NCBI GenBank assembly: GCA_903837525.1
Contig: CAILUU010000002.1
Coordinates: forward strand, 1 to 64,000
Origin: an uncultured Bacteroidota bacterium
GTDB lineage: Bacteria; Bacteroidota; Bacteroidia; Chitinophagales; Chitinophagaceae
Length of the DNA: 64,000 nucleotides
Direction: 5' to 3'
Position 1 is the first letter of the stretch. Each line of letters begins with the position of its first letter. Positions 1-64,000 of the stretch are shown here, one piece after another. The translations under genes were made by a program, and so were the position numbers. The notes beneath the pieces were generated by a model that had not been told where the DNA came from, searched no databases, and saw nothing but the letters and a program-made list of their open reading frames with translations.

Positions 1-1
1 G

Positions 2-2806
2 AAAAAAGAAGCTATTACTGGAGCTGTTTCTCGAATAGGAGCTGAGCAGTTAGAACAAAGGCTTACTACAAACATATCGCAAGCGTTAGCTGGTGCTGCA
101 CCCGGCATTGCAGCAACTACTGGTAATGGTCAACCCGGTAGCGCAGCAGCATTACGTATAAGAGGCTTTGGCTCAGTAAATGCAAGTTCGGCACCTTTAT
201 AGGTTGTTGATGGATTTCCATATGGAGGAGATATTAGTGATATTAACACTAATGATATAGAGAGTATTACACTTTTGAAAGATGCTTCATCAACAGCACT
301 TTATGGTGCAAGAGCGGCTAATGGTGTCGTTGTTATCACAACAAAAAAAGGAAGAACAGTTAAGCCAGAAATCAGATTATTTGCAAATTACGGTTTATCA
401 AGCCGAGGCATTCAAGAATATGAAACTGTAGGTACTTTTGATTACTACCCATTAATGTGGCAAGCATTAAAAAATGGTTTAGTGTATCCAGTTACAGGTG
501 TTGGTCAAACAGATGCTGTCGCCTCCACTAATGCTTCTAATACCATTGCAACTCAATTAATATATAACCCTTTTAATGTGCCTAACAACCAAGTTGTAGG
601 GGTAGATGGTAAAATGAACCCTAGTGCACAATTATTATACAACGATTTTAATTGGTTTAACGGAATAGAGCGTATCGGACCAAGGAAAGAAGTAGGGTTT
701 AGTGTTTCATCTAAAGCAAACAAGTCAGACTACACTTTTTCTTTAAATTATTTAAAAGACGAAGGGTTTGTTATTCGGTCCGATTTTCAAAGAGTAAACG
801 GCCGTATTGCAGTTAATTCTCAAATTAATAGTTGGTTAAAGGCTGGAGTAAATGTAACAGCAAATTTTGTAAACTCAAACCAAGCTGCTGGTGATGGTTC
901 TAATACATTCATAAATCCATTTGTTTTTGCAAGGGGTATTGCGCCTATATACCCGGTAAGAGCATATACCACAGCTGGTGCACCAGTTTTAGACGCATTT
1001 GGTACTCAATGGTACGATTTTGGGATTCACCCAGGCGCCATTAACAGACCAACTGGTGGTTCTCCCGGTCGTCATATATTATATGAATCATTGCTTAATG
1101 AAAATGTGCAAAAAAGAAATAGTATAATTGCAAGAACTAATTTAGAAATTAAATTAGCACCAGGCTTAACGTACACCCCTAACGTAGGTATTGATATAAT
1201 AAATCAACGAAACAATACATTCCAAAATAAAATAGTTGGAGATGGTGTTACCTCTGGAGGATATGCTAGCGTATCTTCAAATGAGTTTAGAACATTTTCT
1301 GTAAATAATTTAATAAATTACACTAAACGATTTGGTAAACATGAAATTACTGCTTTAGCAGGTCATGAAATTCAAAAAACGGATGATCAATTTTTTAGTG
1401 GCTCTAGGAGAGGTATAAATTTGGATGGCAATATTCAATTAGCAAATTTTGTTGTTTTAAATGGTGTAGATGGTTCTATTAATAGATTAAGAAGAGAAGC
1501 TTACTTATCTAGGTTAAATTATGGGTATTCAAAAAAATACTATTTAGATTTATCTTATAGAAGAGACGCCTCATCACGTTTTTCACCAGATAGCAGATGG
1601 GGAGATTTTTATTCTGTAGGAGCTTCTTGGATTTTAAACAAAGAGAAATTTTTACAAAACGCTAGTTGGATTGACAATTTAAAATTAAGAGCTTCTTATG
1701 GTACAGTAGGGAATGATGCCTTAGATACTTATTTTGAATATCAAGCATTATACTCATTAGGGTATAACAATGCAGGAGAGCCAGGAGCTATTGCCTCTAA
1801 ACTTACAAATCCAAAATTAACTTGGGAGGTAAATAAAACGGCAAACATAGGTTTAGAGTTTGGCTTCCTTAACAGAATAAGCGGTACTGTAGAGTATTTT
1901 GATAGAGGCTCTTCAGACTTATTATTTGATGTACCATTAGGATTATCGTCAATTATTACAACTATCACACAAAATATTGGTTCAATGTCTAATAGAGGCG
2001 TTGAAGCTCAATTAAATGTAGATGTGGTTAAGAAAAAAGATTTTGTATGGGATGTACAACTTAACATAACATCATTAAAAAATATCATTACTAAATTACC
2101 TAACAGCTTGCCTATTACGCAAGGAACAAAAAGATTAGAAGAGGGTAGAGATATTTTTGCTTTTTATCTTAGAAAATGGTACGGAGTTGACCCAGCAGAT
2201 GGTGCAGGCTTATTCCGTGCTTTACCAGGAACTCCCTTAGGTGCTACAGTAAGAGTAACACCAAAAGGTGATACTGTAACTACAAATCCAAATCTTGCAG
2301 CATTGGGCTACAGTGGAAGCTCTATCCCTAAGTTTTTTGGCTCATTTACCAATACATTTACGTATAAAAACTTTTCATTATCATTTTTAGTAAACTATCA
2401 AGTAGGAGGTAAATTCTACGATGGTAACTATGCAGGCTTAATGGGCACTGCTTATGGTAGAACATTGCATGTTGACAATTTAGGAGCATGGAAAAAACCA
2501 GGCGATATTGCAACTATACCTCGTTTAGATATTAACCAAACAGCTAACTTTAATTCACAATCTGATAGATGGTTAATTGATGCTAGTTACTTAAACATTA
2601 GGAACGTAACATTCACTTATAAATTACCAAGTGCTCAAGCAGAAAAATTGGGTTTAACTCAAGCTAGATTTTTTGTTGGTGGTGAAAACCTTCAAATTTT
2701 TTCAAAACGTAAAGGTTTAAACCCAGCAGAAAGTTTTAACGGTACAAATAGTGCAGTATATACTCCTAACCGATTAATAAACATGGGCGTTAATGTTGGG
2801 TTCTAA
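2..2806 (+). pseudogene. SusC/RagA-type TonB-linked outer-membrane receptor, 5' end outside window, in-frame amber stop
   Basis: This would be the beta-barrel that imports glycans or peptides across the outer membrane together with the SusD lipoprotein that follows. The same frame is open from base 2 and reads through a typical TonB plug: RIRGFGSVNASSAPL, then TAG at 200-202, then [10 protein letters not shown] and [20 protein letters not shown]. Related proteins have APLYVVDG at this point, so the TAG replaces a Tyr codon (TAT or TAC). The barrel continues without interruption to a terminal Phe (MGVNVGF), as outer-membrane barrels do. The longest stop-free part is 843 codons from a TTG at 275, but that TTG lies inside the plug and cannot be the natural start. 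The stop may be a real mutation or a single-base sequence error. The family assignment is firm; whether the gene is functional is uncertain. Confidence 0.9.
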
Positions 2807-2863
2807 ATAAAAAATTATTGAATTCGCTATTAATCAAATAGCATTTAACAAAAAATAAATACA

Positions 2864-4354
2864 ATGAAAAAATTACTTTTCTTATTAATTACAATTGCAG
2901 CATTAGCATCTTGTAAAAAAGAATATTTTGACGCTGGTCCTACTGGTAGTGTTGATGATGCCTCTATTTATGCTACTACCACTAATGCTTCTAATGTAAT
3001 AAATGGTGTTTACCGTTATTTATATACAAGATTTGATAACCAAAATACCCCTGGGCAAGGCGGTGTAATGCTTATGTTAGATTTTATGTGTGAGGATGTA
3101 CATCAAGCTTTGGCAAGTTGGTATACACCTGGTAATGGTACTGGTGGATGGGTAAATCATAGAAATGATTCTTACGCTTACGTAGCATATCCCTTTAGGA
3201 TGTATTACCGTTGTATTGGTAACTCAAATGCATTAATAGATAATATTGATAACGCTGTTGGTGTACAGGCAGATAAAAATAGATTAAAGGCAGAGGCGTT
3301 AGCTATGAGAGCATGGAGTTATTTTAACCTAGTACAGATATATGCAAAGCGCTACGATTCTACAGCCATTCCAAATACTCAACTTGGAGTTTCTATGCCA
3401 TTAAAAGCTACCGACCAAAAACTACCACGTTCTACAGTAGAGGAGGTATATGCTCAAATTAATAAAGATTTAAATGATGCAGTTGCTTTGTTTGCTACAG
3501 CCTCTGCTCCAAGTGCGGCAAATCCTAAGTCTCATTTAAGATTAATTTCTACCCATGCTTTAATTGCAAGGGTAGCATTAACTCAACAATATTATAATAA
3601 GGCAATTTTAGCAGCGCAACAAGTAATAGCCTTAGGTGGTACTTCGTTAATGACGAATGCAGAATACCAATCAGGATTTAATAACATTAATAACCCAGAG
3701 TGGATATGGGGTGCTTTTGTGCAAGATGATCAAGGAGATACTTTCGGTTCTTATCTGGCACAAATATCTATGGACGGTAATACGAGTTATATTAGAGGTG
3801 TACCAAAAAGAATTAATCAAGCATTGTTTGATTGGATACCTGCTACTGATGTTAGAAAAACAATGTGGGAGCCAGCACCTACTGCTGTTAATTTTCCATT
3901 ACCTACAACAGCGTTTGCTCGTACACCTTACATGAGTAGAAAATTTAAGATTAAAACTCTACCTACTATTGGCGATGTGCCTTATATTAGGCTTGCCGAA
4001 ATGTATTTAATAATTGCAGAAGCTAATGCAAGGTTAGGCAGAGAAGTACCAGCAAGAGCTGCACTTTTTACATTGGCTGTAAATAGAAATCCTAGTTATG
4101 TATTAAGCACAAATACAGGGACAGCTTTAATTACAGAAATATTAAATAGTAGAAGAGTAGAGTTTTGGGCAGAGGGGTTACGTTGGTACGATTTAAAAAG
4201 ATTAAACTTACCATTGGATAGAACAGTTGTTCCAAACTATGTATCAGCTTCTGCTGGTGGCGTACTACAAATACCAGCCGGTGATAATTTATGGCAATTT
4301 GCAATTCCACTTTCTGAGTTGCAAGCAAATCCTAATTCTGTTCCAAATCCGTAA
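2864..4354 (+). CDS. SusD/RagB-family nutrient-binding outer-membrane lipoprotein
   Basis: A 496-residue partner of the preceding SusC barrel. It should sit on the cell surface, bind the substrate and act as a lid over the barrel. The N-terminus MKKLLFLLITIAALASCKKE is a lipoprotein signal with lipobox LASC and lipidated Cys at residue 17. The middle carries SusD-type tetratricopeptide-like helices (AEALAMRAWSYFNLVQIYA) and the C-terminal third has the usual RLAEMYLIIAEANARLG and ILNSRRVEFWAEGLRWYDLKR motifs. It starts 57 bases after susC ends and is probably cotranscribed with it. A strong hairpin terminator follows. No glycoside hydrolase or sigma/anti-sigma pair is visible nearby, so the substrate cannot be named. 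Confidence 0.95.
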   Translation: MKKLLFLLITIAALASCKKEYFDAGPTGSVDDASIYATTTNASNVINGVYRYLYTRFDNQNTPGQGGVMLMLDFMCEDVHQALASWYTPGNGTGGWVNHRNDSYAYVAYPFRMYYRCIGNSNALIDNIDNAVGVQADKNRLKAEALAMRAWSYFNLVQIYAKRYDSTAIPNTQLGVSMPLKATDQKLPRSTVEEVYAQINKDLNDAVALFATASAPSAANPKSHLRLISTHALIARVALTQQYYNKAILAAQQVIALGGTSLMTNAEYQSGFNNINNPEWIWGAFVQDDQGDTFGSYLAQISMDGNTSYIRGVPKRINQALFDWIPATDVRKTMWEPAPTAVNFPLPTTAFARTPYMSRKFKIKTLPTIGDVPYIRLAEMYLIIAEANARLGREVPARAALFTLAVNRNPSYVLSTNTGTALITEILNSRRVEFWAEGLRWYDLKRLNLPLDRTVVPNYVSASAGGVLQIPAGDNLWQFAIPLSELQANPNSVPNP

Positions 4355-4368
4355 TATATTATAATTCT

Positions 4369-4405
4369 AAAAAAAGGTTGCTTCTACTTGAAGCAACCTT
4401 TTTTT
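4369..4405. terminator. Bidirectional rho-independent terminator
   Basis: A run of A, GGTTGCTTC, loop TACTT, GAAGCAACC and a run of T form a near-perfect stem that also pairs its A and T flanks. It lies between the convergent susD and TlpA-like genes and can stop transcription from both sides. Confidence 0.88.
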
Positions 4406-4417
4406 ATGTGTATTTTT

Positions 4418-5551
4418 TTACTTCAACAACTCTGCCAGTTTACTTTGTAACTGAGGCCCTCTTAAATTGCTTGCAATAATTTCGCCATTGGGGTTTAGTA
4501 AAACGTTATAGGGAATACCTTCAATACCATAGTCAGCTACTACACTACTTCTCCATTGTTGTAAATCGCTAATATGCTTCCATGTTAAATTATCGGTTTT
4601 TATAGCATTTAACCAAGCCGTTTTATCGTTATCAAGCGATACACCAAGCATTGTAAAATTTTTATCTTTAAAGGTATTGTAAGCGGCTACCACATTAGGG
4701 TTTTCGCCACGGCAAGGTCCACACCAACTTGCCCAAAAATCTACCAAAACATATTTACCTTTTAAGCTACTTAAACTAAATGATTTTCCTTGGGTATCGG
4801 GCATTGTAATTTCTGGTGCTTGTTTACCAGTTGGTGCAGTTTCTTTTACTGCGTTACTTTTTGCTACCATGGCATTAAACTGTGCTACAATAGTTTCAAT
4901 ACCGTTATGGCCTTTAAAACGAGTAGTTAAATTTGCCACAGGCTTTTCTAATAACTTAGGGTCAACGTTTTGGGTATATCCTAATGCAAATAATGCCATT
5001 ATAGGGTTGCTAGTGGTATCAATATAGTTTACAATAAAGTTTTTGTAATCGGCTTTTGTTAATTCAAATTTATCGTTGTCAGCTTTTTTAATACTATCCG
5101 TAACCTTACCGCCATTATTTAATTCCACTTTATTACCCTGCTCATTTAATGCAGTATTGTAGCCATCCATTTTAGTAGCAAACTGTTTTAATAAAGCATT
5201 AGCCGGGCTAATAAAAGTTGGCCATTTCAGTGTAGTATCTTTAGCATCTACTGTAAAGGCTATTACTGGCTTATCATTAATAAAAAAGTAAGTATCTTTT
5301 TCGTTTTCAAAACGAACACGGTATAAGCCTTGCTCTGGCGCTATAGAAGAGAGAGAAAACTTGCCTTCTTTTAACTCTGCAGTATCTACAATTGTTGCTG
5401 CTTTATTGCTAAAATATAACTCTTCTAAATACACCTGTTGATTGGGTATATTTTTAACGTTAGCATTTACGGTAAATTTTCCTTTTACATCTTCGTTGGT
5501 ACAACTAAATAAAAGGAAGCAAATGGAAAGAATTGAAAGTGTTTTTTTCAT
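4418..5551 (-). CDS. TlpA-like lipoprotein with DUF4369 and thioredoxin domains
   Basis: A periplasm-facing thiol:disulfide oxidoreductase of the AhpC/TSA-Redoxin type, 377 residues from the chosen start. The start is set at MKKTLSILSICFLLFSC because this gives a clean lipoprotein signal with lipobox LFSC; the frame stays open 21 codons further upstream but that part is not signal-like. Residues ~20-230 resemble the DUF4369 sandwich domain that Bacteroidota couple to such thioredoxins. The C-terminal domain has GKYVLVDFWASWCGPC with the CxxC redox pair, and the cis-Pro region GIEGIPYNVLLNPNG. It is the last gene of a minus-strand run downstream of alaS. The electron partner is unknown. Confidence 0.9.
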   Translation of the reverse strand: MKKTLSILSICFLLFSCTNEDVKGKFTVNANVKNIPNQQVYLEELYFSNKAATIVDTAELKEGKFSLSSIAPEQGLYRVRFENEKDTYFFINDKPVIAFTVDAKDTTLKWPTFISPANALLKQFATKMDGYNTALNEQGNKVELNNGGKVTDSIKKADNDKFELTKADYKNFIVNYIDTTSNPIMALFALGYTQNVDPKLLEKPVANLTTRFKGHNGIETIVAQFNAMVAKSNAVKETAPTGKQAPEITMPDTQGKSFSLSSLKGKYVLVDFWASWCGPCRGENPNVVAAYNTFKDKNFTMLGVSLDNDKTAWLNAIKTDNLTWKHISDLQQWRSSVVADYGIEGIPYNVLLNPNGEIIASNLRGPQLQSKLAELLK

Positions 5552-5786
5552 TTTTATTTTTGTTTTTACCATCAAAAATGGTAATATTTTTTTTGTTAAT
5601 GGTAATATCATCATCTTTAAATTCTATTAATGGGTTACCGTTAATACTAACTTTATCGCCGTTGCAGCGTATTACAATTTCCTGCCTTTGCTTTTTTGAT
5701 GGGTTTTGCTCATCTATTCTTTTTTCAATAATTAATTGCTTATCTTCTTGTGCAAGGGCAGAAAGTGAAAGAAGGATGAATGCACC
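5505..5786 (-). pseudogene. Relic of a small secreted protein, no usable start
   Basis: On the minus strand a frame of 93 codons begins GAFILLSLSALAQEDKQ, which reads as the end of a signal peptide with an AQ-type cleavage site. It continues EIVIRCNGDKVSINGNPLIE and DDDITINKKNI. There is no ATG, GTG or TTG after the TAG at 5787-5789 that could start it. Upstream of that TAG the same frame reads LESISSF, which would complete a signal peptide if the TAG were a sense codon. The 3' end overlaps the start of the TlpA-like gene in another frame. The most likely reading is a decayed secreted protein with an N-terminal nonsense mutation and a lost tail. Confidence 0.5.
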
Positions 5787-5832
5787 CTAAAAAGAGCTAA
5801 TACTTTCTAAAAATATAATGTAGTTAATGGCA

Positions 5833-8454
5833 TTACAATAAAGCCTTCACCCTTTCAATCACTTCTCTCAATCCACCAACATCTTGCCCACCTGCAGTAG
5901 CCAAAGTTTTTTGTCCGCCGCCACCGCCTTTTATTAGCGGAGCAATATGTTCTTTAATAATTTTACTTGCGTCTAAATTTTTTGCTGCAACAACTGTATC
6001 GCTAATGCCAACAGCTACAAAAGGTTTACCATCTATATTGCAACAAAGTACAGCTACGTAGTCGTTTAATTTTGTTTTTAAATCAAAGCACAGCTTTTTA
6101 AGGTTATCGGCACTGCTTACTTCTACGATGTCTCCTATAAACGTAATGTTGTTAATTATTTCATCTTTTTGCAAAAGCTCATTTCTTAATACCACTAATT
6201 GCCTTGCTTCCAACGCTTCAATATGTTTTTTAAGAGAGGTGTTTTCGGCTTGTAAATTTTCTATAGATTTTGCTATGTCTGCTGGGTTTTTTAATAGCCC
6301 GCCGATTTCATTGATTACCTCAAAATTTTGATTGACATACTTTTCAGCAGCCTTACCACAAACGGCTTCTATTCTTCGAACACCAGCAGCAATAGCACTT
6401 TCGCTGGTAATTTTAAACAAACCTAATTCGCCTGTGTGGCCTACATGTGAACCACCGCAAAGTTCAATACTATACTTTTCATCCATTATTACCACCCTTA
6501 CTGTATCGCCATATTTTTCGCCAAACAATGCCATTGCTCCTAATGCCACTGCATCATCTTTTTTCATTTCTTTAATTACAATAGGTATGTTTTGACGAAT
6601 TTTTTCGTTTACCAGTTTTTCTACCCCTGCAATTTCGGCATCTGTAACTTTTGCAAAATGACTAAAATCAAATCGTAAATACTCTTCGTTATTTAAACTT
6701 CCTTTTTGTGCTACATGGTTGCCTAATATTTGGCGTAACGCCGCTTGCATTAAATGGGTAACGCTGTGGTGAACGGTAATTTCTTTTCTTCTGTCGGCAT
6801 CAACAAGTGCAATTACTTCACCATACATTTCTGGTAAAATACTTTCTGTAAAATGAATAATTAAATCATTTTCTTTCTTTGTATCAATCACTTTCAACTC
6901 TCCACTATCCATTTTCAACTCTCCACTATCACCAACCTGTCCACCGCTTTCGGCATAAAATGGAGTGTTTTCCAAAACTATTTGATACAGTTCTTTTCCC
7001 TTACCACTAACTTTTCTGTACTTAACAATTTTTGTTTTAGCTTCTAAACTATCATAACCTACAAAGGTTGTTTTGGCAACAGTGTTTACGTTAATCCAAT
7101 CTTCGATTTCTAATGCCGTGGCCGTTCTTCCTCTTTCTTGTTGTTCTTTTCTTGCTGCTTCATAACCTTCTTCATCAACCGCTAAGTTGTTTTCAGCTGC
7201 AATAAGTTTGGTAAGGTCAATAGGAAAACCAAAGGTATCATTCAACTCAAAGGCACTTCTGCCATCAATAATTTTTGATGATTGAGATGCCGTAATAACA
7301 TCTTCAATTCTTTTTAACCCTTTGTCTAACGTTCTCAAAAAAGCTTCCTCTTCTTCCTTTATAACTTTTGCAACAAAGGTTTCTTGCGCTTTTAATTCGG
7401 GAAAAACATTCTCAAACTGTGTAGCAATAATTGGAAGTAATTGATGCAATAACGGTTGTTTATAATTCAAGTAAGAATAATAGTAACGAATAGCCCGGCG
7501 TAAAATACGGCGGACAACATAGCCTGCACCTGTGTTGCTAGGCAATTGCCCATCGGCAATGGTAAAACTTATTGCTCTTATATGATCGGCTAAAACTCTA
7601 AAGGCAACCGACTCTTTACTATCATCGGCTTTGTAAATTTTATTTACAATTTCAACTGTTTTACTAATTGTGCCACTAAACACATCCGTATCATAATTAC
7701 TTTGTTTGCCTTGTATTACTCTTACTAATCGTTCAAAACCCATACCTGTATCTACATGTGTGGCCGGTAGCGGCTCTAGGGTTCCATCTTTTTTACGATT
7801 ATATTGTATAAATACATTGTTCCAAATTTCTATTACTTGTGGGTGGTCGTTGTTTACTAAATCTCTTCCTGGTATTTTTGCTCTTTCTTCATTGCTTCTA
7901 CAATCAACATGTATTTCACTACAAGGGCCACAAGGACCAGTATCTCCCATCTCCCAAAAATTATCTTTTTTATTACCATAAACAATTCTGTCTTCTGGTA
8001 AAATTTTCTTCCATTCTACCAATGCAATTTTACTAGATGGGATACCTTCTTTTTCATCGCCCTCAAAAACGGTTACATACAAACGGTCTTTATCTAACTT
8101 ATATACTTCTGTTAACAGCTCCCAACTCCATGCAATGGCTTCTTGTTTAAAATAATCTCCAAAACTCCAATTGCCCAACATTTCAAATAAAGTATGATGG
8201 TAGGTATCTACCCCTACCTCTTCCAAATCGTTATGTTTACCACTAACTCGTAAGCATTTTTGTGTATCGGCAATACGAGGGAAAGGGGCAGGTTTATTAC
8301 CTAAAAAGTAATCTTTAAACTGGTTCATACCAGCATTGGTAAATAAAAGCGTAGGGTCGTTTTTTATAACTACAGGTGCACTTGCTACAATTTTGTGTTG
8401 CTTACTTTCAAAAAAATCTAAAAATGCTTGTCTTATTTCGCTACTAGTCATCAT
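5833..8454 (-). CDS. alaS: Alanyl-tRNA synthetase
   Basis: Charges tRNA-Ala and deacylates mischarged tRNA in the cytoplasm. The 873 residues match the bacterial family. The N-terminal class II core begins with TSSEIRQAFLDFFESKQH and FTNAGMNQFKDYFLG. The editing domain carries the zinc/editing residues HHSVTH and CGGSHVGHTGELG. The C-terminal DHHA1-type domain ends with a glycine-rich HIAPLIKGGGGGQKTLATAG. Two Met codons in a row open the frame; either 8454 or 8451 is possible. Residues ~507-521 contain a tandem heptapeptide (DSGELKM/DSGELKV) made by a 21-nt DNA repeat, placed in the loop after ESGGQVG. A TACCTTTG box on the minus strand at 8517-8524 may be its -7 element. Confidence 0.97.
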   Translation of the reverse strand: MMTSSEIRQAFLDFFESKQHKIVASAPVVIKNDPTLLFTNAGMNQFKDYFLGNKPAPFPRIADTQKCLRVSGKHNDLEEVGVDTYHHTLFEMLGNWSFGDYFKQEAIAWSWELLTEVYKLDKDRLYVTVFEGDEKEGIPSSKIALVEWKKILPEDRIVYGNKKDNFWEMGDTGPCGPCSEIHVDCRSNEERAKIPGRDLVNNDHPQVIEIWNNVFIQYNRKKDGTLEPLPATHVDTGMGFERLVRVIQGKQSNYDTDVFSGTISKTVEIVNKIYKADDSKESVAFRVLADHIRAISFTIADGQLPSNTGAGYVVRRILRRAIRYYYSYLNYKQPLLHQLLPIIATQFENVFPELKAQETFVAKVIKEEEEAFLRTLDKGLKRIEDVITASQSSKIIDGRSAFELNDTFGFPIDLTKLIAAENNLAVDEEGYEAARKEQQERGRTATALEIEDWINVNTVAKTTFVGYDSLEAKTKIVKYRKVSGKGKELYQIVLENTPFYAESGGQVGDSGELKMDSGELKVIDTKKENDLIIHFTESILPEMYGEVIALVDADRRKEITVHHSVTHLMQAALRQILGNHVAQKGSLNNEEYLRFDFSHFAKVTDAEIAGVEKLVNEKIRQNIPIVIKEMKKDDAVALGAMALFGEKYGDTVRVVIMDEKYSIELCGGSHVGHTGELGLFKITSESAIAAGVRRIEAVCGKAAEKYVNQNFEVINEIGGLLKNPADIAKSIENLQAENTSLKKHIEALEARQLVVLRNELLQKDEIINNITFIGDIVEVSSADNLKKLCFDLKTKLNDYVAVLCCNIDGKPFVAVGISDTVVAAKNLDASKIIKEHIAPLIKGGGGGQKTLATAGGQDVGGLREVIERVKALL
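6891..6932. repeat. Period-7 repeat inside alaS (two 21-nt units)
   Basis: Two 21-nt units, each three heptamers: CTTTCAA CTCTCCA CTATCCA, then TTTTCAA CTCTCCA CTATCAC. The units differ at only a few positions. The length is a multiple of three, so the alaS frame is kept and the protein gains a duplicated heptapeptide. Confidence 0.85.
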
Positions 8455-8474
8455 ATTGACGTTATTTATATGAG

Positions 8475-8505
8475 TTGCTTTTTGTGTATTATGTGTTTAT
8501 ATTTG
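8475..8505 (+). promoter_or_regulatory. Candidate Bacteroidota-type promoter of the M23 gene
   Basis: TTG at 8475-8477, a 20-base spacer, and TATATTTG at 8498-8505 fit the Bacteroidota pattern (TTTG near -33, TAnnTTTG near -7). It places transcription start near 8512, about 40 bases before the ATG at 8553. This argues against the longer frame that opens at 8475. Confidence 0.5.
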
Positions 8506-8528
8506 CTATCCATTTACAAAGGTACAAA

Positions 8529-8552
8529 AAAGCCCCTTTAGGGGTTTGGGGC
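8529..8552 (+). repeat. GC-rich hairpin leader abutting a start codon
   Basis: An A-run is followed by GCCCC (8532-8536), TTTA, GGGG (8541-8544), TTT and GGGGC (8548-8552), directly before ATG at 8553. The GCCCC arm can pair with either G-rich arm, giving two mutually exclusive hairpins. A shorter related copy precedes bcp at 27171-27187. Confidence 0.5.
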
Positions 8553-9524
8553 ATGAAAAAAATAAAATATTACTATAACACCAATACGCTCCGGTACGAA
8601 AAACTGGTAACGTCATTACAGCTAAAACTGTTGCGGATATTTGGTTTTATGAGTGCCTTAGCGGTTAGTTGCCTAATTATAATTTCTTTATATAACAAGT
8701 TTGTGCCCAAAGCCACCGATAAAGAAAGTGTGTTAAAGTACGAATTAATGAAAGACAATTATGCTACACTTAACAGTAAGGTAAAATCGTTACAACAGCA
8801 AATGGCCGATTTAGAAAAAAGAGATAATGAGGTATATAGAAGTATTTTTGAAGCCACACCTGTTAGTGATAGTGCCAGAACAAAAGCAATAGAGAAAAAA
8901 AAGGAGCTAGAAAAAATTAGTTTAATGAATGATGATGAGTTAGGGAAAGATATTGCTAAAAATTTAGATAATATAACAGCTAGGGCTACCTATCAATATC
9001 AAAGCTATGCCACTATTGAGCAATTAATAAAAAACCAAGATAGTAAATTAGCTAGTATACCTGCAATACAGCCTTTAAGTAATAAAGAGCTTACACGTAT
9101 TGCTAGTGGCTTTGGCATGCGTATTCATCCTATATATGGCATAGCCAAAATGCATAATGGGCTTGATTTTACAGCCCCACAAGGCACACCTATTTATGCC
9201 ACAGGCGATGGTGTGGTAACTACAGCAGGTGTTGGCGGCGGTGCTGGTAATCATGTAATCATCAACCATGGTTATGGCTACGAAACGGTGTATATGCACA
9301 TGGTGCGCATTAAAACAAGTGTTGGGCAAAAATTAAAACGTGGCGAAGTAATAGGTTGGGTAGGTAATACAGGGGCTAGTACAGGACCCCATTGCCACTA
9401 CGAAGTACATATTAATGGAGAGCCTGTTGATCCTGTTTACTTCTTCTTTAATGATTTAAATGCAGAGCAGTATGATAGACTGTTAAAAATTGCTGCAACA
9501 GGTAGTGCTAAAAGTTTTGATTAA
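8553..9524 (+). CDS. M23-family murein endopeptidase, membrane-anchored with coiled coil
   Basis: Probably cleaves peptidoglycan cross-links in the periplasm, or activates amidases if catalytically weak. From the chosen start (MKKIKYYYNTNTLRYEKL) it has 323 residues: a short cytoplasmic part, one membrane helix (~residues 26-45, FGFMSALAVSCLIIISLY), a coiled coil (~60-130, LMKDNYATLNSKVKSLQQQM) and a C-terminal LytM domain. Zinc ligands and catalytic residues are present: HNGLD and GPHCHYEVH. The start at 8553 is preferred because the 26 codons upstream are not conserved-looking and a promoter covers them. It is divergent from alaS. Bacteroidota carry this architecture commonly. Confidence 0.92.
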   Translation: MKKIKYYYNTNTLRYEKLVTSLQLKLLRIFGFMSALAVSCLIIISLYNKFVPKATDKESVLKYELMKDNYATLNSKVKSLQQQMADLEKRDNEVYRSIFEATPVSDSARTKAIEKKKELEKISLMNDDELGKDIAKNLDNITARATYQYQSYATIEQLIKNQDSKLASIPAIQPLSNKELTRIASGFGMRIHPIYGIAKMHNGLDFTAPQGTPIYATGDGVVTTAGVGGGAGNHVIINHGYGYETVYMHMVRIKTSVGQKLKRGEVIGWVGNTGASTGPHCHYEVHINGEPVDPVYFFFNDLNAEQYDRLLKIAATGSAKSFD

Positions 9525-9599
9525 ACTCCTTTGCCCCCGAAAGAGAAACTAATTTCGAAGAAGATTTAATAAGAAATTATTTTTGTTTAATTTTATAAA

Positions 9600-10121
9600 A
9601 TGGCACTATCTCAAATAGCTTTTGATTTTTTTGAAGAGCCTTCTTTACCCCAAAAAAAAGAAGAAAAAAAACCCTTGCCTAAAAAGGTTAATCCTAAGCC
9701 AATTCTTTTATACAAAGAGACTAAACAAAAAAGCACCAGAGGACGAATGAGTATAAAAGATATGGAAGCTACTGTTGATTTAATTGATGTGCCAGCCGAC
9801 GAAGAGTTGTTTACTAAAAGTTATTACACCATTGGTAAGGTGGCTACTATGTTTAAAGTTAATCAAAGCCTTATACGCTTTTGGGAAAATGAATTTGATA
9901 TACTTAAGCCAAAAAAAAATGGCAAAGGCGATAGGTTATTTAGGCCAGAGGATGTAAAAAATTTAAAATTAATTTATACGTTATTACGAGAGCGGAAATA
10001 TACACTAGAAGGCGCAAAAGATTTTATTAAGAAAAATAAAAAGGTAGATGAAAAGTTTGAAATGATAGAACATTTGAAAAAATTGAAAAGCTTTTTGTTA
10101 GAATTAAAAGCAACGCTTTAA
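9600..10121 (+). CDS. MerR-family transcriptional regulator
   Basis: A 173-residue DNA-binding protein. Residues ~1-70 are a low-complexity, Lys-rich N-terminal extension. The winged-helix MerR domain follows with YYTIGKVATMFKVNQSLIRF and WENEFDILKPKKNGKGDRLF, then the second helix pair RPEDVKNLKLIYTLLRERKY and TLEGAKDFI. The C-terminal effector part is very short, as in the small MerR proteins that follow M23 genes in this phylum. No metal-binding Cys residues are visible, so a metal sensor is unlikely. Cotranscription with the M23 gene (76-base gap) is possible. Confidence 0.88.
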   Translation: MALSQIAFDFFEEPSLPQKKEEKKPLPKKVNPKPILLYKETKQKSTRGRMSIKDMEATVDLIDVPADEELFTKSYYTIGKVATMFKVNQSLIRFWENEFDILKPKKNGKGDRLFRPEDVKNLKLIYTLLRERKYTLEGAKDFIKKNKKVDEKFEMIEHLKKLKSFLLELKATL

Positions 10122-10227
10122 TCTAATGCTAAAAAATACTACTTAACTCTACTATAATCACTCATTAACACAATAAATATTTTTATGTTAATAAGATGCC
10201 TGATATTTAGTATTCAAAATTTGCAAA

Positions 10228-10746
10228 ATGAAAAAAATAATTATTTTATTGGCTTTAGTTAGCGCAAACGTTGGAGCAATTTCACAAGCACAATATGAGG
10301 TAACTACTGATGCTAAACACCCCGAGGTAAAAATATTTAGAGGCATTGTAAATAAATATTTAATTGAAAACGAAAATACATTTACTTGGATGCGAAGTGC
10401 TAAAGTTGGCTATAAGCCAGATACAGCAACGGTTAATGCATTTGAGCGTAATAAAGGCAAAGTTCAGTTTATAGTATTTGGTGGCACTTGGTGTGAGGAT
10501 ACTCAAAATATACTCCCCAAATTTTTTGCTTTACAAGAAAAAAGTGGAGTGCCAGATAATACCATTAGTTTTTTTGGGGTTAATAGAGAAAAAAAAACGC
10601 TTGCTAGTATTGCAGAAGCATTTAATATAAAAAATGTACCTACTATTATTATTATGAAAGATGGAATAGAAAAAGGTAGAGTAGTTGAATATGGAAAAAC
10701 AGGTAATTGGGATAAAGAGCTAGCCCAAATTTTAAATACACTATAA
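10228..10746 (+). CDS. Secreted thioredoxin-like protein with a single active-site Cys
   Basis: 172 residues with signal peptide MKKIIILLALVSANVGAISQ, so periplasmic. The thioredoxin fold is recognised from VQFIVFGGTWCEDTQNILPK and the cis-Pro loop NIKNVPTIIIMKDG. The usual CxxC is CEDT here: only the N-terminal Cys remains, so classic dithiol chemistry is not possible. Proteins with WCxDT at this place occur in Bacteroidota; their function is not settled. No operon partner is evident, with a 356-base gap downstream. Confidence 0.85.
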   Translation: MKKIIILLALVSANVGAISQAQYEVTTDAKHPEVKIFRGIVNKYLIENENTFTWMRSAKVGYKPDTATVNAFERNKGKVQFIVFGGTWCEDTQNILPKFFALQEKSGVPDNTISFFGVNREKKTLASIAEAFNIKNVPTIIIMKDGIEKGRVVEYGKTGNWDKELAQILNTL

Positions 10747-10840
10747 CCAAAAAGCAGCTACTATTTTAGGGTATAATAAATAATAAAAAATCCATATTGG
10801 TTAATTAGTATTATCCACTATGGAGTATCTACACTTTTAT

Positions 10841-10935
10841 TTAAAAAACAATTTTAATTTCATCAACAGTATCTGTTTGAGCAAAAAGGGAAGATGAAAA
10901 AGACAGTAAAAAAATAGTAGTAAATAGTTTAACAT
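10841..10935 (-). pseudogene. Possible relic of a small secreted protein (signal peptide only)
   Basis: On the minus strand ATG TTA at 10935, followed by a one-base shift within the next AAA run, gives MLKLFTTIFLLSFSSSLFAQ and then TDTVDEIKIVF before a TAA. This is a well-formed Bacteroidota signal peptide with an AQ cleavage site. Without the shift the ATG frame has no signal-like sequence. It could be chance, since the stretch is short. Confidence 0.3.
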
Positions 10936-11050
10936 AAAAGTTTATTAAGGTAAAAAAATAGGTGTACTTTTTAAAAAAAAATATTGCCAAGGTTTTATGC
11001 TTCTTTTTCTTTAAAAATAATTAATACAAATTGGCTAAAAATTTAGCCTA

Positions 11051-11082
11051 TTGATATGTTATTAAATTTAAGCTTAAATTTG
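11051..11082 (+). promoter_or_regulatory. Candidate promoter of kbl
   Basis: TTG at 11051-11053 and TAAATTTG at 11075-11082, spacer 21 bases, end about 20 bases before the kbl ATG. The -7 box matches TAnnTTTG exactly; the spacer is slightly long. Confidence 0.45.
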
Positions 11083-11102
11083 CTTTCTTAAACAATTGCT
11101 AT

Positions 11103-12290
11103 ATGAATCAACTTTTTGCAAACCGAATTGCAACCGAATTAACCGAAATAGAAACTGCAGGTTTATTAAAAAAAGAACGAGTTATTACAAGTGAGCAAGG
11201 TGCAGAAATTATTGTTGGAGGAAAAAGCGTTTTAAATTTTTGTGCTAATAATTATTTGGGTTTAAGTAGCCATCCTAAGGTAGTAGAAGCTGCAAAAAAG
11301 TATATTGATTTACGTGGTTTTGGTATGAGTAGTGTACGTTTTATTTGTGGCACACAAGACATTCACAAAGAATTAGAAAAAAAAATTGCTGATTTTTTGG
11401 GTACAGAAGATACGATTTTATATGCCGCAGCTTTTGATGCAAACGGTGGTGTTTTTGAGCCTTTGTTTAATGAGCAAGATGCTATTATTAGTGATGCCTT
11501 AAACCATGCAAGTATTATAGATGGAGTACGCTTATGTAAGGCACAACGTTACCGTTATGAGCATAATAATATGGACGATTTAGAAGCTAAGCTAATTGAG
11601 AGTAAGGTGTTAAGAAGCCGTATAATAGTTACTGATGGCACGTTTAGTATGGATGGTACAATTGCACAGCTTGATAAAATTTGCGACTTAGCCGATAAAT
11701 ATGATGCTATTGTAATGATTGATGAATGTCATTCATCTGGCTTTTTGGGTAAAACAGGAAGAGGTACCCACGAGTACAGAAATGTAATGGGACGAATAGA
11801 TATAATTACTGGCACTTTAGGTAAAGCATTGGGTGGCGCAAGTGGTGGTTTTACAAGTGGCAAAAAAGAAGTTATAGAAATGTTACGTCAACGTAGTAGG
11901 CCTTATTTATTTAGTAACACACTGGCGCCAAGTATTGTGGGTGCAAGTATTGCCGTATTAGATATGATCTGTGAAACCACAGCCCTTAGAGATAAATTAG
12001 AATATAACACAACATATTTTAGAGAAAAAATGACAATCGCCGGTTTTGATATTAAGCCCGGGGATCATCCTATAGTACCCATTATGTTATACGACGCTGT
12101 TGTAGCACAAAATTTTGCAAGTAAATTATTAGAAGAAGGTATTTATGTAATCGGCTTCTTTTTTCCTGTGGTAGCAAAGGGTTTAGCAAGAATAAGGGTG
12201 CAGCTTAGTGCAGCACATGAGCAAACGCATTTAGACAAAGCAATTGACGCTTTTGTAAAAGTAGGAAAAGAGTTAAGGGTGTTAAAGTAA
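11103..12290 (+). CDS. kbl: Glycine C-acetyltransferase (2-amino-3-ketobutyrate CoA ligase)
   Basis: A PLP enzyme that converts 2-amino-3-oxobutyrate and CoA to glycine and acetyl-CoA in threonine breakdown. 395 residues, the usual size. Motifs of the alpha-oxoamine synthase family are present: the substrate loop [28 protein letters not shown], the PLP-contacting [11 protein letters not shown] and [13 protein letters not shown], and the Schiff-base Lys in [15 protein letters not shown]. The C-terminal [19 protein letters not shown] favours Kbl over BioF or serine palmitoyltransferase. Threonine dehydrogenase is not adjacent. It has its own promoter candidate. Confidence 0.93.
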
Positions 12291-12464
12291 TTTAATAACA
12301 AAAGGTTTAAATACATAAGGGAAATAGTATTGAAATAGATTTTATTTAAAGTGTTTTAAATTAGTAACAAATAATACTAAAACTATTTTTAACATTTAAT
12401 TTTTTATGATAAAAGTAGATTATTACTTATAAAATCTCTGCAGTGTATTGGGTATCTTTATACT

Positions 12465-13001
12465 ATGAAAAAGATAGTGCTTATATTTTTTATTTTATTT
12501 ACTCTAGTTAAAATAGGCAATGCTCAACTTAACAAACCTGTAAATTTTCCTCAATCATTTATTGGTAAATGGAAAGGTAAGTTACAATGGATGGTAGCCG
12601 GCAAGCCCACACAAACATTTACCATGCAGTTAAATGTTTTACCAACTGATACAGCTAACCAATACACTTGGCAAATTATTTATGGCGATGCCGGAAAAGA
12701 TAACCGACCCTATATTTTAAAGCCTATTGATACGGCTAAAGGGCATTGGATTGTTGACGAACGAGATGGAATAATGTTAGATAGTTATGTACATGGTAAT
12801 AGTATTAAAGGTGCATTTACAGTACAAGGCAATACCATTGTAGACAATTACACCGTTGTTGGCAATAAAATGAATGTTGAATTTTTTAGTATTAAGTTAA
12901 CCGATAAAAAACAAAGTGGTAAAGGAACAGAAGATGTACCCTTTGTAGATAGTTATAAAATGGGTAGTTATCGAGTGGGCGTGCTTACAAAACTTAAATA
13001 G
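12465..13001 (+). CDS. Secreted protein of unknown function, lipocalin/FABP-like
   Basis: 178 residues with signal peptide MKKIVLIFFILFTLVKIGNA and cleavage before QLNK, so periplasmic or outer. The mature part is beta-rich and starts FPQSFIGKWKGKLQWMV, a pattern seen at the first strand of calycin-like barrels; this is inference only. No catalytic motif is visible. The sequence TATCTTTATACTATGAA spans its start codon and is identical at the korA start (50744), suggesting a start-proximal promoter and a very short leader. It is flanked by gaps of about 170 bases and seems monocistronic. Confidence 0.75.
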   Translation: MKKIVLIFFILFTLVKIGNAQLNKPVNFPQSFIGKWKGKLQWMVAGKPTQTFTMQLNVLPTDTANQYTWQIIYGDAGKDNRPYILKPIDTAKGHWIVDERDGIMLDSYVHGNSIKGAFTVQGNTIVDNYTVVGNKMNVEFFSIKLTDKKQSGKGTEDVPFVDSYKMGSYRVGVLTKLK

Positions 13002-13164
13002 ATTGATCGTTTTAAAACAAGGGTTGGTTGCCTTTGAATGGTTGCTAAGCCTACAGTAAACACGTATCTTTAATGCTGTAAATGAGGATAATAATTACTT
13101 TTGTTGAACAAGGTATTACCAACTACTGATGCTTTTGGCAAATGGTGAGTAAACAAAAATATGT

Positions 13165-14541
13165 ATGAGCGAAAATTCACAACTATTTCTTGAAAAAAGT
13201 AAAACTAAAGCAGGCGATTTAGAGCATAGGCGAAAAATTAATTTTAATATTGGCAAGTACAACGAAAAAGTGCCGCAGGGCAAGCAACAATTTGCCGATG
13301 TACATTTAGCAAGAGAACGAGCCAAAAATATTAAATGGAAAGCTATTGAAACCCTTGATCAACAATTAGAAGAGTTTGAACTTCAATTTACTAAGCGTGG
13401 GGGCAAAGTTATTTGGGCAGAAAACGCTCAACAAGCTATTGATGAAATTGTAAAAATTTGCAAAGCAAAAAATTGCAAATCTTTGGTAAAAAGTAAAAGC
13501 ATGGTTACCGAAGAAATTCATTTAAATCAAGCTATGGAGGCCAATGGAATTGAGAGCGTAGAAACAGATTTAGGTGAATACATACAACAGTTAGATGGCG
13601 AAGCCCCTTATCATATTGTAACACCTGCTATGCACAAAAGCAAAGAAGATGTTGCAAAATTATTTAATGAAAAATTAGGTACGCCTATTGATTTTACACC
13701 AACACAACTTACCCTAAAGGCTAGAGAAATTTTAAGAGAAAAATATACCGCAGCTGAGGTAGGTGTTACAGGTGCCAATTTTATAATTAGCGATATGGGT
13801 GGAATTGCCCTTACCGAAAACGAAGGTAATGCCAGGCTAAGTTGCGCCTTTCCTAAAACACATATTGTAGTGGTTGGCATAGAAAAAATGATACCAAGCC
13901 TTACCGATTTACACTTGTTTTGGCCATTACTATCCACCTTTGGTACCGGGCAAAAAATGACGGTTTACAACACTATTATTACAGGGCCAAGGCAAGAGAA
14001 TGAAACCGATGGACCAGAAGAAATGGTTGTGATATTATTAGATAATGGACGTACAACTATTTTACAAAACCCCAAGCAAAGAGAAAGTTTGTATTGCATA
14101 CGGTGCGGTGCTTGCCTTAATGCATGCCCAATTTATAAGAATATTGGGGGGCATGCGTATGGCGCTACGTACAGCGGACCTATTGGTAGCGTAATTACAC
14201 CCAATATGCAAGGAATGGAGGATTTTAAACACTTAAGTTTTGCCTCATCGCTTTGTGGTAATTGCACCGAAGTGTGTGCAGTAAAAATAAATTTACATGA
14301 GTTATTGTTAGACAACCGAAAAGAAAGTGTACAAGAAGGATTGGCGCCCTTTAGCGAAAGAATGGCTTGGAAAATGTGGAAGATAGCTTCTCTAAAACGT
14401 GGACTAATGAATATGGGAAATGGAAATTTAAAAAATAAAGTAATTAACGGATTGTTTAAAGGCTGGAAGGAAAATAGAAGTGAGTTAATTTTCAGTCCCA
14501 AAACATTTAATGAAATGTGGAAAGACCAGTTTAAGAAATAA
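13165..14541 (+). CDS. lutB: LutB/LldF-type iron-sulfur protein of L-lactate oxidation
   Basis: The ferredoxin-like subunit of the LutABC L-lactate dehydrogenase complex, 458 residues, cytoplasmic. Residues ~50-290 form the LUD domain (VTGANFIISDMGGIALTENE). Two [4Fe-4S] clusters follow: CIRCGACLNACPIY (~residues 313-326) and CGNCTEVCAVKI (~371-382). The ATG at 13165 gives MSENSQLF; another ATG four bases earlier is out of frame. LutA and LutC are not adjacent: a LutC-like gene lies 17 kb away at 31406 and LutA is not in the window. A TACTTTTG box at 13096-13103 is a plausible -7 element. Confidence 0.92.
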   Translation: MSENSQLFLEKSKTKAGDLEHRRKINFNIGKYNEKVPQGKQQFADVHLARERAKNIKWKAIETLDQQLEEFELQFTKRGGKVIWAENAQQAIDEIVKICKAKNCKSLVKSKSMVTEEIHLNQAMEANGIESVETDLGEYIQQLDGEAPYHIVTPAMHKSKEDVAKLFNEKLGTPIDFTPTQLTLKAREILREKYTAAEVGVTGANFIISDMGGIALTENEGNARLSCAFPKTHIVVVGIEKMIPSLTDLHLFWPLLSTFGTGQKMTVYNTIITGPRQENETDGPEEMVVILLDNGRTTILQNPKQRESLYCIRCGACLNACPIYKNIGGHAYGATYSGPIGSVITPNMQGMEDFKHLSFASSLCGNCTEVCAVKINLHELLLDNRKESVQEGLAPFSERMAWKMWKIASLKRGLMNMGNGNLKNKVINGLFKGWKENRSELIFSPKTFNEMWKDQFKK

Positions 14542-14606
14542 GACTTAGCCCTTTTTAAAATAATAAAAAGTTTCACTTTGGTGGAACTTTTTTATTTTGT
14601 GCAACA

Positions 14607-15899
14607 ATGGTATTAATTTACACCCATACTACAACTGCAAGGCTACAATATATTTGTACTTTTATATTCAAGCAGCTTTTAAATGTAAATTTTGCCATTA
14701 CGATAGACTCCGAAGAGTTTAAAAATTATGATGGGGTTTGTATAAATTATAGTAATAAACCAATTAAAAAAGAAGAATTAAAAATTGAAAATGTTAATTT
14801 ACTTTTTGAACAAAGTATTTTACCCCAGCAAATACAATGCTTTACCTACACCAACTACAAAGCTTTTTTTAAAATAGAAAATAGCGATATTGATTTTGAT
14901 ATTTTTGCAGCTTGTTTTTATTTGCTAAGTAGATACGAAGAGTATTTACCTCATAAAAAAGATTTATATGGCAGATATAATCATAAAGAAAGTTTAGCTT
15001 TTAACGAAAATTTTTTGCATCTTCCTTTAATAAATATTTGGGTAACTAATTTTATGGAAACCCTTAAAAATAAATTTGAAAATTCGAAATTCGAAAATTC
15101 GAAATTCAAATTTTTACCTACTTACGATATTGATATTGCCTATAAGTACAACCACAAAGGTGTTGTAAGAAATGTTGGAGGATTTTTTAAAAAGCCTTCG
15201 TTAGAACGAATAAAGGTTTTAATGGGTTTGCAAAAAGACCCTTTTGATAGTTATGATTGGATGAATGCATTACACACCAAATATAATTTAAGTGCCTTGT
15301 ACTTTTTTTTACTAGCAGAAAAAATAAGCAAGTACGATAAAAATATTGCCTTACATAAAAATGCGATGTGGCGATTAATAAAATTACATGCAAAAAAATA
15401 TAGTATAGGCATACACCCTAGTTGGCAAAGTGCCAATAACCTTTCTATGGTGAAAAAAGAAAAAAGTTATCTTGAAGCGATGAGTGAGTTATCGATCTCA
15501 GCATCTCGTCAGCATTTTATAAAATTTAATTTACCCCAAGGCTATACACAATTAATTGAAGCTGATATTACAGATGATTACAGCATGGGCTATGGCAGTA
15601 TAAATGGTTTTAGAGCATCGGTTGCGTCCTCTTTTAATTGGTTTAATTTAGAGACAAATGAAGAAACCAATTTATGCATTCATCCTTTTTGTTTTATGGA
15701 TGCAAATAGCCATTACGAACAAAAACAAACAGCACAACAAAGTTTTGATGAAGTAATGCAGTATTATAAAATTTGTGCAGCAGTTGGGGGTACGTTAATT
15801 ACTATTTTTCATAATAATTTTTTAGGTACAAGTAAAGAATTTGAAGGTTGGAGCAGTATGTATGAGCAGTTTTTAGCACAAATAAATGACAACCTCTAA
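14607..15899 (+). CDS. Polysaccharide-deacetylase-like protein of unknown role
   Basis: 430 residues without a signal peptide or membrane helix. The N-terminal ~130 residues are a separate domain. The C-terminal part has features of the NodB-like deacetylase fold: FLPTYDIDIAYKYN (an Asp-x-Asp motif), GIHPSWQSAN (His in the second motif), LTIEADITDDYSMGYG-like text around residue 315, and NLCIHPFCFMDAN. This suggests a carbohydrate deacetylase with an atypical metal site. A 15-nt tandem repeat encodes ENSKFENSKF at about residues 157-168. The start at 14607 follows lutB by 65 bases. Family assignment is moderate; the substrate is unknown. Confidence 0.65.
   Translation: MVLIYTHTTTARLQYICTFIFKQLLNVNFAITIDSEEFKNYDGVCINYSNKPIKKEELKIENVNLLFEQSILPQQIQCFTYTNYKAFFKIENSDIDFDIFAACFYLLSRYEEYLPHKKDLYGRYNHKESLAFNENFLHLPLINIWVTNFMETLKNKFENSKFENSKFKFLPTYDIDIAYKYNHKGVVRNVGGFFKKPSLERIKVLMGLQKDPFDSYDWMNALHTKYNLSALYFFLLAEKISKYDKNIALHKNAMWRLIKLHAKKYSIGIHPSWQSANNLSMVKKEKSYLEAMSELSISASRQHFIKFNLPQGYTQLIEADITDDYSMGYGSINGFRASVASSFNWFNLETNEETNLCIHPFCFMDANSHYEQKQTAQQSFDEVMQYYKICAAVGGTLITIFHNNFLGTSKEFEGWSSMYEQFLAQINDNL
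15078..15107. repeat. 15-nt tandem repeat (8+7) inside the deacetylase-like gene
   Basis: GAAAATTC GAAATTC occurs twice in tandem and is bordered by AAATTT on both sides. It keeps the frame and adds a duplicated ENSKF peptide. Confidence 0.85.
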
Positions 15900-15926
15900 A
15901 AATTAAATTAAGCTTTGTTAAAAACG

Positions 15927-16841
15927 TTACATTTCGTTTTGCTCTATTACCTTTTTATCGTTTCGCTTTATGCTATAGTTGACTAAGTATACACCAGCTA
16001 ATGTAATAATTGCACCCCATAAAATATTCCAAGTGAGTTTTTCATCTACTACAAAATAGGCTACAACCATTGCTATTAAAGGGTTTAAATATGCATATAA
16101 AGATGAAATAGCTGGCGGCAATGTTTTTAACGAATAAATAAAAGCAACAAATGCAATAATAGAGCCTGCGATAACTAAATAAGCAATTACCCACCAAGCC
16201 TTTGAAGAAATGCTACTAATGGCAACTGTTTGTTTTGTCATAACTGCAAAAAAATACAGTAAAAAACTCCCTACAAACATTTGTAAGCCTATGCTGTAGT
16301 AGGCATTTAATTTCATTTTACTACGGCTTATAAAAATGGTTGCAAAACTCCAGCAGAGCATTGCTATTATGGATAAAGCTAATCCGTAACCAAAACCCTT
16401 AGCGTGTGCTTGAAAAGCATTTTCGTAAAAAACAAACCCCACGCCAACAATACCTAGTGCCATACCCAAAAAAGTTAGTGGGGTTGCATTATTTTTCTTA
16501 TAAAAAATTATCTCTATTAGCACAACACTTAATGGATACAATGCACCAATTAATGCACTCAAACCAGTTGGTATATAATTTAAACTCCAGGTGCTTAACC
16601 CATTTGCACCTACAAACATTAGTAGGGCTAATAAAATAATCCAACCAAATTGTTTTGCTGTAGGTAACGGTAATTTTTTATAGCCAATAAAAAAAAGTAA
16701 AAAACAGGCTCCTCCTATAAATTGCCTTATAGCAGCCATTTGTAAGGCAGGTATTTGTTGTACACCTAGTTTACTGGCTACCCAAGTGGTGCCCCATAAA
16801 ATACTGGTAATTGCTAAAGCTATGTATCCTTTTGTTTTAAT
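15927..16841 (-). CDS. EamA-family (DMT) transporter, apparently started at a non-ATG codon
   Basis: An inner-membrane carrier with two EamA repeats; substrates of this family are diverse, so none is claimed. The first ATG (16739) gives 270 residues but omits helix 1. In frame upstream, from ATT at 16839-16841, the text KTKGYIALAITSILWGTTWV followed by ASKLGVQQIPALQMAA is exactly a first EamA helix. Including it gives 304 residues and ten helices, the normal size. Between the TAG just upstream and the ATG at 16739 there is no ATG, GTG or TTG that would keep helix 1 complete. Either ATT is the start, an ATG has been lost, or the gene is damaged. A decayed repeat lies directly upstream. Confidence 0.85.
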   Translation of the reverse strand: MKTKGYIALAITSILWGTTWVASKLGVQQIPALQMAAIRQFIGGACFLLFFIGYKKLPLPTAKQFGWIILLALLMFVGANGLSTWSLNYIPTGLSALIGALYPLSVVLIEIIFYKKNNATPLTFLGMALGIVGVGFVFYENAFQAHAKGFGYGLALSIIAMLCWSFATIFISRSKMKLNAYYSIGLQMFVGSFLLYFFAVMTKQTVAISSISSKAWWVIAYLVIAGSIIAFVAFIYSLKTLPPAISSLYAYLNPLIAMVVAYFVVDEKLTWNILWGAIITLAGVYLVNYSIKRNDKKVIEQNEM

Positions 16842-16857
16842 CTTATTTTTTTTCTAA

Positions 16858-16920
16858 GCTTGGAGAAACGCAGAGTGTTTAAAACAAAATAATTTTCTCA
16901 GGGCTTCTCTGTTTATGCGG
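16858..16920. repeat. Degenerate CTCTGCG-type repeat upstream of the EamA gene
   Basis: GAGAAACGCAGAG near 16863 and, inverted, CTTCTCTGTTTATGCGG near 16904 form imperfect arms around an AT-rich spacer. The wording resembles the CTTTGCC/CTCTGCG series at 33251-33275. It lies between the EamA gene and purH and separates them by about 80 bases. Confidence 0.35.
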
Positions 16921-16925
16921 GTTAT

Positions 16926-18443
16926 TTAATGTTTAAAATGTCTTAGTCCAGTAATAACCATTGCTAACTTATTTTGAACACAATAGTCAACACTGTCCTT
17001 ATCTCGTATGCTGCCACCGGGCTGTATAAAGGCTGTAATACCTGCGGCATGTGCAATTTTAACACAATCATCAAATGGAAAAAAAGCATCGCTAGCTAAT
17101 GTTGCTTCATTTAAATCAAAATTAAATTGCTTTGCTTTTTCAATACTTTGGCGCAAAGAGTCTATTCGGCTTGTTTGCCCACAACCCTTACCAATAAGTT
17201 GTTTGTTTTTTACTAGTACAATGCTATTGCTTTTTAAATGTTTAGCAATAATATTTGCAAAAGTTAAATCTTCTTTTTCTTGTGTAGATGTTTCTCTGCC
17301 TCCAACTTCTTTCCACTCGATAAAATTACCTTCATCATTTTGCTGTGTTAAAATACCATTTAGAATTGACTTTGTTTGGTGGGTGAGTAGTGAGTGGTGA
17401 ATACTGAGTTGAAGCAATATTCTATTCTTTTTTGTTTTTAACATGGTTAATGCCTCTTCGGTAAAAGATGGGGCAATTAATACTTCAAAAAATATTTCAT
17501 TGATAGCATTTGCTGTGTCAACATCAATAGTCTTATTGCAAACTAATACGCCTCCAAATGCACTTTCAGGATCGCCTGCTAGGGCTTTTTGCCAAGCACC
17601 AAAAACGGTAGTTGATGTGGCTACACCACATACATTGGTGTGTTTTATAATAGCAAATAAGGCATCTGCCTCATCTAAAAAATCAGCTTTTAGTTGCATA
17701 GCTGCATCAACATCCACCAGATTATTATAGGATAATTCTTTACCATTTAGTTGAGTAAATAACTCCTTTAAATTGCCATAGAAAACGCCTTGTTGGTGTG
17801 GGTTTTCTCCATAGCGTAATATGCTTTTATCTTTATTAAATGGATTAATAAATTGGGTTTTATTAAAGTAATTACTAATCGCAATATCATAACCTGTACA
17901 TACATCAAAAGCTTTAATCGCAAACATTCGGCGTTGCTCCAATGTTGTTTCGCCATGTTGTGTTTCTAGTAATTGCTCTACTATTCCGTAGTCTTTTTTT
18001 GCGGCAATTACCACAACATCTTTGTGGTTTTTTGCAGCACCACGTATCATGCTTGGCCCACCAATGTCTATTTTTTCAATAATTAATGTTTCGTCGTTTG
18101 TTGCAGTAACAGTTTCTTCAAAGGGGTACAAATCAACAATTACCAAATCTATTTCGGGAATATTATATTGTTGCATTTCGGCAATATGTTGGACATCATC
18201 TCTTTTACCTAAAATACCTCCAAATACTGTTGGGTGTAACGTTTTAACTCTACCGCCTAAAATTGATGGGTAAGTTGTTAAGCTTTCAACAGGTATACAA
18301 GGTACCTGTAAATCTTCTATAAATTTTTGTGTACCACCTGTAGAATAGATTACTACATTGTTCTTATGTAATAGTTTTATAATGTTTTCTAGTCCATCTT
18401 TATAAAAAACGGAAATTAAAGCAGACTTAATTTTTTTTGTCAT
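16926..18443 (-). CDS. purH: Bifunctional AICAR formyltransferase / IMP cyclohydrolase
   Basis: Performs the last two steps of IMP synthesis in the cytoplasm. 505 residues, usual for the family. The N-terminal cyclohydrolase (MGS-like) domain has SALISVFYKDGLENI, VIYSTGGT and GGRVKTLHP. The C-terminal formyltransferase domain has LRYGENPHQQGVFYG, VCGVATS, ASDAFFPFDD and AFIQPGGSIRDKDS. At residues ~345-356 a five-heptamer DNA repeat has inserted LSIHHSLLTHQ in a variable loop. It lies 12 bases after comEC in map order and both read leftward. Confidence 0.96.
   Translation of the reverse strand: MTKKIKSALISVFYKDGLENIIKLLHKNNVVIYSTGGTQKFIEDLQVPCIPVESLTTYPSILGGRVKTLHPTVFGGILGKRDDVQHIAEMQQYNIPEIDLVIVDLYPFEETVTATNDETLIIEKIDIGGPSMIRGAAKNHKDVVVIAAKKDYGIVEQLLETQHGETTLEQRRMFAIKAFDVCTGYDIAISNYFNKTQFINPFNKDKSILRYGENPHQQGVFYGNLKELFTQLNGKELSYNNLVDVDAAMQLKADFLDEADALFAIIKHTNVCGVATSTTVFGAWQKALAGDPESAFGGVLVCNKTIDVDTANAINEIFFEVLIAPSFTEEALTMLKTKKNRILLQLSIHHSLLTHQTKSILNGILTQQNDEGNFIEWKEVGGRETSTQEKEDLTFANIIAKHLKSNSIVLVKNKQLIGKGCGQTSRIDSLRQSIEKAKQFNFDLNEATLASDAFFPFDDCVKIAHAAGITAFIQPGGSIRDKDSVDYCVQNKLAMVITGLRHFKH
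17377..17411. repeat. Five degenerate heptamers inside purH
   Basis: Plus-strand heptamers TGGTGGG TGAGTAG TGAGTGG TGAATAC TGAGTTG run without interruption. The complement (CTCA-rich) matches the wording of the repeats in mutL and at the ABC-F 3' end. Confidence 0.8.
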
Positions 18444-18455
18444 TGAAAAAAGCAG

Positions 18456-20555
18456 TTAAAGGTCTAAAACATAAGCTCCGTTATCTGGAACTGAATAATA
18501 CTGCAAATTTAGCTTATCGCAATCTTCTTTCCATTGATCAATTTTCCACAAGCTGTTACTAGCGTCAAAAACTATTGTTTTACAGTTGAAAACACTTGCC
18601 AGTTGAGGGATGTAAAGTTTAGGATTTTTTGAAATTAGGATAATATCAACATTTATTTTGGTAGTAAGACTATCGAAAGCAACCGGCTTATCTATCAACA
18701 TTATTTTTTTAGTATTAAACTGATAAAAATTTGTTTTTGCAAAACAGTTGCTCAAACTATCTACTCGTTGGTTTAATTGAAGTTTTATTCGCCCTGGTTT
18801 TAAATGGAAGTTTTGTAAAATACCATCAACTAATAAAATACTATCGCCTATAAATTTATAGGTATTGCCACTTACGAAATCTATTGCTTGGTGTTGGGGT
18901 ACATTATACACAATTAATTTTTGTTGATTTTTTATTTGCCATTGCATGAAGGATTGTAACAAAACAAAACATAATAATGTAAGTAAAGAAAATTTTAAGT
19001 ACTCTTTTTTCTTTTTTATTAGCCAAATGCAACAAGTAACTACAACAACATATAATAACAAGGTCGTTAAAATACTAGCAAGTAAGTTATCCCAAACAGC
19101 AAATGGAAAATCATTTACAAATAAAATAATTTTATTCATTAACCAAACCAACCACTGTGTTAACTTACCAAGCCAAGTGCCAATGAAGGGAATCCAACTT
19201 AGGGAAATCATAGCAATTTCTAGATATAAAATAAGGCTAGATAAGGGTACTGCAATGATATTAGTTAGAATAAATAAATTAGGAAATTGATGAAAATAAT
19301 AAATACAAATAGGAAATGTTAGTAATTGAGCAGCAATTGAAATAGCCACTAACTTCCATACTTCATTAACGTATTTATTTTTTATGTAAATAGTATTGTA
19401 AATTGGGTTTTGAAAAATAATAATACCTATAACAGCTAAGTAACTTAACTGAAAACCGACATCCCATAAATAATAAGGGTTGTAGCAAAGTAAAATAAAT
19501 ACAGACGCTGCTAACGAATTAAAAATAGAGGCTTGTTTAAAAAAGTTTTTACCAATTGCAATACAACTAAACATTACTGCGGAACGAAGTACCGATGCTG
19601 ATGCACCTGTAAGTAACGAAAAAAGCCATAAACAGCTAAGTATTAAAACAACCTGTATAATTTTTGATTTTTTAATAAATGGAAGTTTGCCAAATACCCA
19701 TACTAGCATTACATATATTAACCCTAAGTGCATACCGCTAATGGCAATAACATGTACCACACCTGTATTGCTGTAGGCTTGCACTAAATCGTTATCTAAA
19801 TCGTTAGTGTAGCCTATTAGTAAGGCTTCGGCAATTCCTAATTCATCTTTATTATCTCCTACATTTTTTTTAAGTATGTCAAGTATTTTTTCTCTGGCAG
19901 AAAAAATAAATTGTTTAAACCAAGATACTTGTCTTTCGTTAGTTTTGACCCAATCTTTTTCTTTTAAAAATATAGTATGAAAGAGTTGTTGAAACGAAGC
20001 ATATCGTTGGTAATTAAAACTACCAGGATTGCCCGAGTTTTTTATGGTTTGTATGTTCTTATGTATTAAAATTTTATCGCCATAATTTAACAAGCCTGCA
20101 GCAGAATCTTTAGCAAAGTATACTATTATTTTACCTTGTGTTTTTATTAACGAATCATTTTTAATAATACCTTCTAGATAAGCATTAGCCTTGTACGATT
20201 TATTTTTCTCTATTATAGGCTCATCTATTCGTACTAAAATAAAATCATTTGGCTTATAGGCCTTACCATACCAATTTGTATTTTTGCTTTCATCATTTTT
20301 ATGTGTGAGAAATAGCCCTAGCACTATCATGGCTATAAAAAATAGTATAGCTTCTAAGGTTTGCAGTCTATATTTATTTTTTATAGAAATAAATGTAAAC
20401 CCAATAACAAAAACTAAAACTATTAATAAAAGAGTGACAATTAAATAGAGTGCGATACCAATATACCATTGTATTAAAATGCCCACACTAAACGGAAGTA
20501 ACAACCGTACAAACGGGGCTAGTTTCCAAATTGGGGCGGTATTAAACTTGGGCAT
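18456..20555 (-). CDS. comEC: ComEC/Rec2-family DNA-uptake channel protein
   Basis: A polytopic inner-membrane protein for passing single-stranded DNA during transformation; 699 residues. Two or three helices open the protein, then the DUF4131-type soluble part (~residues 80-215, with NSGNPGSFNYQRYASFQQLF). The Competence core has TNDLDNDLVQAYSNTGVVHV, AISGMHLGLIYVML and several helices to about residue 530. The C-terminal tail (~540-699) is short and lacks the HxHxDH metal site of the metallo-beta-lactamase domain, as in many Bacteroidota. Other competence genes are not in the window, so natural transformation is only suggested. Confidence 0.92.
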   Translation of the reverse strand: MPKFNTAPIWKLAPFVRLLLPFSVGILIQWYIGIALYLIVTLLLIVLVFVIGFTFISIKNKYRLQTLEAILFFIAMIVLGLFLTHKNDESKNTNWYGKAYKPNDFILVRIDEPIIEKNKSYKANAYLEGIIKNDSLIKTQGKIIVYFAKDSAAGLLNYGDKILIHKNIQTIKNSGNPGSFNYQRYASFQQLFHTIFLKEKDWVKTNERQVSWFKQFIFSAREKILDILKKNVGDNKDELGIAEALLIGYTNDLDNDLVQAYSNTGVVHVIAISGMHLGLIYVMLVWVFGKLPFIKKSKIIQVVLILSCLWLFSLLTGASASVLRSAVMFSCIAIGKNFFKQASIFNSLAASVFILLCYNPYYLWDVGFQLSYLAVIGIIIFQNPIYNTIYIKNKYVNEVWKLVAISIAAQLLTFPICIYYFHQFPNLFILTNIIAVPLSSLILYLEIAMISLSWIPFIGTWLGKLTQWLVWLMNKIILFVNDFPFAVWDNLLASILTTLLLYVVVVTCCIWLIKKKKEYLKFSLLTLLCFVLLQSFMQWQIKNQQKLIVYNVPQHQAIDFVSGNTYKFIGDSILLVDGILQNFHLKPGRIKLQLNQRVDSLSNCFAKTNFYQFNTKKIMLIDKPVAFDSLTTKINVDIILISKNPKLYIPQLASVFNCKTIVFDASNSLWKIDQWKEDCDKLNLQYYSVPDNGAYVLDL

Positions 20556-20662
20556 ACCCTAAGGTAGTAACAAAGTATTTAATGTCAGTCATTTGCAAAA
20601 AATATTTTTGACTCACTCTTTTTTTATTTGTGGTAAATTTACCTTAATTTATAAATTTAATA

Positions 20663-21832
20663 ATGAAACAAAAAGTAGACACCTTCTTAAAATCAATTAA
20701 TGAAAGCATTGTTGCTAATATTTTTGTATCAATAACGCTGGGCAATTACAAAGGAATAATTGAGCAGCTAAAAAATATCTATATAAAAAAAATAAGTAGT
20801 AAAGGGGAAGAAAAATTAAGTTTTACCTACAGATATAAAACGAATGATATTATAAAAAACTTTACAGCTAAAGAAGCTATAAATGAAATTGAAAATCATT
20901 TAAAGGGGGGGTTTAAATTTGCTAATTTATTTACTATTGAATATGATTTATCACTTGAGCAAAATAAAAATAATTTCACTATAAAGAAAAGTATTGCATC
21001 AAAAAATTTACTACCGTCGTTGGAGCATAACAATAAAAAAAATCATCTCATCTCTACAAAAAATAAAACCTACTTAACTGAATTACGCATTACAGATGAT
21101 AAAGGGAATGTATTTAAAGCCACTCAGGATAAATACAAACAAATTAATCATTATATAGAAATTTTAAGTTCGCTGTTGAAAAATTTACCTCAAAGGGAGA
21201 TATTAAATGTTGTTGATATGGGTAGTGGTAAAGGTTATTTAACGTTTGCCTTATACGATTATTTAACTAATGTATTAAATGTAAAAACAAAAATAACTGG
21301 GGTTGAATTTAGAAAAGATATGGTTACTCTTTGTAACAGCATTTCAAAAAAAAGCAATTTTAGTAACTTATTTTTTGAAGAAGGTACTATTGAAAACTTT
21401 ACTACAACTACTATTGATGTTTTAATTGCGTTGCATGCTTGCGATACTGCAACCGATGATGCTATTGCAAAAGGCATAAAAGCTAATGCATATTTAATTG
21501 TGGTTGCACCTTGTTGCCATAAACAAATACGAAAGCAAATAACATTAAACAAAAAACAAAACGATGTTAGCTTTATAACGCAACACGGAATTTTTTTAGA
21601 ACGCCAAGCAGAAATGGTAACCGATGCTATTAGAGCTTTAGTACTTGAATATTTTGGGTACAAAACAAAAGTATTTGACTTTATTACCGATGCTCATACC
21701 CCAAAAAACATTATGATTGTTGGTGAAAAAATAAGTAACCACAAAAACGAAGATGCGTTACTAAAAATAAAAAATGCCAAAGAATTTTTTGGCATTAAAG
21801 AACATTATTTGGAAAAATTATTTGAACTATAA
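20663..21832 (+). CDS. Class I SAM-dependent methyltransferase (Methyltransf_32-like)
   Basis: 389 residues, cytoplasmic. The Rossmann methyltransferase core is clear from about residue 180: VVDMGSGKGYLTFALYDYL (SAM loop), GVEFRKDMVTLCN, VLIALHACDTATDDAIA and VVAPCCHKQIRKQI. The HACD plus PCCHK combination is that of the RRNAD1/METTL25-like family, whose bacterial substrate is not established. The N-terminal ~170 residues are Lys-rich and unassigned. It faces comEC divergently and converges on carB with a one-base gap. A run of seven G at 20905-20911 is the only long G run in the gene and the frame is intact. Confidence 0.85.
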   Translation: MKQKVDTFLKSINESIVANIFVSITLGNYKGIIEQLKNIYIKKISSKGEEKLSFTYRYKTNDIIKNFTAKEAINEIENHLKGGFKFANLFTIEYDLSLEQNKNNFTIKKSIASKNLLPSLEHNNKKNHLISTKNKTYLTELRITDDKGNVFKATQDKYKQINHYIEILSSLLKNLPQREILNVVDMGSGKGYLTFALYDYLTNVLNVKTKITGVEFRKDMVTLCNSISKKSNFSNLFFEEGTIENFTTTTIDVLIALHACDTATDDAIAKGIKANAYLIVVAPCCHKQIRKQITLNKKQNDVSFITQHGIFLERQAEMVTDAIRALVLEYFGYKTKVFDFITDAHTPKNIMIVGEKISNHKNEDALLKIKNAKEFFGIKEHYLEKLFEL

Positions 21833-21833
21833 T

Positions 21834-24677
21834 TTACTTACTCAAATGCATACTTCTCTCCTTATACAATTGTCTAAAATAAGGATCTTTTAAATCTTTT
21901 ATAAAACGAATGGCTTCGCCAGTACTTTTCATTTCGGGACCAAGCTCCTTATTTACACCAGGGAATTTATTGAAGGAGAAAACGGGCTCTTTTATAGCAA
22001 AACCAGTTAGCTTTTTTTCGTAAGTAAAATCTTTTACCATGGCTTCGCCAAGCATTACTTTAGTAGCAATATTTAAGTAAGGTATTTGGTATGCTTTAGC
22101 AATAAATGGTGTTGTGCGGCTAGCTCTTGGGTTTGCTTCTATCACAAATACATTTCCATCTTTAATAGCAAATTGTATATTTATTAAGCCTTTAATATTT
22201 AGGGCTCGGGCAATTTTTTCGGCATAGTGCTCCATTGTGGTTACTACTAATGGCGTAAGATTAAATTGGGGCAACACCGCATTACTATCTCCGCTATGTA
22301 TACCAGCTGGCTCAATATGTTCCATTACACCCATTACATGAAAATCAGTACCATCAAATATTCCATCAATTTCTGCCTCTTGGCATCTATCTAAAAAGTG
22401 ATCAATTAATATTTTATTATTAGGTAAATGTTTTAATAAACTTAAAACTCCTCTTTCTAATTCTTCGTCATTAATTACTATTCGCATTCTTTGTCCGCCT
22501 AAAACATAACTAGGACGAACTAAAACAGGGTAGCCAACTTCTTTGGCAACAGCAATAGCATCATCGGTTGTAAAGGCAGTTCCATAATTTGGGTAGGGGA
22601 TACCTAATTCTTTCAGCATATCGCTAAAGCGTCCTCTATCTTCGGCAATATCCATATTATCGAAACTGGTACCAATTATTTTTATGCCTTTTTCATGTAA
22701 GCGCTTGGCTAGTTTTAATGCGGTTTGTCCGCCTAATTGTACTATTACCCCTTCTGGTTTTTCATGCTCTACAATTTCCCAAAGGTGCTCCCAAAACACA
22801 GGCTCAAAATAAAGTTTATCAGCCATATCAAAATCTGTACTCACCGTTTCTGGATTACAGTTTACCATTATGGCTTCGTAACCACACTCTTTAATAGCTA
22901 GTAAACCATGTACGCAACAGTAATCAAACTCAATACCTTGACCAATTCTATTTGGGCCACTACCTAATACAACTACTTTCTTTTTAGCTGTTTGTATAGA
23001 TTCGTTACTTAATAAATTACTTGCTTCTGCCTTTCTTTCAAAAGTAGAATAGAAGTAGGGTGTTTTAGCTTCAAACTCTGCTGCACAAGTATCTACCATT
23101 TTAAATACTCTTGTTAGGCCCATTTTTTTTCTTCTTTCGTATAATTCATCATCTGTTCCGTCTTTCATTATTCGACAAATTTGCTCATCGCTAAAGCCCA
23201 AAAATTTTGCGTTAATTAATAACTCATCAGGTAAAATAGTTATATCATCGTATTTACTAATTTCTTTTTCGCAATCGCAAATTTTTGCAATTTGGTGTAA
23301 AAACCATTTATCTATCCCTGTAGCTTTTGCAATGGTATTTACGCTAACCCCCAACATCAACGCATCTTTGATTCTAAAAACTCTATCCCACTTAGGTATT
23401 TTAATGTGCTCTAAAATTTCTTCGGCATGTAGCATACTTTTACCGTAATACCCTAACCCTACTGCTTCATTTTCTAAACTCTGACAAGCTTTTTGTATGG
23501 CTTCGCAAAAACTTCTGCCAATAGCCATTACCTCTCCAACACTTTTCATTTGAAACCCTAAGGTATCATCTGCCCCTTTAAATTTATCAAAATTCCAACG
23601 GGGAATTTTTACAATTACATAATCCAAAGCAGGTTCAAAATAAGCGGAAGTGCTTTCGGTAATTTGATTTTTTAACTCATCTAAATTATATCCAATAGCC
23701 AATTTAGCAGCAATTTTTGCAATAGGGTAACCAGTAGCTTTACTTGCTAATGCAGATGAACGACTTACTCTAGGGTTAATTTCTACCACAATTAATTCTT
23801 CAGTTTCTGGGTTTAAGGCAAACTGTACATTACAGCCTCCAGCAAAATTGCCTAATGCCCTCATCATGCGTATAGCGGTGTTACGCATTGCTTGAAACGC
23901 AGTGTCGCTAAGTGTCATAGCAGGCGCAACGGTTATGCTATCGCCTGTATGTACCCCCATGGGGTCAAAGTTTTCTACTGTACAAATAATGGCAACATTA
24001 TCTGCGTTATCTCTCAACAGTTCTAATTCATATTCTTTCCAACCTAATACAGCTTTTTCTACCAATACTTCGTGTATAGGGCTGGCCGTAAGTGCATTGT
24101 TTAGTGCACTATCTAATTCTTCTTTTTTAAATACAATGCTACCGCCACTACCACCTAATGTAAAGGATGGACGCAATACTAATGGGAAACCTATTTCTTG
24201 TGCAAATTCTTTTCCTTCTAAAAAACTATTAGCAATTTTTGCAGGGCATACCATAATACCCATTTCAATCATCCAAAGTCTAAATTTTTCTCTGTCCTCT
24301 GCTTTGTCAATTGCTTTTATATCAACACCAATTAATTGTACGTTGTGTTTTTCCCAAATGCCCAATTCATCTACTTCTTTACATAAATTCAATGCGGTTT
24401 GTCCACCCATTGTTGGTAGCACAGCATCAATTTCATTTTCTTCTAAAATTTGCTCAATGCTTTCAGCTGTTAGGGGAAGTAGATAAACCCTGTCTGCCAT
24501 CATAGGGTCTGTCATAATAGTAGCAGGGTTACTATTAATTAAAATAACTTTAATCCCCTCTTCTCTTAAACTACGAGCAGCTTGTGTACCGCTATAATCA
24601 AACTCACAGGCTTGCCCAATAACAATGGGGCCACTACCTATAATTAATACTGATGTTATGGAGTTATTTTTTGGCAT
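21834..24677 (-). CDS. carB: Carbamoyl-phosphate synthase large subunit, without the MGS domain
   Basis: Makes carbamoyl phosphate for pyrimidine and arginine synthesis with the CarA glutaminase, which is not nearby. The two ATP-grasp halves are both present: VLIIGSGPIVIGQACEFDYS with TMGGQTALNL, and VVLGSGPNRIGQGIEFDYCC with QLGGQTALKLA. From the chosen start (MPKNNSI, preferred over two Met codons up to 21 bases upstream) there are 947 residues, versus about 1070 for enteric CarB. The protein ends at KDPYFRQLYKERSMHLSK, just where the C-terminal allosteric MGS domain would begin. Domain loss here is common in Bacteroidota and suggests no UMP/ornithine control of the enterobacterial kind. 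Confidence 0.95.
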   Translation of the reverse strand: MPKNNSITSVLIIGSGPIVIGQACEFDYSGTQAARSLREEGIKVILINSNPATIMTDPMMADRVYLLPLTAESIEQILEENEIDAVLPTMGGQTALNLCKEVDELGIWEKHNVQLIGVDIKAIDKAEDREKFRLWMIEMGIMVCPAKIANSFLEGKEFAQEIGFPLVLRPSFTLGGSGGSIVFKKEELDSALNNALTASPIHEVLVEKAVLGWKEYELELLRDNADNVAIICTVENFDPMGVHTGDSITVAPAMTLSDTAFQAMRNTAIRMMRALGNFAGGCNVQFALNPETEELIVVEINPRVSRSSALASKATGYPIAKIAAKLAIGYNLDELKNQITESTSAYFEPALDYVIVKIPRWNFDKFKGADDTLGFQMKSVGEVMAIGRSFCEAIQKACQSLENEAVGLGYYGKSMLHAEEILEHIKIPKWDRVFRIKDALMLGVSVNTIAKATGIDKWFLHQIAKICDCEKEISKYDDITILPDELLINAKFLGFSDEQICRIMKDGTDDELYERRKKMGLTRVFKMVDTCAAEFEAKTPYFYSTFERKAEASNLLSNESIQTAKKKVVVLGSGPNRIGQGIEFDYCCVHGLLAIKECGYEAIMVNCNPETVSTDFDMADKLYFEPVFWEHLWEIVEHEKPEGVIVQLGGQTALKLAKRLHEKGIKIIGTSFDNMDIAEDRGRFSDMLKELGIPYPNYGTAFTTDDAIAVAKEVGYPVLVRPSYVLGGQRMRIVINDEELERGVLSLLKHLPNNKILIDHFLDRCQEAEIDGIFDGTDFHVMGVMEHIEPAGIHSGDSNAVLPQFNLTPLVVTTMEHYAEKIARALNIKGLINIQFAIKDGNVFVIEANPRASRTTPFIAKAYQIPYLNIATKVMLGEAMVKDFTYEKKLTGFAIKEPVFSFNKFPGVNKELGPEMKSTGEAIRFIKDLKDPYFRQLYKERSMHLSK

Positions 24678-24763
24678 AAGAAGTTTTGCCATTACCACTT
24701 AATGTGGTTGTTGTAGGCGGGCAAAATTAATGGCAAAAAAGGAGAACGCAAAACTGAAATTGA

Positions 24764-24982
24764 CTATTTGTTTTTGTTTTGCAAAAAATACATAATACAA
24801 AACGAGGGAATAAAGTCGGTAAAAGGTAAAATTTCTTCAATACCATTTAAAATATCTCCAATTAAACCTTTAGTACCGTCAAAGGTTTTGTAAAAAATAA
24901 AGGCAGAAAGAGGAGCCCAAACAATATCGCCAAACTCACCAAAGGCTGGCAAGGCATATGTAAAATACCCAACTGTATCCAT
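24764..24982 (-). CDS. Small conserved membrane-like protein
   Basis: 72 residues: MDTVGYFTYALPAFGEFGDI, WAPLSAFIFYKTFDG, and IEEILPFTDFIPSFCIMYFL. The hydrophobic, Pro-rich pattern suggests two membrane segments. The reading frame upstream of the ATG stays hydrophobic (LIFCIL) back to a TAA, so the natural N-terminus may be longer and partly lost. The function is unknown. It lies between YtxH and carB on the same strand. Confidence 0.65.
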   Translation of the reverse strand: MDTVGYFTYALPAFGEFGDIVWAPLSAFIFYKTFDGTKGLIGDILNGIEEILPFTDFIPSFCIMYFLQNKNK

Positions 24983-25062
24983 TAAAATGCAAAAAATAAG
25001 TTAGACTTGAAGTTAATGTTAGATGTATCCATTTTCGATTACACGAATTAGATAAATTTGTG

Positions 25063-25353
25063 CTACGTTGTCTTTGGCTCTTCTTTTTTACCAAATAAAT
25101 CACTCATAGTTTTTTCAGCATTATCAAAATGCTCTTTAAATGCTTCGCTACCTTTTGTCTTTAACTCATCAAAGTAACCTCTAGCTTTATCCATTACCTT
25201 TTCGGCTTCGTCTTTTACTTTGTTAGCTTTGTCTTTTAAGTCTTTTGCTAATTTGTCTTTTTCCTCCTGGCTCATGCCCATATACTTCATTGCGGCAATA
25301 CCAGCAGCAGCGCCTAATAAAAAAGTTGCAATGTGTTTGTTATTTAAACTCAT
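25063..25353 (-). CDS. YtxH-domain protein
   Basis: 96 residues. A glycine/alanine-rich N-terminal hydrophobic segment (ATFLLGAAAGIAAMKYMG) is followed by a long charged amphipathic helix (KLAKDLKDKANKVKDEAEKV). This is the YtxH layout, linked to envelope stress in other bacteria; its role here is not known. It is divergent from the M23 gene at 25407, and the shared intergenic region has a TACTTTTG box. Confidence 0.75.
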   Translation of the reverse strand: MSLNNKHIATFLLGAAAGIAAMKYMGMSQEEKDKLAKDLKDKANKVKDEAEKVMDKARGYFDELKTKGSEAFKEHFDNAEKTMSDLFGKKEEPKTT

Positions 25354-25381
25354 TTTAATATTTTTTATTGTTTACTTAATA

Positions 25382-25389
25382 TACTTTTG
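25382..25389 (+). promoter_or_regulatory. TACTTTTG -7 box before the second M23 gene
   Basis: An exact TAnnTTTG match 18 bases before the ATG at 25407. No convincing -33 TTTG lies at the right distance, so this is a weak call. Confidence 0.35.
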
Positions 25390-25406
25390 TACTCTAAATT
25401 AAAGAT

Positions 25407-27110
25407 ATGAATTTGTGCAAAGTAGTTGTATTGGTTTTGTTAAATTTGATTAACCAAGGTATAAGTGCCCAAGTTTTTCCTACAAAAAACTACTCCAAAA
25501 ATTATTTTATTTGGCCTGTAAAAGCCACTCCAGCATTGGCCGCTAACTTTGGGGAGCTACGCCCCAACCACTACCATATGGGGTTAGATTGTAAAACCGA
25601 AAAAAAGCAAAACTTACCCATAATAGCTGCAGCCGATGGGTACATTGCTAAAGTAAAAATTGAGCCTTGGGGTTTTGGACGAGCTATTTACATTAACCAT
25701 GCTAATGGCACTACTACCTTATATGCCCACTTAAATGCCTTTTATACCGATTTAGAAAATTATATTAAAGAGCAGCAGTACAAACAAAAAAGCTCGAACG
25801 TTTTTTTAGATATTCCACCACATACGTTTGATGTTGCACAAGGTAGAGAAATTGCTAAAAGCGGTAATACAGGTGGCAGCCAAGGCCCACACCTTCATTT
25901 TGAAATAAGAGATACAAAAACAGATAATGTTTTAAATCCACTTTTGTTTGGATTTCCTATTATAGATAATGTAGCGCCAACTATTTTACGACTAGCCATT
26001 TACGATAGATGTTTTAGTACTTACGAACAAACACCAAAGTATATTGCTATACAAAAAGTAAATGGTGTTTATCAAGCTGCTTTTACCACTATAAATACGG
26101 ATAAAGTAAGCTTTGCGGTAACAGCTCATGATAGATATACGGGGAGCTCAAACCAAAATGGTATTTACGAAGCTATTTTATTAGATGATGAAAAACCAAT
26201 TGTGGGGTTTCAATTAGATAGTATTAGTTACGATGAAACAAGATACCTAAATGCACATATAGACTATAAAGTAAAAGCTAGTGGGGGGCCGTATCTACAA
26301 CATTTATCTATGTTGCCTGGCTATCCAGAGGGTATGTACAAAATGGTAAATGGCGATGGGGTTATTAATTTAGAAGATGATAGTGTACACCATATAAAAA
26401 TATTAATTAAAGATGCAAATGGTAACACATCTACTCTAAAAATAGACGTACAACGTAAATTAAATGGAGTACAAAAATCAATTGAAAGCTTTGCTTTGCA
26501 GCAAAAAAAATTATTTATTCCTGGGTATGTGAATATTTTTGAAAGTACAAATTGTAAATTTTATTTACCCGAAAATGCTTTATATGATAGCTTACGATTT
26601 AGATATGCAGAGATACAATCCAATACAGGCAATACTATTTATCAATTGCACACTGCAGTTGTGCCAATACAAACATATTTCCCTGTTAGCATAAAATCAG
26701 CTTCACCTATACCCAATAAAATGGTAATGCAAAGATTTTACAAGGATAAAATTGATTATAAAAAAACTGTTTTTAATAATGGATGGCACACATCAATGTT
26801 TAGAGATTTTGGAAATTTTCAATTGATTCTTGATACTATACTACCAACGATTAATCCACTAGCAGGATTTAAAAATGGTGTAAATTATAGTAAACAAACC
26901 GCTATAAAATTTGTTGTACTTGATAACACAGAAGATCTAGAGTTTACAGCTATGCTTGATGGTAATTGGCTAAGCTTTAGCAACGATAAAAGAAAAATAT
27001 TTATTTATACTTTTGATGAAAAATGTGGTGTTGGAGAGCATGAGCTTAAGATTTTGGTGAAGGATATGGTGGGGAATTTGAGTGAGAAGATTTATAGATT
27101 TTCAAGATAA
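25407..27110 (+). CDS. Secreted M23-family peptidase with a C-terminal beta-rich region
   Basis: 567 residues with a signal peptide ending GISAQ. The LytM domain is N-terminal (~residues 30-190): FIWPVKATPALAANFGELRP, HYHMGLDC (metal His and Asp), TTLYAHLNAFYTDLE and GPHLHFEIRDTKTD. About 380 further residues are beta-rich and lack known motifs; they may place the enzyme at the cell envelope. This layout is widespread in Bacteroidota. All three metal-ligand motifs are intact, so it is probably active. Confidence 0.92.
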   Translation: MNLCKVVVLVLLNLINQGISAQVFPTKNYSKNYFIWPVKATPALAANFGELRPNHYHMGLDCKTEKKQNLPIIAAADGYIAKVKIEPWGFGRAIYINHANGTTTLYAHLNAFYTDLENYIKEQQYKQKSSNVFLDIPPHTFDVAQGREIAKSGNTGGSQGPHLHFEIRDTKTDNVLNPLLFGFPIIDNVAPTILRLAIYDRCFSTYEQTPKYIAIQKVNGVYQAAFTTINTDKVSFAVTAHDRYTGSSNQNGIYEAILLDDEKPIVGFQLDSISYDETRYLNAHIDYKVKASGGPYLQHLSMLPGYPEGMYKMVNGDGVINLEDDSVHHIKILIKDANGNTSTLKIDVQRKLNGVQKSIESFALQQKKLFIPGYVNIFESTNCKFYLPENALYDSLRFRYAEIQSNTGNTIYQLHTAVVPIQTYFPVSIKSASPIPNKMVMQRFYKDKIDYKKTVFNNGWHTSMFRDFGNFQLILDTILPTINPLAGFKNGVNYSKQTAIKFVVLDNTEDLEFTAMLDGNWLSFSNDKRKIFIYTFDEKCGVGEHELKILVKDMVGNLSEKIYRFSR

Positions 27111-27170
27111 ACCCTCTCTACTAATGGCGAAAATTAAGATGAAAAGAGCGAACAATATTTTTAACTAAAA

Positions 27171-27187
27171 AGTCCCTTTGGGGATTC
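27171..27187 (+). repeat. Short hairpin leader next to the bcp start
   Basis: AGTCCCTTTGGGGATTC directly precedes ATG at 27188; TCCC pairs with GGGA across TTTG. It follows an A-run just as the related element at 8532-8552 does. Confidence 0.45.
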
Positions 27188-27658
27188 ATGACACAATTAA
27201 CAATAGGGCAAAAAGCCCCTGCATTTACAGGTAAAGACCAAAACGGGAAAGCCATTTCATTAAAAGATTATTTGGGTAAAAAAGTAGTGATCTATTTTTA
27301 TCCGCAAGATGATACACCAACTTGTACCGTACAAGCATGCAACTTAAGAGACAATTATGCCCTCTTAAAAAAAGAAGGGTTTACCATAATTGGTATAAGC
27401 CCAGATGCTGAAGCAAAGCACAAAAAATTTGAAACAAAATATAATTTACCATTTACTTTAATAGCAGATGACAAACTTAAAATAATTGGCAATTATGGTG
27501 TTTGGGGCGAAAAGAAATTATACGGCAGGGCCTATATGGGCCTACACCGTACGACATTTTTACTTGATGAAAAAGGAATAATTAAACACCTATTTTTAAA
27601 GCCCAAAAGCAAGCAACATGCCGAGGAAATTATAGAAGCTTGGAAAAATGTAACATAA
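27188..27658 (+). CDS. bcp: Thioredoxin-dependent thiol peroxidase (Bcp/PrxQ)
   Basis: A 156-residue cytoplasmic peroxiredoxin that reduces hydrogen peroxide and organic peroxides. QKAPAFTGKDQNGKAISLKD opens the AhpC/TSA fold. The active site is YFYPQDDTPTCTVQACNLRD, with peroxidatic and resolving Cys five residues apart as in PrxQ. The tail has the family's GRAYMGLHRTTFLLDEKG. Length and motifs are complete. Confidence 0.95.
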   Translation: MTQLTIGQKAPAFTGKDQNGKAISLKDYLGKKVVIYFYPQDDTPTCTVQACNLRDNYALLKKEGFTIIGISPDAEAKHKKFETKYNLPFTLIADDKLKIIGNYGVWGEKKLYGRAYMGLHRTTFLLDEKGIIKHLFLKPKSKQHAEEIIEAWKNVT

Positions 27659-27662
27659 ATAA

Positions 27663-27954
27663 CATTGCTTTTACTATTAACGAAAACTCTTTTTTAGCAA
27701 AAATTGCTACATGGAAATTAAGCACCGATAAGGTGGTAATGGTTTAGGTAACACTATTCATTTATACGGAGTACCCACCCAAGCATTTTTAATGCAATAC
27801 TAAATGGGTAAAACATGAGATTTGTCATATTATGCGATTCAAAAAGTATGGCTTAATTGATTTTGTACTAAAATATTTATGGGAAAGCATTAAAGTAGGG
27901 TAGTATAAAAATAAGTTTGAAGTTGAGGCTAGGTGGGTGGAGGAACAATTATAA
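27663..27954 (+). pseudogene. Decayed HExxH-type small protein gene (several frameshifts)
   Basis: Between bcp and birA, pieces in successive frames line up into one protein: NENSFLAKIATWKLSTDKVV, a TAG and shift, GNTIHLYGVPTQAFLMQY, a shift, WVKHEICHIMRFKKYG with LIDFVLKYLWESIKVG, a small gap, then YKNKFEVEARWVEEQL and TAA at 27952-27954. The order and wording match a short Bacteroidota family with a metal-binding HExxH motif (here HEICH) and a KFEVEAR tail. At least three disruptions are needed, so it is dead. It overlaps the birA 3' end by six bases. The family name is not certain. Confidence 0.7.
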
Positions 27955-28686
27955 CACCCATTCAACCTCTCCAAATCTAAACTCCCTTTCCATTACATCT
28001 TCGCAATGCAACATACCTTTTTCATCTACATGCTTGATAGTTGTTTCAAAAGCAATAGTGCCTTTTTTAAGTTTTACTTTTTTCTCTTTTTTAAATAAAA
28101 AGTTATTGTATTGCTGCACAATATTGGCCAGTTCGCCTTTTTTGTAAGCCGTTATGTTGGCTAATAATTGTTGGTGTAATTGTTTGGCTAAATCAATAAC
28201 CTCATATTCTTTTTTCGTAATTAATTGGAGAGATATTGGGTTTTTAAGTTCGGCCTCAAAATCTGTTTGGTTTATATTAATACCAATACCTACCACAGCC
28301 CATTTCCAGGTAGTGCCACTAAAAACATTTTCTATTAAAATTCCCCCTGCCTTTCTGTCACACCAAAAAATATCATTTGGCCATTTAATAGTTACCTTTT
28401 CTTCAACATATTTTTGAAAAAAAGCCCTTGTAGTTATGGCTACTAACATATTAAATTCAAAAGCATTAGCTAGTTTTAGGCTTTCCATTTCAAAAACTAC
28501 ACTTAAAAGTATATTTTTCTCTACTGCCGATTGCCAAAACTTGCCTTGTTGCCCCTTGCCCTTGGTTTGTAACTTGGTAAAGTAAGCCGTGCCATCTTTA
28601 GCAAAACCTGTATTTATTTGTGCCATGGCATAGTTGTTGGTACTATCCACACTATCTAAAAGATCAAAAAAATGGTTGTTTAGCAT
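27949..28686 (-). CDS. birA: Biotin-[acetyl-CoA-carboxylase] ligase, catalytic type
   Basis: Attaches biotin to the carboxyl-carrier protein. 245 residues from MLNNHFFDLLDSVDSTNNYA; the open frame runs 15 codons further upstream but without family likeness. Motifs: DSVDSTNNYA, KLQTKGKGQQGKFW (the GRGRxGR-type biotin loop in altered form), IKWPNDIFW, KAGGILIE and GIGININQ. There is no N-terminal helix-turn-helix, so it cannot act as a repressor like the enteric BirA. A short C-terminal beta domain is present. Confidence 0.92.
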   Translation of the reverse strand: MLNNHFFDLLDSVDSTNNYAMAQINTGFAKDGTAYFTKLQTKGKGQQGKFWQSAVEKNILLSVVFEMESLKLANAFEFNMLVAITTRAFFQKYVEEKVTIKWPNDIFWCDRKAGGILIENVFSGTTWKWAVVGIGININQTDFEAELKNPISLQLITKKEYEVIDLAKQLHQQLLANITAYKKGELANIVQQYNNFLFKKEKKVKLKKGTIAFETTIKHVDEKGMLHCEDVMEREFRFGEVEWVL

Positions 28687-28808
28687 AAACAAGAAAATAA
28701 GATAGTACTTTTGAGCAGATTTTGGTTGCAAATAGGTACTTTATCTGCAATAATTAGAAACAAATATCAACATTAAAATTTAATTCGTTTAATAAAAAAT
28801 ACTAGCAT

Positions 28809-29213
28809 TTGAATCATTTAAATTCCTTAACTACTCGTAAAAAAAACACTGCAGTTAAATTAACAAGAAATAGCAAACTTTTTAAAACAATCATAAACGC
28901 CATTCAAGAAAAAAAAGGTGAAAATATTATTAGCCTCGATTTAAGAAAAATTGATGAGGCTGTTTCCGACTTTTTTATTATTTGCCAAGGTAATAGCACT
29001 ACACAAATAAAGGCCATTGCAGATTTTATTGAATTTGAGGTAAAAGAAAAATGTGACGAACCTGCTTACAAACATGAGGGCCGACAAGCACAACAATGGA
29101 TATTGATAGATTATGTAAATGTGGTAGTACATGTAATGCTACCCGATACACGTAAATTTTATCAGTTAGAGGAAATGTGGAGCGATGGAAGTGTGCTTGA
29201 ACACAATGATTAA
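28809..29213 (+). CDS. rsfS: Ribosome silencing factor
   Basis: Binds ribosomal protein L14 and blocks subunit joining in starvation. 134 residues with the family text IISLDLRKIDEAVSDFFIIC, GNSTTQIKAIADFIE, HEGRQAQQWILIDYVNVVVH and LPDTRKFYQLEEMWSD. The only start that keeps the N-terminus is TTG at 28809; no in-frame ATG precedes the conserved part. It reads into ftsH after 60 bases, the usual order in Bacteroidota. Confidence 0.93.
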   Translation: MNHLNSLTTRKKNTAVKLTRNSKLFKTIINAIQEKKGENIISLDLRKIDEAVSDFFIICQGNSTTQIKAIADFIEFEVKEKCDEPAYKHEGRQAQQWILIDYVNVVVHVMLPDTRKFYQLEEMWSDGSVLEHND

Positions 29214-29273
29214 TTTTTGCAACAATGCGTTTAAAATTTCGTTATAAGTATAGATAAAAGAAATAATAAAATA

Positions 29274-31397
29274 ATGAGTCAGCAAAAGCCAAATAAAAAA
29301 TTTGACCCCAATAATATCCCTCCTGTTGGAGATGATAAAAAGAAGCCTAAGTTTAATGTATATTGGATATACGGATTAATTTTTGTAGCTATCGTAGGAT
29401 ACAATTTATTTAGAACAGTAAATACAGCTGGTATTAAAATTAATCAACAATTTTTTACGCAAATGCTTAAAAATGGGGATGTGTTGGCTAGTTTGTCAGA
29501 AGATCCATCTAGCAGTGGTATTTTAGTTATAAAAAATAAAGCCATTGTACGAATATATTTGAAGAAAGATAGTTTAGTAAAAAGAGATGCTTTCTATAAA
29601 TCTATTTTAGATGCAAAAGCGTTAGATGTGTTGAAAAAAGCGGATAAGCCACAACTATATTTTGAAATTGCAAAAGCCGAAGCATTTGAAGAGCAACTAA
29701 ATGATTTTTACGATAAGCAAGAAGCTGATTTTTTTAAAGCAAACCCCGATAAAAAAATTAAAGCATCTTTTGGTGATGAAGGCGAAGGAATAAGCCAACT
29801 AATAAGTACCTTATTACCCATACTTTTAATAGGCTTTTTATTTTTCTTAATGATGCGTAAAGTTGGGCCTTCTGGTGGTGGTGGCCCAGGTGGTATTTTC
29901 AATATCGGAAAATCTAAAGCAACCTTGTTTGAAAAAGGCACAAAAGTAAACATAAACTTTAACGATGTAGCAGGGTTAGATGAAGCCAAAGTAGAGGTAA
30001 TGGAAATTGTTGACTTCTTAAAAAATCCAAAAAAATATACAGCATTAGGAGGTAAAATACCCAAAGGCGCCTTGCTTGTTGGCCCACCAGGCACAGGTAA
30101 AACATTATTGGCAAAAGCAGTTGCTGGCGAAGCTCAGGTGCCATTTTTTAGCCTAAGCGGAAGTGATTTTGTAGAGATGTTTGTAGGTGTAGGAGCAAGC
30201 CGTGTAAGAGATTTATTTAAGCAAGCTAGAGAAAAAGCACCGTGTATAATTTTTATTGATGAAATTGATGCCATAGGTAGAGCAAGAGGTAAGAATGCAA
30301 TGATGAGTAACGATGAAAGAGAAAATACCTTGAATCAATTATTAGTAGAAATGGATGGTTTTGGTACTGATTTGGGCATTATAATTTTAGCCGCAACCAA
30401 CAGGCCCGATGTATTAGATACTGCACTTTTACGCCCAGGCCGTTTTGATAGACAAATAACCATTGATAAGCCAGATTTAGTTGGAAGAGAGGCTATTTTT
30501 AAGGTTCACCTTGGGCCAATAAAAAAATCGGACAATTTAGATATTTTTAAATTAGCTGAGCAAACATCTGGTTTTGCAGGTGCCGATATTGCGAATGTAT
30601 GTAATGAAGCGGCATTAATTGCTGCCCGAAAAAATAAAGAAGCTGTTGATATGCAAGATTTTCAAGATGCTATTGATAGAATAATTGGCGGGTTAGAAAA
30701 ACGTAACAAAATAATCTCTCCCGAAGAAAAAGAAATTATTGCTTACCACGAGGCTGGTCATGCTATATGCGGTTGGTATTTAGAGCATGCTTACCCATTA
30801 TTAAAAGTTACGGTTGTGCCAAGAGGTAGTGCAGCTTTGGGCTATGCACAATACACACCTAAAGAACAATATTTATACAATACCGATCAATTAATGGATC
30901 AAATTTGTATGACACTTGGTGGTAGAGCTAGCGAAGATATTTTCTTTGGAAAAATAAGTACAGGAGCCAGTAACGATTTACAACAAATTACTAAAATTGC
31001 TTACAGTATGATTACCGTTTATGGTATGAATGACAAAGTGGGTAATGTTAGTTTTTATGATCCTCAACAAGAAAATTATTTTACCAAACCTTACAGCGAA
31101 GAAACAGGTAAAATGATTGATGAAGAAGTTCGAAAGTTAATTGATAATGCATACACACTTACCAAAAATCTATTGACCGATAAAAAAGGCGATGTTGAAA
31201 AACTAGCTAAGGAACTATTGAAAAAAGAAGTTTTATTTAAGAGTGATGTTGAAGCTTTAATTGGAAAAAGACCCTTTGAAGAAAAAAAGGTATTGGATAT
31301 CAAAGAAGAGGTAGTAAAGCCAGAAGATGCTGTAAGCGAAAAAACAACAAATATTTTGCCAGACATTATTGACCCAAACACAATTAATCAAATTTAA
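29274..31397 (+). CDS. ftsH: ATP-dependent zinc metalloprotease FtsH
   Basis: Membrane-bound AAA+ protease for quality control. 707 residues: one helix at ~26-45 ([17 protein letters not shown]), a periplasmic domain, a second helix at ~178-197 ([17 protein letters not shown]), a glycine-rich linker, the AAA module with GPPGTGKT and [11 protein letters not shown] plus the second region of homology [20 protein letters not shown], and the protease domain with zinc motif HEAGH. The C-terminal tail is acidic and Lys-rich. lutC follows after eight bases, so they probably share a transcript. Confidence 0.98.
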
Positions 31398-31405
31398 TTG
31401 AACGA

Positions 31406-32017
31406 ATGGCTACTTCAGCTAAAGAAAATATTTTAAAACGAGTTAGGCAGGCACTGAGTAATCCAGTGCCTTTACCTTTTCCGGGCAGCGAGGGAGCTTC
31501 TTCATTATTTGCACCACCAAATGAAGAACTTGAAGTGTTATTTGCACAAGAGTTTACTAGCCTACAAGGCAAATTTGCCTTTTGTGAAAATGAGCAAGAT
31601 TTACATTTACAACTACAACAATTAATTACAGAAAAGCAGTGGACAAAAATTTATTGTAGCGAAGATAAATGGAACGCTACCTATAGCAATACCATTAATT
31701 TAGAAAGCTGCGATGTGTCAATTACAAGCTGCGAAAGCCTAGTTGCAAGAACAGGTAGTATTGTGTTAAGCACCGCCAACCAAAGTGGCCGTACTGTAAG
31801 TGTGTATGCCCCTGTACATATTTGTATTGCATACACCCATCAGTTAATGTTTGATGTTAAAGACGCACTATTGGCTATTAAAGAAAAATATCAAGGTAAG
31901 ATACCATCTCAAATTACTTTTGCCACAGGCCCAAGTCGCACTGCCGATATTGAAAAAACATTAGTTACAGGTGTACATGGCCCTAAAGAAGTATATTGTT
32001 TTTTAGTAGAAGGATAG
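31406..32017 (+). CDS. lutC: LUD-domain protein, LutC-like
   Basis: 203 residues, essentially one LUD domain: EFTSLQGKFAFCENEQDLHL near residue 50, CESLVARTGSIVLSTANQSG in the middle and the family end FATGPSRTADIEKTLVTGVH with GPKEVYCFLVEG. In LutABC it is the third subunit of the L-lactate dehydrogenase. Here it follows ftsH rather than lutB, an arrangement I infer to be characteristic of this lineage. LutC identity rests on the domain and on the presence of lutB at 13165. Confidence 0.85.
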   Translation: MATSAKENILKRVRQALSNPVPLPFPGSEGASSLFAPPNEELEVLFAQEFTSLQGKFAFCENEQDLHLQLQQLITEKQWTKIYCSEDKWNATYSNTINLESCDVSITSCESLVARTGSIVLSTANQSGRTVSVYAPVHICIAYTHQLMFDVKDALLAIKEKYQGKIPSQITFATGPSRTADIEKTLVTGVHGPKEVYCFLVEG

Positions 32018-32047
32018 TTAACTTTATTCGTCTTAACTTTATACGCA

Positions 32048-32467
32048 ATGAATACTATTACACACCTTTTTGTTTATGGCTCCTTACGAAGTGGTTTTCG
32101 TAATCAGGCCTATGCCTATCTATCTAAATATTTTACATTATTTGGGCAAGGGTATGTAAAAGGTAAATTATATGATACGGGGGAATACCCAGTTGCTTCA
32201 ACCACTACCGATGAAAAATATTTAGTAGGAGAGCTTTATGCTATAAACAATATCAATGAATTTAATTGGGCCATAGAACAATTAGACGATTATGAGGGTT
32301 TAAATGTAGAGCCAGGTGAAACACCTATGTATAAAAGAGAAAAAGCTATTGTAACCTGTGAGCATCAAAAAATTGAAGCCTGGGTTTATTGGTATAATAA
32401 AGATGTAAACAACTTACTCGAAATTGCCAGTGGCGATTTAATGGAGTATTTAAATAGTAAAAAATAG
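32048..32467 (+). CDS. Gamma-glutamylcyclotransferase-family (AIG2-like) protein
   Basis: 139 residues. The family opening LFVYGSLRSGFRNQAYAYL is present, with the cavity-forming YGSLR. The catalytic acid is likely the Glu in ELYAINN or DDYEGLN. It may cyclise gamma-glutamyl amines or peptides, but AIG2-like proteins have varied substrates. It sits 30 bases after lutC and 9 bases before lpxH, so it probably belongs to the same transcript. Confidence 0.85.
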   Translation: MNTITHLFVYGSLRSGFRNQAYAYLSKYFTLFGQGYVKGKLYDTGEYPVASTTTDEKYLVGELYAINNINEFNWAIEQLDDYEGLNVEPGETPMYKREKAIVTCEHQKIEAWVYWYNKDVNNLLEIASGDLMEYLNSKK

Positions 32468-32476
32468 GGTGGTTTA

Positions 32477-33224
32477 ATGAATAAAAAAATCTACTTTCTT
32501 TCCGATTTTCATTTGGGTGCACCTAATGCACAAGCCAGTTTAATTAGAGAAAAAAAAAATTATTAAATTTTTAGATGAAATAAAAAAAGATGCCGAACAA
32601 ATTTTTATTGTAGGCGATCTTTTCGATTTTTGGTACGAGTATAAAAAAGTAGTACCTAAAGGTTATGTACGTATTTTAGGTAAACTTGCAGAGATAACCG
32701 ATAGCGGCATCCCAATCCATTTTTTTGTTGGCAATCATGATATGTGGATGAAGGATTATTTTAAAACTGAATTAAATATTCCTGTTTATTTTGAGCCTCA
32801 CCCTTTTACATTTAATAATAAAACATTTTTAATTGGCCATGGCGATGGATTAGGTCCTGGCGATTATGGATATAAGTTTATAAAAAAGATTTTTAGAAGT
32901 AAAATAAGTCAGTTTTTCTTTGGTATTTTACCACCCTATATGGGCATGAGCATGGCAAATTTCTTTAGCCAAAAAAGCAGAGCCCAAACAGGACAAACAG
33001 ATGAAACTTTTTTAGGCGAAGAGAAAGAATGGCTAATCATTTATTGTAAAGAAATTTTAAAAACAACCCAGTACGATTATTTTATTTTTGGCCACAGGCA
33101 TTTACCCATAAACTTTAACTTATCTGCAAGCAGCCTTTATGTAAATTTGGGTGACTGGATAAAGTATGATAGCTATGGAGTATTTGATGGCGAAAAGTTG
33201 GAGTTGAAGTATTACAAACAATAA
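32477..33224 (+). pseudogene. lpxH: UDP-2,3-diacylglucosamine diphosphatase, frameshifted at a 10-A run
   Basis: LpxH makes lipid X in lipid A synthesis, an essential step in most Gram-negatives. The calcineurin-like motifs are all present but in two frames. ATG at 32477 gives NKKIYFLSDFHLGAPNAQ and SLIREKK, then reaches a TAA just after ten A bases (32550-32559). One base later the frame IIKFLDEIKKDAEQIFIVGD, then LFDFWYEYKK, GNHDMW, GHGDGLG and FGHRH, runs to 33224. Nine A bases would restore one protein of about 248 residues. Explanations are a sequence error, a true mutation, or RNA-polymerase slippage on the A run. The next gene overlaps its stop (TAATG), so it is translationally coupled. 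Confidence 0.88.
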
Positions 33225-34051
33225 TGATTAAGATAAAAATCATAGTATTTTCTCTTTGCCTCTCCGCCTCTGCGGTAATAATAGCTCCTTGTTTTGCACA
33301 AAGCGATACTTCCTTTAGACTAATAAAAAAAATAAAAGCTAAGTTTAGTTATTTAAACGTAGATAATTTAGATAATATCTATGTAATTACTCAAACAAAT
33401 CAGCTAAAAAAAATAAATGCTAACGGCGATTCCTTAGCAATTTTTAATGACGTAAAAAGGTTTGGAAACCCATCTTATATAGATGTTAGTAATCCATTAA
33501 AAGTACTGCTTTACTATAATAAATTTAGCACCACTGTTGTATTAGATCGTTTTTTTAACGTTCGAAACACTATTAATTTTAGAAAGCAAAATATTTTTTT
33601 AGCAACTAGTATTGCTGCTAGCTACGATAATAATATTTGGATTTTTGATGAACAAAATTATATATTAAAAAAAGTAGATGAAAATGGCAAAACATTAGTA
33701 GAAACCGTTGATTGGCGTACGTTTTTTGATACCGTACCCTCTCCTATAAAAATAATGGATAGAAATAATTTTGTGTATTTGTATGATACGGCAAAAGGCT
33801 TTTATATTTTTGATTATTATGGCGCATTTAAAACAAAACTATCTTTTTTACATTGGCAATTTGTAGAAATAAGTGGCGACTACCTATTCGGCTTTAATCA
33901 ACATAAACTGTATAGTTATAATATACTAACAACCGAACAAAAGGAATATGCACTGCCTAGCTTTATAAAAGACTACCAATTTATAGAAGTAATGAATGGC
34001 AAACTCTATCTATTAAAAGAAAACGGAGTGGAAATTTACCAACTAAAATAA
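33224..34051 (+). CDS. Secreted beta-propeller-like protein of unknown function
   Basis: 275 residues with a signal peptide (IIVFSLCLSASAVIIAPCFA) and a beta-rich mature part with propeller-like blade spacing: YLNVDNLDNIYVITQTNQLK, DNNIWIFDEQNYILKKVDEN, NNFVYLYDTAKGFYIFDYYG and NGKLYLLKENGVEIYQ. The aromatic-Asp pairs are typical of NHL or six-bladed propellers, but no catalytic site is visible. Part of the signal-peptide core is encoded by a short repetitive stretch (CTTTGCC TCTCCGC CTCTGCG). The ATG overlaps the lpxH stop. Confidence 0.75.
   Translation: MIKIKIIVFSLCLSASAVIIAPCFAQSDTSFRLIKKIKAKFSYLNVDNLDNIYVITQTNQLKKINANGDSLAIFNDVKRFGNPSYIDVSNPLKVLLYYNKFSTTVVLDRFFNVRNTINFRKQNIFLATSIAASYDNNIWIFDEQNYILKKVDENGKTLVETVDWRTFFDTVPSPIKIMDRNNFVYLYDTAKGFYIFDYYGAFKTKLSFLHWQFVEISGDYLFGFNQHKLYSYNILTTEQKEYALPSFIKDYQFIEVMNGKLYLLKENGVEIYQLK
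33251..33278. repeat. Short CTCTGCG-type repeat in a signal-peptide coding region
   Basis: TTTGCCTCTCCGCCTCTGCG reads as repeated GCCTCT/CTCTGCG words with a period of 7-8. It has become the hydrophobic core of the signal peptide of the gene at 33224. Confidence 0.45.
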
Positions 34052-34128
34052 ATATACCTTAGGTTATAAAAGTAATGTAGTGTTAGTAAAAAATTAACAC
34101 CTTTCACCACCTTCTACAGGTATTATTT

Positions 34129-34159
34129 TTTGCTTATTTTTTGTTAATGTTTATTTTTG
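34129..34159 (+). promoter_or_regulatory. Promoter of the L,D-transpeptidase gene
   Basis: TTTG at 34129-34132, exactly 19 bases of spacer, then TATTTTTG at 34152-34159: a full match to the Bacteroidota promoter. Transcription would start near 34166, leaving about 50 bases before the ATG at 34218 and too few before the ATG at 34173. Confidence 0.65.
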
Positions 34160-34217
34160 AATTACAATAATTATGAGCGGCATAGCGTTTGCCTTTAAAG
34201 ACCAAATAGTATTTTAT

Positions 34218-34826
34218 ATGAGTCGTTTTATAATTCGTTCTATTGTACTTAGCTTTTTATCACTTAGCATTGTTTCGTTCACTTTTGATAAAGGGAAAAA
34301 GAAAAAAAGCCCAAAAAAAATGGCTACAAAAAAAGTAGTAAAAATTAAGCCTGTACAAGTAATTACTACAGCAGATACTATTTACAATTCGTATTACATT
34401 ATTGTAGATAAAAGCGATTATGAATTAAAGGTATATGACGAAGAGGGTTGGTATGCTACCTACCCAATAGTGTTTGGAAGCAAAGATTTAAGCGATAAAA
34501 TGAAAGAAGGAGATAAGCTTACACCTGATGGTAATTTTAAAGTAATTCTTAAAAAAATACATCCTAAATGGGGCCCAGAGCTTTTGCTAGATTATCCAAA
34601 CGATATAAGTTTTCAAAAATTTAATGATAGAAAAGCTAAAGGTGTATTAGTTAAAACTGCTAAAATTGGAAATGGTATTGCAATACATGCTACACGGCCA
34701 AGCGAAGAATGGACAATTGATAAATTTTATAATTGGACTGATGGTTGTGTTAGTGTAAAATATACCGAGATGAAAGATTTATTTAGTTACATACCTGTGG
34801 GCACCTCTGTAACTATCCAACAATAA
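34218..34826 (+). CDS. L,D-transpeptidase (YkuD family)
   Basis: Forms 3-3 cross-links or attaches proteins to peptidoglycan in the periplasm. 202 residues from MSRFIIRSIVLSFLSLSIVS, chosen because it begins a signal peptide and because the promoter lies just upstream; an in-frame ATG exists 45 bases earlier. The N-terminal part after the signal is Lys-rich. The catalytic core is GIAIHATRPSEEW and YNWTDGCVSVKYTEM, containing the conserved His and the GCVS Cys. It stands alone in its transcription unit before a convergent queA. Confidence 0.9.
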   Translation: MSRFIIRSIVLSFLSLSIVSFTFDKGKKKKSPKKMATKKVVKIKPVQVITTADTIYNSYYIIVDKSDYELKVYDEEGWYATYPIVFGSKDLSDKMKEGDKLTPDGNFKVILKKIHPKWGPELLLDYPNDISFQKFNDRKAKGVLVKTAKIGNGIAIHATRPSEEWTIDKFYNWTDGCVSVKYTEMKDLFSYIPVGTSVTIQQ

Positions 34827-34830
34827 AAAA

Positions 34831-34853
34831 TCCCCTCCACACCCAGAAGGGGA
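34831..34853 (-). terminator. Terminator between the L,D-transpeptidase and queA genes
   Basis: TCCCCT and AGGGGA pair across an 11-base loop. On the minus strand the stem is followed by a T run, so it stops transcription from queA. It may also slow transcription from the plus strand. Confidence 0.6.
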
Positions 34854-34894
34854 ACTTTACCTTTAAAATTTTTAGTTTCTATTATAAATTTTAC

Positions 34895-36106
34895 CTATTT
34901 TCTCATGTATAAAATACTTCCATCTCCATAGCTTAAAAAACGAAAATTATTTTGTAGGGCATAATTATAAACCGTTTCCCAACTATCTCCTATTGCTGCA
35001 GCCACTAATAATAACAAGGTTGATTTTGGCTGATGAAAATTAGTAACAAGTGCATGTACAATTTTAAATGTATATCCTGGTGCAATTAATAGTTGAGTGC
35101 TAGTAAATAAACTTGTTCTCTTATTTTTTTGTAACCAATTTATTAGAACAGTTAATGCTTCTTTAGCTGTTAGGGTTGTGTTTTTTAAATCTTCTTCATA
35201 TACATCCCATTGTTGTAAGTCTAACGTTTTTATAGCATTATTTAAGTGTGCTTTTATCCCTAACCAATATAAACTTTCTAGGGTGCGTAAGCTTGTAGTG
35301 CCAACAGCAATAATTGGTTCGTTTATATTTTCAATAATATTTTTTATAGTTTCTATAGATACATCAATCCATTCGGTATGCATTTGGTGCCCTTGCATTA
35401 TTGCGACCTTTACAGGTTTAAATGTACTAGCACCCACGTGTAGAGTTATAAAATCTTTTTTTATTTGGCAAGAGGATAAGTTTTGAAAAATAGCTGGCGT
35501 AAAATGTAAACCTGCCGTAGGGGCAGCTACTGAGCCGTTGTGTTGAGCAAATATGGTTTGGTAACGATTCGTATCATTCTCATCTGGTTTACGTTTTATA
35601 TAGGGCGGTAATGGAATGTTACCAATTTGTTCTAAAACTTCTGCAAAGGAAATTTCGTTAGTCCAACTAAATTCTACAACATAGGCATCATCTAATTTTT
35701 CAATTAACATTAACTCTACTAGCCCGTTGCTTATTGTCCATTGCAGATTATTTTGCTTCCACTTACTAGCTCCTCCAATTAAGCATTTCCACTTGCATGT
35801 TTTTGTAGAAGTTAAGGTAGATGTATAATCAGCGTTAAAAGGCTCTAACAAAAATATTTCTATACTTCCACCAGTTGGTTTTGTATAAACTAACCTTGCC
35901 TTAATAACTTTTGTATCATTAAAAATTAGTAAACTTTTTTTTGGTAAATGTTGGTGTATGTTTTTATAAACATCTTCTTTAATTACACCATCTTTATAAA
36001 TAAGCAATTTACTTTCATCTCTATTTTGTAAAGGATGTAAGGCAATTTTATCATTAGGTAAATGATATGTAAAGTTGGCTATAGAAATATTTTTTACATC
36101 AATCAT
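34895..36106 (-). CDS. queA: SAM:tRNA ribosyltransferase-isomerase
   Basis: Adds the epoxycyclopentenediol precursor group in queuosine synthesis on tRNA. 403 residues, somewhat longer than the enteric protein because of extra text between conserved blocks. Motifs: FTYHLPNDKIALHPLQNRDE, LLIFNDTKVIKARL, the active-site region GSVAAPTAGLHFT, HVGASTFKPVK, VGTTSLRTLES and the C-terminal YGDGSILYM. Its ATG overlaps the stop of the upstream hydrolase gene by four bases (ATGA), so the two are cotranscribed. Confidence 0.94.
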   Translation of the reverse strand: MIDVKNISIANFTYHLPNDKIALHPLQNRDESKLLIYKDGVIKEDVYKNIHQHLPKKSLLIFNDTKVIKARLVYTKPTGGSIEIFLLEPFNADYTSTLTSTKTCKWKCLIGGASKWKQNNLQWTISNGLVELMLIEKLDDAYVVEFSWTNEISFAEVLEQIGNIPLPPYIKRKPDENDTNRYQTIFAQHNGSVAAPTAGLHFTPAIFQNLSSCQIKKDFITLHVGASTFKPVKVAIMQGHQMHTEWIDVSIETIKNIIENINEPIIAVGTTSLRTLESLYWLGIKAHLNNAIKTLDLQQWDVYEEDLKNTTLTAKEALTVLINWLQKNKRTSLFTSTQLLIAPGYTFKIVHALVTNFHQPKSTLLLLVAAAIGDSWETVYNYALQNNFRFLSYGDGSILYMRK

Positions 36107-37044
36107 TTTAAAAAACTGCTTACTTCATTAACCCATTTTGTTGTTTCATTAGTACATAAACTTTCATGTGCACTGTTTTGATACACTACAAACTTTTTAT
36201 TAGTGGTACCCAAATTTGCAAATAAAGTTTCTTCTTCTTTTCTAGAAACTCTAGGGTCATTAGCTCCCCACTGTAATAACGTGGGGCAGGTAATTTTTTT
36301 AGCAAACTCTTGTGGTTTCATATTAAAAGCCCAATTACCATACTGTATACCACCCCAAAATGTAATTAAGGTAGATATAGGTTGTGGAGGCAATTTCATC
36401 ATTTTTATTCTACCTTCAACAGCTTCCATTAGTGTTCCAAATGGCATCTCTAAAATAATTTTTTGTGGCGTTAACTCCTTATAATCTTTAACAGAAGTGG
36501 TAATAGCACTTGCCCCCATTGATATTCCCCAAAGTATAATATTTTTTTCGCCTTTTGCTTTAACAAAATCATAAGCTAGTTTAACATCTTCGGCTTCATC
36601 TACACCAATAGTGCAGGAATTTCCTTTACTACTCCCATGTGCTCTAAAATCTAGTTGAAAAGTGTTATAACCCATTTTTCTAAATTCTTCCGCTTCTTTA
36701 TTGGTACCGCTTTTTTTACCACCATGCCCATGAAACATACAAATAGTTCCTTTTGCGCTATCTACTGTTTTATACCAGGCCTCTAATTCAATATTATCTT
36801 TTGTGGTTAGTTTAATAATTTTTGTAGCGCTATCTGCAATGGTATTTTGTTGCTTTTGAGCATTTATACCCAACAGCATTTCTTTAGTAATATCCCATTT
36901 GGTTTTATCTTTTTGTTGTTTAATCGTTACTTCACCAACATCGTAAAAATGTGTAAACTTATAGGCATGAAATGCTATGATACTATTTACTATAATAAAT
37001 AAAATAGCAACTGTTTTCAATAAAAATCTTATCGCTTTTTTCAT
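36103..37044 (-). CDS. Alpha/beta hydrolase, membrane-anchored
   Basis: 313 residues from MKKAIRFLLKTVAILFIIVN, which gives a signal anchor; the frame is open 20 codons further but these look non-coding. Fold motifs: FHGHGGKKSGTN (oxyanion loop), DFRAHGSSKGN, the nucleophile elbow WGISMGAS, the acid in ANDPRVSRKEE and the His in NSAHESL. The catalytic triad appears complete. The substrate is unknown. It is the first gene of a two-gene unit with queA. Confidence 0.88.
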   Translation of the reverse strand: MKKAIRFLLKTVAILFIIVNSIIAFHAYKFTHFYDVGEVTIKQQKDKTKWDITKEMLLGINAQKQQNTIADSATKIIKLTTKDNIELEAWYKTVDSAKGTICMFHGHGGKKSGTNKEAEEFRKMGYNTFQLDFRAHGSSKGNSCTIGVDEAEDVKLAYDFVKAKGEKNIILWGISMGASAITTSVKDYKELTPQKIILEMPFGTLMEAVEGRIKMMKLPPQPISTLITFWGGIQYGNWAFNMKPQEFAKKITCPTLLQWGANDPRVSRKEEETLFANLGTTNKKFVVYQNSAHESLCTNETTKWVNEVSSFLK

Positions 37045-37102
37045 AGCTGCAAAAATACAGTTTATGTAATTATAAAAACAAAAGCATCTAGTAATACTAA
37101 AC

Positions 37103-37110
37103 AAGGAGGT
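37103..37110 (+). promoter_or_regulatory. Strong Shine-Dalgarno sequence
   Basis: AAGGAGGT lies five bases before the ATG at 37116. Bacteroidota genes seldom use such sites and none of its neighbours has one, so this is unusual here. Confidence 0.6.
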
Positions 37111-37115
37111 ATATT

Positions 37116-37583
37116 ATGAGAAAATTAATTTTAGTACTGTTGATGAATGGTAGTTTATTAGCACTAGCACAAAGCAATTTAATAACAAGTATTATTGAAG
37201 GAGGAAGAACGTTGGTTGATTTAGTTCGAGTATTTAAAACACCAAAAGTAAACATGGTGCAAATACCTGCAACAAAGCATACTACAGCTTCGGGAGTTGA
37301 TAGCTGCTATAGCAAAGGTCTGGCAGATATTACATACAAAAACACATCGGGTAAAACAATGGAAGTAAGTTTGTATAAACGCAATGGAGCTTTATATGCA
37401 GCTACGTCACTTACTTTACGTATTGGTAATAATAGCCAAGAGAGCTTATTTGAAATATCATCTGGCATTTATAAGTATAAAACTGAGTACGAAGATGCTG
37501 ATGATAAAAAAGTAATTTATAGAGAAGGTGAAATGCAAATTACACCTTGTGATAAGTTAGTAAAGGAGATAAAAAAGGAATGA
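37116..37583 (+). CDS. Small secreted protein of unknown function
   Basis: 155 residues with a signal peptide ending LALAQ. Two Cys residues (VDSCYSKG and ITPCDK) could form a disulfide. The middle resembles a short immunoglobulin-like strand set (ADITYKNTSGKTMEVSLYKR). I do not recognise the family. The start is fixed by an unusually good Shine-Dalgarno site. It is divergent from the queA unit. Confidence 0.75.
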   Translation: MRKLILVLLMNGSLLALAQSNLITSIIEGGRTLVDLVRVFKTPKVNMVQIPATKHTTASGVDSCYSKGLADITYKNTSGKTMEVSLYKRNGALYAATSLTLRIGNNSQESLFEISSGIYKYKTEYEDADDKKVIYREGEMQITPCDKLVKEIKKE

Positions 37584-37794
37584 AATAAATATTTTCATTT
37601 TGGGGTTAAAATTTTTTTTTGATTTTCAATGATTTAGTTATTACCCTGATTATGTAAAAGGTTATTATAACTAGTAGAGTATATTTTATAAAGCCAAAAT
37701 ATTTATTCAAATTAATAATATTGCATAATTTTTTTTGTATCTTACGTACTTACTGCTTAATAGCCTATTTTACCAAAACTAAACAGCAACTTCA
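37584..37794. other. AT-rich gap upstream of the T9SS gene
   Basis: 211 bases without a gene. AATAAATATTTT near 37583 is echoed inverted by AAAATATTTATT near 37698. No confident promoter consensus was found. Confidence 0.4.
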
Positions 37795-39687
37795 ATGAAA
37801 TGTATCAGCACAATTCTATTCATATTTATTTTTCAATTTGTATTAAAAGCACAACCTTTTATACCCATAAACTTAACTGGGTTAGGAGATGATGTGGTAG
37901 CAGAAAGTGGAACAAGCTCTTTAACCACAACTACCACAAGGCTTGATGGTGCCTTGTCAAATAAAGTAATATACACACTAGCTTTTAGAACGGCTAATGG
38001 ATTTGGCGGTGGAGGGCTGCCCGATAATGGAACTATTACTGATGCTGCTGGTACATATCAGCTAGCACCTTATACAGCTAATAATGCCACTTTGATACCA
38101 CGTAATATAAATAAAGATATTACTCTTACTACATCGGTATCTTATAGTAATTTACGTTTGTTGGCTTTTTCTACAGAGGGCTCAAGCCTGTTAAATGTTA
38201 CTTTGTTTTTTACAGATGGTACACAAACACAAGCGTTAACTAATCAAAGCTTATCAGATTGGTTTAATGGTGGTACAAATGTTGTGCTACAAGGCTTTGG
38301 TAGATGCACTAGAGCAACACCAGCCTCTGGTGCTGATGCATTTCCTACAAACCCAAGTTTTTACTTTATAGATATACCAGTTTCTTGTGTGAATAAAAAT
38401 AAAGTTTTACAAAAAATAAATGTTGCTAATGTTACCACTGCTGGTACTAATGCCCCATTTCCTAATGTTGTTATAATGGCACTATCTGGCAAGGCAAGTA
38501 CCGCTACAACAGTAAATGCAACTACCACAAACGTTACTTGTAATACTTTGGGATCAGTGTCATTAACAATTGCTGGCTCATCTACACCTTATAGCGTAAG
38601 CTGGAATACTCTACCAGTACAAACAGGCACAACTGCAAGCAACCTTACCGCTGGAAATTATATAGCTACTATTACAGATGGCGTTGGGTGTGTTACTACT
38701 CAAAATGTAACTATTGGCACTACAAATAATTTATCAGTTAGTAATAGGGCAGATACAACCATTTGTTCAGGAGCATCATTTATTCCTAATTTTACAAGTA
38801 ATGCTAGTACTTTTTCTTGGTCGCCAACATCTGGTGTTAGTAATCCTGCCGTACTAAATCCAACATTATCGCCAACAGCAACTACACCATATGTACTTAC
38901 TGCAACTTTAGGAACTTGTACAGCAACACGAAATTTTACAGCAACAGTTACTACGCCTACAATGTCTTCACAAGCAAATACAAATATTTGTAGTGGCGCT
39001 AACTTTACACCTAGCTTTACTAGTAATGCTACTTCATACTCTTGGACGCCAACATCTGGTGTAAGCAATCCATCTATACTAAATCCGATACTATCGCCTA
39101 CAATTGCTACACCATACACTGTTACAGGCACTTTGGGTAATTGCACAATTAGTAGAACATTTACACTCAATGTTTTTCAAGGAGTAACAGTATTTGCTGG
39201 AAATGATGCCACTATTTTTCAAGGAGATACCTTACGCTTAAATGCAAGCGGTAGTGCAGGTACATATAACTGGACACCAACTAGAGGTTTAAATAGCACA
39301 ACTATACTTAATCCTTTAGCAAAACCAGATACAACAACTATTTACACTTTGCGTATTACAAGTGTTGGTGGATGTACAAATACTGATGATGTTAAAATAA
39401 CGGTTATTCCCTATTGTATAAAAATTAAAAATGCTTTTTCGCCAAATGCAGATGGGATTAACGATAGATGGGTAATTACCAATGGAAATTGTACTAGCAG
39501 TATTGATGTGGCAGTATATAACCGATATGGCAATGCTGTATATCGCAATACTAATTATCAAAATAATTGGGATGGTACCTATAAAGGAAATGCATTACCC
39601 GATGGCACTTATTACTACGTAGTAAATTACCGTTTGCTTAACGGCACAGGTCAAATGGTAAAAGGCGATGTAACCATACTTAGATAA
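37795..39687 (+). CDS. Secreted repeat protein with gliding-motility-type C-terminal domain (T9SS type B signal)
   Basis: 630 residues with a signal peptide (CISTILFIFIFQFVLKAQ). The N-terminal ~230 residues are an unassigned beta-rich domain. Then come three to four PKD-like repeats, with repeated text such as SWSPTSGVSNPAVLNPTLSP and NYTWTP-like equivalents. The C-terminus is the gliding-motility-associated domain: KNAFSPNADGINDRWVITNG, VAVYNRYGNAVYRN and DGTYYYVVNY. Such domains direct export by the type IX system. It is followed 20 bases later by a PorP/SprF-family gene, the usual partner. Confidence 0.93.
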   Translation: MKCISTILFIFIFQFVLKAQPFIPINLTGLGDDVVAESGTSSLTTTTTRLDGALSNKVIYTLAFRTANGFGGGGLPDNGTITDAAGTYQLAPYTANNATLIPRNINKDITLTTSVSYSNLRLLAFSTEGSSLLNVTLFFTDGTQTQALTNQSLSDWFNGGTNVVLQGFGRCTRATPASGADAFPTNPSFYFIDIPVSCVNKNKVLQKINVANVTTAGTNAPFPNVVIMALSGKASTATTVNATTTNVTCNTLGSVSLTIAGSSTPYSVSWNTLPVQTGTTASNLTAGNYIATITDGVGCVTTQNVTIGTTNNLSVSNRADTTICSGASFIPNFTSNASTFSWSPTSGVSNPAVLNPTLSPTATTPYVLTATLGTCTATRNFTATVTTPTMSSQANTNICSGANFTPSFTSNATSYSWTPTSGVSNPSILNPILSPTIATPYTVTGTLGNCTISRTFTLNVFQGVTVFAGNDATIFQGDTLRLNASGSAGTYNWTPTRGLNSTTILNPLAKPDTTTIYTLRITSVGGCTNTDDVKITVIPYCIKIKNAFSPNADGINDRWVITNGNCTSSIDVAVYNRYGNAVYRNTNYQNNWDGTYKGNALPDGTYYYVVNYRLLNGTGQMVKGDVTILR

Positions 39688-39707
39688 TTATTTTAAAAAA
39701 GAAAAAA

Positions 39708-40595
39708 ATGAAAAAGCAATATATACTAGGATTTACACTATTGTTAAGTGCCACCTCCATGGCACAGCAACTACATTTATCATCATTTTACGATTTACAA
39801 GGCTTTTTGCACAATCCTGCTATGGTGGGTACTCAGAAAGATATGGTAGCAGCAACCTATAGAAGCCAATGGAGTGGCGTAAATGGGGGGCCAAAAACCG
39901 CCACAGTTTATGGTTCATTCAACATTGAAAAAATGGGAGCTGGGGTAGGTGGTTATATATTTAATGATGTAACAGGCCCTACATCAAGAAGGGGAATAGC
40001 CTTTGATATAGCCAAGCATGTAAAAGTAAATGACAAAGCTAAAATATCATTAGGCATAGAGTTAAAATTGCAACAGTATGCATTAGATAGATCAAAGTTT
40101 TCAACCGATTTTATAACAGACCCCGTTTTAGCAAATAACACAAAAAAAATCAAATTTGATGCAGGCTTTGGAGTAGCCTATGTAAGCGATAAGTTTCAGG
40201 TTGGAGCATCGGTATCACAATTGGTACAATCTAAGCTACAGTTTTATGGAGGTAATTTAAACAGAAGTGCAGAGGCAAGATTGTATCGTCATTATTATTT
40301 ACATAGCAATTACAACTGGCAGGTAGATAATGCTACAAAAATCATCCCCAATGTATTGGTTACGTATTTACCCAATGCCCCAATGGAGTTGCAAGGCGGA
40401 GTAATAATAGAGCACAATAACAGTTTTTGGTGGGGAGTAGGAGCAAGGTTAAAACAAAGCTATATGTTAAATGCCGGAGTAATAGTAAAAGATAAATTTA
40501 GAATAGGCTATTCATTTGATGCTTATCAAACACCGTTAAGCACATTTGATGGCGGCTTTAATGCACATGAAATTGGCTTGAAGTATGAGTTTTAG
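39708..40595 (+). CDS. PorP/SprF-family outer-membrane protein
   Basis: 295 residues with a signal peptide ending SMAQQ. Typical text: LHLSSFYDLQGFLHNPAMVG, AATYRSQWSGVNGGPKT, GVGGYIFNDVTGPTSRRG and the end GGFNAHEIGLKYEF with terminal Phe. These 14-strand-like barrels work with type B T9SS substrates, here the preceding gene. Its stop overlaps the 3' end of the minus-strand C1-peptidase relic by four bases. Confidence 0.94.
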   Translation: MKKQYILGFTLLLSATSMAQQLHLSSFYDLQGFLHNPAMVGTQKDMVAATYRSQWSGVNGGPKTATVYGSFNIEKMGAGVGGYIFNDVTGPTSRRGIAFDIAKHVKVNDKAKISLGIELKLQQYALDRSKFSTDFITDPVLANNTKKIKFDAGFGVAYVSDKFQVGASVSQLVQSKLQFYGGNLNRSAEARLYRHYYLHSNYNWQVDNATKIIPNVLVTYLPNAPMELQGGVIIEHNNSFWWGVGARLKQSYMLNAGVIVKDKFRIGYSFDAYQTPLSTFDGGFNAHEIGLKYEF

Positions 40596-41032
40596 CTAGT
40601 TAAAAAATATAATTTGTAAGCTGTATCTAAATTGGCATGGTTGTGCCTAAATTCTCCATTTACTTTACCTGTATATTTACTTTCTGGTACAATTCCATAA
40701 TTATTTAGCACCCAAATTACATCATGAAATTGACCACATGGTGTAAAATAAATTTCCCCTTTTTGTTGTAAGTGCTTTTCTATTTTTCTTACGTATGAAT
40801 AACGGGCAATAAACATTTCACTTAAATCAATTTGGTTACCCGTATTTTTTAAAAATTCGCTTTCCAAAAAACTCAAACTTGCAAAACTTCAATAAGTGCC
40901 ACTCATGGCTTGGTCTTTAATTGGTGTACAGTTATTTACAAACGGAGCTTTTAAACCTAAATCTTTTACAGACTGGCTTTGGCAGATATTTGCAGCAAAT
41001 AAAAGAGAAAAAGCAATAAAGTAATGTTTCAT
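40592..41032 (-). pseudogene. C1-family (bleomycin-hydrolase-like) cysteine peptidase, dead and truncated
   Basis: From ATG at 41032 the frame reads a signal peptide (KHYFIAFSLLFAANICQSQ), then LGLKAPFVNNCTPIKDQAMS and GTY, then TGA (40890-40892), then SFASLSFLESEFLKNTGNQI. C1 peptidases have GTCWSFAS here. The catalytic Cys codon has become TAT and the following Trp codon TGA, both explained by G-to-A changes. The frame continues with DLSEMFIARYSYVRKIEKHL, FHDVIWVLNNYGIVPESKY and HNHANLD, and ends at 40592, so the half carrying the catalytic His and Asn is missing. It converges on the PorP/SprF gene. Confidence 0.85.
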
Positions 41033-41087
41033 AATTTAAGTAAGGTACATTAATACTATATATGTTTAACTACCCTATAAACGGTAT

Positions 41088-43025
41088 TTACAACTTGCTT
41101 TGTACAATTTCATCCACCACTCCAGGGTCAAGTAAAGTTGTGGTATCACCTAAATTGCTAGTTTCTCCCTCTGCAATTTTGCGTAAAATTCTACGCATTA
41201 TTTTTCCACTACGTGTTTTTGGCAAGCCAGTCACAAATTGTATTTTATCTGGCTTAGCAATAGCCCCAATAATTTTTGAAACAGTTGCGCTAATATCTTG
41301 CTTTCTTAAATTTTCATCGCCATCTGTACCATTGTAAATTACAAAAGCATATATGCCTTGTCCTTTTATATTATGTGGATAGCCAACAACAGCACTTTCA
41401 ACTACACCACTATGCATATTAATAGCATTTTCTACTTCGGCAGTTCCTATTCTATGCCCACTTATATTTAATACATCATCAACCCTTCCAGTAATTCGGT
41501 AATTACCATCGCCATCTTTTAATGCACCATCGCCAGTAAAATATAAAGAAGGATATGTGGCAAAATAATTTACTCTACAGCGTTCATGATCACTCCAAGT
41601 AGTTCGTAAAATTCCGGGCCATGGGGCTTTTATACAAAGGTTACCTTTTATTAAACCTGTTTCATCTTTTTCCGTTATTTCATTACCTGTTTCATCGACT
41701 AATACAGGTTGTACACCGGGTAATGGTAATGTTGCCCAACTTGGCTTTGAAGGTGTAATACCAGCAAGGTTACTAATTAAACAACCGCCAGTTTCTGTTT
41801 GCCACCACGTATCAACTATGGGGCATTTTTGCAGCCCAATATTTTCATTGTACCAATGCCAGGCCTCTTCATTTATAGGTTCGCCAACTGTACCTAATAT
41901 TTTTAATGAGGATAAATTTTTATTATGTATTGGTTCTGTTCCAAAGCTCATTAAACTTCGTATAGCCGTAGGTGCGGTATATAAAATATTTACTTTGTGC
42001 TTGTCAACAATATCCCAAAAGCGTCCGGCAGTTGGAAAGGTTGGAATACCCTCAAACATTACCGAGGTTGCACCAGCACTGAGTGGGCCGTATACAATAT
42101 AACTATGTCCTGTAATCCATCCAATATCGGCAGTACAAAAATGAATATCGCCTGGGTTGTATTGAAAAACATTTACAAAAGTATACGTAGTCCAAACCAT
42201 ATAACCAGCACACGTATGCACCACACCCTTGGGCTTACCAGTACTACCACTTGTATATAAAATAAACAAAGGGTCTTCAGCATCCATTTCTTCTGCTTCA
42301 AAATGTACGTTACCCTCATTTTCTATTTGATGTTCAGCAAATTCCATTTCATCTTCCCACCAAATATCTCTACCTTTTACCATACTTACCGGCGTACGAG
42401 TACGATTATATACAATAACCTTTTTTACTGTTTTATTACCAATCAAGGCATCATCAATTACTGCTTTCAGTGGGATGTCTTTTGCGCCTCTATAAGCACC
42501 ATCGCATGTAATAATAAATTCGGCATTAGCATCCTCTAATCTATCTGCAATGCTTTGTGCACTAAAGCCACCAAAAATTACGGAGTGTATAGCACCAATT
42601 CTTGCACAACCTAAAATAGCATAGGTTAACTCTGGAATCATCCCCATATAAATACACACTCTATCGCCTTTTTTTACACCATTGTTTTTTAGCATTTGAG
42701 CTACTTGGCACACTCTTTTGTGTAGGCGGTTATAGGTTACAACACGTACTTTTTCCTCCGGATTGTTAGGCTCCCAAATAATGGCTGGTTTATTTCCAAG
42801 TTTTTCTAAATGCCTATCAATACAGTTTTCGGTAATATTTAATTTAGCCCCTTTAAACCATTCTATTTTTGGCTCATTAAAATTCCATTCTAAAACGTTA
42901 TCCCATTTTTTTCGCCAATAAAAAGTATCGGCTATGGTTGCCCAAAATTCTTCTGGCTGCTCTATACTTTTTTTGTAATCGATGTGGTATTGGTTTAAGG
43001 AAGTAATTTGAAAAGGGTAAGCCAT
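41088..43025 (-). CDS. acs: Acetyl-CoA synthetase (AMP-forming)
   Basis: Activates acetate to acetyl-CoA via acetyl-AMP in the cytoplasm. 645 residues, the full family length. Motifs: adenylate-forming YTSGSTGKPKGVVHT, VDTWWQTETGG, YFTGDGALKDGDGNY with ITGRVDDVLNISGHR, and the acetylation-site Lys in LPKTRSGKIMRRILR. No regulator is adjacent. It lies alone on the minus strand with gaps of about 60 and 190 bases. Confidence 0.97.
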   Translation of the reverse strand: MAYPFQITSLNQYHIDYKKSIEQPEEFWATIADTFYWRKKWDNVLEWNFNEPKIEWFKGAKLNITENCIDRHLEKLGNKPAIIWEPNNPEEKVRVVTYNRLHKRVCQVAQMLKNNGVKKGDRVCIYMGMIPELTYAILGCARIGAIHSVIFGGFSAQSIADRLEDANAEFIITCDGAYRGAKDIPLKAVIDDALIGNKTVKKVIVYNRTRTPVSMVKGRDIWWEDEMEFAEHQIENEGNVHFEAEEMDAEDPLFILYTSGSTGKPKGVVHTCAGYMVWTTYTFVNVFQYNPGDIHFCTADIGWITGHSYIVYGPLSAGATSVMFEGIPTFPTAGRFWDIVDKHKVNILYTAPTAIRSLMSFGTEPIHNKNLSSLKILGTVGEPINEEAWHWYNENIGLQKCPIVDTWWQTETGGCLISNLAGITPSKPSWATLPLPGVQPVLVDETGNEITEKDETGLIKGNLCIKAPWPGILRTTWSDHERCRVNYFATYPSLYFTGDGALKDGDGNYRITGRVDDVLNISGHRIGTAEVENAINMHSGVVESAVVGYPHNIKGQGIYAFVIYNGTDGDENLRKQDISATVSKIIGAIAKPDKIQFVTGLPKTRSGKIMRRILRKIAEGETSNLGDTTTLLDPGVVDEIVQSKL

Positions 43026-43212
43026 TGTTTTATATTTTTTATGTAAAGTGTAACTTCTAACATTTTTATTAAATCTTTAATAATTAAATAACCTAATTCA
43101 TTCCTTTGTTATTATTAATACGTTATTTAAACTTAGTTAATGGTGGAGTAATTTTTAATATAGACTATTACTTACATTACCCAAACTATATGGCGTTGAT
43201 AAATTTTCTTTT

Positions 43213-44418
43213 TTAATTCTCCAACGCCTTATAAATAGCCTCATGAATTTTAGATCGTACATTCATATTTAATAATTTTTTATTATCTCCCCCCTCGGCA
43301 TTTACTCTATTACTTAAAAAAACATAAATTAACTTTTTTTCTGGATCGGCCCAAGTGCAAGTACCCGTAAAACCAGTATGACCAAAGGTTTTAGCAGATG
43401 CTGATAGGCATGGATAAGGCTCTAATTTGGTAGCGTTATCTTTTTCTGGCTTATCAAAACCATATCCTCTTCTACTAATTGTACTTTGATAAGTAGTAAA
43501 TAAATTAATGGTTTCTTTATTTAAATATTTTTTTCCATTAAACGTTCCTCCATTTAATAGCATTTGCATAAGTACTGCTATGTCGTAGGCATTACTAAAT
43601 AAACCTGCATGGCCAGCTACACCGCCAAACATTGCAGCACCAGGGTCGTGTACAGTGCCGCTTAGTAATTGTAATCTAAAATATTTTTCTTCTTCTGTAG
43701 GTGCAATTCTGTTAGTAGGCAAACTGTTTTTTGGCAAAAATGTTGCAGTGTTTAAGCCTAATGGGGTGTAAAATTCTTTTTTTACATAGTCATTCAAAGT
43801 TAAGCCAGATATGTTTTCTACTAATTTACCTAAAAAAATAAAATCATTATCACTATATATGTAATTGCTTTTTTTTCCTAATGGGCTTTCAATAATTCGT
43901 TTGTACATTGTATCTCTCCAGCTTGTACGCATATACATATCTTGTGCTACAGAAATACTAAACGAATCAGATGGGGCAGTAGCAAAAAAACCTTTTTTAG
44001 GTTTGCCCGTACTATCCATTAATTCTTTGTAAAAGGGTATGTAGGAAACAAGCCCTGCTTGATGTAATAATATATTTTCAATAGTTAATTTTTCTTTATT
44101 GGAGCCCTTTACCCAAGGTAAATAATCCCCTAGGGTTTTGTTTAAATCAATTTTCCCTTCGTCGTACAATTTCATAATTGATAGTGTAGTGGCACAAATT
44201 TTTGTAACACTTGCCATATCATAAACTGTTTCTGTAGTAACGGCTTGGTTAGCTGTATACGACAAATGCCCAAACGCTTTGTAGTACGCTATTTTTTCAT
44301 CCTTAATAACCAGTACAACACAGCCCGGTGTTGCACCTTTTGCTATGGCATCGTTGGCAATCGAATCAATGCTTTGGAGCTTAACGGGGTCAAGCCCAAT
44401 ACCATCGGTTTTTGCCAA
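43213..44418 (-). CDS. Serine-hydrolase (beta-lactamase-like) module, likely split from the GH3 gene
   Basis: 401 codons from a TTG; the true coding unit is probably the C-terminal half of a fused protein with the GH3 gene upstream. Class C-like motifs: MASVTKICATT with SxxK Ser, the YSDNDF triad, and a KTFGHTGFTG motif near the C-terminus. There is no signal peptide of its own, so as a separate protein it would stay in the cytoplasm, which does not suit its fold. In frame upstream it reads VFFLPLAKTDGIGLD if one base is added to the 9-A run at 44423-44431. It is probably a transpeptidase-like or esterase domain. Confidence 0.85.
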   Translation of the reverse strand: MAKTDGIGLDPVKLQSIDSIANDAIAKGATPGCVVLVIKDEKIAYYKAFGHLSYTANQAVTTETVYDMASVTKICATTLSIMKLYDEGKIDLNKTLGDYLPWVKGSNKEKLTIENILLHQAGLVSYIPFYKELMDSTGKPKKGFFATAPSDSFSISVAQDMYMRTSWRDTMYKRIIESPLGKKSNYIYSDNDFIFLGKLVENISGLTLNDYVKKEFYTPLGLNTATFLPKNSLPTNRIAPTEEEKYFRLQLLSGTVHDPGAAMFGGVAGHAGLFSNAYDIAVLMQMLLNGGTFNGKKYLNKETINLFTTYQSTISRRGYGFDKPEKDNATKLEPYPCLSASAKTFGHTGFTGTCTWADPEKKLIYVFLSNRVNAEGGDNKKLLNMNVRSKIHEAIYKALEN

Positions 44419-46130
44419 GGGTAAAAAAAAACCGAGGAAACTAATCCACTTCCAAATTTATACTTGTCGCAGACGGTAACCGGAAGTTTACCTTTGGCTT
44501 GTATTTTGCCTTGCAGAAACTCAAAAGCAGTATTTTGTGTTATTGTATCATCCTCATAACAGGCCACTAAATTTTTTGCATTACACCAATTTTTTATTGC
44601 ATACGGATTTCCAAAAACAAAAGTTATTGCATTTGTTTGATTTTGTAATTGAGTAACTAAATCTACAGCCGATGAGCTAATACCAAAATTATTTAAAGGC
44701 ACTCTTGCATAATTGTGCACACCAATAATTACTTTTTTATATCGTTTTTTAATAAGTTCTACTAACGATAAAACCCTACCGGCATCATGTTTGTAATTAA
44801 TATAAAAAACGTCGGCCTTATATTCGCTACGCAATTTTTTTGAAAATTCGTTGTCGGTGCTTGTACCCAAACTTACGTAAGCAATTTTTGTTAGTGCGTC
44901 ATTAGGTTTTAGAGGGAAAAAAACATCGTCCGTTTTATTTAAAAGGGTAAGCGCATTTTCTGCAATTACTTTTTTCATAGCATTTACGTTGCTATTAATA
45001 TCGGCAGTAATATTGGTTAAATTTACAGGCTGTAAATTAGCCATACCATATTGATATTTTGCTACTAATACTTTTCTGCAATGAGTTTCTATATCTGCCC
45101 AACTTAGCTTTTTCTTTTTAATCGCTTCTTTAATTTTTATAATACTCATAGGTACATCGCCAGGTAAGCAAAGCATATCATTACCGGCTATAATACTTTC
45201 TACACTTGCTTCTCCATCAGGATAAAACTTTTTTACACCTTGCATTTCTAACGCATCGGTAAAGGTTAACCCTTGGTAGCCCATTTTGTTACGCATTAAT
45301 TCGGTAACGTTTTTGTAGCTTATAGAGGTAGGTTTATTGGGTGTATTATCAATGGCTGGTATGGAAAGGTGGGCAATCATTACACTGCCAATACCAGCTT
45401 TAAAAATTTGTTTAAATGGATAAAATTCCAACGAATCTAATTGGGCAATCGTTTTATTTATTACGGGTAAATCTTTATGGCTATCAACATCTACATCCCC
45501 ATGGCCAGGAAAATGTTTAGCACAAGCTATTACGCCAACATCTTGCATACCTTTCATGTAAGCAATACCGTATGAGGCTACTTTGTATTTATCTTCTCCA
45601 AAACTTCTATCATTAATTACAGGGTTATTTGGGTTATTATTAACATCTACCACTGGTGCATAATTTACGTGAATACCAGCTCTTTTGCATTGCTCTCCAA
45701 CTAATTTTCCGTAATTATAAATTATAGTTTCGTCTTGTACAGCACCCATCATCATTTGCCTATTTAATGGAATAATACTGTCAAACCGCATACCCAATCC
45801 ATTTTCACCATCAATACACATCATAATGGGTGTTTTGGCAATAGCTTGTAGGCTATTAACTGTAGCCGCTTGCAAAGTAGGACTGCCCTGAAATAGACAT
45901 ACACCTCCAATATTATACTTTTTTACTAACTCGGTAACTTTTTTATCGTAGAATAAAATGCCTGTTGACGTTCGTTCGCTAAGGCGTACCACCATTAATT
46001 GTGCAATACGTTGGTCGGGGGTTAGAGATGCAAAAACACTATCTACCCATTTTTGTGCTGGGCTATTTTGTGCCCATAAAAAACTTGTAGCTATACAGCA
46101 TATAAAAACCAAAACAATTTTTTTAATCAT
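44343..46130 (-). CDS. Glycoside hydrolase family 3 (NagZ-like), secreted
   Basis: 595 residues with signal peptide MIKKIVLVFICCIATSFLWA. The GH3 N-terminal barrel has MCIDGENGLGMRFDS, the acid/base loop KHFPGHGDVDVDSH and the nucleophile in FTDALEMQG. The C-terminal GH3 sandwich follows to about residue 560. The last ~20 residues (QKPMVLGLTPLSSKALIRLP) are out-of-frame text of the serine-hydrolase module. Bacteroidota often encode the two as one protein of about 1000 residues. It probably cleaves N-acetylglucosamine from muropeptides in the periplasm. The genuine end is likely the frameshift near 44430. Confidence 0.88.
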   Translation of the reverse strand: MIKKIVLVFICCIATSFLWAQNSPAQKWVDSVFASLTPDQRIAQLMVVRLSERTSTGILFYDKKVTELVKKYNIGGVCLFQGSPTLQAATVNSLQAIAKTPIMMCIDGENGLGMRFDSIIPLNRQMMMGAVQDETIIYNYGKLVGEQCKRAGIHVNYAPVVDVNNNPNNPVINDRSFGEDKYKVASYGIAYMKGMQDVGVIACAKHFPGHGDVDVDSHKDLPVINKTIAQLDSLEFYPFKQIFKAGIGSVMIAHLSIPAIDNTPNKPTSISYKNVTELMRNKMGYQGLTFTDALEMQGVKKFYPDGEASVESIIAGNDMLCLPGDVPMSIIKIKEAIKKKKLSWADIETHCRKVLVAKYQYGMANLQPVNLTNITADINSNVNAMKKVIAENALTLLNKTDDVFFPLKPNDALTKIAYVSLGTSTDNEFSKKLRSEYKADVFYINYKHDAGRVLSLVELIKKRYKKVIIGVHNYARVPLNNFGISSSAVDLVTQLQNQTNAITFVFGNPYAIKNWCNAKNLVACYEDDTITQNTAFEFLQGKIQAKGKLPVTVCDKYKFGSGLVSSVFFYPWQKPMVLGLTPLSSKALIRLPTMP

Positions 46131-46207
46131 AGCTATAAAAGTACTGATTAATAGTAGAAATTTTTGCTAAAATTATCATTTATTATTCTTAACTATTTTA
46201 ACGACTT

Positions 46208-48091
46208 TTGCAGCAGAATAAACAAATTTTAATTTTGCCAGATATTATACATTTATTACCCGATAACATTGCTAATCAGATAGCAGCAGGGGAGGTTATA
46301 CAACGACCAGCTAGTGCTGTAAAGGAATTAATGGAAAATGCTGTAGATGCTGGGGCTACCGAAATAAAATTAATTATAAACGACGCAGGTAAATCGCTGA
46401 TACAAGTTATTGATAATGGTAAGGGGATGAGTGAAACAGATGCTAGAATGGCCTTTGAACGCCATGCCACATCTAAAATTAGCAATATAGACGACTTGTT
46501 TAAAATTAAAACGATGGGTTTTAGAGGAGAAGCCTTAGCAAGTATTGCTGCTGTTGCTCAAGTAGAACTTAAAACCAAACGACTAGAAGACGAAACAGGC
46601 ATTCTGTTAGAAATAGAAAATAGCATTGTAAAAAAACAAGAGCCTATTGCCTCTGCTATAGGTACAAGCATTGCCATGAAAAACTTGTTTTTTAATGTAC
46701 CTGCTCGACGAAATTTTTTAAAAAGTAACCCTGCCGAGTTAAGGCATATTGTAGATGAGTTTATAAGAGTGGCTATGGCTTTTCCGGAATTATTTTTTTC
46801 GTTAACAAGCAATGGGCAACAAGTATTTCATTTAGATGCTGGTACACTTAAGCAACGTATTGTGCAACTATTAGGTAATAACTATAACGCAAAAGTGGTA
46901 AGTGTGCAGGAGGAAACAGATTACATGAATATTTATGGTTTTGTAGGTAAACCAGAAACGGCTAAAAAAACTAGAGGAGATCAATACTTTTTTGTAAACA
47001 ATAGGTTTATTAAAAGTGCTTACTTAAACCATGCTGTAATGAATGCGTTTGATAGCATGATTGCAAAAGATAGCTTCCCCATGTATGCTTTGTTTATAGA
47101 TTTAGATCCAGCTCAATTAGATATTAATGTACACCCAACCAAGCAAGAAATAAAATTTGAGGATGAAAAAATTGTATACGCTTTTGTGCAAAGTGCAGTA
47201 AAGCATGCGCTAGCACAGTTTAGCATTACTCCTACGTTAGATTTTGAATTGGATGCATCTATTCAGCACTTAGATGCGGTAAGCAAACCCTTTACCGACG
47301 AAAAAAAATCTACTGCAACATCATCTTCTTTATACAGCACATTTACAAAAAAAAATCAGGCACATTTTGTAGAAAGTAAAAGTGAGTTAAGGCATTGGAA
47401 AGATTTGTACGGGGAACCAAAGGGGGTAAGTGGTGAACAGTCAGCAGTCAGTAATAACCTGCAAAATAAGCAAGGCAATGAAATTTTTACACCTCTTAAT
47501 CCTCAACCCTCACCATTCACTTCTCACCATTCACCACTCACTCAACTACATAATACGTTTATTATTTTACCAACACAAAATGGTTACTATTTAGTTAACC
47601 AACAAAATGCACATGAACGTGTTTTATACGAACGGTTTTTGTTAGCGGTAGATGGTAAACCTATGGCAACACAGCAAAGCCTTTTCCCTGTAACTATTGA
47701 TTTAGCAATGGCAGATGCTGTTTTACTTAACGAGCTTTTACCCGATTTGCAACACTTAGGTTATACCATAGAACCTTTTGGTAACAACACTTTTGTACTA
47801 CAAGGTACACCTGCCGATATTGCCGAAGGCAACGAAAAAGCATCCATAGAAAAAATGTTGGAGCAATACAAGCATTTTAGTAACGACTTAAAATATAGTA
47901 AACGAGAAAAATTAATACGCTCCTTAGCATTACAGCAAGCCATAAAACCGGGTACACACTTAACCGAAAAAGAAATAAAAAATTTGGTAGAGGATTTATT
48001 TAACTGCATTACACCAAACGTTACTGCCAATGGTAAACCTACTTATTTAGAGTTTAAAAAAGATGAGTTGAACAAGATGTTTGGGCGTTAA
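46208..48091 (+). CDS. mutL: DNA mismatch repair protein MutL, non-ATG start
   Basis: A mismatch-repair ATPase, 627 residues. GHKL motifs: NQIAAGEVIQRPASAVKELM with ENAVDAGATEIKL, DNGKGMS and TMGFRGEALASIAAV. The transducer domain continues to ~residue 330. A variable linker (~340-450) contains two period-7 repeats. The C-terminal domain has NQQNAHERVLYERF where endonuclease-active MutL proteins read DQHA; the leading Asp is Asn here. No ATG precedes the conserved start: TTG at 46208 or TTG at 46235 (giving LPDIIHLLPDNIANQ) must be used. It is divergent from the GH3 gene and overlaps the dacB 3' end by four bases. Confidence 0.95.
   Translation: MQQNKQILILPDIIHLLPDNIANQIAAGEVIQRPASAVKELMENAVDAGATEIKLIINDAGKSLIQVIDNGKGMSETDARMAFERHATSKISNIDDLFKIKTMGFRGEALASIAAVAQVELKTKRLEDETGILLEIENSIVKKQEPIASAIGTSIAMKNLFFNVPARRNFLKSNPAELRHIVDEFIRVAMAFPELFFSLTSNGQQVFHLDAGTLKQRIVQLLGNNYNAKVVSVQEETDYMNIYGFVGKPETAKKTRGDQYFFVNNRFIKSAYLNHAVMNAFDSMIAKDSFPMYALFIDLDPAQLDINVHPTKQEIKFEDEKIVYAFVQSAVKHALAQFSITPTLDFELDASIQHLDAVSKPFTDEKKSTATSSSLYSTFTKKNQAHFVESKSELRHWKDLYGEPKGVSGEQSAVSNNLQNKQGNEIFTPLNPQPSPFTSHHSPLTQLHNTFIILPTQNGYYLVNQQNAHERVLYERFLLAVDGKPMATQQSLFPVTIDLAMADAVLLNELLPDLQHLGYTIEPFGNNTFVLQGTPADIAEGNEKASIEKMLEQYKHFSNDLKYSKREKLIRSLALQQAIKPGTHLTEKEIKNLVEDLFNCITPNVTANGKPTYLEFKKDELNKMFGR
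47431..47458. repeat. Period-7 repeat 1 in the mutL linker
   Basis: TGGTGAA CAGTCAG CAGTCAG TAATAAC: four heptamers, two identical. They encode part of the linker (VSGEQSAVSNN). Confidence 0.75.
47501..47549. repeat. Period-7 repeat 2 in the mutL linker
   Basis: CCTCAAC CCTCACC ATTCACT TCTCACC ATTCACC ACTCACT CAACTAC: seven consecutive heptamers with a shared YTCAMC core. They encode QPSPFTSHHSPLTQL. The same words recur at 60410-60444 and, on the other strand, in purH. Confidence 0.85.
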
Positions 48092-49440
48092 TACTTCTCA
48101 ATTATATCCACTAAAAATTTTTCTACCGCTTTACGTACAGGGGGTGCACCTGTTATGTAGTTATTATTTAAAATAGAAAAAATAAGTAATTTTCCTTTAT
48201 TGGTGATTAGATAACCACTTAGTGCACAGTTGTTACTAAGCGTACCTGTTTTCGCAAAAATACTACCAGCGTATTTTTTGTAATAATTAGATAGTGTACC
48301 AGTGCCTCCAGTTGGTAAAATGTTTTTTAATCTGTTTAAACCAAATTCATTTTTTGTTTTGTTAAGTAGATAAACAAATGATTGTGGGGTGGCTAAATTA
48401 TATCTGCTAAGCCCACTACCATCAACCCATTTGGGGCGTTGTGGCAAATCGGATAAAGAAGTTTTTAGTAAAGTGTCAATTATTTTCTCATCACTCATAT
48501 AGCCAATAAATTCATTACTTGCCATAAGCAAGGTTTGCTCTGCAAAGAAATTATCGCTGCGGTGCATCATGGGTTTAAATAAAGAGTCAGTGGGTTGGGA
48601 ATACAATTTTTGCCATGTTATGTTAGAGTTAAACCCCATAGAAAATTTATCTTTGCTAATATTCAATGTATCGCTAAGTAAAAGAAGTTGATCATGATAG
48701 AGCCTATCGGTAGGGAATGGTATTTGTTGATAGCTAAATCTTTTATCTGATTTTCTGAAATTAAATATAGGATGAGATTCGTTTCTTGTAATTGTATAAT
48801 TGCCCCTTTTTGAAGATAGAGCCATCATAGGCTCTTCAAAATATTTCTTGCTTACTCTGTCTGGTGGGTTTGACCTAAGGGTATTATCATTTAAATAAAA
48901 AGTAAATACATTTCCATACAATGGAAAGGTTGACCGTTCAGCCATATAAGCCTCTCCTTGATCATCCCATGCCCAACCAAATCCATACTTTTTAAAATCT
49001 TGTTTAACTGGAATTAAATAAGTTATTGTATTATTATTGTTAGAAAAATACTTGAGTATAGGATGTTTTTTAAAATCTGGGTGTAAAAAAGTTGGATCAC
49101 CCGTTGGTTCAAAATACAGAGTATCTGAGTTTTCAAAAACCTTTGCCCCCACCAAACTATCTCCCAAATACTTCATTCCAGCATAAAGCGTAAATAATTT
49201 GGTATTACTAGCAGGGATAAAATACTGTGTTGCGTTATGGTTGTATAAATATTTATTCGTTGCAGGTTCGTAAATACTAATACCTATGTGGCCAGTACGT
49301 ATGGCACTATCGTTTAACAAAATAGCATTGGCTTGTTTACTTATTTGTTTTGTTACAGAGCAAGAAGTTGCCAATAGGCAGTAGGCAATTAGCAATAAAC
49401 AAATTGAGGTATTAAAAAATGAAACACTTAATCTTCTCAT
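48088..49440 (-). CDS. dacB: D-alanyl-D-alanine carboxypeptidase/endopeptidase (PBP4 type)
   Basis: Trims peptidoglycan stem peptides in the periplasm. 450 residues. The N-terminus (NTSICLLLIAYCLLATSCSV) is a lipoprotein-like signal with TSC. The penicillin-binding triad is present: SxxK in IPASNTKLFT, SxN in HRSDNFFAEQ and KTG in FAKTGTLSNN. The insert between the first two motifs is the class C PBP domain. The signal-peptide core is encoded by a period-7 repeat. It is convergent with mutL with a four-base overlap. Confidence 0.94.
   Translation of the reverse strand: MRRLSVSFFNTSICLLLIAYCLLATSCSVTKQISKQANAILLNDSAIRTGHIGISIYEPATNKYLYNHNATQYFIPASNTKLFTLYAGMKYLGDSLVGAKVFENSDTLYFEPTGDPTFLHPDFKKHPILKYFSNNNNTITYLIPVKQDFKKYGFGWAWDDQGEAYMAERSTFPLYGNVFTFYLNDNTLRSNPPDRVSKKYFEEPMMALSSKRGNYTITRNESHPIFNFRKSDKRFSYQQIPFPTDRLYHDQLLLLSDTLNISKDKFSMGFNSNITWQKLYSQPTDSLFKPMMHRSDNFFAEQTLLMASNEFIGYMSDEKIIDTLLKTSLSDLPQRPKWVDGSGLSRYNLATPQSFVYLLNKTKNEFGLNRLKNILPTGGTGTLSNYYKKYAGSIFAKTGTLSNNCALSGYLITNKGKLLIFSILNNNYITGAPPVRKAVEKFLVDIIEKY
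49370..49404. repeat. Period-7 repeat encoding the dacB signal peptide
   Basis: GCCAATA GGCAGTA GGCAATT AGCAATA AACAAAT: five heptamers with GCAAT core on the plus strand. On the coding strand they give the hydrophobic ICLLLIAYCLLA. Confidence 0.8.
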
Positions 49441-49484
49441 TTAGTTTGAATCTAAAGTATTAGTAAATTAGCAATATTATCACA

Positions 49485-50606
49485 TTACCTCTCTTGTGCC
49501 CTCAGCCACCTCTCTGGTATTTCGTTTTGGCTAGCCTGTACATAATCTTTATAGCTACAAGCAATAAATTTTTTATTCGGTAATTGCATCCACCATCTTC
49601 CCGTTTTTTTACTTTGTAAAAAAACGGTTTCGACTTCTGTAAATGTACAATGGTATTCGTTAAAGTATTGCCTATCTTCAATTGCAGCCTCTTGTTTACT
49701 TTTATTTTTGCCATCAATAAAGTACCAAAGCATTTGCGAAATTTGCTTAGCGGTTAAATCACTTTCATCTAGCAGTGGGTTGTAACCATATAGTCCAAAA
49801 CTGCTTACGTTATTACTCATACCGGCATAACGTGTAAGTATACATGCTTCTTCACCAGTAAAACCATTAGGGCTTTGATGAGCGCTTGGGGCATCGCTAT
49901 ATTTTATAGCGTTTATATCAAAACTTAATAAATGCGTATTACGAATTACGGGCTCCATTTCCTCAATATTTTCTTTTGCAGTACCTACTCTAAAACAATC
50001 AAAGCGTAGTTTATCCATTGTTTCTAGCATACGAGGGTGCACAAAATAACTTTGAAAACCAATATGGTTATAGTGCTTTACTAAATTTGGTTCACTAGTA
50101 AGCATTTCCATTAAAAAGTTTTCGCTAGCTATGGGGCTTTCGCTTATTAAATCTATAGTAGCATCTATACAAGTAGCTTCAATTACTTGTTCTAATTCTT
50201 TGTAAGCAAAATATTGAGCTAACGTAACATCGTGTGAGCCACCTAAAATAACAACTGTTTTTTTATTGCGAATTAGTTCTGCCAACACGGTTTTAATAGC
50301 AGCATAACTATCGTTTAAAGTAGCACCTAATTTAATATTGCCCATATCGACAATTTTAATATTGGAATGCCAATAATGTAACCGATATAACTGTTTACGA
50401 ATAGCATTGGGGGCATGAGTATCATTTTTATTACCACTACCTCTTACTTCTGGTACACCAATGAAAACAATAGCTGCATCCGAAATTTCTGGTAAATTAG
50501 TTTCGTAAATAGAGATAAAATTGGCTAATTGTCCATCGTTATAGCCTTCATCATCATTAATTTCTGCTTTATTTATAGGCTCCAAAAAATCGTATAAATC
50601 GTTCAT
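49485..50606 (-). CDS. Arginase/formiminoglutamase-family hydrolase
   Basis: 373 residues from MNDLYDFLEPINKAEINDDE; the open frame is 17 codons longer but passes through a repeat. Ureohydrolase motifs: VFIGVPEVRGSGNKND, VVILGGSHDVTLAQ (metal His) and LLSFDINAIKYSDAP (metal Asp region, with Asn for the second Asp). The Asp-to-Asn change and missing HxDAHxD suggest altered metal binding; many Bacteroidota paralogs share this. It may act on formiminoglutamate or another guanidino compound. It is divergent from korA. Confidence 0.85.
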   Translation of the reverse strand: MNDLYDFLEPINKAEINDDEGYNDGQLANFISIYETNLPEISDAAIVFIGVPEVRGSGNKNDTHAPNAIRKQLYRLHYWHSNIKIVDMGNIKLGATLNDSYAAIKTVLAELIRNKKTVVILGGSHDVTLAQYFAYKELEQVIEATCIDATIDLISESPIASENFLMEMLTSEPNLVKHYNHIGFQSYFVHPRMLETMDKLRFDCFRVGTAKENIEEMEPVIRNTHLLSFDINAIKYSDAPSAHQSPNGFTGEEACILTRYAGMSNNVSSFGLYGYNPLLDESDLTAKQISQMLWYFIDGKNKSKQEAAIEDRQYFNEYHCTFTEVETVFLQSKKTGRWWMQLPNKKFIACSYKDYVQASQNEIPERWLRAQER

Positions 50607-50612
50607 CAAAAC

Positions 50613-50732
50613 TTTTTGCCACAAATTACACCAATTAACACAAATAAATTTCATCACTAATCAATCTCTAAAAATATAAAAACCAAAGGTTTTAACAATC
50701 TGCGATAATTTGTGTTATCTGTGGCAAAACAA
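50613..50732. repeat. Inverted pair of degenerate heptad repeats in the arginase-korA intergenic region
   Basis: Left arm: TTTTTGCCACAAATTACACC and AATTAACACAAAT (50613-50645). Right arm, inverted: ATAATTTGTGTTATC and TGTGGCAAAAC (50705-50730). Read on the same strand both give GCCACAr ATwACAC ... words with a period of 7. They flank about 60 bases that should hold the promoters of both divergent genes. Confidence 0.65.
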
Positions 50733-50755
50733 AAAATAAAATTTATCTTTATACT

Positions 50756-52600
50756 ATGAATACAAAAGAAGAAATTTTACAAGACGTAGTAATAAAATTT
50801 GCTGGAGATAGTGGCGATGGAATGCAGCTTACCGGTAGTCAGTTTACCAATAATACTGCAATGTTAGGCATAGATTTAGCTACTTTCCCCGATTTTCCTG
50901 CAGAGATAAGAGCCCCTATAGGCACCCTGCCTGGAGTAAGCGGCTATCAATTGCGGTTTAGTAGCGATAGAGTTTTTACCCCAGGCGATGCTTGCGATGT
51001 ATTGGTAGCAATGAATGCGGCGGCACTAAAAACAAATTTAAAAGGGTTAAAAATTGGGGGTAAAATAATTGCCAATGTAGATGGATTTGATGCAAAAAAT
51101 TTACGCCTAGCCAATTACCCCGAAGGTGAAAACCCTTTAGAAAATGATAGCCTTGGTAATTACGAGGTAATAAAAATGGATGTTACCAAAATGACTAGAG
51201 AGGCTTTAAAGGATATTACCATGGGTGTAAAGGAAAAAGACAGAGCAAAAAATATGTTTGTACTGGGCTTTTTATATTGGATGTATAATAGAGATATGGA
51301 CAATACCATATCATTTATAAAAGATAAATTTGGTAAAAAGCCCGAAATTTTTGAGAGTAATGTAAAAGCATTACAAGCAGGATATAATTATGCCGATACT
51401 ACCGAAACTTTTACCACCCGATATTCTGTAGCAAAAGCAAAAATGGAAAGTGGCACCTATCGATCTATAATGGGTAATCAAGCCCTATCGTATGGTTTAA
51501 TTGCTGCATCGCAAAAAAGTGGGTTGTCCTTATTTTTAGGTAGTTACCCTATTACTCCAGCAAGCGATATTTTGCATGAGTTGAGTAAGTATAAAAATTT
51601 CGGTATAAAAACGTTTCAGGCCGAGGATGAAATTGCAGCCATTACTTCGGCTATTGGAGCCAGTTATGGAGGTAATATAGGCATAACCACAAGTAGCGGA
51701 CCAGGCATAGCGTTAAAAGGTGAAGCAATGGGCTTAGCTGTAATGCTAGAAATTCCATTACTAATAATTAATATACAACGTGGAGGTCCAAGTACAGGCT
51801 TGCCCACCAAAACAGAACAAAGCGATTTAATGCAAGCTTACTATGGTAGAAACGGGGAGTGCCCAATGCCAATAATTAGCGCAAGCACACCAAGCGATTG
51901 TTTTAGTGCTGCCTACGAAGCCATACGAATTGCCACACAACACATGACGCCAGTAATATTACTTAGCGATGGATATATTGCTAATGGAGCCGAACCTTGG
52001 AAATTTCCCAAAAGCGACGATTTACCAGAAATAAAAATTTCGTTTGCAGAAAATACTTTGGCTGAAGGAGAAAAATTTATGCCCTACCAACGAGATGAAA
52101 AATTAGCTAGGCCATGGGCTATACCAGGCACAAAAGGATTAGAGAATAGAGTGGGTGGCTTAGAAAAACAAGATATTACAGGTAACATTAGTTACGACTC
52201 GGAAAACCATCAACACATGGTAAAAACAAGGCAAGCTAAAGTTGATTTAATTGCTAACTATATACCAGAGCAGATATTAGATAGCGGCGCCAATAAAGGT
52301 AAAGTATTGGTATTAGGCTGGGGCAGTACCTTTGGTGCAATAAAAAGTGCTTGTAACGAGTTGCAAAAAGAAGGTGAAGAGGTATCGCATGCTCATTTAC
52401 GTTATATACGGCCTTTTCCTAAAAACTTAGGCGATATCATTAAAAATTTTGATACGGTTGTTATACCCGAAATAAATAATGGGCAACTAGTAAAAATTAT
52501 TAGAGATGTGTATTTTGTAGATGCCAAACCTTACAATAAAATAATGGGTGTACCTATAACAAAAGGGGAGCTAATAGAAGAGCTACGAAAGTACTTATAA
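50756..52600 (+). CDS. korA: 2-oxoacid:acceptor oxidoreductase, fused gamma/alpha subunit
   Basis: Oxidises a 2-oxoacid (most likely 2-oxoglutarate) to the acyl-CoA with ferredoxin, together with a TPP-binding beta subunit. 614 residues. The gamma domain (~1-190) begins FAGDSGDGMQLTGSQFTN and has FPAEIRAPIGTLPGVSGYQ. The alpha part has YPITPASDILHELSKYK, FQAEDEIAAITSAIGASYGG, GITTSSGPGIALKGEAMG and QRGGPSTGLPTKTEQSD. The C-terminus is LVLGWGST-like and ITKGELIEELRKYL. The beta subunit normally follows, but here the next 366 bases hold no gene. The start codon lies in the shared TATCTTTATACTATGAA motif. Confidence 0.94.
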   Translation: MNTKEEILQDVVIKFAGDSGDGMQLTGSQFTNNTAMLGIDLATFPDFPAEIRAPIGTLPGVSGYQLRFSSDRVFTPGDACDVLVAMNAAALKTNLKGLKIGGKIIANVDGFDAKNLRLANYPEGENPLENDSLGNYEVIKMDVTKMTREALKDITMGVKEKDRAKNMFVLGFLYWMYNRDMDNTISFIKDKFGKKPEIFESNVKALQAGYNYADTTETFTTRYSVAKAKMESGTYRSIMGNQALSYGLIAASQKSGLSLFLGSYPITPASDILHELSKYKNFGIKTFQAEDEIAAITSAIGASYGGNIGITTSSGPGIALKGEAMGLAVMLEIPLLIINIQRGGPSTGLPTKTEQSDLMQAYYGRNGECPMPIISASTPSDCFSAAYEAIRIATQHMTPVILLSDGYIANGAEPWKFPKSDDLPEIKISFAENTLAEGEKFMPYQRDEKLARPWAIPGTKGLENRVGGLEKQDITGNISYDSENHQHMVKTRQAKVDLIANYIPEQILDSGANKGKVLVLGWGSTFGAIKSACNELQKEGEEVSHAHLRYIRPFPKNLGDIIKNFDTVVIPEINNGQLVKIIRDVYFVDAKPYNKIMGVPITKGELIEELRKYL

Positions 52601-52966
52601 AATCTAACCTGTGACTTAGATTTAAAAAATACTAAGAAGAAAATAGTTTACGCTTTTTAGTATTATTAGCTTAATTCAATTAACAGCAGTAGCAATAGTT
52701 TTAAGCGTAAAACTTTGATGGATACTTGGCGTGCTCTTAATTTTTGGGTTGAGTTAATTTTGCCTTGTAGGTATTTAATTTTAAATCATATTTTTTGTCT
52801 TTGCTAAAGGAATAGTAAACACCCTTGATTACCTACCAACAAATGTGTGCATTTACTTTATATCTAATACAATGAAAAAGTTGGCTTATTGTTGTACATT
52901 TTAAAAGTTTTTAGACATTAAATGTAAACCTTGTATTTTAAAAATGTGTATAAAAATTATGAGGTA
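52600..52966. other. Gene-free region after korA with inverted repeats
   Basis: AAATCTAA and TTAGATTT (52600-52623) form a hairpin that can act as a terminator without a clear T run. A second pair AATACTAA/TTAGTATT follows. No korB fragment or other protein text was recognised in any frame beyond a short MKKLAYCCTF at 52872. Confidence 0.5.
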
Positions 52967-53905
52967 TTATTTTATTTTTTCTCTTCCAAATACATAACCT
53001 ATTTTTAAATTAAACGTAAAATAGGCATCATTATTTGATGCGTTTCCACGTTGATCGCCAGGGGTAGTAACGTGGCCTGGATTTAATTCGTATTGACGAT
53101 CGTTAAGTAATAAGGCGTTGGTAAGTTTAGCACCTGTAAAATAATTTGCATAAATGGTAGGGTCAACATATTCTGTGCTTACATCATCTAAATAATCTGT
53201 ATTCAACTTACGGTAAATAAACTCTGCTCGTACATTAAATTGAGAATTTAATTCGTATTTAACACCTAAGCCTAAAGGGATATTTAGTTGATTTAATTTA
53301 TACTGTTGTCTATCTGGGTATTCTAAAAACCCTTGCCCTTCTGTACTTAATGGTTGTAAGTCTACCCATTGTCCGCCAAGTTGTGTTTGGGGTTTAAAAG
53401 AAAAGAAACCCACACCGCCTAATAAGTAGGGCGAAAAACGAGGAGGTGCTTTATCGTATTCATCATCATAATTAAAAAATATAAATAAAGGATGTGCCTC
53501 AGCAATTAATGAAAACTCTGTTATTTTACTTCTAAAATTTAAATTACGTTCGTATCTACCAAAGGTTGTGGTTTTAACTTTTTCCAATACTTTATCATCC
53601 GCTTTTATTTGCCCAAAAGTGGCTTCAGCCCTTAATCCAAATTGATACTTGTATAACGCATGTAAATAAACACTACCAGCAATAGTAGTTTTGTCGAAAT
53701 TTACATCCTTAATAAACTTTTTACCAATTCCCTTTCTTCCACCAAGGTCTGTAAGGCTGTTCATAAAACCCAATGATGCGCCAAACTCAAATGTTACAGG
53801 ATTATCGTATGTATTCTCGTCATAAAAATAATACTGTGCTTCAGCCTTTTTTGTAGTGCTAAGCAATAGACTAACAAATCCTAAACTAACGATTATTTTT
53901 TTCAT
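52967..53905 (-). CDS. DUF6089-like outer-membrane beta-barrel protein
   Basis: 312 residues with a signal peptide (MKKIIVSLGFVSLLLSTTKK, cleaved near KAEAQ). The mature part is a barrel: VTFEFGASLGFMNSLTDLGG, YKYQFGLRAEATFGQIK, FSPYLLGGVGFFSFKPQTQL, LGVKYELNSQFNVRAEFIYR and a C-terminal YFTFNLKIGYVFG. LGG with a long periplasm-facing loop is usual in these OmpA-like eight-stranded proteins. The role is unknown. It stands alone on the minus strand. Confidence 0.88.
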   Translation of the reverse strand: MKKIIVSLGFVSLLLSTTKKAEAQYYFYDENTYDNPVTFEFGASLGFMNSLTDLGGRKGIGKKFIKDVNFDKTTIAGSVYLHALYKYQFGLRAEATFGQIKADDKVLEKVKTTTFGRYERNLNFRSKITEFSLIAEAHPLFIFFNYDDEYDKAPPRFSPYLLGGVGFFSFKPQTQLGGQWVDLQPLSTEGQGFLEYPDRQQYKLNQLNIPLGLGVKYELNSQFNVRAEFIYRKLNTDYLDDVSTEYVDPTIYANYFTGAKLTNALLLNDRQYELNPGHVTTPGDQRGNASNNDAYFTFNLKIGYVFGREKIK

Positions 53906-54002
53906 GTGTTAGATATAATGAACAATTTTTTTTAAAATTTAAGTAAATAAGAATGCCACTTAAACGAAAGCACAAAATACAGAAAAAAACTATATTTCTA
54001 AA

Positions 54003-54650
54003 TTACCATTTTGTGGTATCCTTAAAGAATGTGCAAATAGTTACTAAATCGCAACTTTCGCATTTAGGTTTTCTTGCTAAACAAATATACCTACCATGTA
54101 AAATTAACCAATGATGCGCTTTAAAAATTAAAGCTTCAGGTATGTTTTTTATCAAGTATTTTTCTACAGCTAAAGGTGTTTTGGCAGTTTTTGATACCAA
54201 GCCTATTCGCTTACTTACCCTATATACATGTGTATCCACTGCCATATTGGGTTGTTTATCTATTACCGATGTAATTACGTTAGCGGTTTTACGACCCACA
54301 CCAGGTAGTTGTACCAGTTCATCTACCGTCATAGGAACGTTGCCGTTATAAGTACATTGCAACATTTGTGCCATACCTATTAAATGTTTTGTTTTATTAT
54401 TTGGGTACGATATACTTTTAATTAAAGAAAAAACTTCTTCAAAACTTGCCTTACTTAATTCAAGTGGGCCTGGAAATTTTTCAAAAATAGATGGAGTAGT
54501 AAGGTTTACACGTTTATCAGTACATTGGGCACTTAAAATTACTGCAACCAATAATTGATAGGGGTTATTGTACAATAACTCTGTTTCGGCATTAGGTGCG
54601 GTTAGGTTAAAATAATCTAGTACAAATTGGTATTTTTCTTTTCTTGTCAT
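54003..54650 (-). CDS. nth: Endonuclease III
   Basis: A DNA glycosylase/AP lyase for oxidised pyrimidines. 215 residues. The helix-hairpin-helix LPGVGRKTANVI carries the catalytic Lys; the catalytic Asp is in VDTHVYRVSKR. The [4Fe-4S] cluster ligands are at the end in CLARKPKCESCDLVTIC (C-x6-C-x2-C-x5-C). All key residues are intact. A terminator stem ends directly at its start codon, so transcription from the small gene upstream should not reach it and it may need its own promoter. Confidence 0.95.
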   Translation of the reverse strand: MTRKEKYQFVLDYFNLTAPNAETELLYNNPYQLLVAVILSAQCTDKRVNLTTPSIFEKFPGPLELSKASFEEVFSLIKSISYPNNKTKHLIGMAQMLQCTYNGNVPMTVDELVQLPGVGRKTANVITSVIDKQPNMAVDTHVYRVSKRIGLVSKTAKTPLAVEKYLIKNIPEALIFKAHHWLILHGRYICLARKPKCESCDLVTICTFFKDTTKW

Positions 54651-54680
54651 AAAAAATCCTCTGATTTATAGTCGGAGGAT
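54651..54680 (-). terminator. Terminator directly in front of the nth start codon
   Basis: ATCCTC (54656-54661) pairs with GAGGAT (54675-54680). On the minus strand the stem is followed by a six-T run that touches the nth ATG (54650). It probably terminates the transcript of the 77-residue gene at 54707. Confidence 0.65.
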
Positions 54681-54706
54681 CTAAATTAATTTAAATTAAA
54701 GTAAAC

Positions 54707-54940
54707 CTAAGCAGAAAATTCTTTAACCTCTTTTTTGGCATAATTTAAAATATTCTCAATTGTTTTTTTGCGTGGCGAAAGTTTAAGAACTTCTAATCTT
54801 TTTTGAGCTGAGGTAATTACCCCTAATTTTTCACGTAAAGCCCAGTCTTTTTCTAAAGCGTCCTTAATTTCGGCTGTTTTTTGCAAGGACGTTTCATTGT
54901 AATAGTATTGAACTAAATCCTCTAATGTAAAATTGTGCAT
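54707..54940 (-). CDS. Small conserved protein of unknown function
   Basis: 77 residues, highly charged and helical: MHNFTLEDLVQYYYNETSLQ, KTAEIKDALEKDWALREKLG and RKKTIENILNYAKKEVKEF. The Asp/Glu-rich text EDWALREKL-like resembles the cytoplasmic helix bundle of anti-sigma factors, but without a zinc motif or membrane helix. No function is claimed. A terminator follows it. Confidence 0.7.
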   Translation of the reverse strand: MHNFTLEDLVQYYYNETSLQKTAEIKDALEKDWALREKLGVITSAQKRLEVLKLSPRKKTIENILNYAKKEVKEFSA

Positions 54941-55026
54941 TTTAATAAATTGCTGTTAAGAATTAAATATCTTTTATCCGCCATTATAAACGATAACTAG
55001 ATATTAATATTGTGTTACCTTATATT

Positions 55027-55335
55027 TTACCTAATATCTACTTGATTACTTATTACAAAAATATCTTCATTGTCTTTTTTCATTAAATATTTTTCTCTTG
55101 CATATTTTTCAATAGTTTGAGCATTTGTTTTTAATAAGTCTAACTCTTTATGAGCTTCTGTAATAGTTTTTACCTGATACTTCTCACTTTTTTGCAAACT
55201 GTTTAATTTTTTATACTGCTTAATTCCGCTAAAAATGTCTTTCTCTGCAAAAAAGAGCATCCAAATTAAAAAAAAGCTGCCGGTTAAAAAATACTTGTTT
55301 TTAATCCAATTTGGTATATGTGCTAATAATTTCAT
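55027..55335 (-). CDS. FtsB/DivIC-family septum initiator
   Basis: 102 residues: one membrane helix (~14-33, YFLTGSFFLIWMLFFAEKDI) then a coiled coil with leucine repeat (KKLNSLQKSEKYQVKTITEA) and the conserved C-terminal block EKYAREKYLMKKDNEDIFV. This is the DivIC layout of proteins that join FtsL and FtsQ in the divisome. It follows eno by 29 bases, a common gene order in Bacteroidota. Confidence 0.88.
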   Translation of the reverse strand: MKLLAHIPNWIKNKYFLTGSFFLIWMLFFAEKDIFSGIKQYKKLNSLQKSEKYQVKTITEAHKELDLLKTNAQTIEKYAREKYLMKKDNEDIFVISNQVDIR

Positions 55336-55364
55336 ATTTAAACGTAATGTAGATGGACTAAATT

Positions 55365-57081
<1,717 letters not shown>

Positions 57082-57435
57082 TTACTCAACTAGGCTTATT
57101 TCTTCTGGTTTTGTAATTACAATTTGTGGTTTGTTTTTAAACAATTCAACAATACCTGTAACACAAAGTTTTTTATTTTTGTAAAATTCTGCAGGTGGTG
57201 TAGTAAAATTGGCAAAATCTTTTGCCAGTATTGCAATAGTAAGTGGCGATGCTGGATAAGCGGCACCTAAATTAATTAGTACAACTTTATCAGTAGCTTT
57301 TATGCCAAATACTTGGCTGCAAACCGCTACAGATTTTCCTATATACTGAGTAACAGAATCAATAAAAATTTTTGTTTGTGCAATCAGGCTATTTAATAAA
57401 AAAACAAGACTGATAGTAAGGATACTTTTTTTCAT
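57082..57435 (-). CDS. Small secreted OB-fold-like protein
   Basis: 117 residues with signal peptide MKKSILTISLVFLLNSLIAQ. The mature part alternates beta strands: IGKSVAVCSQVFGIKATDKV, VLINLGAAYPASPLTIAIL and KLCVTGIVELFKNKPQIVIT. The closing VTGxVxxFxxxPQIxI pattern is typical of OB-fold proteins of the tRNA-anti-like type. Two Cys are available. The role is unknown. It lies in a minus-strand pair with the cyclophilin gene (45-base gap). Confidence 0.75.
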   Translation of the reverse strand: MKKSILTISLVFLLNSLIAQTKIFIDSVTQYIGKSVAVCSQVFGIKATDKVVLINLGAAYPASPLTIAILAKDFANFTTPPAEFYKNKKLCVTGIVELFKNKPQIVITKPEEISLVE

Positions 57436-57480
57436 TTTACTTTACTATTTTTTGCAAACATAATAATTGTACAGCTATTA

Positions 57481-58062
57481 CTAGTAACTTCTAGGTATTT
57501 TAAAACCATATTGGTTTAATTTTTTTGCTTTTACTTTCATAATATTTACATCAAGTGTTATAGCTTTAAGGGGGGTGTCGGTTTTATCTTTAGGTGCATT
57601 AGCAATAGCATCAACAATATCCATACCTTTTATAACTTTACCATAAACGGTGTAATCGTTATTAAGCCTAGCTAGCCCTTTTTTATTTTGTACAATATAA
57701 AATTGGCATCTTGCGCTTACTTTACCTGGGTTATCATCTCTGCCAGCAGCAAATGTGCCGTACTCATGTTTTAGGGTAGGCACAAATTCGGGGGCAAGTA
57801 AATAGGTGGTGTCTTTAAAACCCTGTTCAGTATCTGGGCAGCCACCTTGTATTACAAAGTTGGGTATTACACGGTTAAAGGTTAAGCTATCCCAATAACC
57901 AGTTTTTGCTAACTGTATAAAACTGGCTTTGTGTTTGGGTGTTTCATTATACAGCCATACTAGTATTTCGCCATAGGGTGTTTTTATTTGAGCTATTTCG
58001 TATTTTTTTTGCGCAAAACTTTTGCTTGAAATAATTAATAAAAAAAGGAGTAGTTTTTTCAT
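57481..58062 (-). CDS. Cyclophilin-type peptidyl-prolyl isomerase, secreted
   Basis: 193 residues with signal peptide MKKLLLFLLIISSKSFAQ, so periplasmic. Cyclophilin core: ILVWLYNETPKHKASFIQLA, LTFNRVIPNFVIQGGCPD (the FHRVIPxFxxQGG motif with Asn for His), ARCQFYIVQNK and YTVYGKVIKGMDIVDAI. Probably helps folding of envelope proteins. The Asn for His change at the FHR position is known in prokaryotic cyclophilins. Confidence 0.92.
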   Translation of the reverse strand: MKKLLLFLLIISSKSFAQKKYEIAQIKTPYGEILVWLYNETPKHKASFIQLAKTGYWDSLTFNRVIPNFVIQGGCPDTEQGFKDTTYLLAPEFVPTLKHEYGTFAAGRDDNPGKVSARCQFYIVQNKKGLARLNNDYTVYGKVIKGMDIVDAIANAPKDKTDTPLKAITLDVNIMKVKAKKLNQYGFKIPRSY

Positions 58063-58162
58063 ATTAGTTTATTACTTTTAATACAATAGAATCATATTTT
58101 ATTAGTAGCACAAATATATTACAAAGCAAAAGGTATCTTTAATAAAATATTTACAAAATAAA

Positions 58163-59200
58163 ATGACCATCACGTTTAACAATCGTATAAAGCAACTGCT
58201 AACCTTAGTTATTTTAATAGCCTTAGTTTTAGTAATTGTAAAAAGTTTACACGTTTTTATACCGGGTATTTTAGGCGCAGTCACCTTATATATATTAAGC
58301 AGAGAAAACTATTTTAAATTATTATACAAACAAAAGTGGAAGCCTAGCTTAGCGGCTTTTTTTTATATTTTAATTTACCTATTATTATTTGGAATACCCA
58401 TTTATCTTGCTGTTACATTACTTAGTCCAAAAATTGAAGCTGCTCTTAGTAACCCTACAGCTACTATTGATGCGTTAAAAAACATAGCCATTGTAGTGCA
58501 ACAAAAAGTAGGCTATACTTTTATTTCCGAAAAAAATATTGCAGCGGCACTTTCAAGAGTTGCTAACACACTGCCAGGGTTTTTAAATAGTACAGCAAAC
58601 TTAGTTACCAACTTAGCTATTATGTTATTCTTACTGTATCACATGTTGGTAAATGCTAAAAAAATGGAGCTTACACTTTACAAAGCCATTCCGTTAAAAG
58701 ATGAAAATGTAGATTTATTAGCAAGAGAAGGCAAAAAAGTTGTAAAAGCCAATGCTTTAGGGCTTCCTATAATTGCTATTATACAAGGCATTACAGCAAC
58801 CATTGGGTATATAATTTTTGGTGTACCCGATTGGGGATTGTGGGGTTTTTTAACAGGCGTTTGTGCATTTATACCTGTGGTTGGTACAATGATAATTTGG
58901 ATACCCTTAGTTATCTACTTATTTGCCATTGGGCAAAATAATATGGCTATTGGCTTACTGCTTTACAGTATAATTGTTACAGGTAATATAGACTATATAG
59001 CACGAATTACTATTATGAAAAAAATGGGAGATGTGCACCCCATTATTACCATTTTAGGTGTTATTGTTGGCTTTAATTTATTTGGTTTTATTGGGTTGAT
59101 ATTTGGACCATTAATTATCAACTACACCTTGGTGTTATTTAAAATTTATATGAATGAATATGTGGAAGAAAGTAAAAATGAAGAGGTTCCAGTAAAATAA
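58163..59200 (+). CDS. AI-2E-family transporter
   Basis: 345 residues with seven to eight membrane helices. The conserved parts are the N-terminal pair (LVILIALVLVIVKSLHVFIP), the central GIPIYLAVTLLSPKIEA region, and the C-terminal VVGTMIIWIPLVIYLFAIGQ and GVIVGFNLFGFIGLIFGPLI block. Members export small molecules or act as ion antiporters; the name does not prove autoinducer transport. It meets the DUF5009 gene end to end without a spacer. Confidence 0.9.
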   Translation: MTITFNNRIKQLLTLVILIALVLVIVKSLHVFIPGILGAVTLYILSRENYFKLLYKQKWKPSLAAFFYILIYLLLFGIPIYLAVTLLSPKIEAALSNPTATIDALKNIAIVVQQKVGYTFISEKNIAAALSRVANTLPGFLNSTANLVTNLAIMLFLLYHMLVNAKKMELTLYKAIPLKDENVDLLAREGKKVVKANALGLPIIAIIQGITATIGYIIFGVPDWGLWGFLTGVCAFIPVVGTMIIWIPLVIYLFAIGQNNMAIGLLLYSIIVTGNIDYIARITIMKKMGDVHPIITILGVIVGFNLFGFIGLIFGPLIINYTLVLFKIYMNEYVEESKNEEVPVK

Positions 59201-60349
59201 CTACACTTTTATATAAATTTTCTTTTTATTTAGCACCCAAGCAAAAAACCACATCATCCCAATAAAGCAAAGGGCATAAAAAAACGAACCAATCCTAGGG
59301 TCGGATGGAAAAATAAGTTTACAAACGTTTTCGTAAAACCAACTAAAAGGCGATAAATATTTAGCTTTACCTTCAGGCGTAAAGCCATTACTAATGCGTA
59401 TTAAACCAAGCAAACGAGGTAAAGCACCGCTGAGTACAAAAATAAATAATGCGTTTTTCCCAAACACATCAAAAAATTTCGTCCAGCCCCCACGGTTATT
59501 TTTAAATTCAATTAAATAAATTAAAACCGAAAGTACTATTAAAGCTAAGCCTGTGGTGTAAATGGTGTAGCTGCTTGTCCATATTTTTTTGTTGATAGGA
59601 AAAACCATATCCCAACAAAAGCCTGCGAAAATAAATACACAACCGGCAATAAATAATCCGTTGAGCATTTCGTGTGTTTTGCCTTTTGTTACAATATAAT
59701 TGCCAATTAAGTAACCAAAAATTACCTGGCTAATGGCAGCAAAAATACTAAACAAACTTTCTGGGTCAAAAGGCACACCTTCGCCACTGTAAATATGTTT
59801 TGTGCCAAATAGTTTTATATCTAAAAGAGTGCCATACCAACCTTTAATTGAAAAAGAGTCTAATGGATTTGTAGCAACACATAAAAGCCAGTACACTAAA
59901 AGTATACTGCAGCTTACTACAAAAGCCCCTCTTACTTTAAAAAAATGAATAATAACGGCAGCACAAAAATAACATAAAGCTATACGTTGTAATACCCCAA
60001 AAAAACGAAGATTAGCAAACGGTTTCATAATAATACTACCAGCATCGTTATATTTTATAAACGGAAACCAATTTAATAATAAGCCTATTAACAAAATAAG
60101 TAACGTACGTTTTATTACTTTTTGCCAAAAAATATTTTTTTCCTCTAAACGTGGTAGTACAAATGCCATAGCATTACCTACAGCAAATAAAAAAAACGGA
60201 AAAACTAAATCAGTGGGTGTGCAGCCATGCCAACTTGCATGCTCAAGTGGTGCAAAAATATGCCCCCAACTACCGGGGTTATTTACCAATATCATTAAGG
60301 CAACCGTAGCCCCTCTAAAAACATCGAGTGAGTAAAAGCGTTGGTTCAT
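59201..60349 (-). CDS. DUF5009/heparan-alpha-glucosaminide N-acetyltransferase-like membrane protein
   Basis: 382 residues, about ten helices. The N-terminal block RFYSLDVFRGATVALMILVN, with DVFRG and the following NNPGSW and HASWHGCTPTDLVFPFFLFA, is characteristic of the HGSNAT/NagX family that moves acetyl groups across the membrane. The His in the first luminal loop is the probable active site. The substrate may be an amino sugar of envelope glycans; no cluster partner fixes this. Confidence 0.9.
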   Translation of the reverse strand: MNQRFYSLDVFRGATVALMILVNNPGSWGHIFAPLEHASWHGCTPTDLVFPFFLFAVGNAMAFVLPRLEEKNIFWQKVIKRTLLILLIGLLLNWFPFIKYNDAGSIIMKPFANLRFFGVLQRIALCYFCAAVIIHFFKVRGAFVVSCSILLVYWLLCVATNPLDSFSIKGWYGTLLDIKLFGTKHIYSGEGVPFDPESLFSIFAAISQVIFGYLIGNYIVTKGKTHEMLNGLFIAGCVFIFAGFCWDMVFPINKKIWTSSYTIYTTGLALIVLSVLIYLIEFKNNRGGWTKFFDVFGKNALFIFVLSGALPRLLGLIRISNGFTPEGKAKYLSPFSWFYENVCKLIFPSDPRIGSFFYALCFIGMMWFFAWVLNKKKIYIKV

Positions 60350-60409
60350 ACAAGCAGGTTTATAATTAGGCGGCTAACTACATAAATGAAAGGTACATAT
60401 TTTTTCAAA

Positions 60410-60444
60410 ACTCACCATTCACCACTCACTGTTTCTCACTCAAC
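60410..60444. repeat. Period-7 repeat across the 3' end of the ABC-F gene
   Basis: ACTCACC ATTCACC ACTCACT GTTTCTC ACTCAAC: five heptamers, four with the YTCAMC core seen in mutL. The ABC-F stop codon (60426-60428) lies inside them, so the last residues (LELSEKQ) are made from the repeat. Confidence 0.8.
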
Positions 60445-62324
60445 TCCAGCCAACGCATTTCTTTTTCGTCTATAAGGTCAGTAATAACACCAATACGTTC
60501 TGCAGCTTTTTGTAAATCTTCAAAAGCTAATTTACTCGTACTTAATGTTGCTTCTAAATCGGCTTTTTCTTTTTGTAGTAGGGGTAGTGCTGCATCTATT
60601 GTTTCTAATTCTCTTTTTTCATTAAAGGTAAGACCCTTCTTACCTTCGGTAGTTGTTGCTTGTGCAGAAATTTCTTTTGTAGGCTTAGGTACTTCTTTTA
60701 TTAGTTGTCGTTCATCTGTTAATAAATTATTAGCTAATGCCTCTCTGTATTGGCTGTAGTTACCAGGGTAATCTCTTATTACGCCATCGCCTTCAAAAGC
60801 AAATAAATGATCTACCATTCTATCCATAAAATATCTATCGTGGCTTACAATTAAAATACAGCCAGGGTAGTCTAATAAAAACTCTTCTAACGTACGTAAG
60901 GTTTGTAAATCTAAATCATTGGTAGGCTCATCTAATATTAAAAAATTAGGATTTACAAAAAGTACACTTAATAAATGCAAACGACGTTTTTCTCCACCAC
61001 TTAATTTACTTAATGGAGTGTATTGCTGCTCTGCACTAAAGCCAAATTTTTCCATAAACATGCTAGCACTAAGTTTGGTGCCATCTGCCAACGGAAAATA
61101 TTCTGCAAAATCTTTTACATATTCAATAGCTCTTTTATCAACTTTATATTTTAATCCTTCTTGGTCAAAATTGCCAAACACTACTGTATCGCCATGGTTT
61201 ATTTTTCCGCTATCGGGCTGCTCTTGGTGTAAAGCAATTTTTAAAAAAGTAGATTTACCTACTCCGTTTTTTCCAACAATCCCAACTCTTTCGCCACGTT
61301 TAAAGGTGTAGTCAAAACCTTTAATCAATACTTTATCGCCATAGCTTTTGTTGATTTTTTTCATCTCCAAAATCTTACCCCCTAGTCGTGTCATTTTTAC
61401 TTGAAGGCTAACTTCTAAATCTTCCTTTTTTTGGCTTACTCTTTCTTCTACCTCTACAAAAGCATCTTGTCGGCTTTTACTTTTTGTTGTTCTTGCTTTT
61501 GGTTGCTTACGCATCCACTCTAATTCTTTTCTAAAAATATTTTTATCTTTTTGTAGTTCGCTGGCTTGTACCTCTTGTCGCAGACTTTTTTGCTCTAAAA
61601 AATTATCATAATCGCCTTTATAGGTAAATATTTTTTCTTCATCCATTTCTAATATCTCATTACAAACAGCATCTAAAAAATAGCGGTCATGCGTTACTAA
61701 AAGCAAGGTTACTTTTTTAGCACTTAAATAATCTTCTAACCACTCAATCATGCTTACATCTAAATGGTTGGTTGGCTCATCTAATATCAATAAACATCTT
61801 CCTTCATGCAATTGCATTTCAATTAATGCTTGTGCTAGTGCTACTCTTTTGCGTTGGCCACCGCTAAGGTTTTTTACGGGTTCGTTTAAATGATGTAAAT
61901 TTAATTTGCCTAAAATTTGTTGCAATTCGCTTTCAAAATTCCAAGCATTGTGTTCATCTACTTGTGCCATTAAGTCGGTTAGCTTCTCAATATTATCCGC
62001 ATCTTCTTCTAAACATTGTTCGTAGGCTTTTACCACTTTTACTACAGGGTTGTCCATTCGCAATACATTATCCCAAATGCTTTTATTTTCCTCAAAAGGG
62101 GTGTCTTGTTGTAGCATTATTACTTTAATATCTTTATGTACCCAAGTAGTACCCGTATCGGTAGTGTCTAGCCCAGCAATAATTTTTAACAACGTAGTTT
62201 TTCCGCTACCATTGCGGGCTACAAAGGCAATTTTATCACCCTCTTCTACATAAAAAGAGATATTTTTAAAAAGGGTTCTTATACCAAACGATTTGCTTAT
62301 ATTTTCTATTGAAGCGTAATGCAT
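60426..62324 (-). CDS. ABC-F family ATPase (Uup/EttA type)
   Basis: 632 residues from MHYASIENISKSFGIRTLF; nine more codons upstream are open but unlikely to be coding. Two ATPase cassettes without membrane domains. First: ARNGSGKTTLLK (Walker A), LSGGQRKRVALAQAL, LLILDEPTNHLDV. Second: GKNGVGKSTFLK, LSGGEKRRLHLLSVL, FLILDEPTNDLDL. A linker with ARTTKSKSRQDAFVEVEERV joins them and a coiled coil ends the protein (~560-630). ABC-F proteins act on the ribosome or on DNA structures; Uup-like coiled coil suggests the latter. The extreme 3' end is formed by a period-7 repeat. Confidence 0.94.
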   Translation of the reverse strand: MHYASIENISKSFGIRTLFKNISFYVEEGDKIAFVARNGSGKTTLLKIIAGLDTTDTGTTWVHKDIKVIMLQQDTPFEENKSIWDNVLRMDNPVVKVVKAYEQCLEEDADNIEKLTDLMAQVDEHNAWNFESELQQILGKLNLHHLNEPVKNLSGGQRKRVALAQALIEMQLHEGRCLLILDEPTNHLDVSMIEWLEDYLSAKKVTLLLVTHDRYFLDAVCNEILEMDEEKIFTYKGDYDNFLEQKSLRQEVQASELQKDKNIFRKELEWMRKQPKARTTKSKSRQDAFVEVEERVSQKKEDLEVSLQVKMTRLGGKILEMKKINKSYGDKVLIKGFDYTFKRGERVGIVGKNGVGKSTFLKIALHQEQPDSGKINHGDTVVFGNFDQEGLKYKVDKRAIEYVKDFAEYFPLADGTKLSASMFMEKFGFSAEQQYTPLSKLSGGEKRRLHLLSVLFVNPNFLILDEPTNDLDLQTLRTLEEFLLDYPGCILIVSHDRYFMDRMVDHLFAFEGDGVIRDYPGNYSQYREALANNLLTDERQLIKEVPKPTKEISAQATTTEGKKGLTFNEKRELETIDAALPLLQKEKADLEATLSTSKLAFEDLQKAAERIGVITDLIDEKEMRWLELSEKQ

Positions 62325-62353
62325 GGCGGCAAAGGTAACGGCTATACGCAACT

Positions 62354-63628
62354 TTATGTAACCAAATATTTTTTATACGTAGTATAAATTTTGTATAGCC
62401 ATGTAATTTTGTAAAAAGGAAAAATACATAATAGTGGGGTAAATAATAAGGGTAAAAAAGCAGTTTTGTATCTAACGGATGCACCCAAAATAGGAATGGA
62501 GTAGCCTATAATTAATATAGCAGCAACGCCATAAAAGATACAAAATAGAATGATTGGAGATTTTAATTGGATAAAAATACGAGTAGATTTTGCATAAAAT
62601 AAGGTAAGCAAAATAAATATAAGAAGTAACAGTGTTTCCAACGCCCCAGCAAAATAAAAAATACTATAACTATCCCAAATATAGGGTCTAAAAAAAGCAA
62701 TGTTTAATGCTGTAGGAAAATACGTGATAAAGCTTGTAAATGTTGGCTGCAACACGTCAACTTTTAGGGCACTTTTTGCCCAGCCCAGCGCTAAAAAATC
62801 ATGCTGCCTAGTGCTTACAATTTGCATAAGCAAAGGGCTACATAAAAATATGAGGATGCAAACCCCAAAAATAACTGCAACTATTTTGTACGAATATGCT
62901 TTGTATTTTATTGAAAAAATTAATGCAATAGTAGTAGGTAAAAATAAGACAAAGAAAAAATTACGAATAATAACCGTAAGGGTAAGCCCCAGGATGAGTA
63001 AAATAAATACGTTAACCGATTTTTTTTTCAACACAAAAAGTAAGCAAATGGAGTAAAGGGTAATAGCCATACCCAAAAAGAAAATACTATCCTTATTAAT
63101 GCCACTTAAGTAAAACAAACTGCTTGGTAGTAAAAAACAACCCATTAAAATAGCTGTTTTTTTTGTAGGCCATACCATACAAAAAACCTTAAAAAGCAAT
63201 ACGTGGCCATAAAAAATTAGGTAATTATAAAGCAAAGAATTAATATAAATGTTTTTAAAAGAAAGTAAATTAAAAACAGCCAATAGTTTGTACAAAAAAA
63301 CGTTTCTAAAATTGTTCCAAAACGAATCTGTATAAAAAAAATTACTATAGCCTATGTCCGATATAAAAAAAGAGGTAAAAAACTCTTTTGGGTCACTTAA
63401 AAGTAAGTTAGTTTCATATATACTTTCAGTATAAAATGTATCCAAATCGCCCCTATAAATAAAGTTTTGGTCAATATATATATATAGTATACCAATGGTT
63501 ACTTTTAAAACAAAAAGAAAAAAAATTTGCTTTATTGTTAAACCACTATTTATAAAAAATGTATTATGTTTATTATGCCAAATTAGCAAAGAAAAAAAAA
63601 GAATAAATAAAAAAATGTGTACTACCAT
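62354..63628 (-). CDS. Polytopic membrane protein, possibly of surface-polysaccharide assembly
   Basis: 424 residues with about ten to eleven membrane helices and no soluble domain: VVHIFLFILFFSLLIWHNKH, IFFLFVLKVTIGILYIYID, VNVFILLILGLTLTVIIRNF. A periplasm-facing Arg/Asp-rich loop follows the second helix (DQNFIYRGDLDTFYTESIYE). Wzy-type polymerases and some glycosyltransferase-like proteins share this layout, and it lies next to a dTDP-sugar gene, but no family motif confirms it. The coding frame ends three bases before the earliest open ABC-F codon. Confidence 0.75.
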   Translation of the reverse strand: MVVHIFLFILFFSLLIWHNKHNTFFINSGLTIKQIFFLFVLKVTIGILYIYIDQNFIYRGDLDTFYTESIYETNLLLSDPKEFFTSFFISDIGYSNFFYTDSFWNNFRNVFLYKLLAVFNLLSFKNIYINSLLYNYLIFYGHVLLFKVFCMVWPTKKTAILMGCFLLPSSLFYLSGINKDSIFFLGMAITLYSICLLFVLKKKSVNVFILLILGLTLTVIIRNFFFVLFLPTTIALIFSIKYKAYSYKIVAVIFGVCILIFLCSPLLMQIVSTRQHDFLALGWAKSALKVDVLQPTFTSFITYFPTALNIAFFRPYIWDSYSIFYFAGALETLLLLIFILLTLFYAKSTRIFIQLKSPIILFCIFYGVAAILIIGYSIPILGASVRYKTAFLPLLFTPLLCIFPFYKITWLYKIYTTYKKYLVT

Positions 63629-63793
63629 TTATCCAACAACTTTATATAATGTACTGCATAAGTGACTTTAAAAAAACGTTATAAAACGTTGCGAACCACA
63701 AGTAGCAATATTTAATTAATTAAAAATACCCTAAAGTAATTAATTATTTTTATGACACCTGTTAATATTTACTAGCTTTACACAAATCTTTTT
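63629..63793. other. Divergent intergenic region
   Basis: 165 AT-rich bases between the polytopic membrane protein and the dTDP-glucose dehydratase gene. TAGCTTTA at 63772-63779 is a near match to the -7 box, 14 bases before the ATG at 63794. Nothing else was seen. Confidence 0.35.
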
Positions 63794-64000
63794 ATGCATA
63801 CCATTTTAATAACAGGCGGGGCTGGTTTTATAGGCTCACATCTTACCCGTTTATTTGTAATAAAATACCCTAATTACAACATAGTAAATTTAGATAAACT
63901 TACCTACGCAGGTAATTTAGAGAATTTAAAAGATGTAGAAAATGACCCTAACTATACGTTTGTAAAAGGAGATATTACTGATTTAGCTTTTTTAAGAGAA
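63794..64000 (+). CDS. rfbB: dTDP-glucose 4,6-dehydratase, N-terminal part (continues past the window)
   Basis: The first 69 residues of an extended short-chain dehydrogenase: HTILITGGAGFIGSHLTRLF carries the GxxGxxG NAD-binding loop, and LDKLTYAGNLENLKDVENDP is the RfbB-specific text after the second strand (Asp for NAD ribose and the TYAGN motif). It makes dTDP-4-keto-6-deoxyglucose, the rhamnose precursor for O-antigen or capsule. The C-terminus with the YxxxK catalytic pair lies outside the window. Confidence 0.93.
   Translation, partial: MHTILITGGAGFIGSHLTRLFVIKYPNYNIVNLDKLTYAGNLENLKDVENDPNYTFVKGDITDLAFLRE

Follow-up and report, generated by a model that had tools for sequence, protein, structure and literature searches.

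Degenerate heptad runs in a Chitinophagaceae genome: a possible link with IVS-like hairpin elements and IVP/S23 genes

What are the runs of degenerate seven-nucleotide units that interrupt several protein-coding genes of a Ferruginibacter-like Chitinophagaceae, and do they belong to a single kind of element? In the window, meaning the whole stretch of 64 kb that was analysed (coordinates are those of the plus strand), a preliminary description had reported six such runs, and each of them was recovered at its position. Their lag-7 identity is 0.50-0.68, other non-harmonic lags giving mostly 0.1-0.45, and their period-7 segment scores are 13.5 (alaS), 10.1 (purH), 8.9 and 17.1 (the two runs of mutL), 12.0 (dacB), and 10.1 (ABC-F); with 8.9, the first mutL run is weak when taken alone. 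Compared with 60 order-2 Markov shuffles, the window holds six period-7 segments scoring at least 9 (shuffle mean 1.23), six scoring at least 10 (0.35), and four scoring at least 11 (0.10); the heptad runs are thus real. A further run of AAATTCG units, absent from the first list, lies at 15072-15113 inside an ORF at 14607-15899 (ORF calls in the analysis scripts are mechanical), and scores 13.1 at period 7, 12.3 at period 8, and 17.4 at period 15. Rfam yielded no match in the window, and eight sources gave just tRNA and a TPP riboswitch (L147/L339).

Period 7 leads in the own genome as in 80 relatives. The own-genome survey covered 464 kb, the window and a further 20 stretches, each of 20 kb, drawn from contigs with pattern hits, or about a fifth of 2.17 Mb. 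Segments scoring at least 11 number 30 there at period 7, versus 3 after shuffling, with 16 at period 6, 7 at period 8, 17 at period 9, and 0, 0, 0, and 1 at periods 5, 10, 11, and 13. In 587 kb around mutL from 80 named relatives, period 7 is represented by 59 segments, and periods 6, 8, and 9 by 9, 8, and 5. The proposed preference for period 7 in many copies is therefore borne out in both samples. Equal numbers of period-6, -8, or -9 runs had been named as evidence to the contrary, and in this respect the result is mixed: the own genome has a fair number of runs at periods 6 and 9 (16 and 17 vs 30), although in the relatives these are rare (9 and 5 vs 59). Periods that are multiples of three include a protein-level background. 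The sharing of words between unlinked loci also stood up, since the ACTCACC/ATTCACC pattern occurs 41 times in the genome at up to two mismatches, versus 20 times when read backwards. Many different consensus words are found among 106 arrays. A general mutation process through diffuse misalignment by 7 was discarded, as no lag-7 excess is seen outside the arrays, and so was editing or an error-prone copier acting through substitution bias (238 transitions vs 249 transversions). Step-by-step change could not be followed in the close pair G005/G011, where the single array within 68 kb aligned is identical in both.

The clearest arrangement is found in mutL (46208-48091, plus strand), the paired runs lying between the N-terminal and C-terminal MutL domains of a 627-aa protein (Pfam DNA_mis_repair at residues 219-335, MutL_C at 444-585). 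The left arm (47426-47458, with the matched stretch at 47426-47448) is followed by a spacer (47459-47494; 47 nt from the matched stretch to the right arm) and by the C-rich right arm (47495-47549), the strongest period-7 run of the window, with no G and 24 C at 47501-47549. The arms match each other in inverted orientation with a score of 13, the null 99th percentile being 10.8, and the pair thus has the terminal inverted repeats of an intervening sequence (IVS) as known from 23S rRNA genes. Both runs had been listed before, their mutual inversion having gone unseen. Judging from inverted match, composition, and period, they make up a single ORF-less element, one arm each; a search for an IVP remnant between them found none. 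We read the pair as a putative member of a common class with the IVP-bearing copies described below, that is, as an IVS-like element outside rRNA. Among 99 distinct orthologous mutL linkers (those of at least 90 nt, identical ones left out), 27 carry degenerate heptads in the same linker with differing words, and linkers with arrays are barely longer (168 vs 162 nt, p = 0.055).

How far does this pairing extend? An inverted match scoring at least 11 within 250 bp was detected for 6/30 arrays of the own genome (controls: direct 1, complement 4, reverse 2) and for 19/59 arrays of the relatives (direct 6, complement 8, reverse 4); the majority of arrays has no partner in reach, which counts against a hairpin-element reading. 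Those pairs that do exist are strongly polar. Inverted pairs derived from the arrays, with the IVP gene not used, are G-rich on the left and C-rich on the right in 31/32 cases, and pairs flanking IVP genes show the same polarity in 58/60, the two sets overlapping by two pairs (in L133). The order of units is weakly mirrored between arms (15.9 observed vs 15.0 permuted, 39 pairs), and copying of the arms unit by unit in mirror fashion found little backing (rank of at most 0.1 in 6/39 pairs). PF05635 (IVP/S23, the '23S rRNA intervening sequence protein') itself exceeds the cut-off in 87/118 sampled Bacteroidota genomes, own included. In a sample of loci biased toward well-conserved genes, because it joins the best hit per genome with 20 further listed hits chosen by hand, inverted flanks, and with them the terminal inverted repeats of IVSs, are present at 60/78 complete loci (22/29, 15/19, and 23/30 in three sets). 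Direct matches occur at 10/78 (2, 3, and 5 per set), shuffled pairings give 3-8%, and ordinary genes 4-9% (14/152 in the own genome and 11/262 in other Bacteroidota, one of these 11 being itself PF05635). Truncated loci (3/32 and 1/20) are left out of the 78; keeping the three gives 22/32, and 3/32 for direct matches. Arms chosen by inverted match only have a lag-7 identity of 0.507 (shuffles: mean 0.305, maximum 0.326), and their best lag is 7 in 43/60 and 8 in 11/60. In the own genome, an S23/IVP ORF lies between arms at three loci, one of which (L341) scores 13 against a threshold of 14, and a fragment lies at one further locus (L148; E 2.3e-6 over 256 segments), the mutL arms being without. 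Together these loci form a decay series, from an open frame (C22) through one stop (C2, 930 bp beyond the window) and three stops (C7) to the L148 fragment and finally the mutL pair.

Comparison between species points in the same direction. Five relatives have a near-empty ALDH-RidA junction, and five others have there a stretch of 439-814 nt that includes arms and an IVP frame, whole or partial; the Era-Der spacer is also filled in some species and near-empty in others. At Era-Der, ALDH-RidA, and mutL, the elements are located in or between protein genes and not inside the 23S rRNA gene, and the data hint that such elements sit between, even inside, ordinary protein genes. In four species IVP and RidA are fused in frame, so that an arm in coding sequence is translatable as a linker. 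Two further ideas were abandoned: coevolution of the arms at the RidA site, where, in three species, an arm matches those of the other two as it does its own partner and G011 alone of the four differs, and a transposon carrying the gene between TGCCAAC arrays, which by its sequence we take to be Der, the IVP gene sitting in the neighbouring spacer. The earlier notion of an element can thus be kept for part of the runs, on account of inverted arms, IVP genes between arms, and filled and near-empty junctions. Simple insertion, on the other hand, fails for the coding cases, since alaS and purH show no gain in length and the mutL linkers hardly any.

The remaining runs of the window are unpaired. 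In ABC-F (60426-62351, minus strand), a C-rich run at 60405-60444 (G 1, C 15) spans the stop codon, so that on the minus strand TGA starts the first heptads; its best partner scores 9, for a null 95% value of 10. The G-rich run of purH (17377-17411, inside a minus-strand gene at 16926-18443; G 16, C 1) belongs to the word family found in mutL, and its best partner, at 400 bp, scores 10 versus a null 99% value of 10.2. Sharing the mutL word family and strand composition, these two are probably lone or decayed arms. The alaS run (6890-6932, inside a minus-strand gene at 5833-8454; translated GDSGELKMDSGELK), for which no partner arm was found, may belong to the same class or be a local duplication. 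Insertion, which had been envisaged for alaS and purH, is contradicted by their orthologs: over the alaS run length is identical in 27/29 others, and the purH run corresponds to a variable loop as long as that of the G018 ortholog and one residue longer than most. The preliminary description considered it adverse if distant orthologs kept the same residues, and this is touched on here: partial conservation of the protein is seen in the opening unit of alaS (GDSG) and in the C-terminal ELSE of ABC-F. The dacB run (49370-49404; minus-strand gene at 48088-49440) is of mixed composition (G 7, C 6), no partner arm was found for it, and its membership in the class is doubtful. Chance or protein-level repetition, through peptide duplication or a hydrophobic stretch, is a very improbable source of these coding runs (alaS, dacB, perhaps purH). 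It would suit the alaS run, which scores higher at period 21 (18.8) than at period 7 and has a conserved first unit, and the dacB run, which falls in a hydrophobic stretch at the N-terminus, a region with heptad-like runs in three other species as well; yet the window has four segments scoring at least 11 where shuffles have 0.1, and the absence of G over 42 nt in alaS, like the 16 G to 1 C of purH, is the composition of arms.

Two broader alternatives address the arrays as a whole. Plain heptanucleotide slippage, by which arrays would arise locally from a native seed, erode through point mutations, and persist only where the protein or spacer tolerates them, the IVP genes merely sharing the tolerant spacers, is a conceivable if rather unlikely account; that DNA polymerase slippage favours 7-nt steps is a proposal of Mrazek 2007 (reported in PMC4679880 and PMC4692102). 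The lead of period 7 agrees with it, as do near-perfect arrays (e.g. TGCCAAC x14), words that vary by locus and include native codons (GDSG of alaS; ELSE and the stop codon of ABC-F), the conserved length of alaS and purH, the prevalence of unpaired arrays, and a similarity between units that declines with distance (0.76, 0.71, 0.68, 0.61, 0.54, values biased by lag-7 selection). However, slippage predicts neither inverted pairs with a G-left polarity of 31:1 and 58:2 nor an association with PF05635 at 60/78 loci versus 4-9% of ordinary genes, and a single 7-nt step would shift the reading frame of mutL, alaS, or purH. Alternatively, the arms could be intercistronic hairpins maintained by the host, that is, selected regulatory or RNA-processing stems used by IVP as a host protein, with roles such as 3'-end protection, RNase III sites, or stop codons in all inward frames, the last being possible because 7 = 1 mod 3. 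In 6/7 heptad spacers (L372-L378), the array does begin 0-4 nt away from the first base of the era stop codon, 30/60 IVP left arms stop all three inward frames (20% in shuffles of equal composition), TAG is 1.58-fold in these arms, and inward stops exceed outward ones in 36/60 pairs (fewer in 12, tied in 12). Nevertheless, TGA and TAA show no enrichment over what composition would give, a stop codon recurs at two or more of +7, +14, and +21 in just 4/326 own genes, occupancy of any one junction varies from species to species, and arrays occur inside coding sequence too, making this account improbable. The stop codon was likewise rejected as a general seed of arrays: it recurs at +7 in 25/326 own genes, other offsets from 3 to 29 giving 9-19, except +4 with 31, and no +7 excess was present in the other three sets.

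Overall, we suggest, with a probability of about 0.6, that part of the heptad runs are hairpin elements resembling 23S IVSs, situated between protein-coding genes and in some cases inside them. A complete element would consist of two inverted arms of degenerate tandem heptads, less often octads, the 5' arm being G-rich and C-poor and the 3' arm C-rich on either strand; the arms would tend to adjoin neighbouring coding sequence and enclose a gene for an IVP/S23 (PF05635) four-helix-bundle protein, its decayed remnant, or a short loop. By analogy with known IVSs, transcribed arms would pair into a long stem cuttable by RNase III, so that a copy in an operon could be removed from, or tolerated in, mRNA; an arm within coding sequence can be translated as a linker. 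Excision from RNA and mobility would both be properties of such elements. The arms would be kept by architecture and not by sequence, with 7-nt slippage and copying between arms preserving periodicity and complementarity while words change. A wider and far more tentative reading is that of widespread mobile or self-renewing Bacteroidota elements, their ends set by inverted heptad or octad arms (G-rich 5', C-rich 3', both strands) instead of sequence. IVP proteins would act in trans to move or maintain these elements, which would be taken out at the RNA level as 23S IVSs are and could overwrite housekeeping linkers such as that of mutL with little change in length. If heptamers and S23/IVP do belong together, IVS-like elements would have a part in shaping spacers and protein linkers throughout a phylum, and they would readily escape notice, since no fixed sequence marks their ends. 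The link between S23/IVP and heptamer repeats, on whose cause in bacteria the literature drawn on here is not agreed, offers a testable frame for both: does IVP act on heptad-arm hairpins, does RNase III remove these from mRNAs, and why 7?

MITEs and other small non-autonomous inverted-repeat elements are, like the elements reported here, short, with inverted ends and copies with and without an ORF; unlike in MITEs, arm words differ here between copies and species, there is no shared end sequence, and no transposase was found. The 23S IVSs of Coxiella, Leptospira, and others (PMC4990558) combine terminal inverted repeats that form a long stem with an S23/IVP ORF in the loop, subject to decay. 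One published IVS has an S23 ORF, a 28-bp terminal stem, excision by RNase III, and tandem heptameric repeats at its 5' end, the number of repeats being variable in Coxiella; the function of S23/IVP proteins was not known at the time of that account. Long-stem terminal inverted repeats and heptads recur here, as do, at part of the loci, the ORF and its decay, whereas our elements are found in protein-coding genes or between them, in numerous copies that each have their own word, and ORF-less copies are common. That no good description of heptanucleotide repeats exists for this phylum was too strong a statement, TAACTGA repeats being described in five Bacteroidetes (PMC4679880). Those heptamers, of Beggiatoaceae, Cyanobacteria, and some Bacteroidetes, are likewise of unit 7, intergenic and sometimes genic, near start or stop codons, and strain-specific; they are, however, mostly direct repeats of one exact word, and the portions of PMC4679880 considered here describe no arm polarity or IVP link. 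The six window runs share the tandem unit of 7 with heptamer short tandem repeats of the TAACTGA/STRR/LSSR kind, but their copies are degenerate and not exact or near-exact versions of one word. The heptanucleotide elements of Geobacter metallireducens (PMC2700814) and the G-rich heptads of Xanthomonas and Nostoc (PMC4692102) are also tandem, between and within genes, with inverted arrangements in Xanthomonas as here; unlike here, they have fixed G-rich consensus words, and are discussed as regulatory RNA or G-quadruplex.

The six heptad runs reported in the preliminary description are present as described, with period-7 scores (log-odds autocorrelation) of 13.5 in alaS, 10.1 in purH, 8.9 and 17.1 in the two mutL runs (mutL-1 and mutL-2), 12.0 in dacB and 10.1 across the ABC-F stop codon. 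A further run, not listed there, lies at 15072-15113 inside the ORF 14607-15899 and consists of AAATTCG units (period 7/8/15). Six segments of the window score at least 9 and four at least 11, against means of 1.23 and 0.10 in 60 shuffles of the window. Over 464 kb of the host genome (G000, the 2.17-Mb assembly containing the window) and 587 kb from relatives (the 80 named mutL-region loci L061-L140, most of them Chitinophagaceae according to their titles), period-7 segments scoring at least 11 number 30 and 59, respectively (shuffles, 3 and 3); period 8 yields 7 and 8, and periods 5, 10, 11 and 13 yield 0-3. Equal counts at periods 6, 8 or 9 had been named as an argument against a heptad process: in the host, period 8 falls well short of period 7 (7 vs 30), and periods 6 and 9 are elevated (16 and 17 segments in 464 kb), which we take for coding background. 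Once the runs are masked out lag 7 is not elevated, the excess being limited to discrete runs.

Some of these arrays are paired. Within 250 bp, a reverse-complementary partner (score at least 11) accompanies 6 of the 30 host arrays, where direct, complement and reverse controls give 1, 4 and 2; in relatives it accompanies 19 of 59, and the same controls give 6, 8 and 4. The runs mutL-1 and mutL-2 form such a pair themselves, with a score of 13 against a null 99th percentile of 10.8. When pairs were detected from arrays, IVP genes not being used, 31/32 combined a G-rich left with a C-rich right arm (host 5/5, relatives 11/12, other Bacteroidota 8/8, Der loci 7/7; two pairs, both in locus L133, overlap), a polarity valid on either strand because the arms are inverted. 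Base composition is arm-like in alaS (G 0, C 17), purH (G 16, C 1), mutL-2 (G 0, C 24) and ABC-F (G 1, C 15), and not in mutL-1 (G 7, C 5) or dacB (G 7, C 6). Two other long ORFs of the host contain heptad runs, as an inverted pair in one (670 aa; locus L143, 16303-16377) and pair-like in the other (506 aa; L157, 19481-19541).

Two GTPase genes of the host, which from their sequences we take to be Der and Era, are separated by a 549-nt spacer. It holds a 120-aa gene with a GCAGTTG array on one side and a TGCCCAC array on the other. The product of this gene matches PF05635 (23S_rRNA_IVP, E 1.2e-30; hereafter IVP), as well as TIGR02436 (four helix bundle protein) and PDB 2rld and 2gsc. Of the three PF05635 loci in the host, two are interrupted by stops; the inverted-flank scores of the three are 15, 16 and 13. 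One pseudogene, with a single stop, is at 64930-65229 of the window's contig (L340, about 1483-1860), 930 bp past the window end, between two sugar-nucleotide-like genes that its GTTTAG/CTAAAC flanking repeats nearly reach. Among 78 complete PF05635 loci from relatives and the phylum, the 220-bp flanks show an inverted match of at least 14 at 60 and a direct match at 10 (shuffled pairings, 3-8%). Ordinary genes of 100-300 aa have inverted flanks in 14/152 cases in the host and 11/262 in other Bacteroidota, the top scorer of these 11 turning out to be a PF05635 gene. IVP flank arrays scoring at least 11 have period 7 at 38/78 loci, period 8 at 13/78 and seven other periods together at 1/78; in arms chosen by inverted match alone, lag-7 identity is 0.507 vs 0.305 shuffled, and the left arm is G-rich in 58/60. 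By eye, the IVP flanks of L403, L406 and L418 look like repeats with a unit length of ~8, period 8 ranking second in such flanks.

Nineteen same-genus loci with both Era and Der, the host's included, were compared. Seven (L372-L378) carry heptad arrays with other words in spacers of 76-287 nt, starting 0-4 nt from the first base of the era stop codon in 6/7 and forming inverted pairs in five; L384 has a single weak array (8.5), L386 a spacer of 17 nt, and the nine other loci spacers of 51-325 nt with no period-7 array of at least 8. The spacers of L381, L384, L385 and L389 form a distinct family marked by a CCCCCTCCGCCCCCTAAAGGGGGAACT-like repeat, which in L381 and L389 stands at either end in inverted orientation. 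In L147 a TPP riboswitch (8256-8353) and a tRNA (7987-8058) were found by Rfam near an Era-like gene. At a second site, between genes presumed from sequence to be ALDH and RidA, 28 RidA loci were fetched and 20 inspected (five without recognised motif), and the junction from ALDH stop codon to RidA PLG motif was measured in 13: it spans 38-65 nt in five and 96-132 nt in three, and the remaining five, at 439-814 nt, contain arms together with an IVP frame. In genome G012 the frame is recognisable at its end part only. In four species (G002, G006, G008, G011) IVP and RidA are fused in frame, the right heptad arm being translated as linker (L452 2094-2948; L453 2031-2906; L454 1945-2721; L360, minus strand). 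Upstream of RidA in G022 (L464), another hairpin family (GGGCTAAAGCCC-like) occupies the junction that is elsewhere the IVP element site. Locus L148 retains a decayed IVP fragment between arms. Mainly because this series runs from open gene to bare arms, we infer that ORF-less inverted pairs belong to the same class as IVP-bearing elements; filled and near-empty sites would fit gain or loss.

The preliminary description asked whether the runs are absent from alaS, purH and mutL orthologs, as recent insertions would be; those in alaS and purH are not insertions. Of 99 distinct mutL linkers, 27 have a period-7 score of at least 9 (best of six other periods, 1/99), with median lengths of 168 nt with an array vs 162 nt (p = 0.055); the alaS run columns are unchanged in length in 27/29 other orthologs, and the purH run equals the G018 ortholog, one residue longer than most. 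Given these near-constant lengths, coding runs probably overwrite sequence more than they insert. Shared residues in orthologs, earlier named as a counterargument, are found for the first alaS unit, which is conserved protein, and for the largely conserved final residues of ABC-F. In mutL the heptad words vary from species to species. In ABC-F the minus-strand stop codon starts the heptads, and two orthologs have different heptad runs near residue 556.

The window mutL is nearest to Ferruginibacter-like Chitinophagaceae, and the host genus is probably Ferruginibacter-like. Period-7 segments were also counted in 40 stretches, each of 20 kb, from elsewhere in the Bacteroidota: there are 8 among the six same-genus or same-family stretches (one genome supplies two of these), 0 in the single same-order stretch, 7 among 15 same-class stretches and 2 among the 18 from the remaining phylum. 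Heptamer repeats are treated in the available parts of PMC4679880, PMC2700814 and PMC4692102. A search of PMC abstracts and excerpts, with few subscription papers covered, did not turn up IVP genes described outside rRNA between heptad arms; in the text available of PMC5524665, a Flavobacterium table places four-helix-bundle genes between housekeeping genes without comment on flanks.

Why seven? A slippage preference is one candidate cause (Mrazek 2007, as cited in the consulted parts of PMC4679880 and PMC4692102). Another would be the supply of stop codons in the three inward frames, all of which are stopped in 30/60 left arms vs 20% expected, a modest effect. According to the portion available of PMC4990558, the intervening sequences (IVSs) of 23S rRNA genes have a stem of terminal inverted repeats cut by RNase III, and one such IVS, that of Coxiella, carries a variable number of tandem heptameric repeats at its 5' end. 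In the simplest carry-over from 23S IVSs, pairing of the arms in RNA would be what makes the elements described here tolerable.
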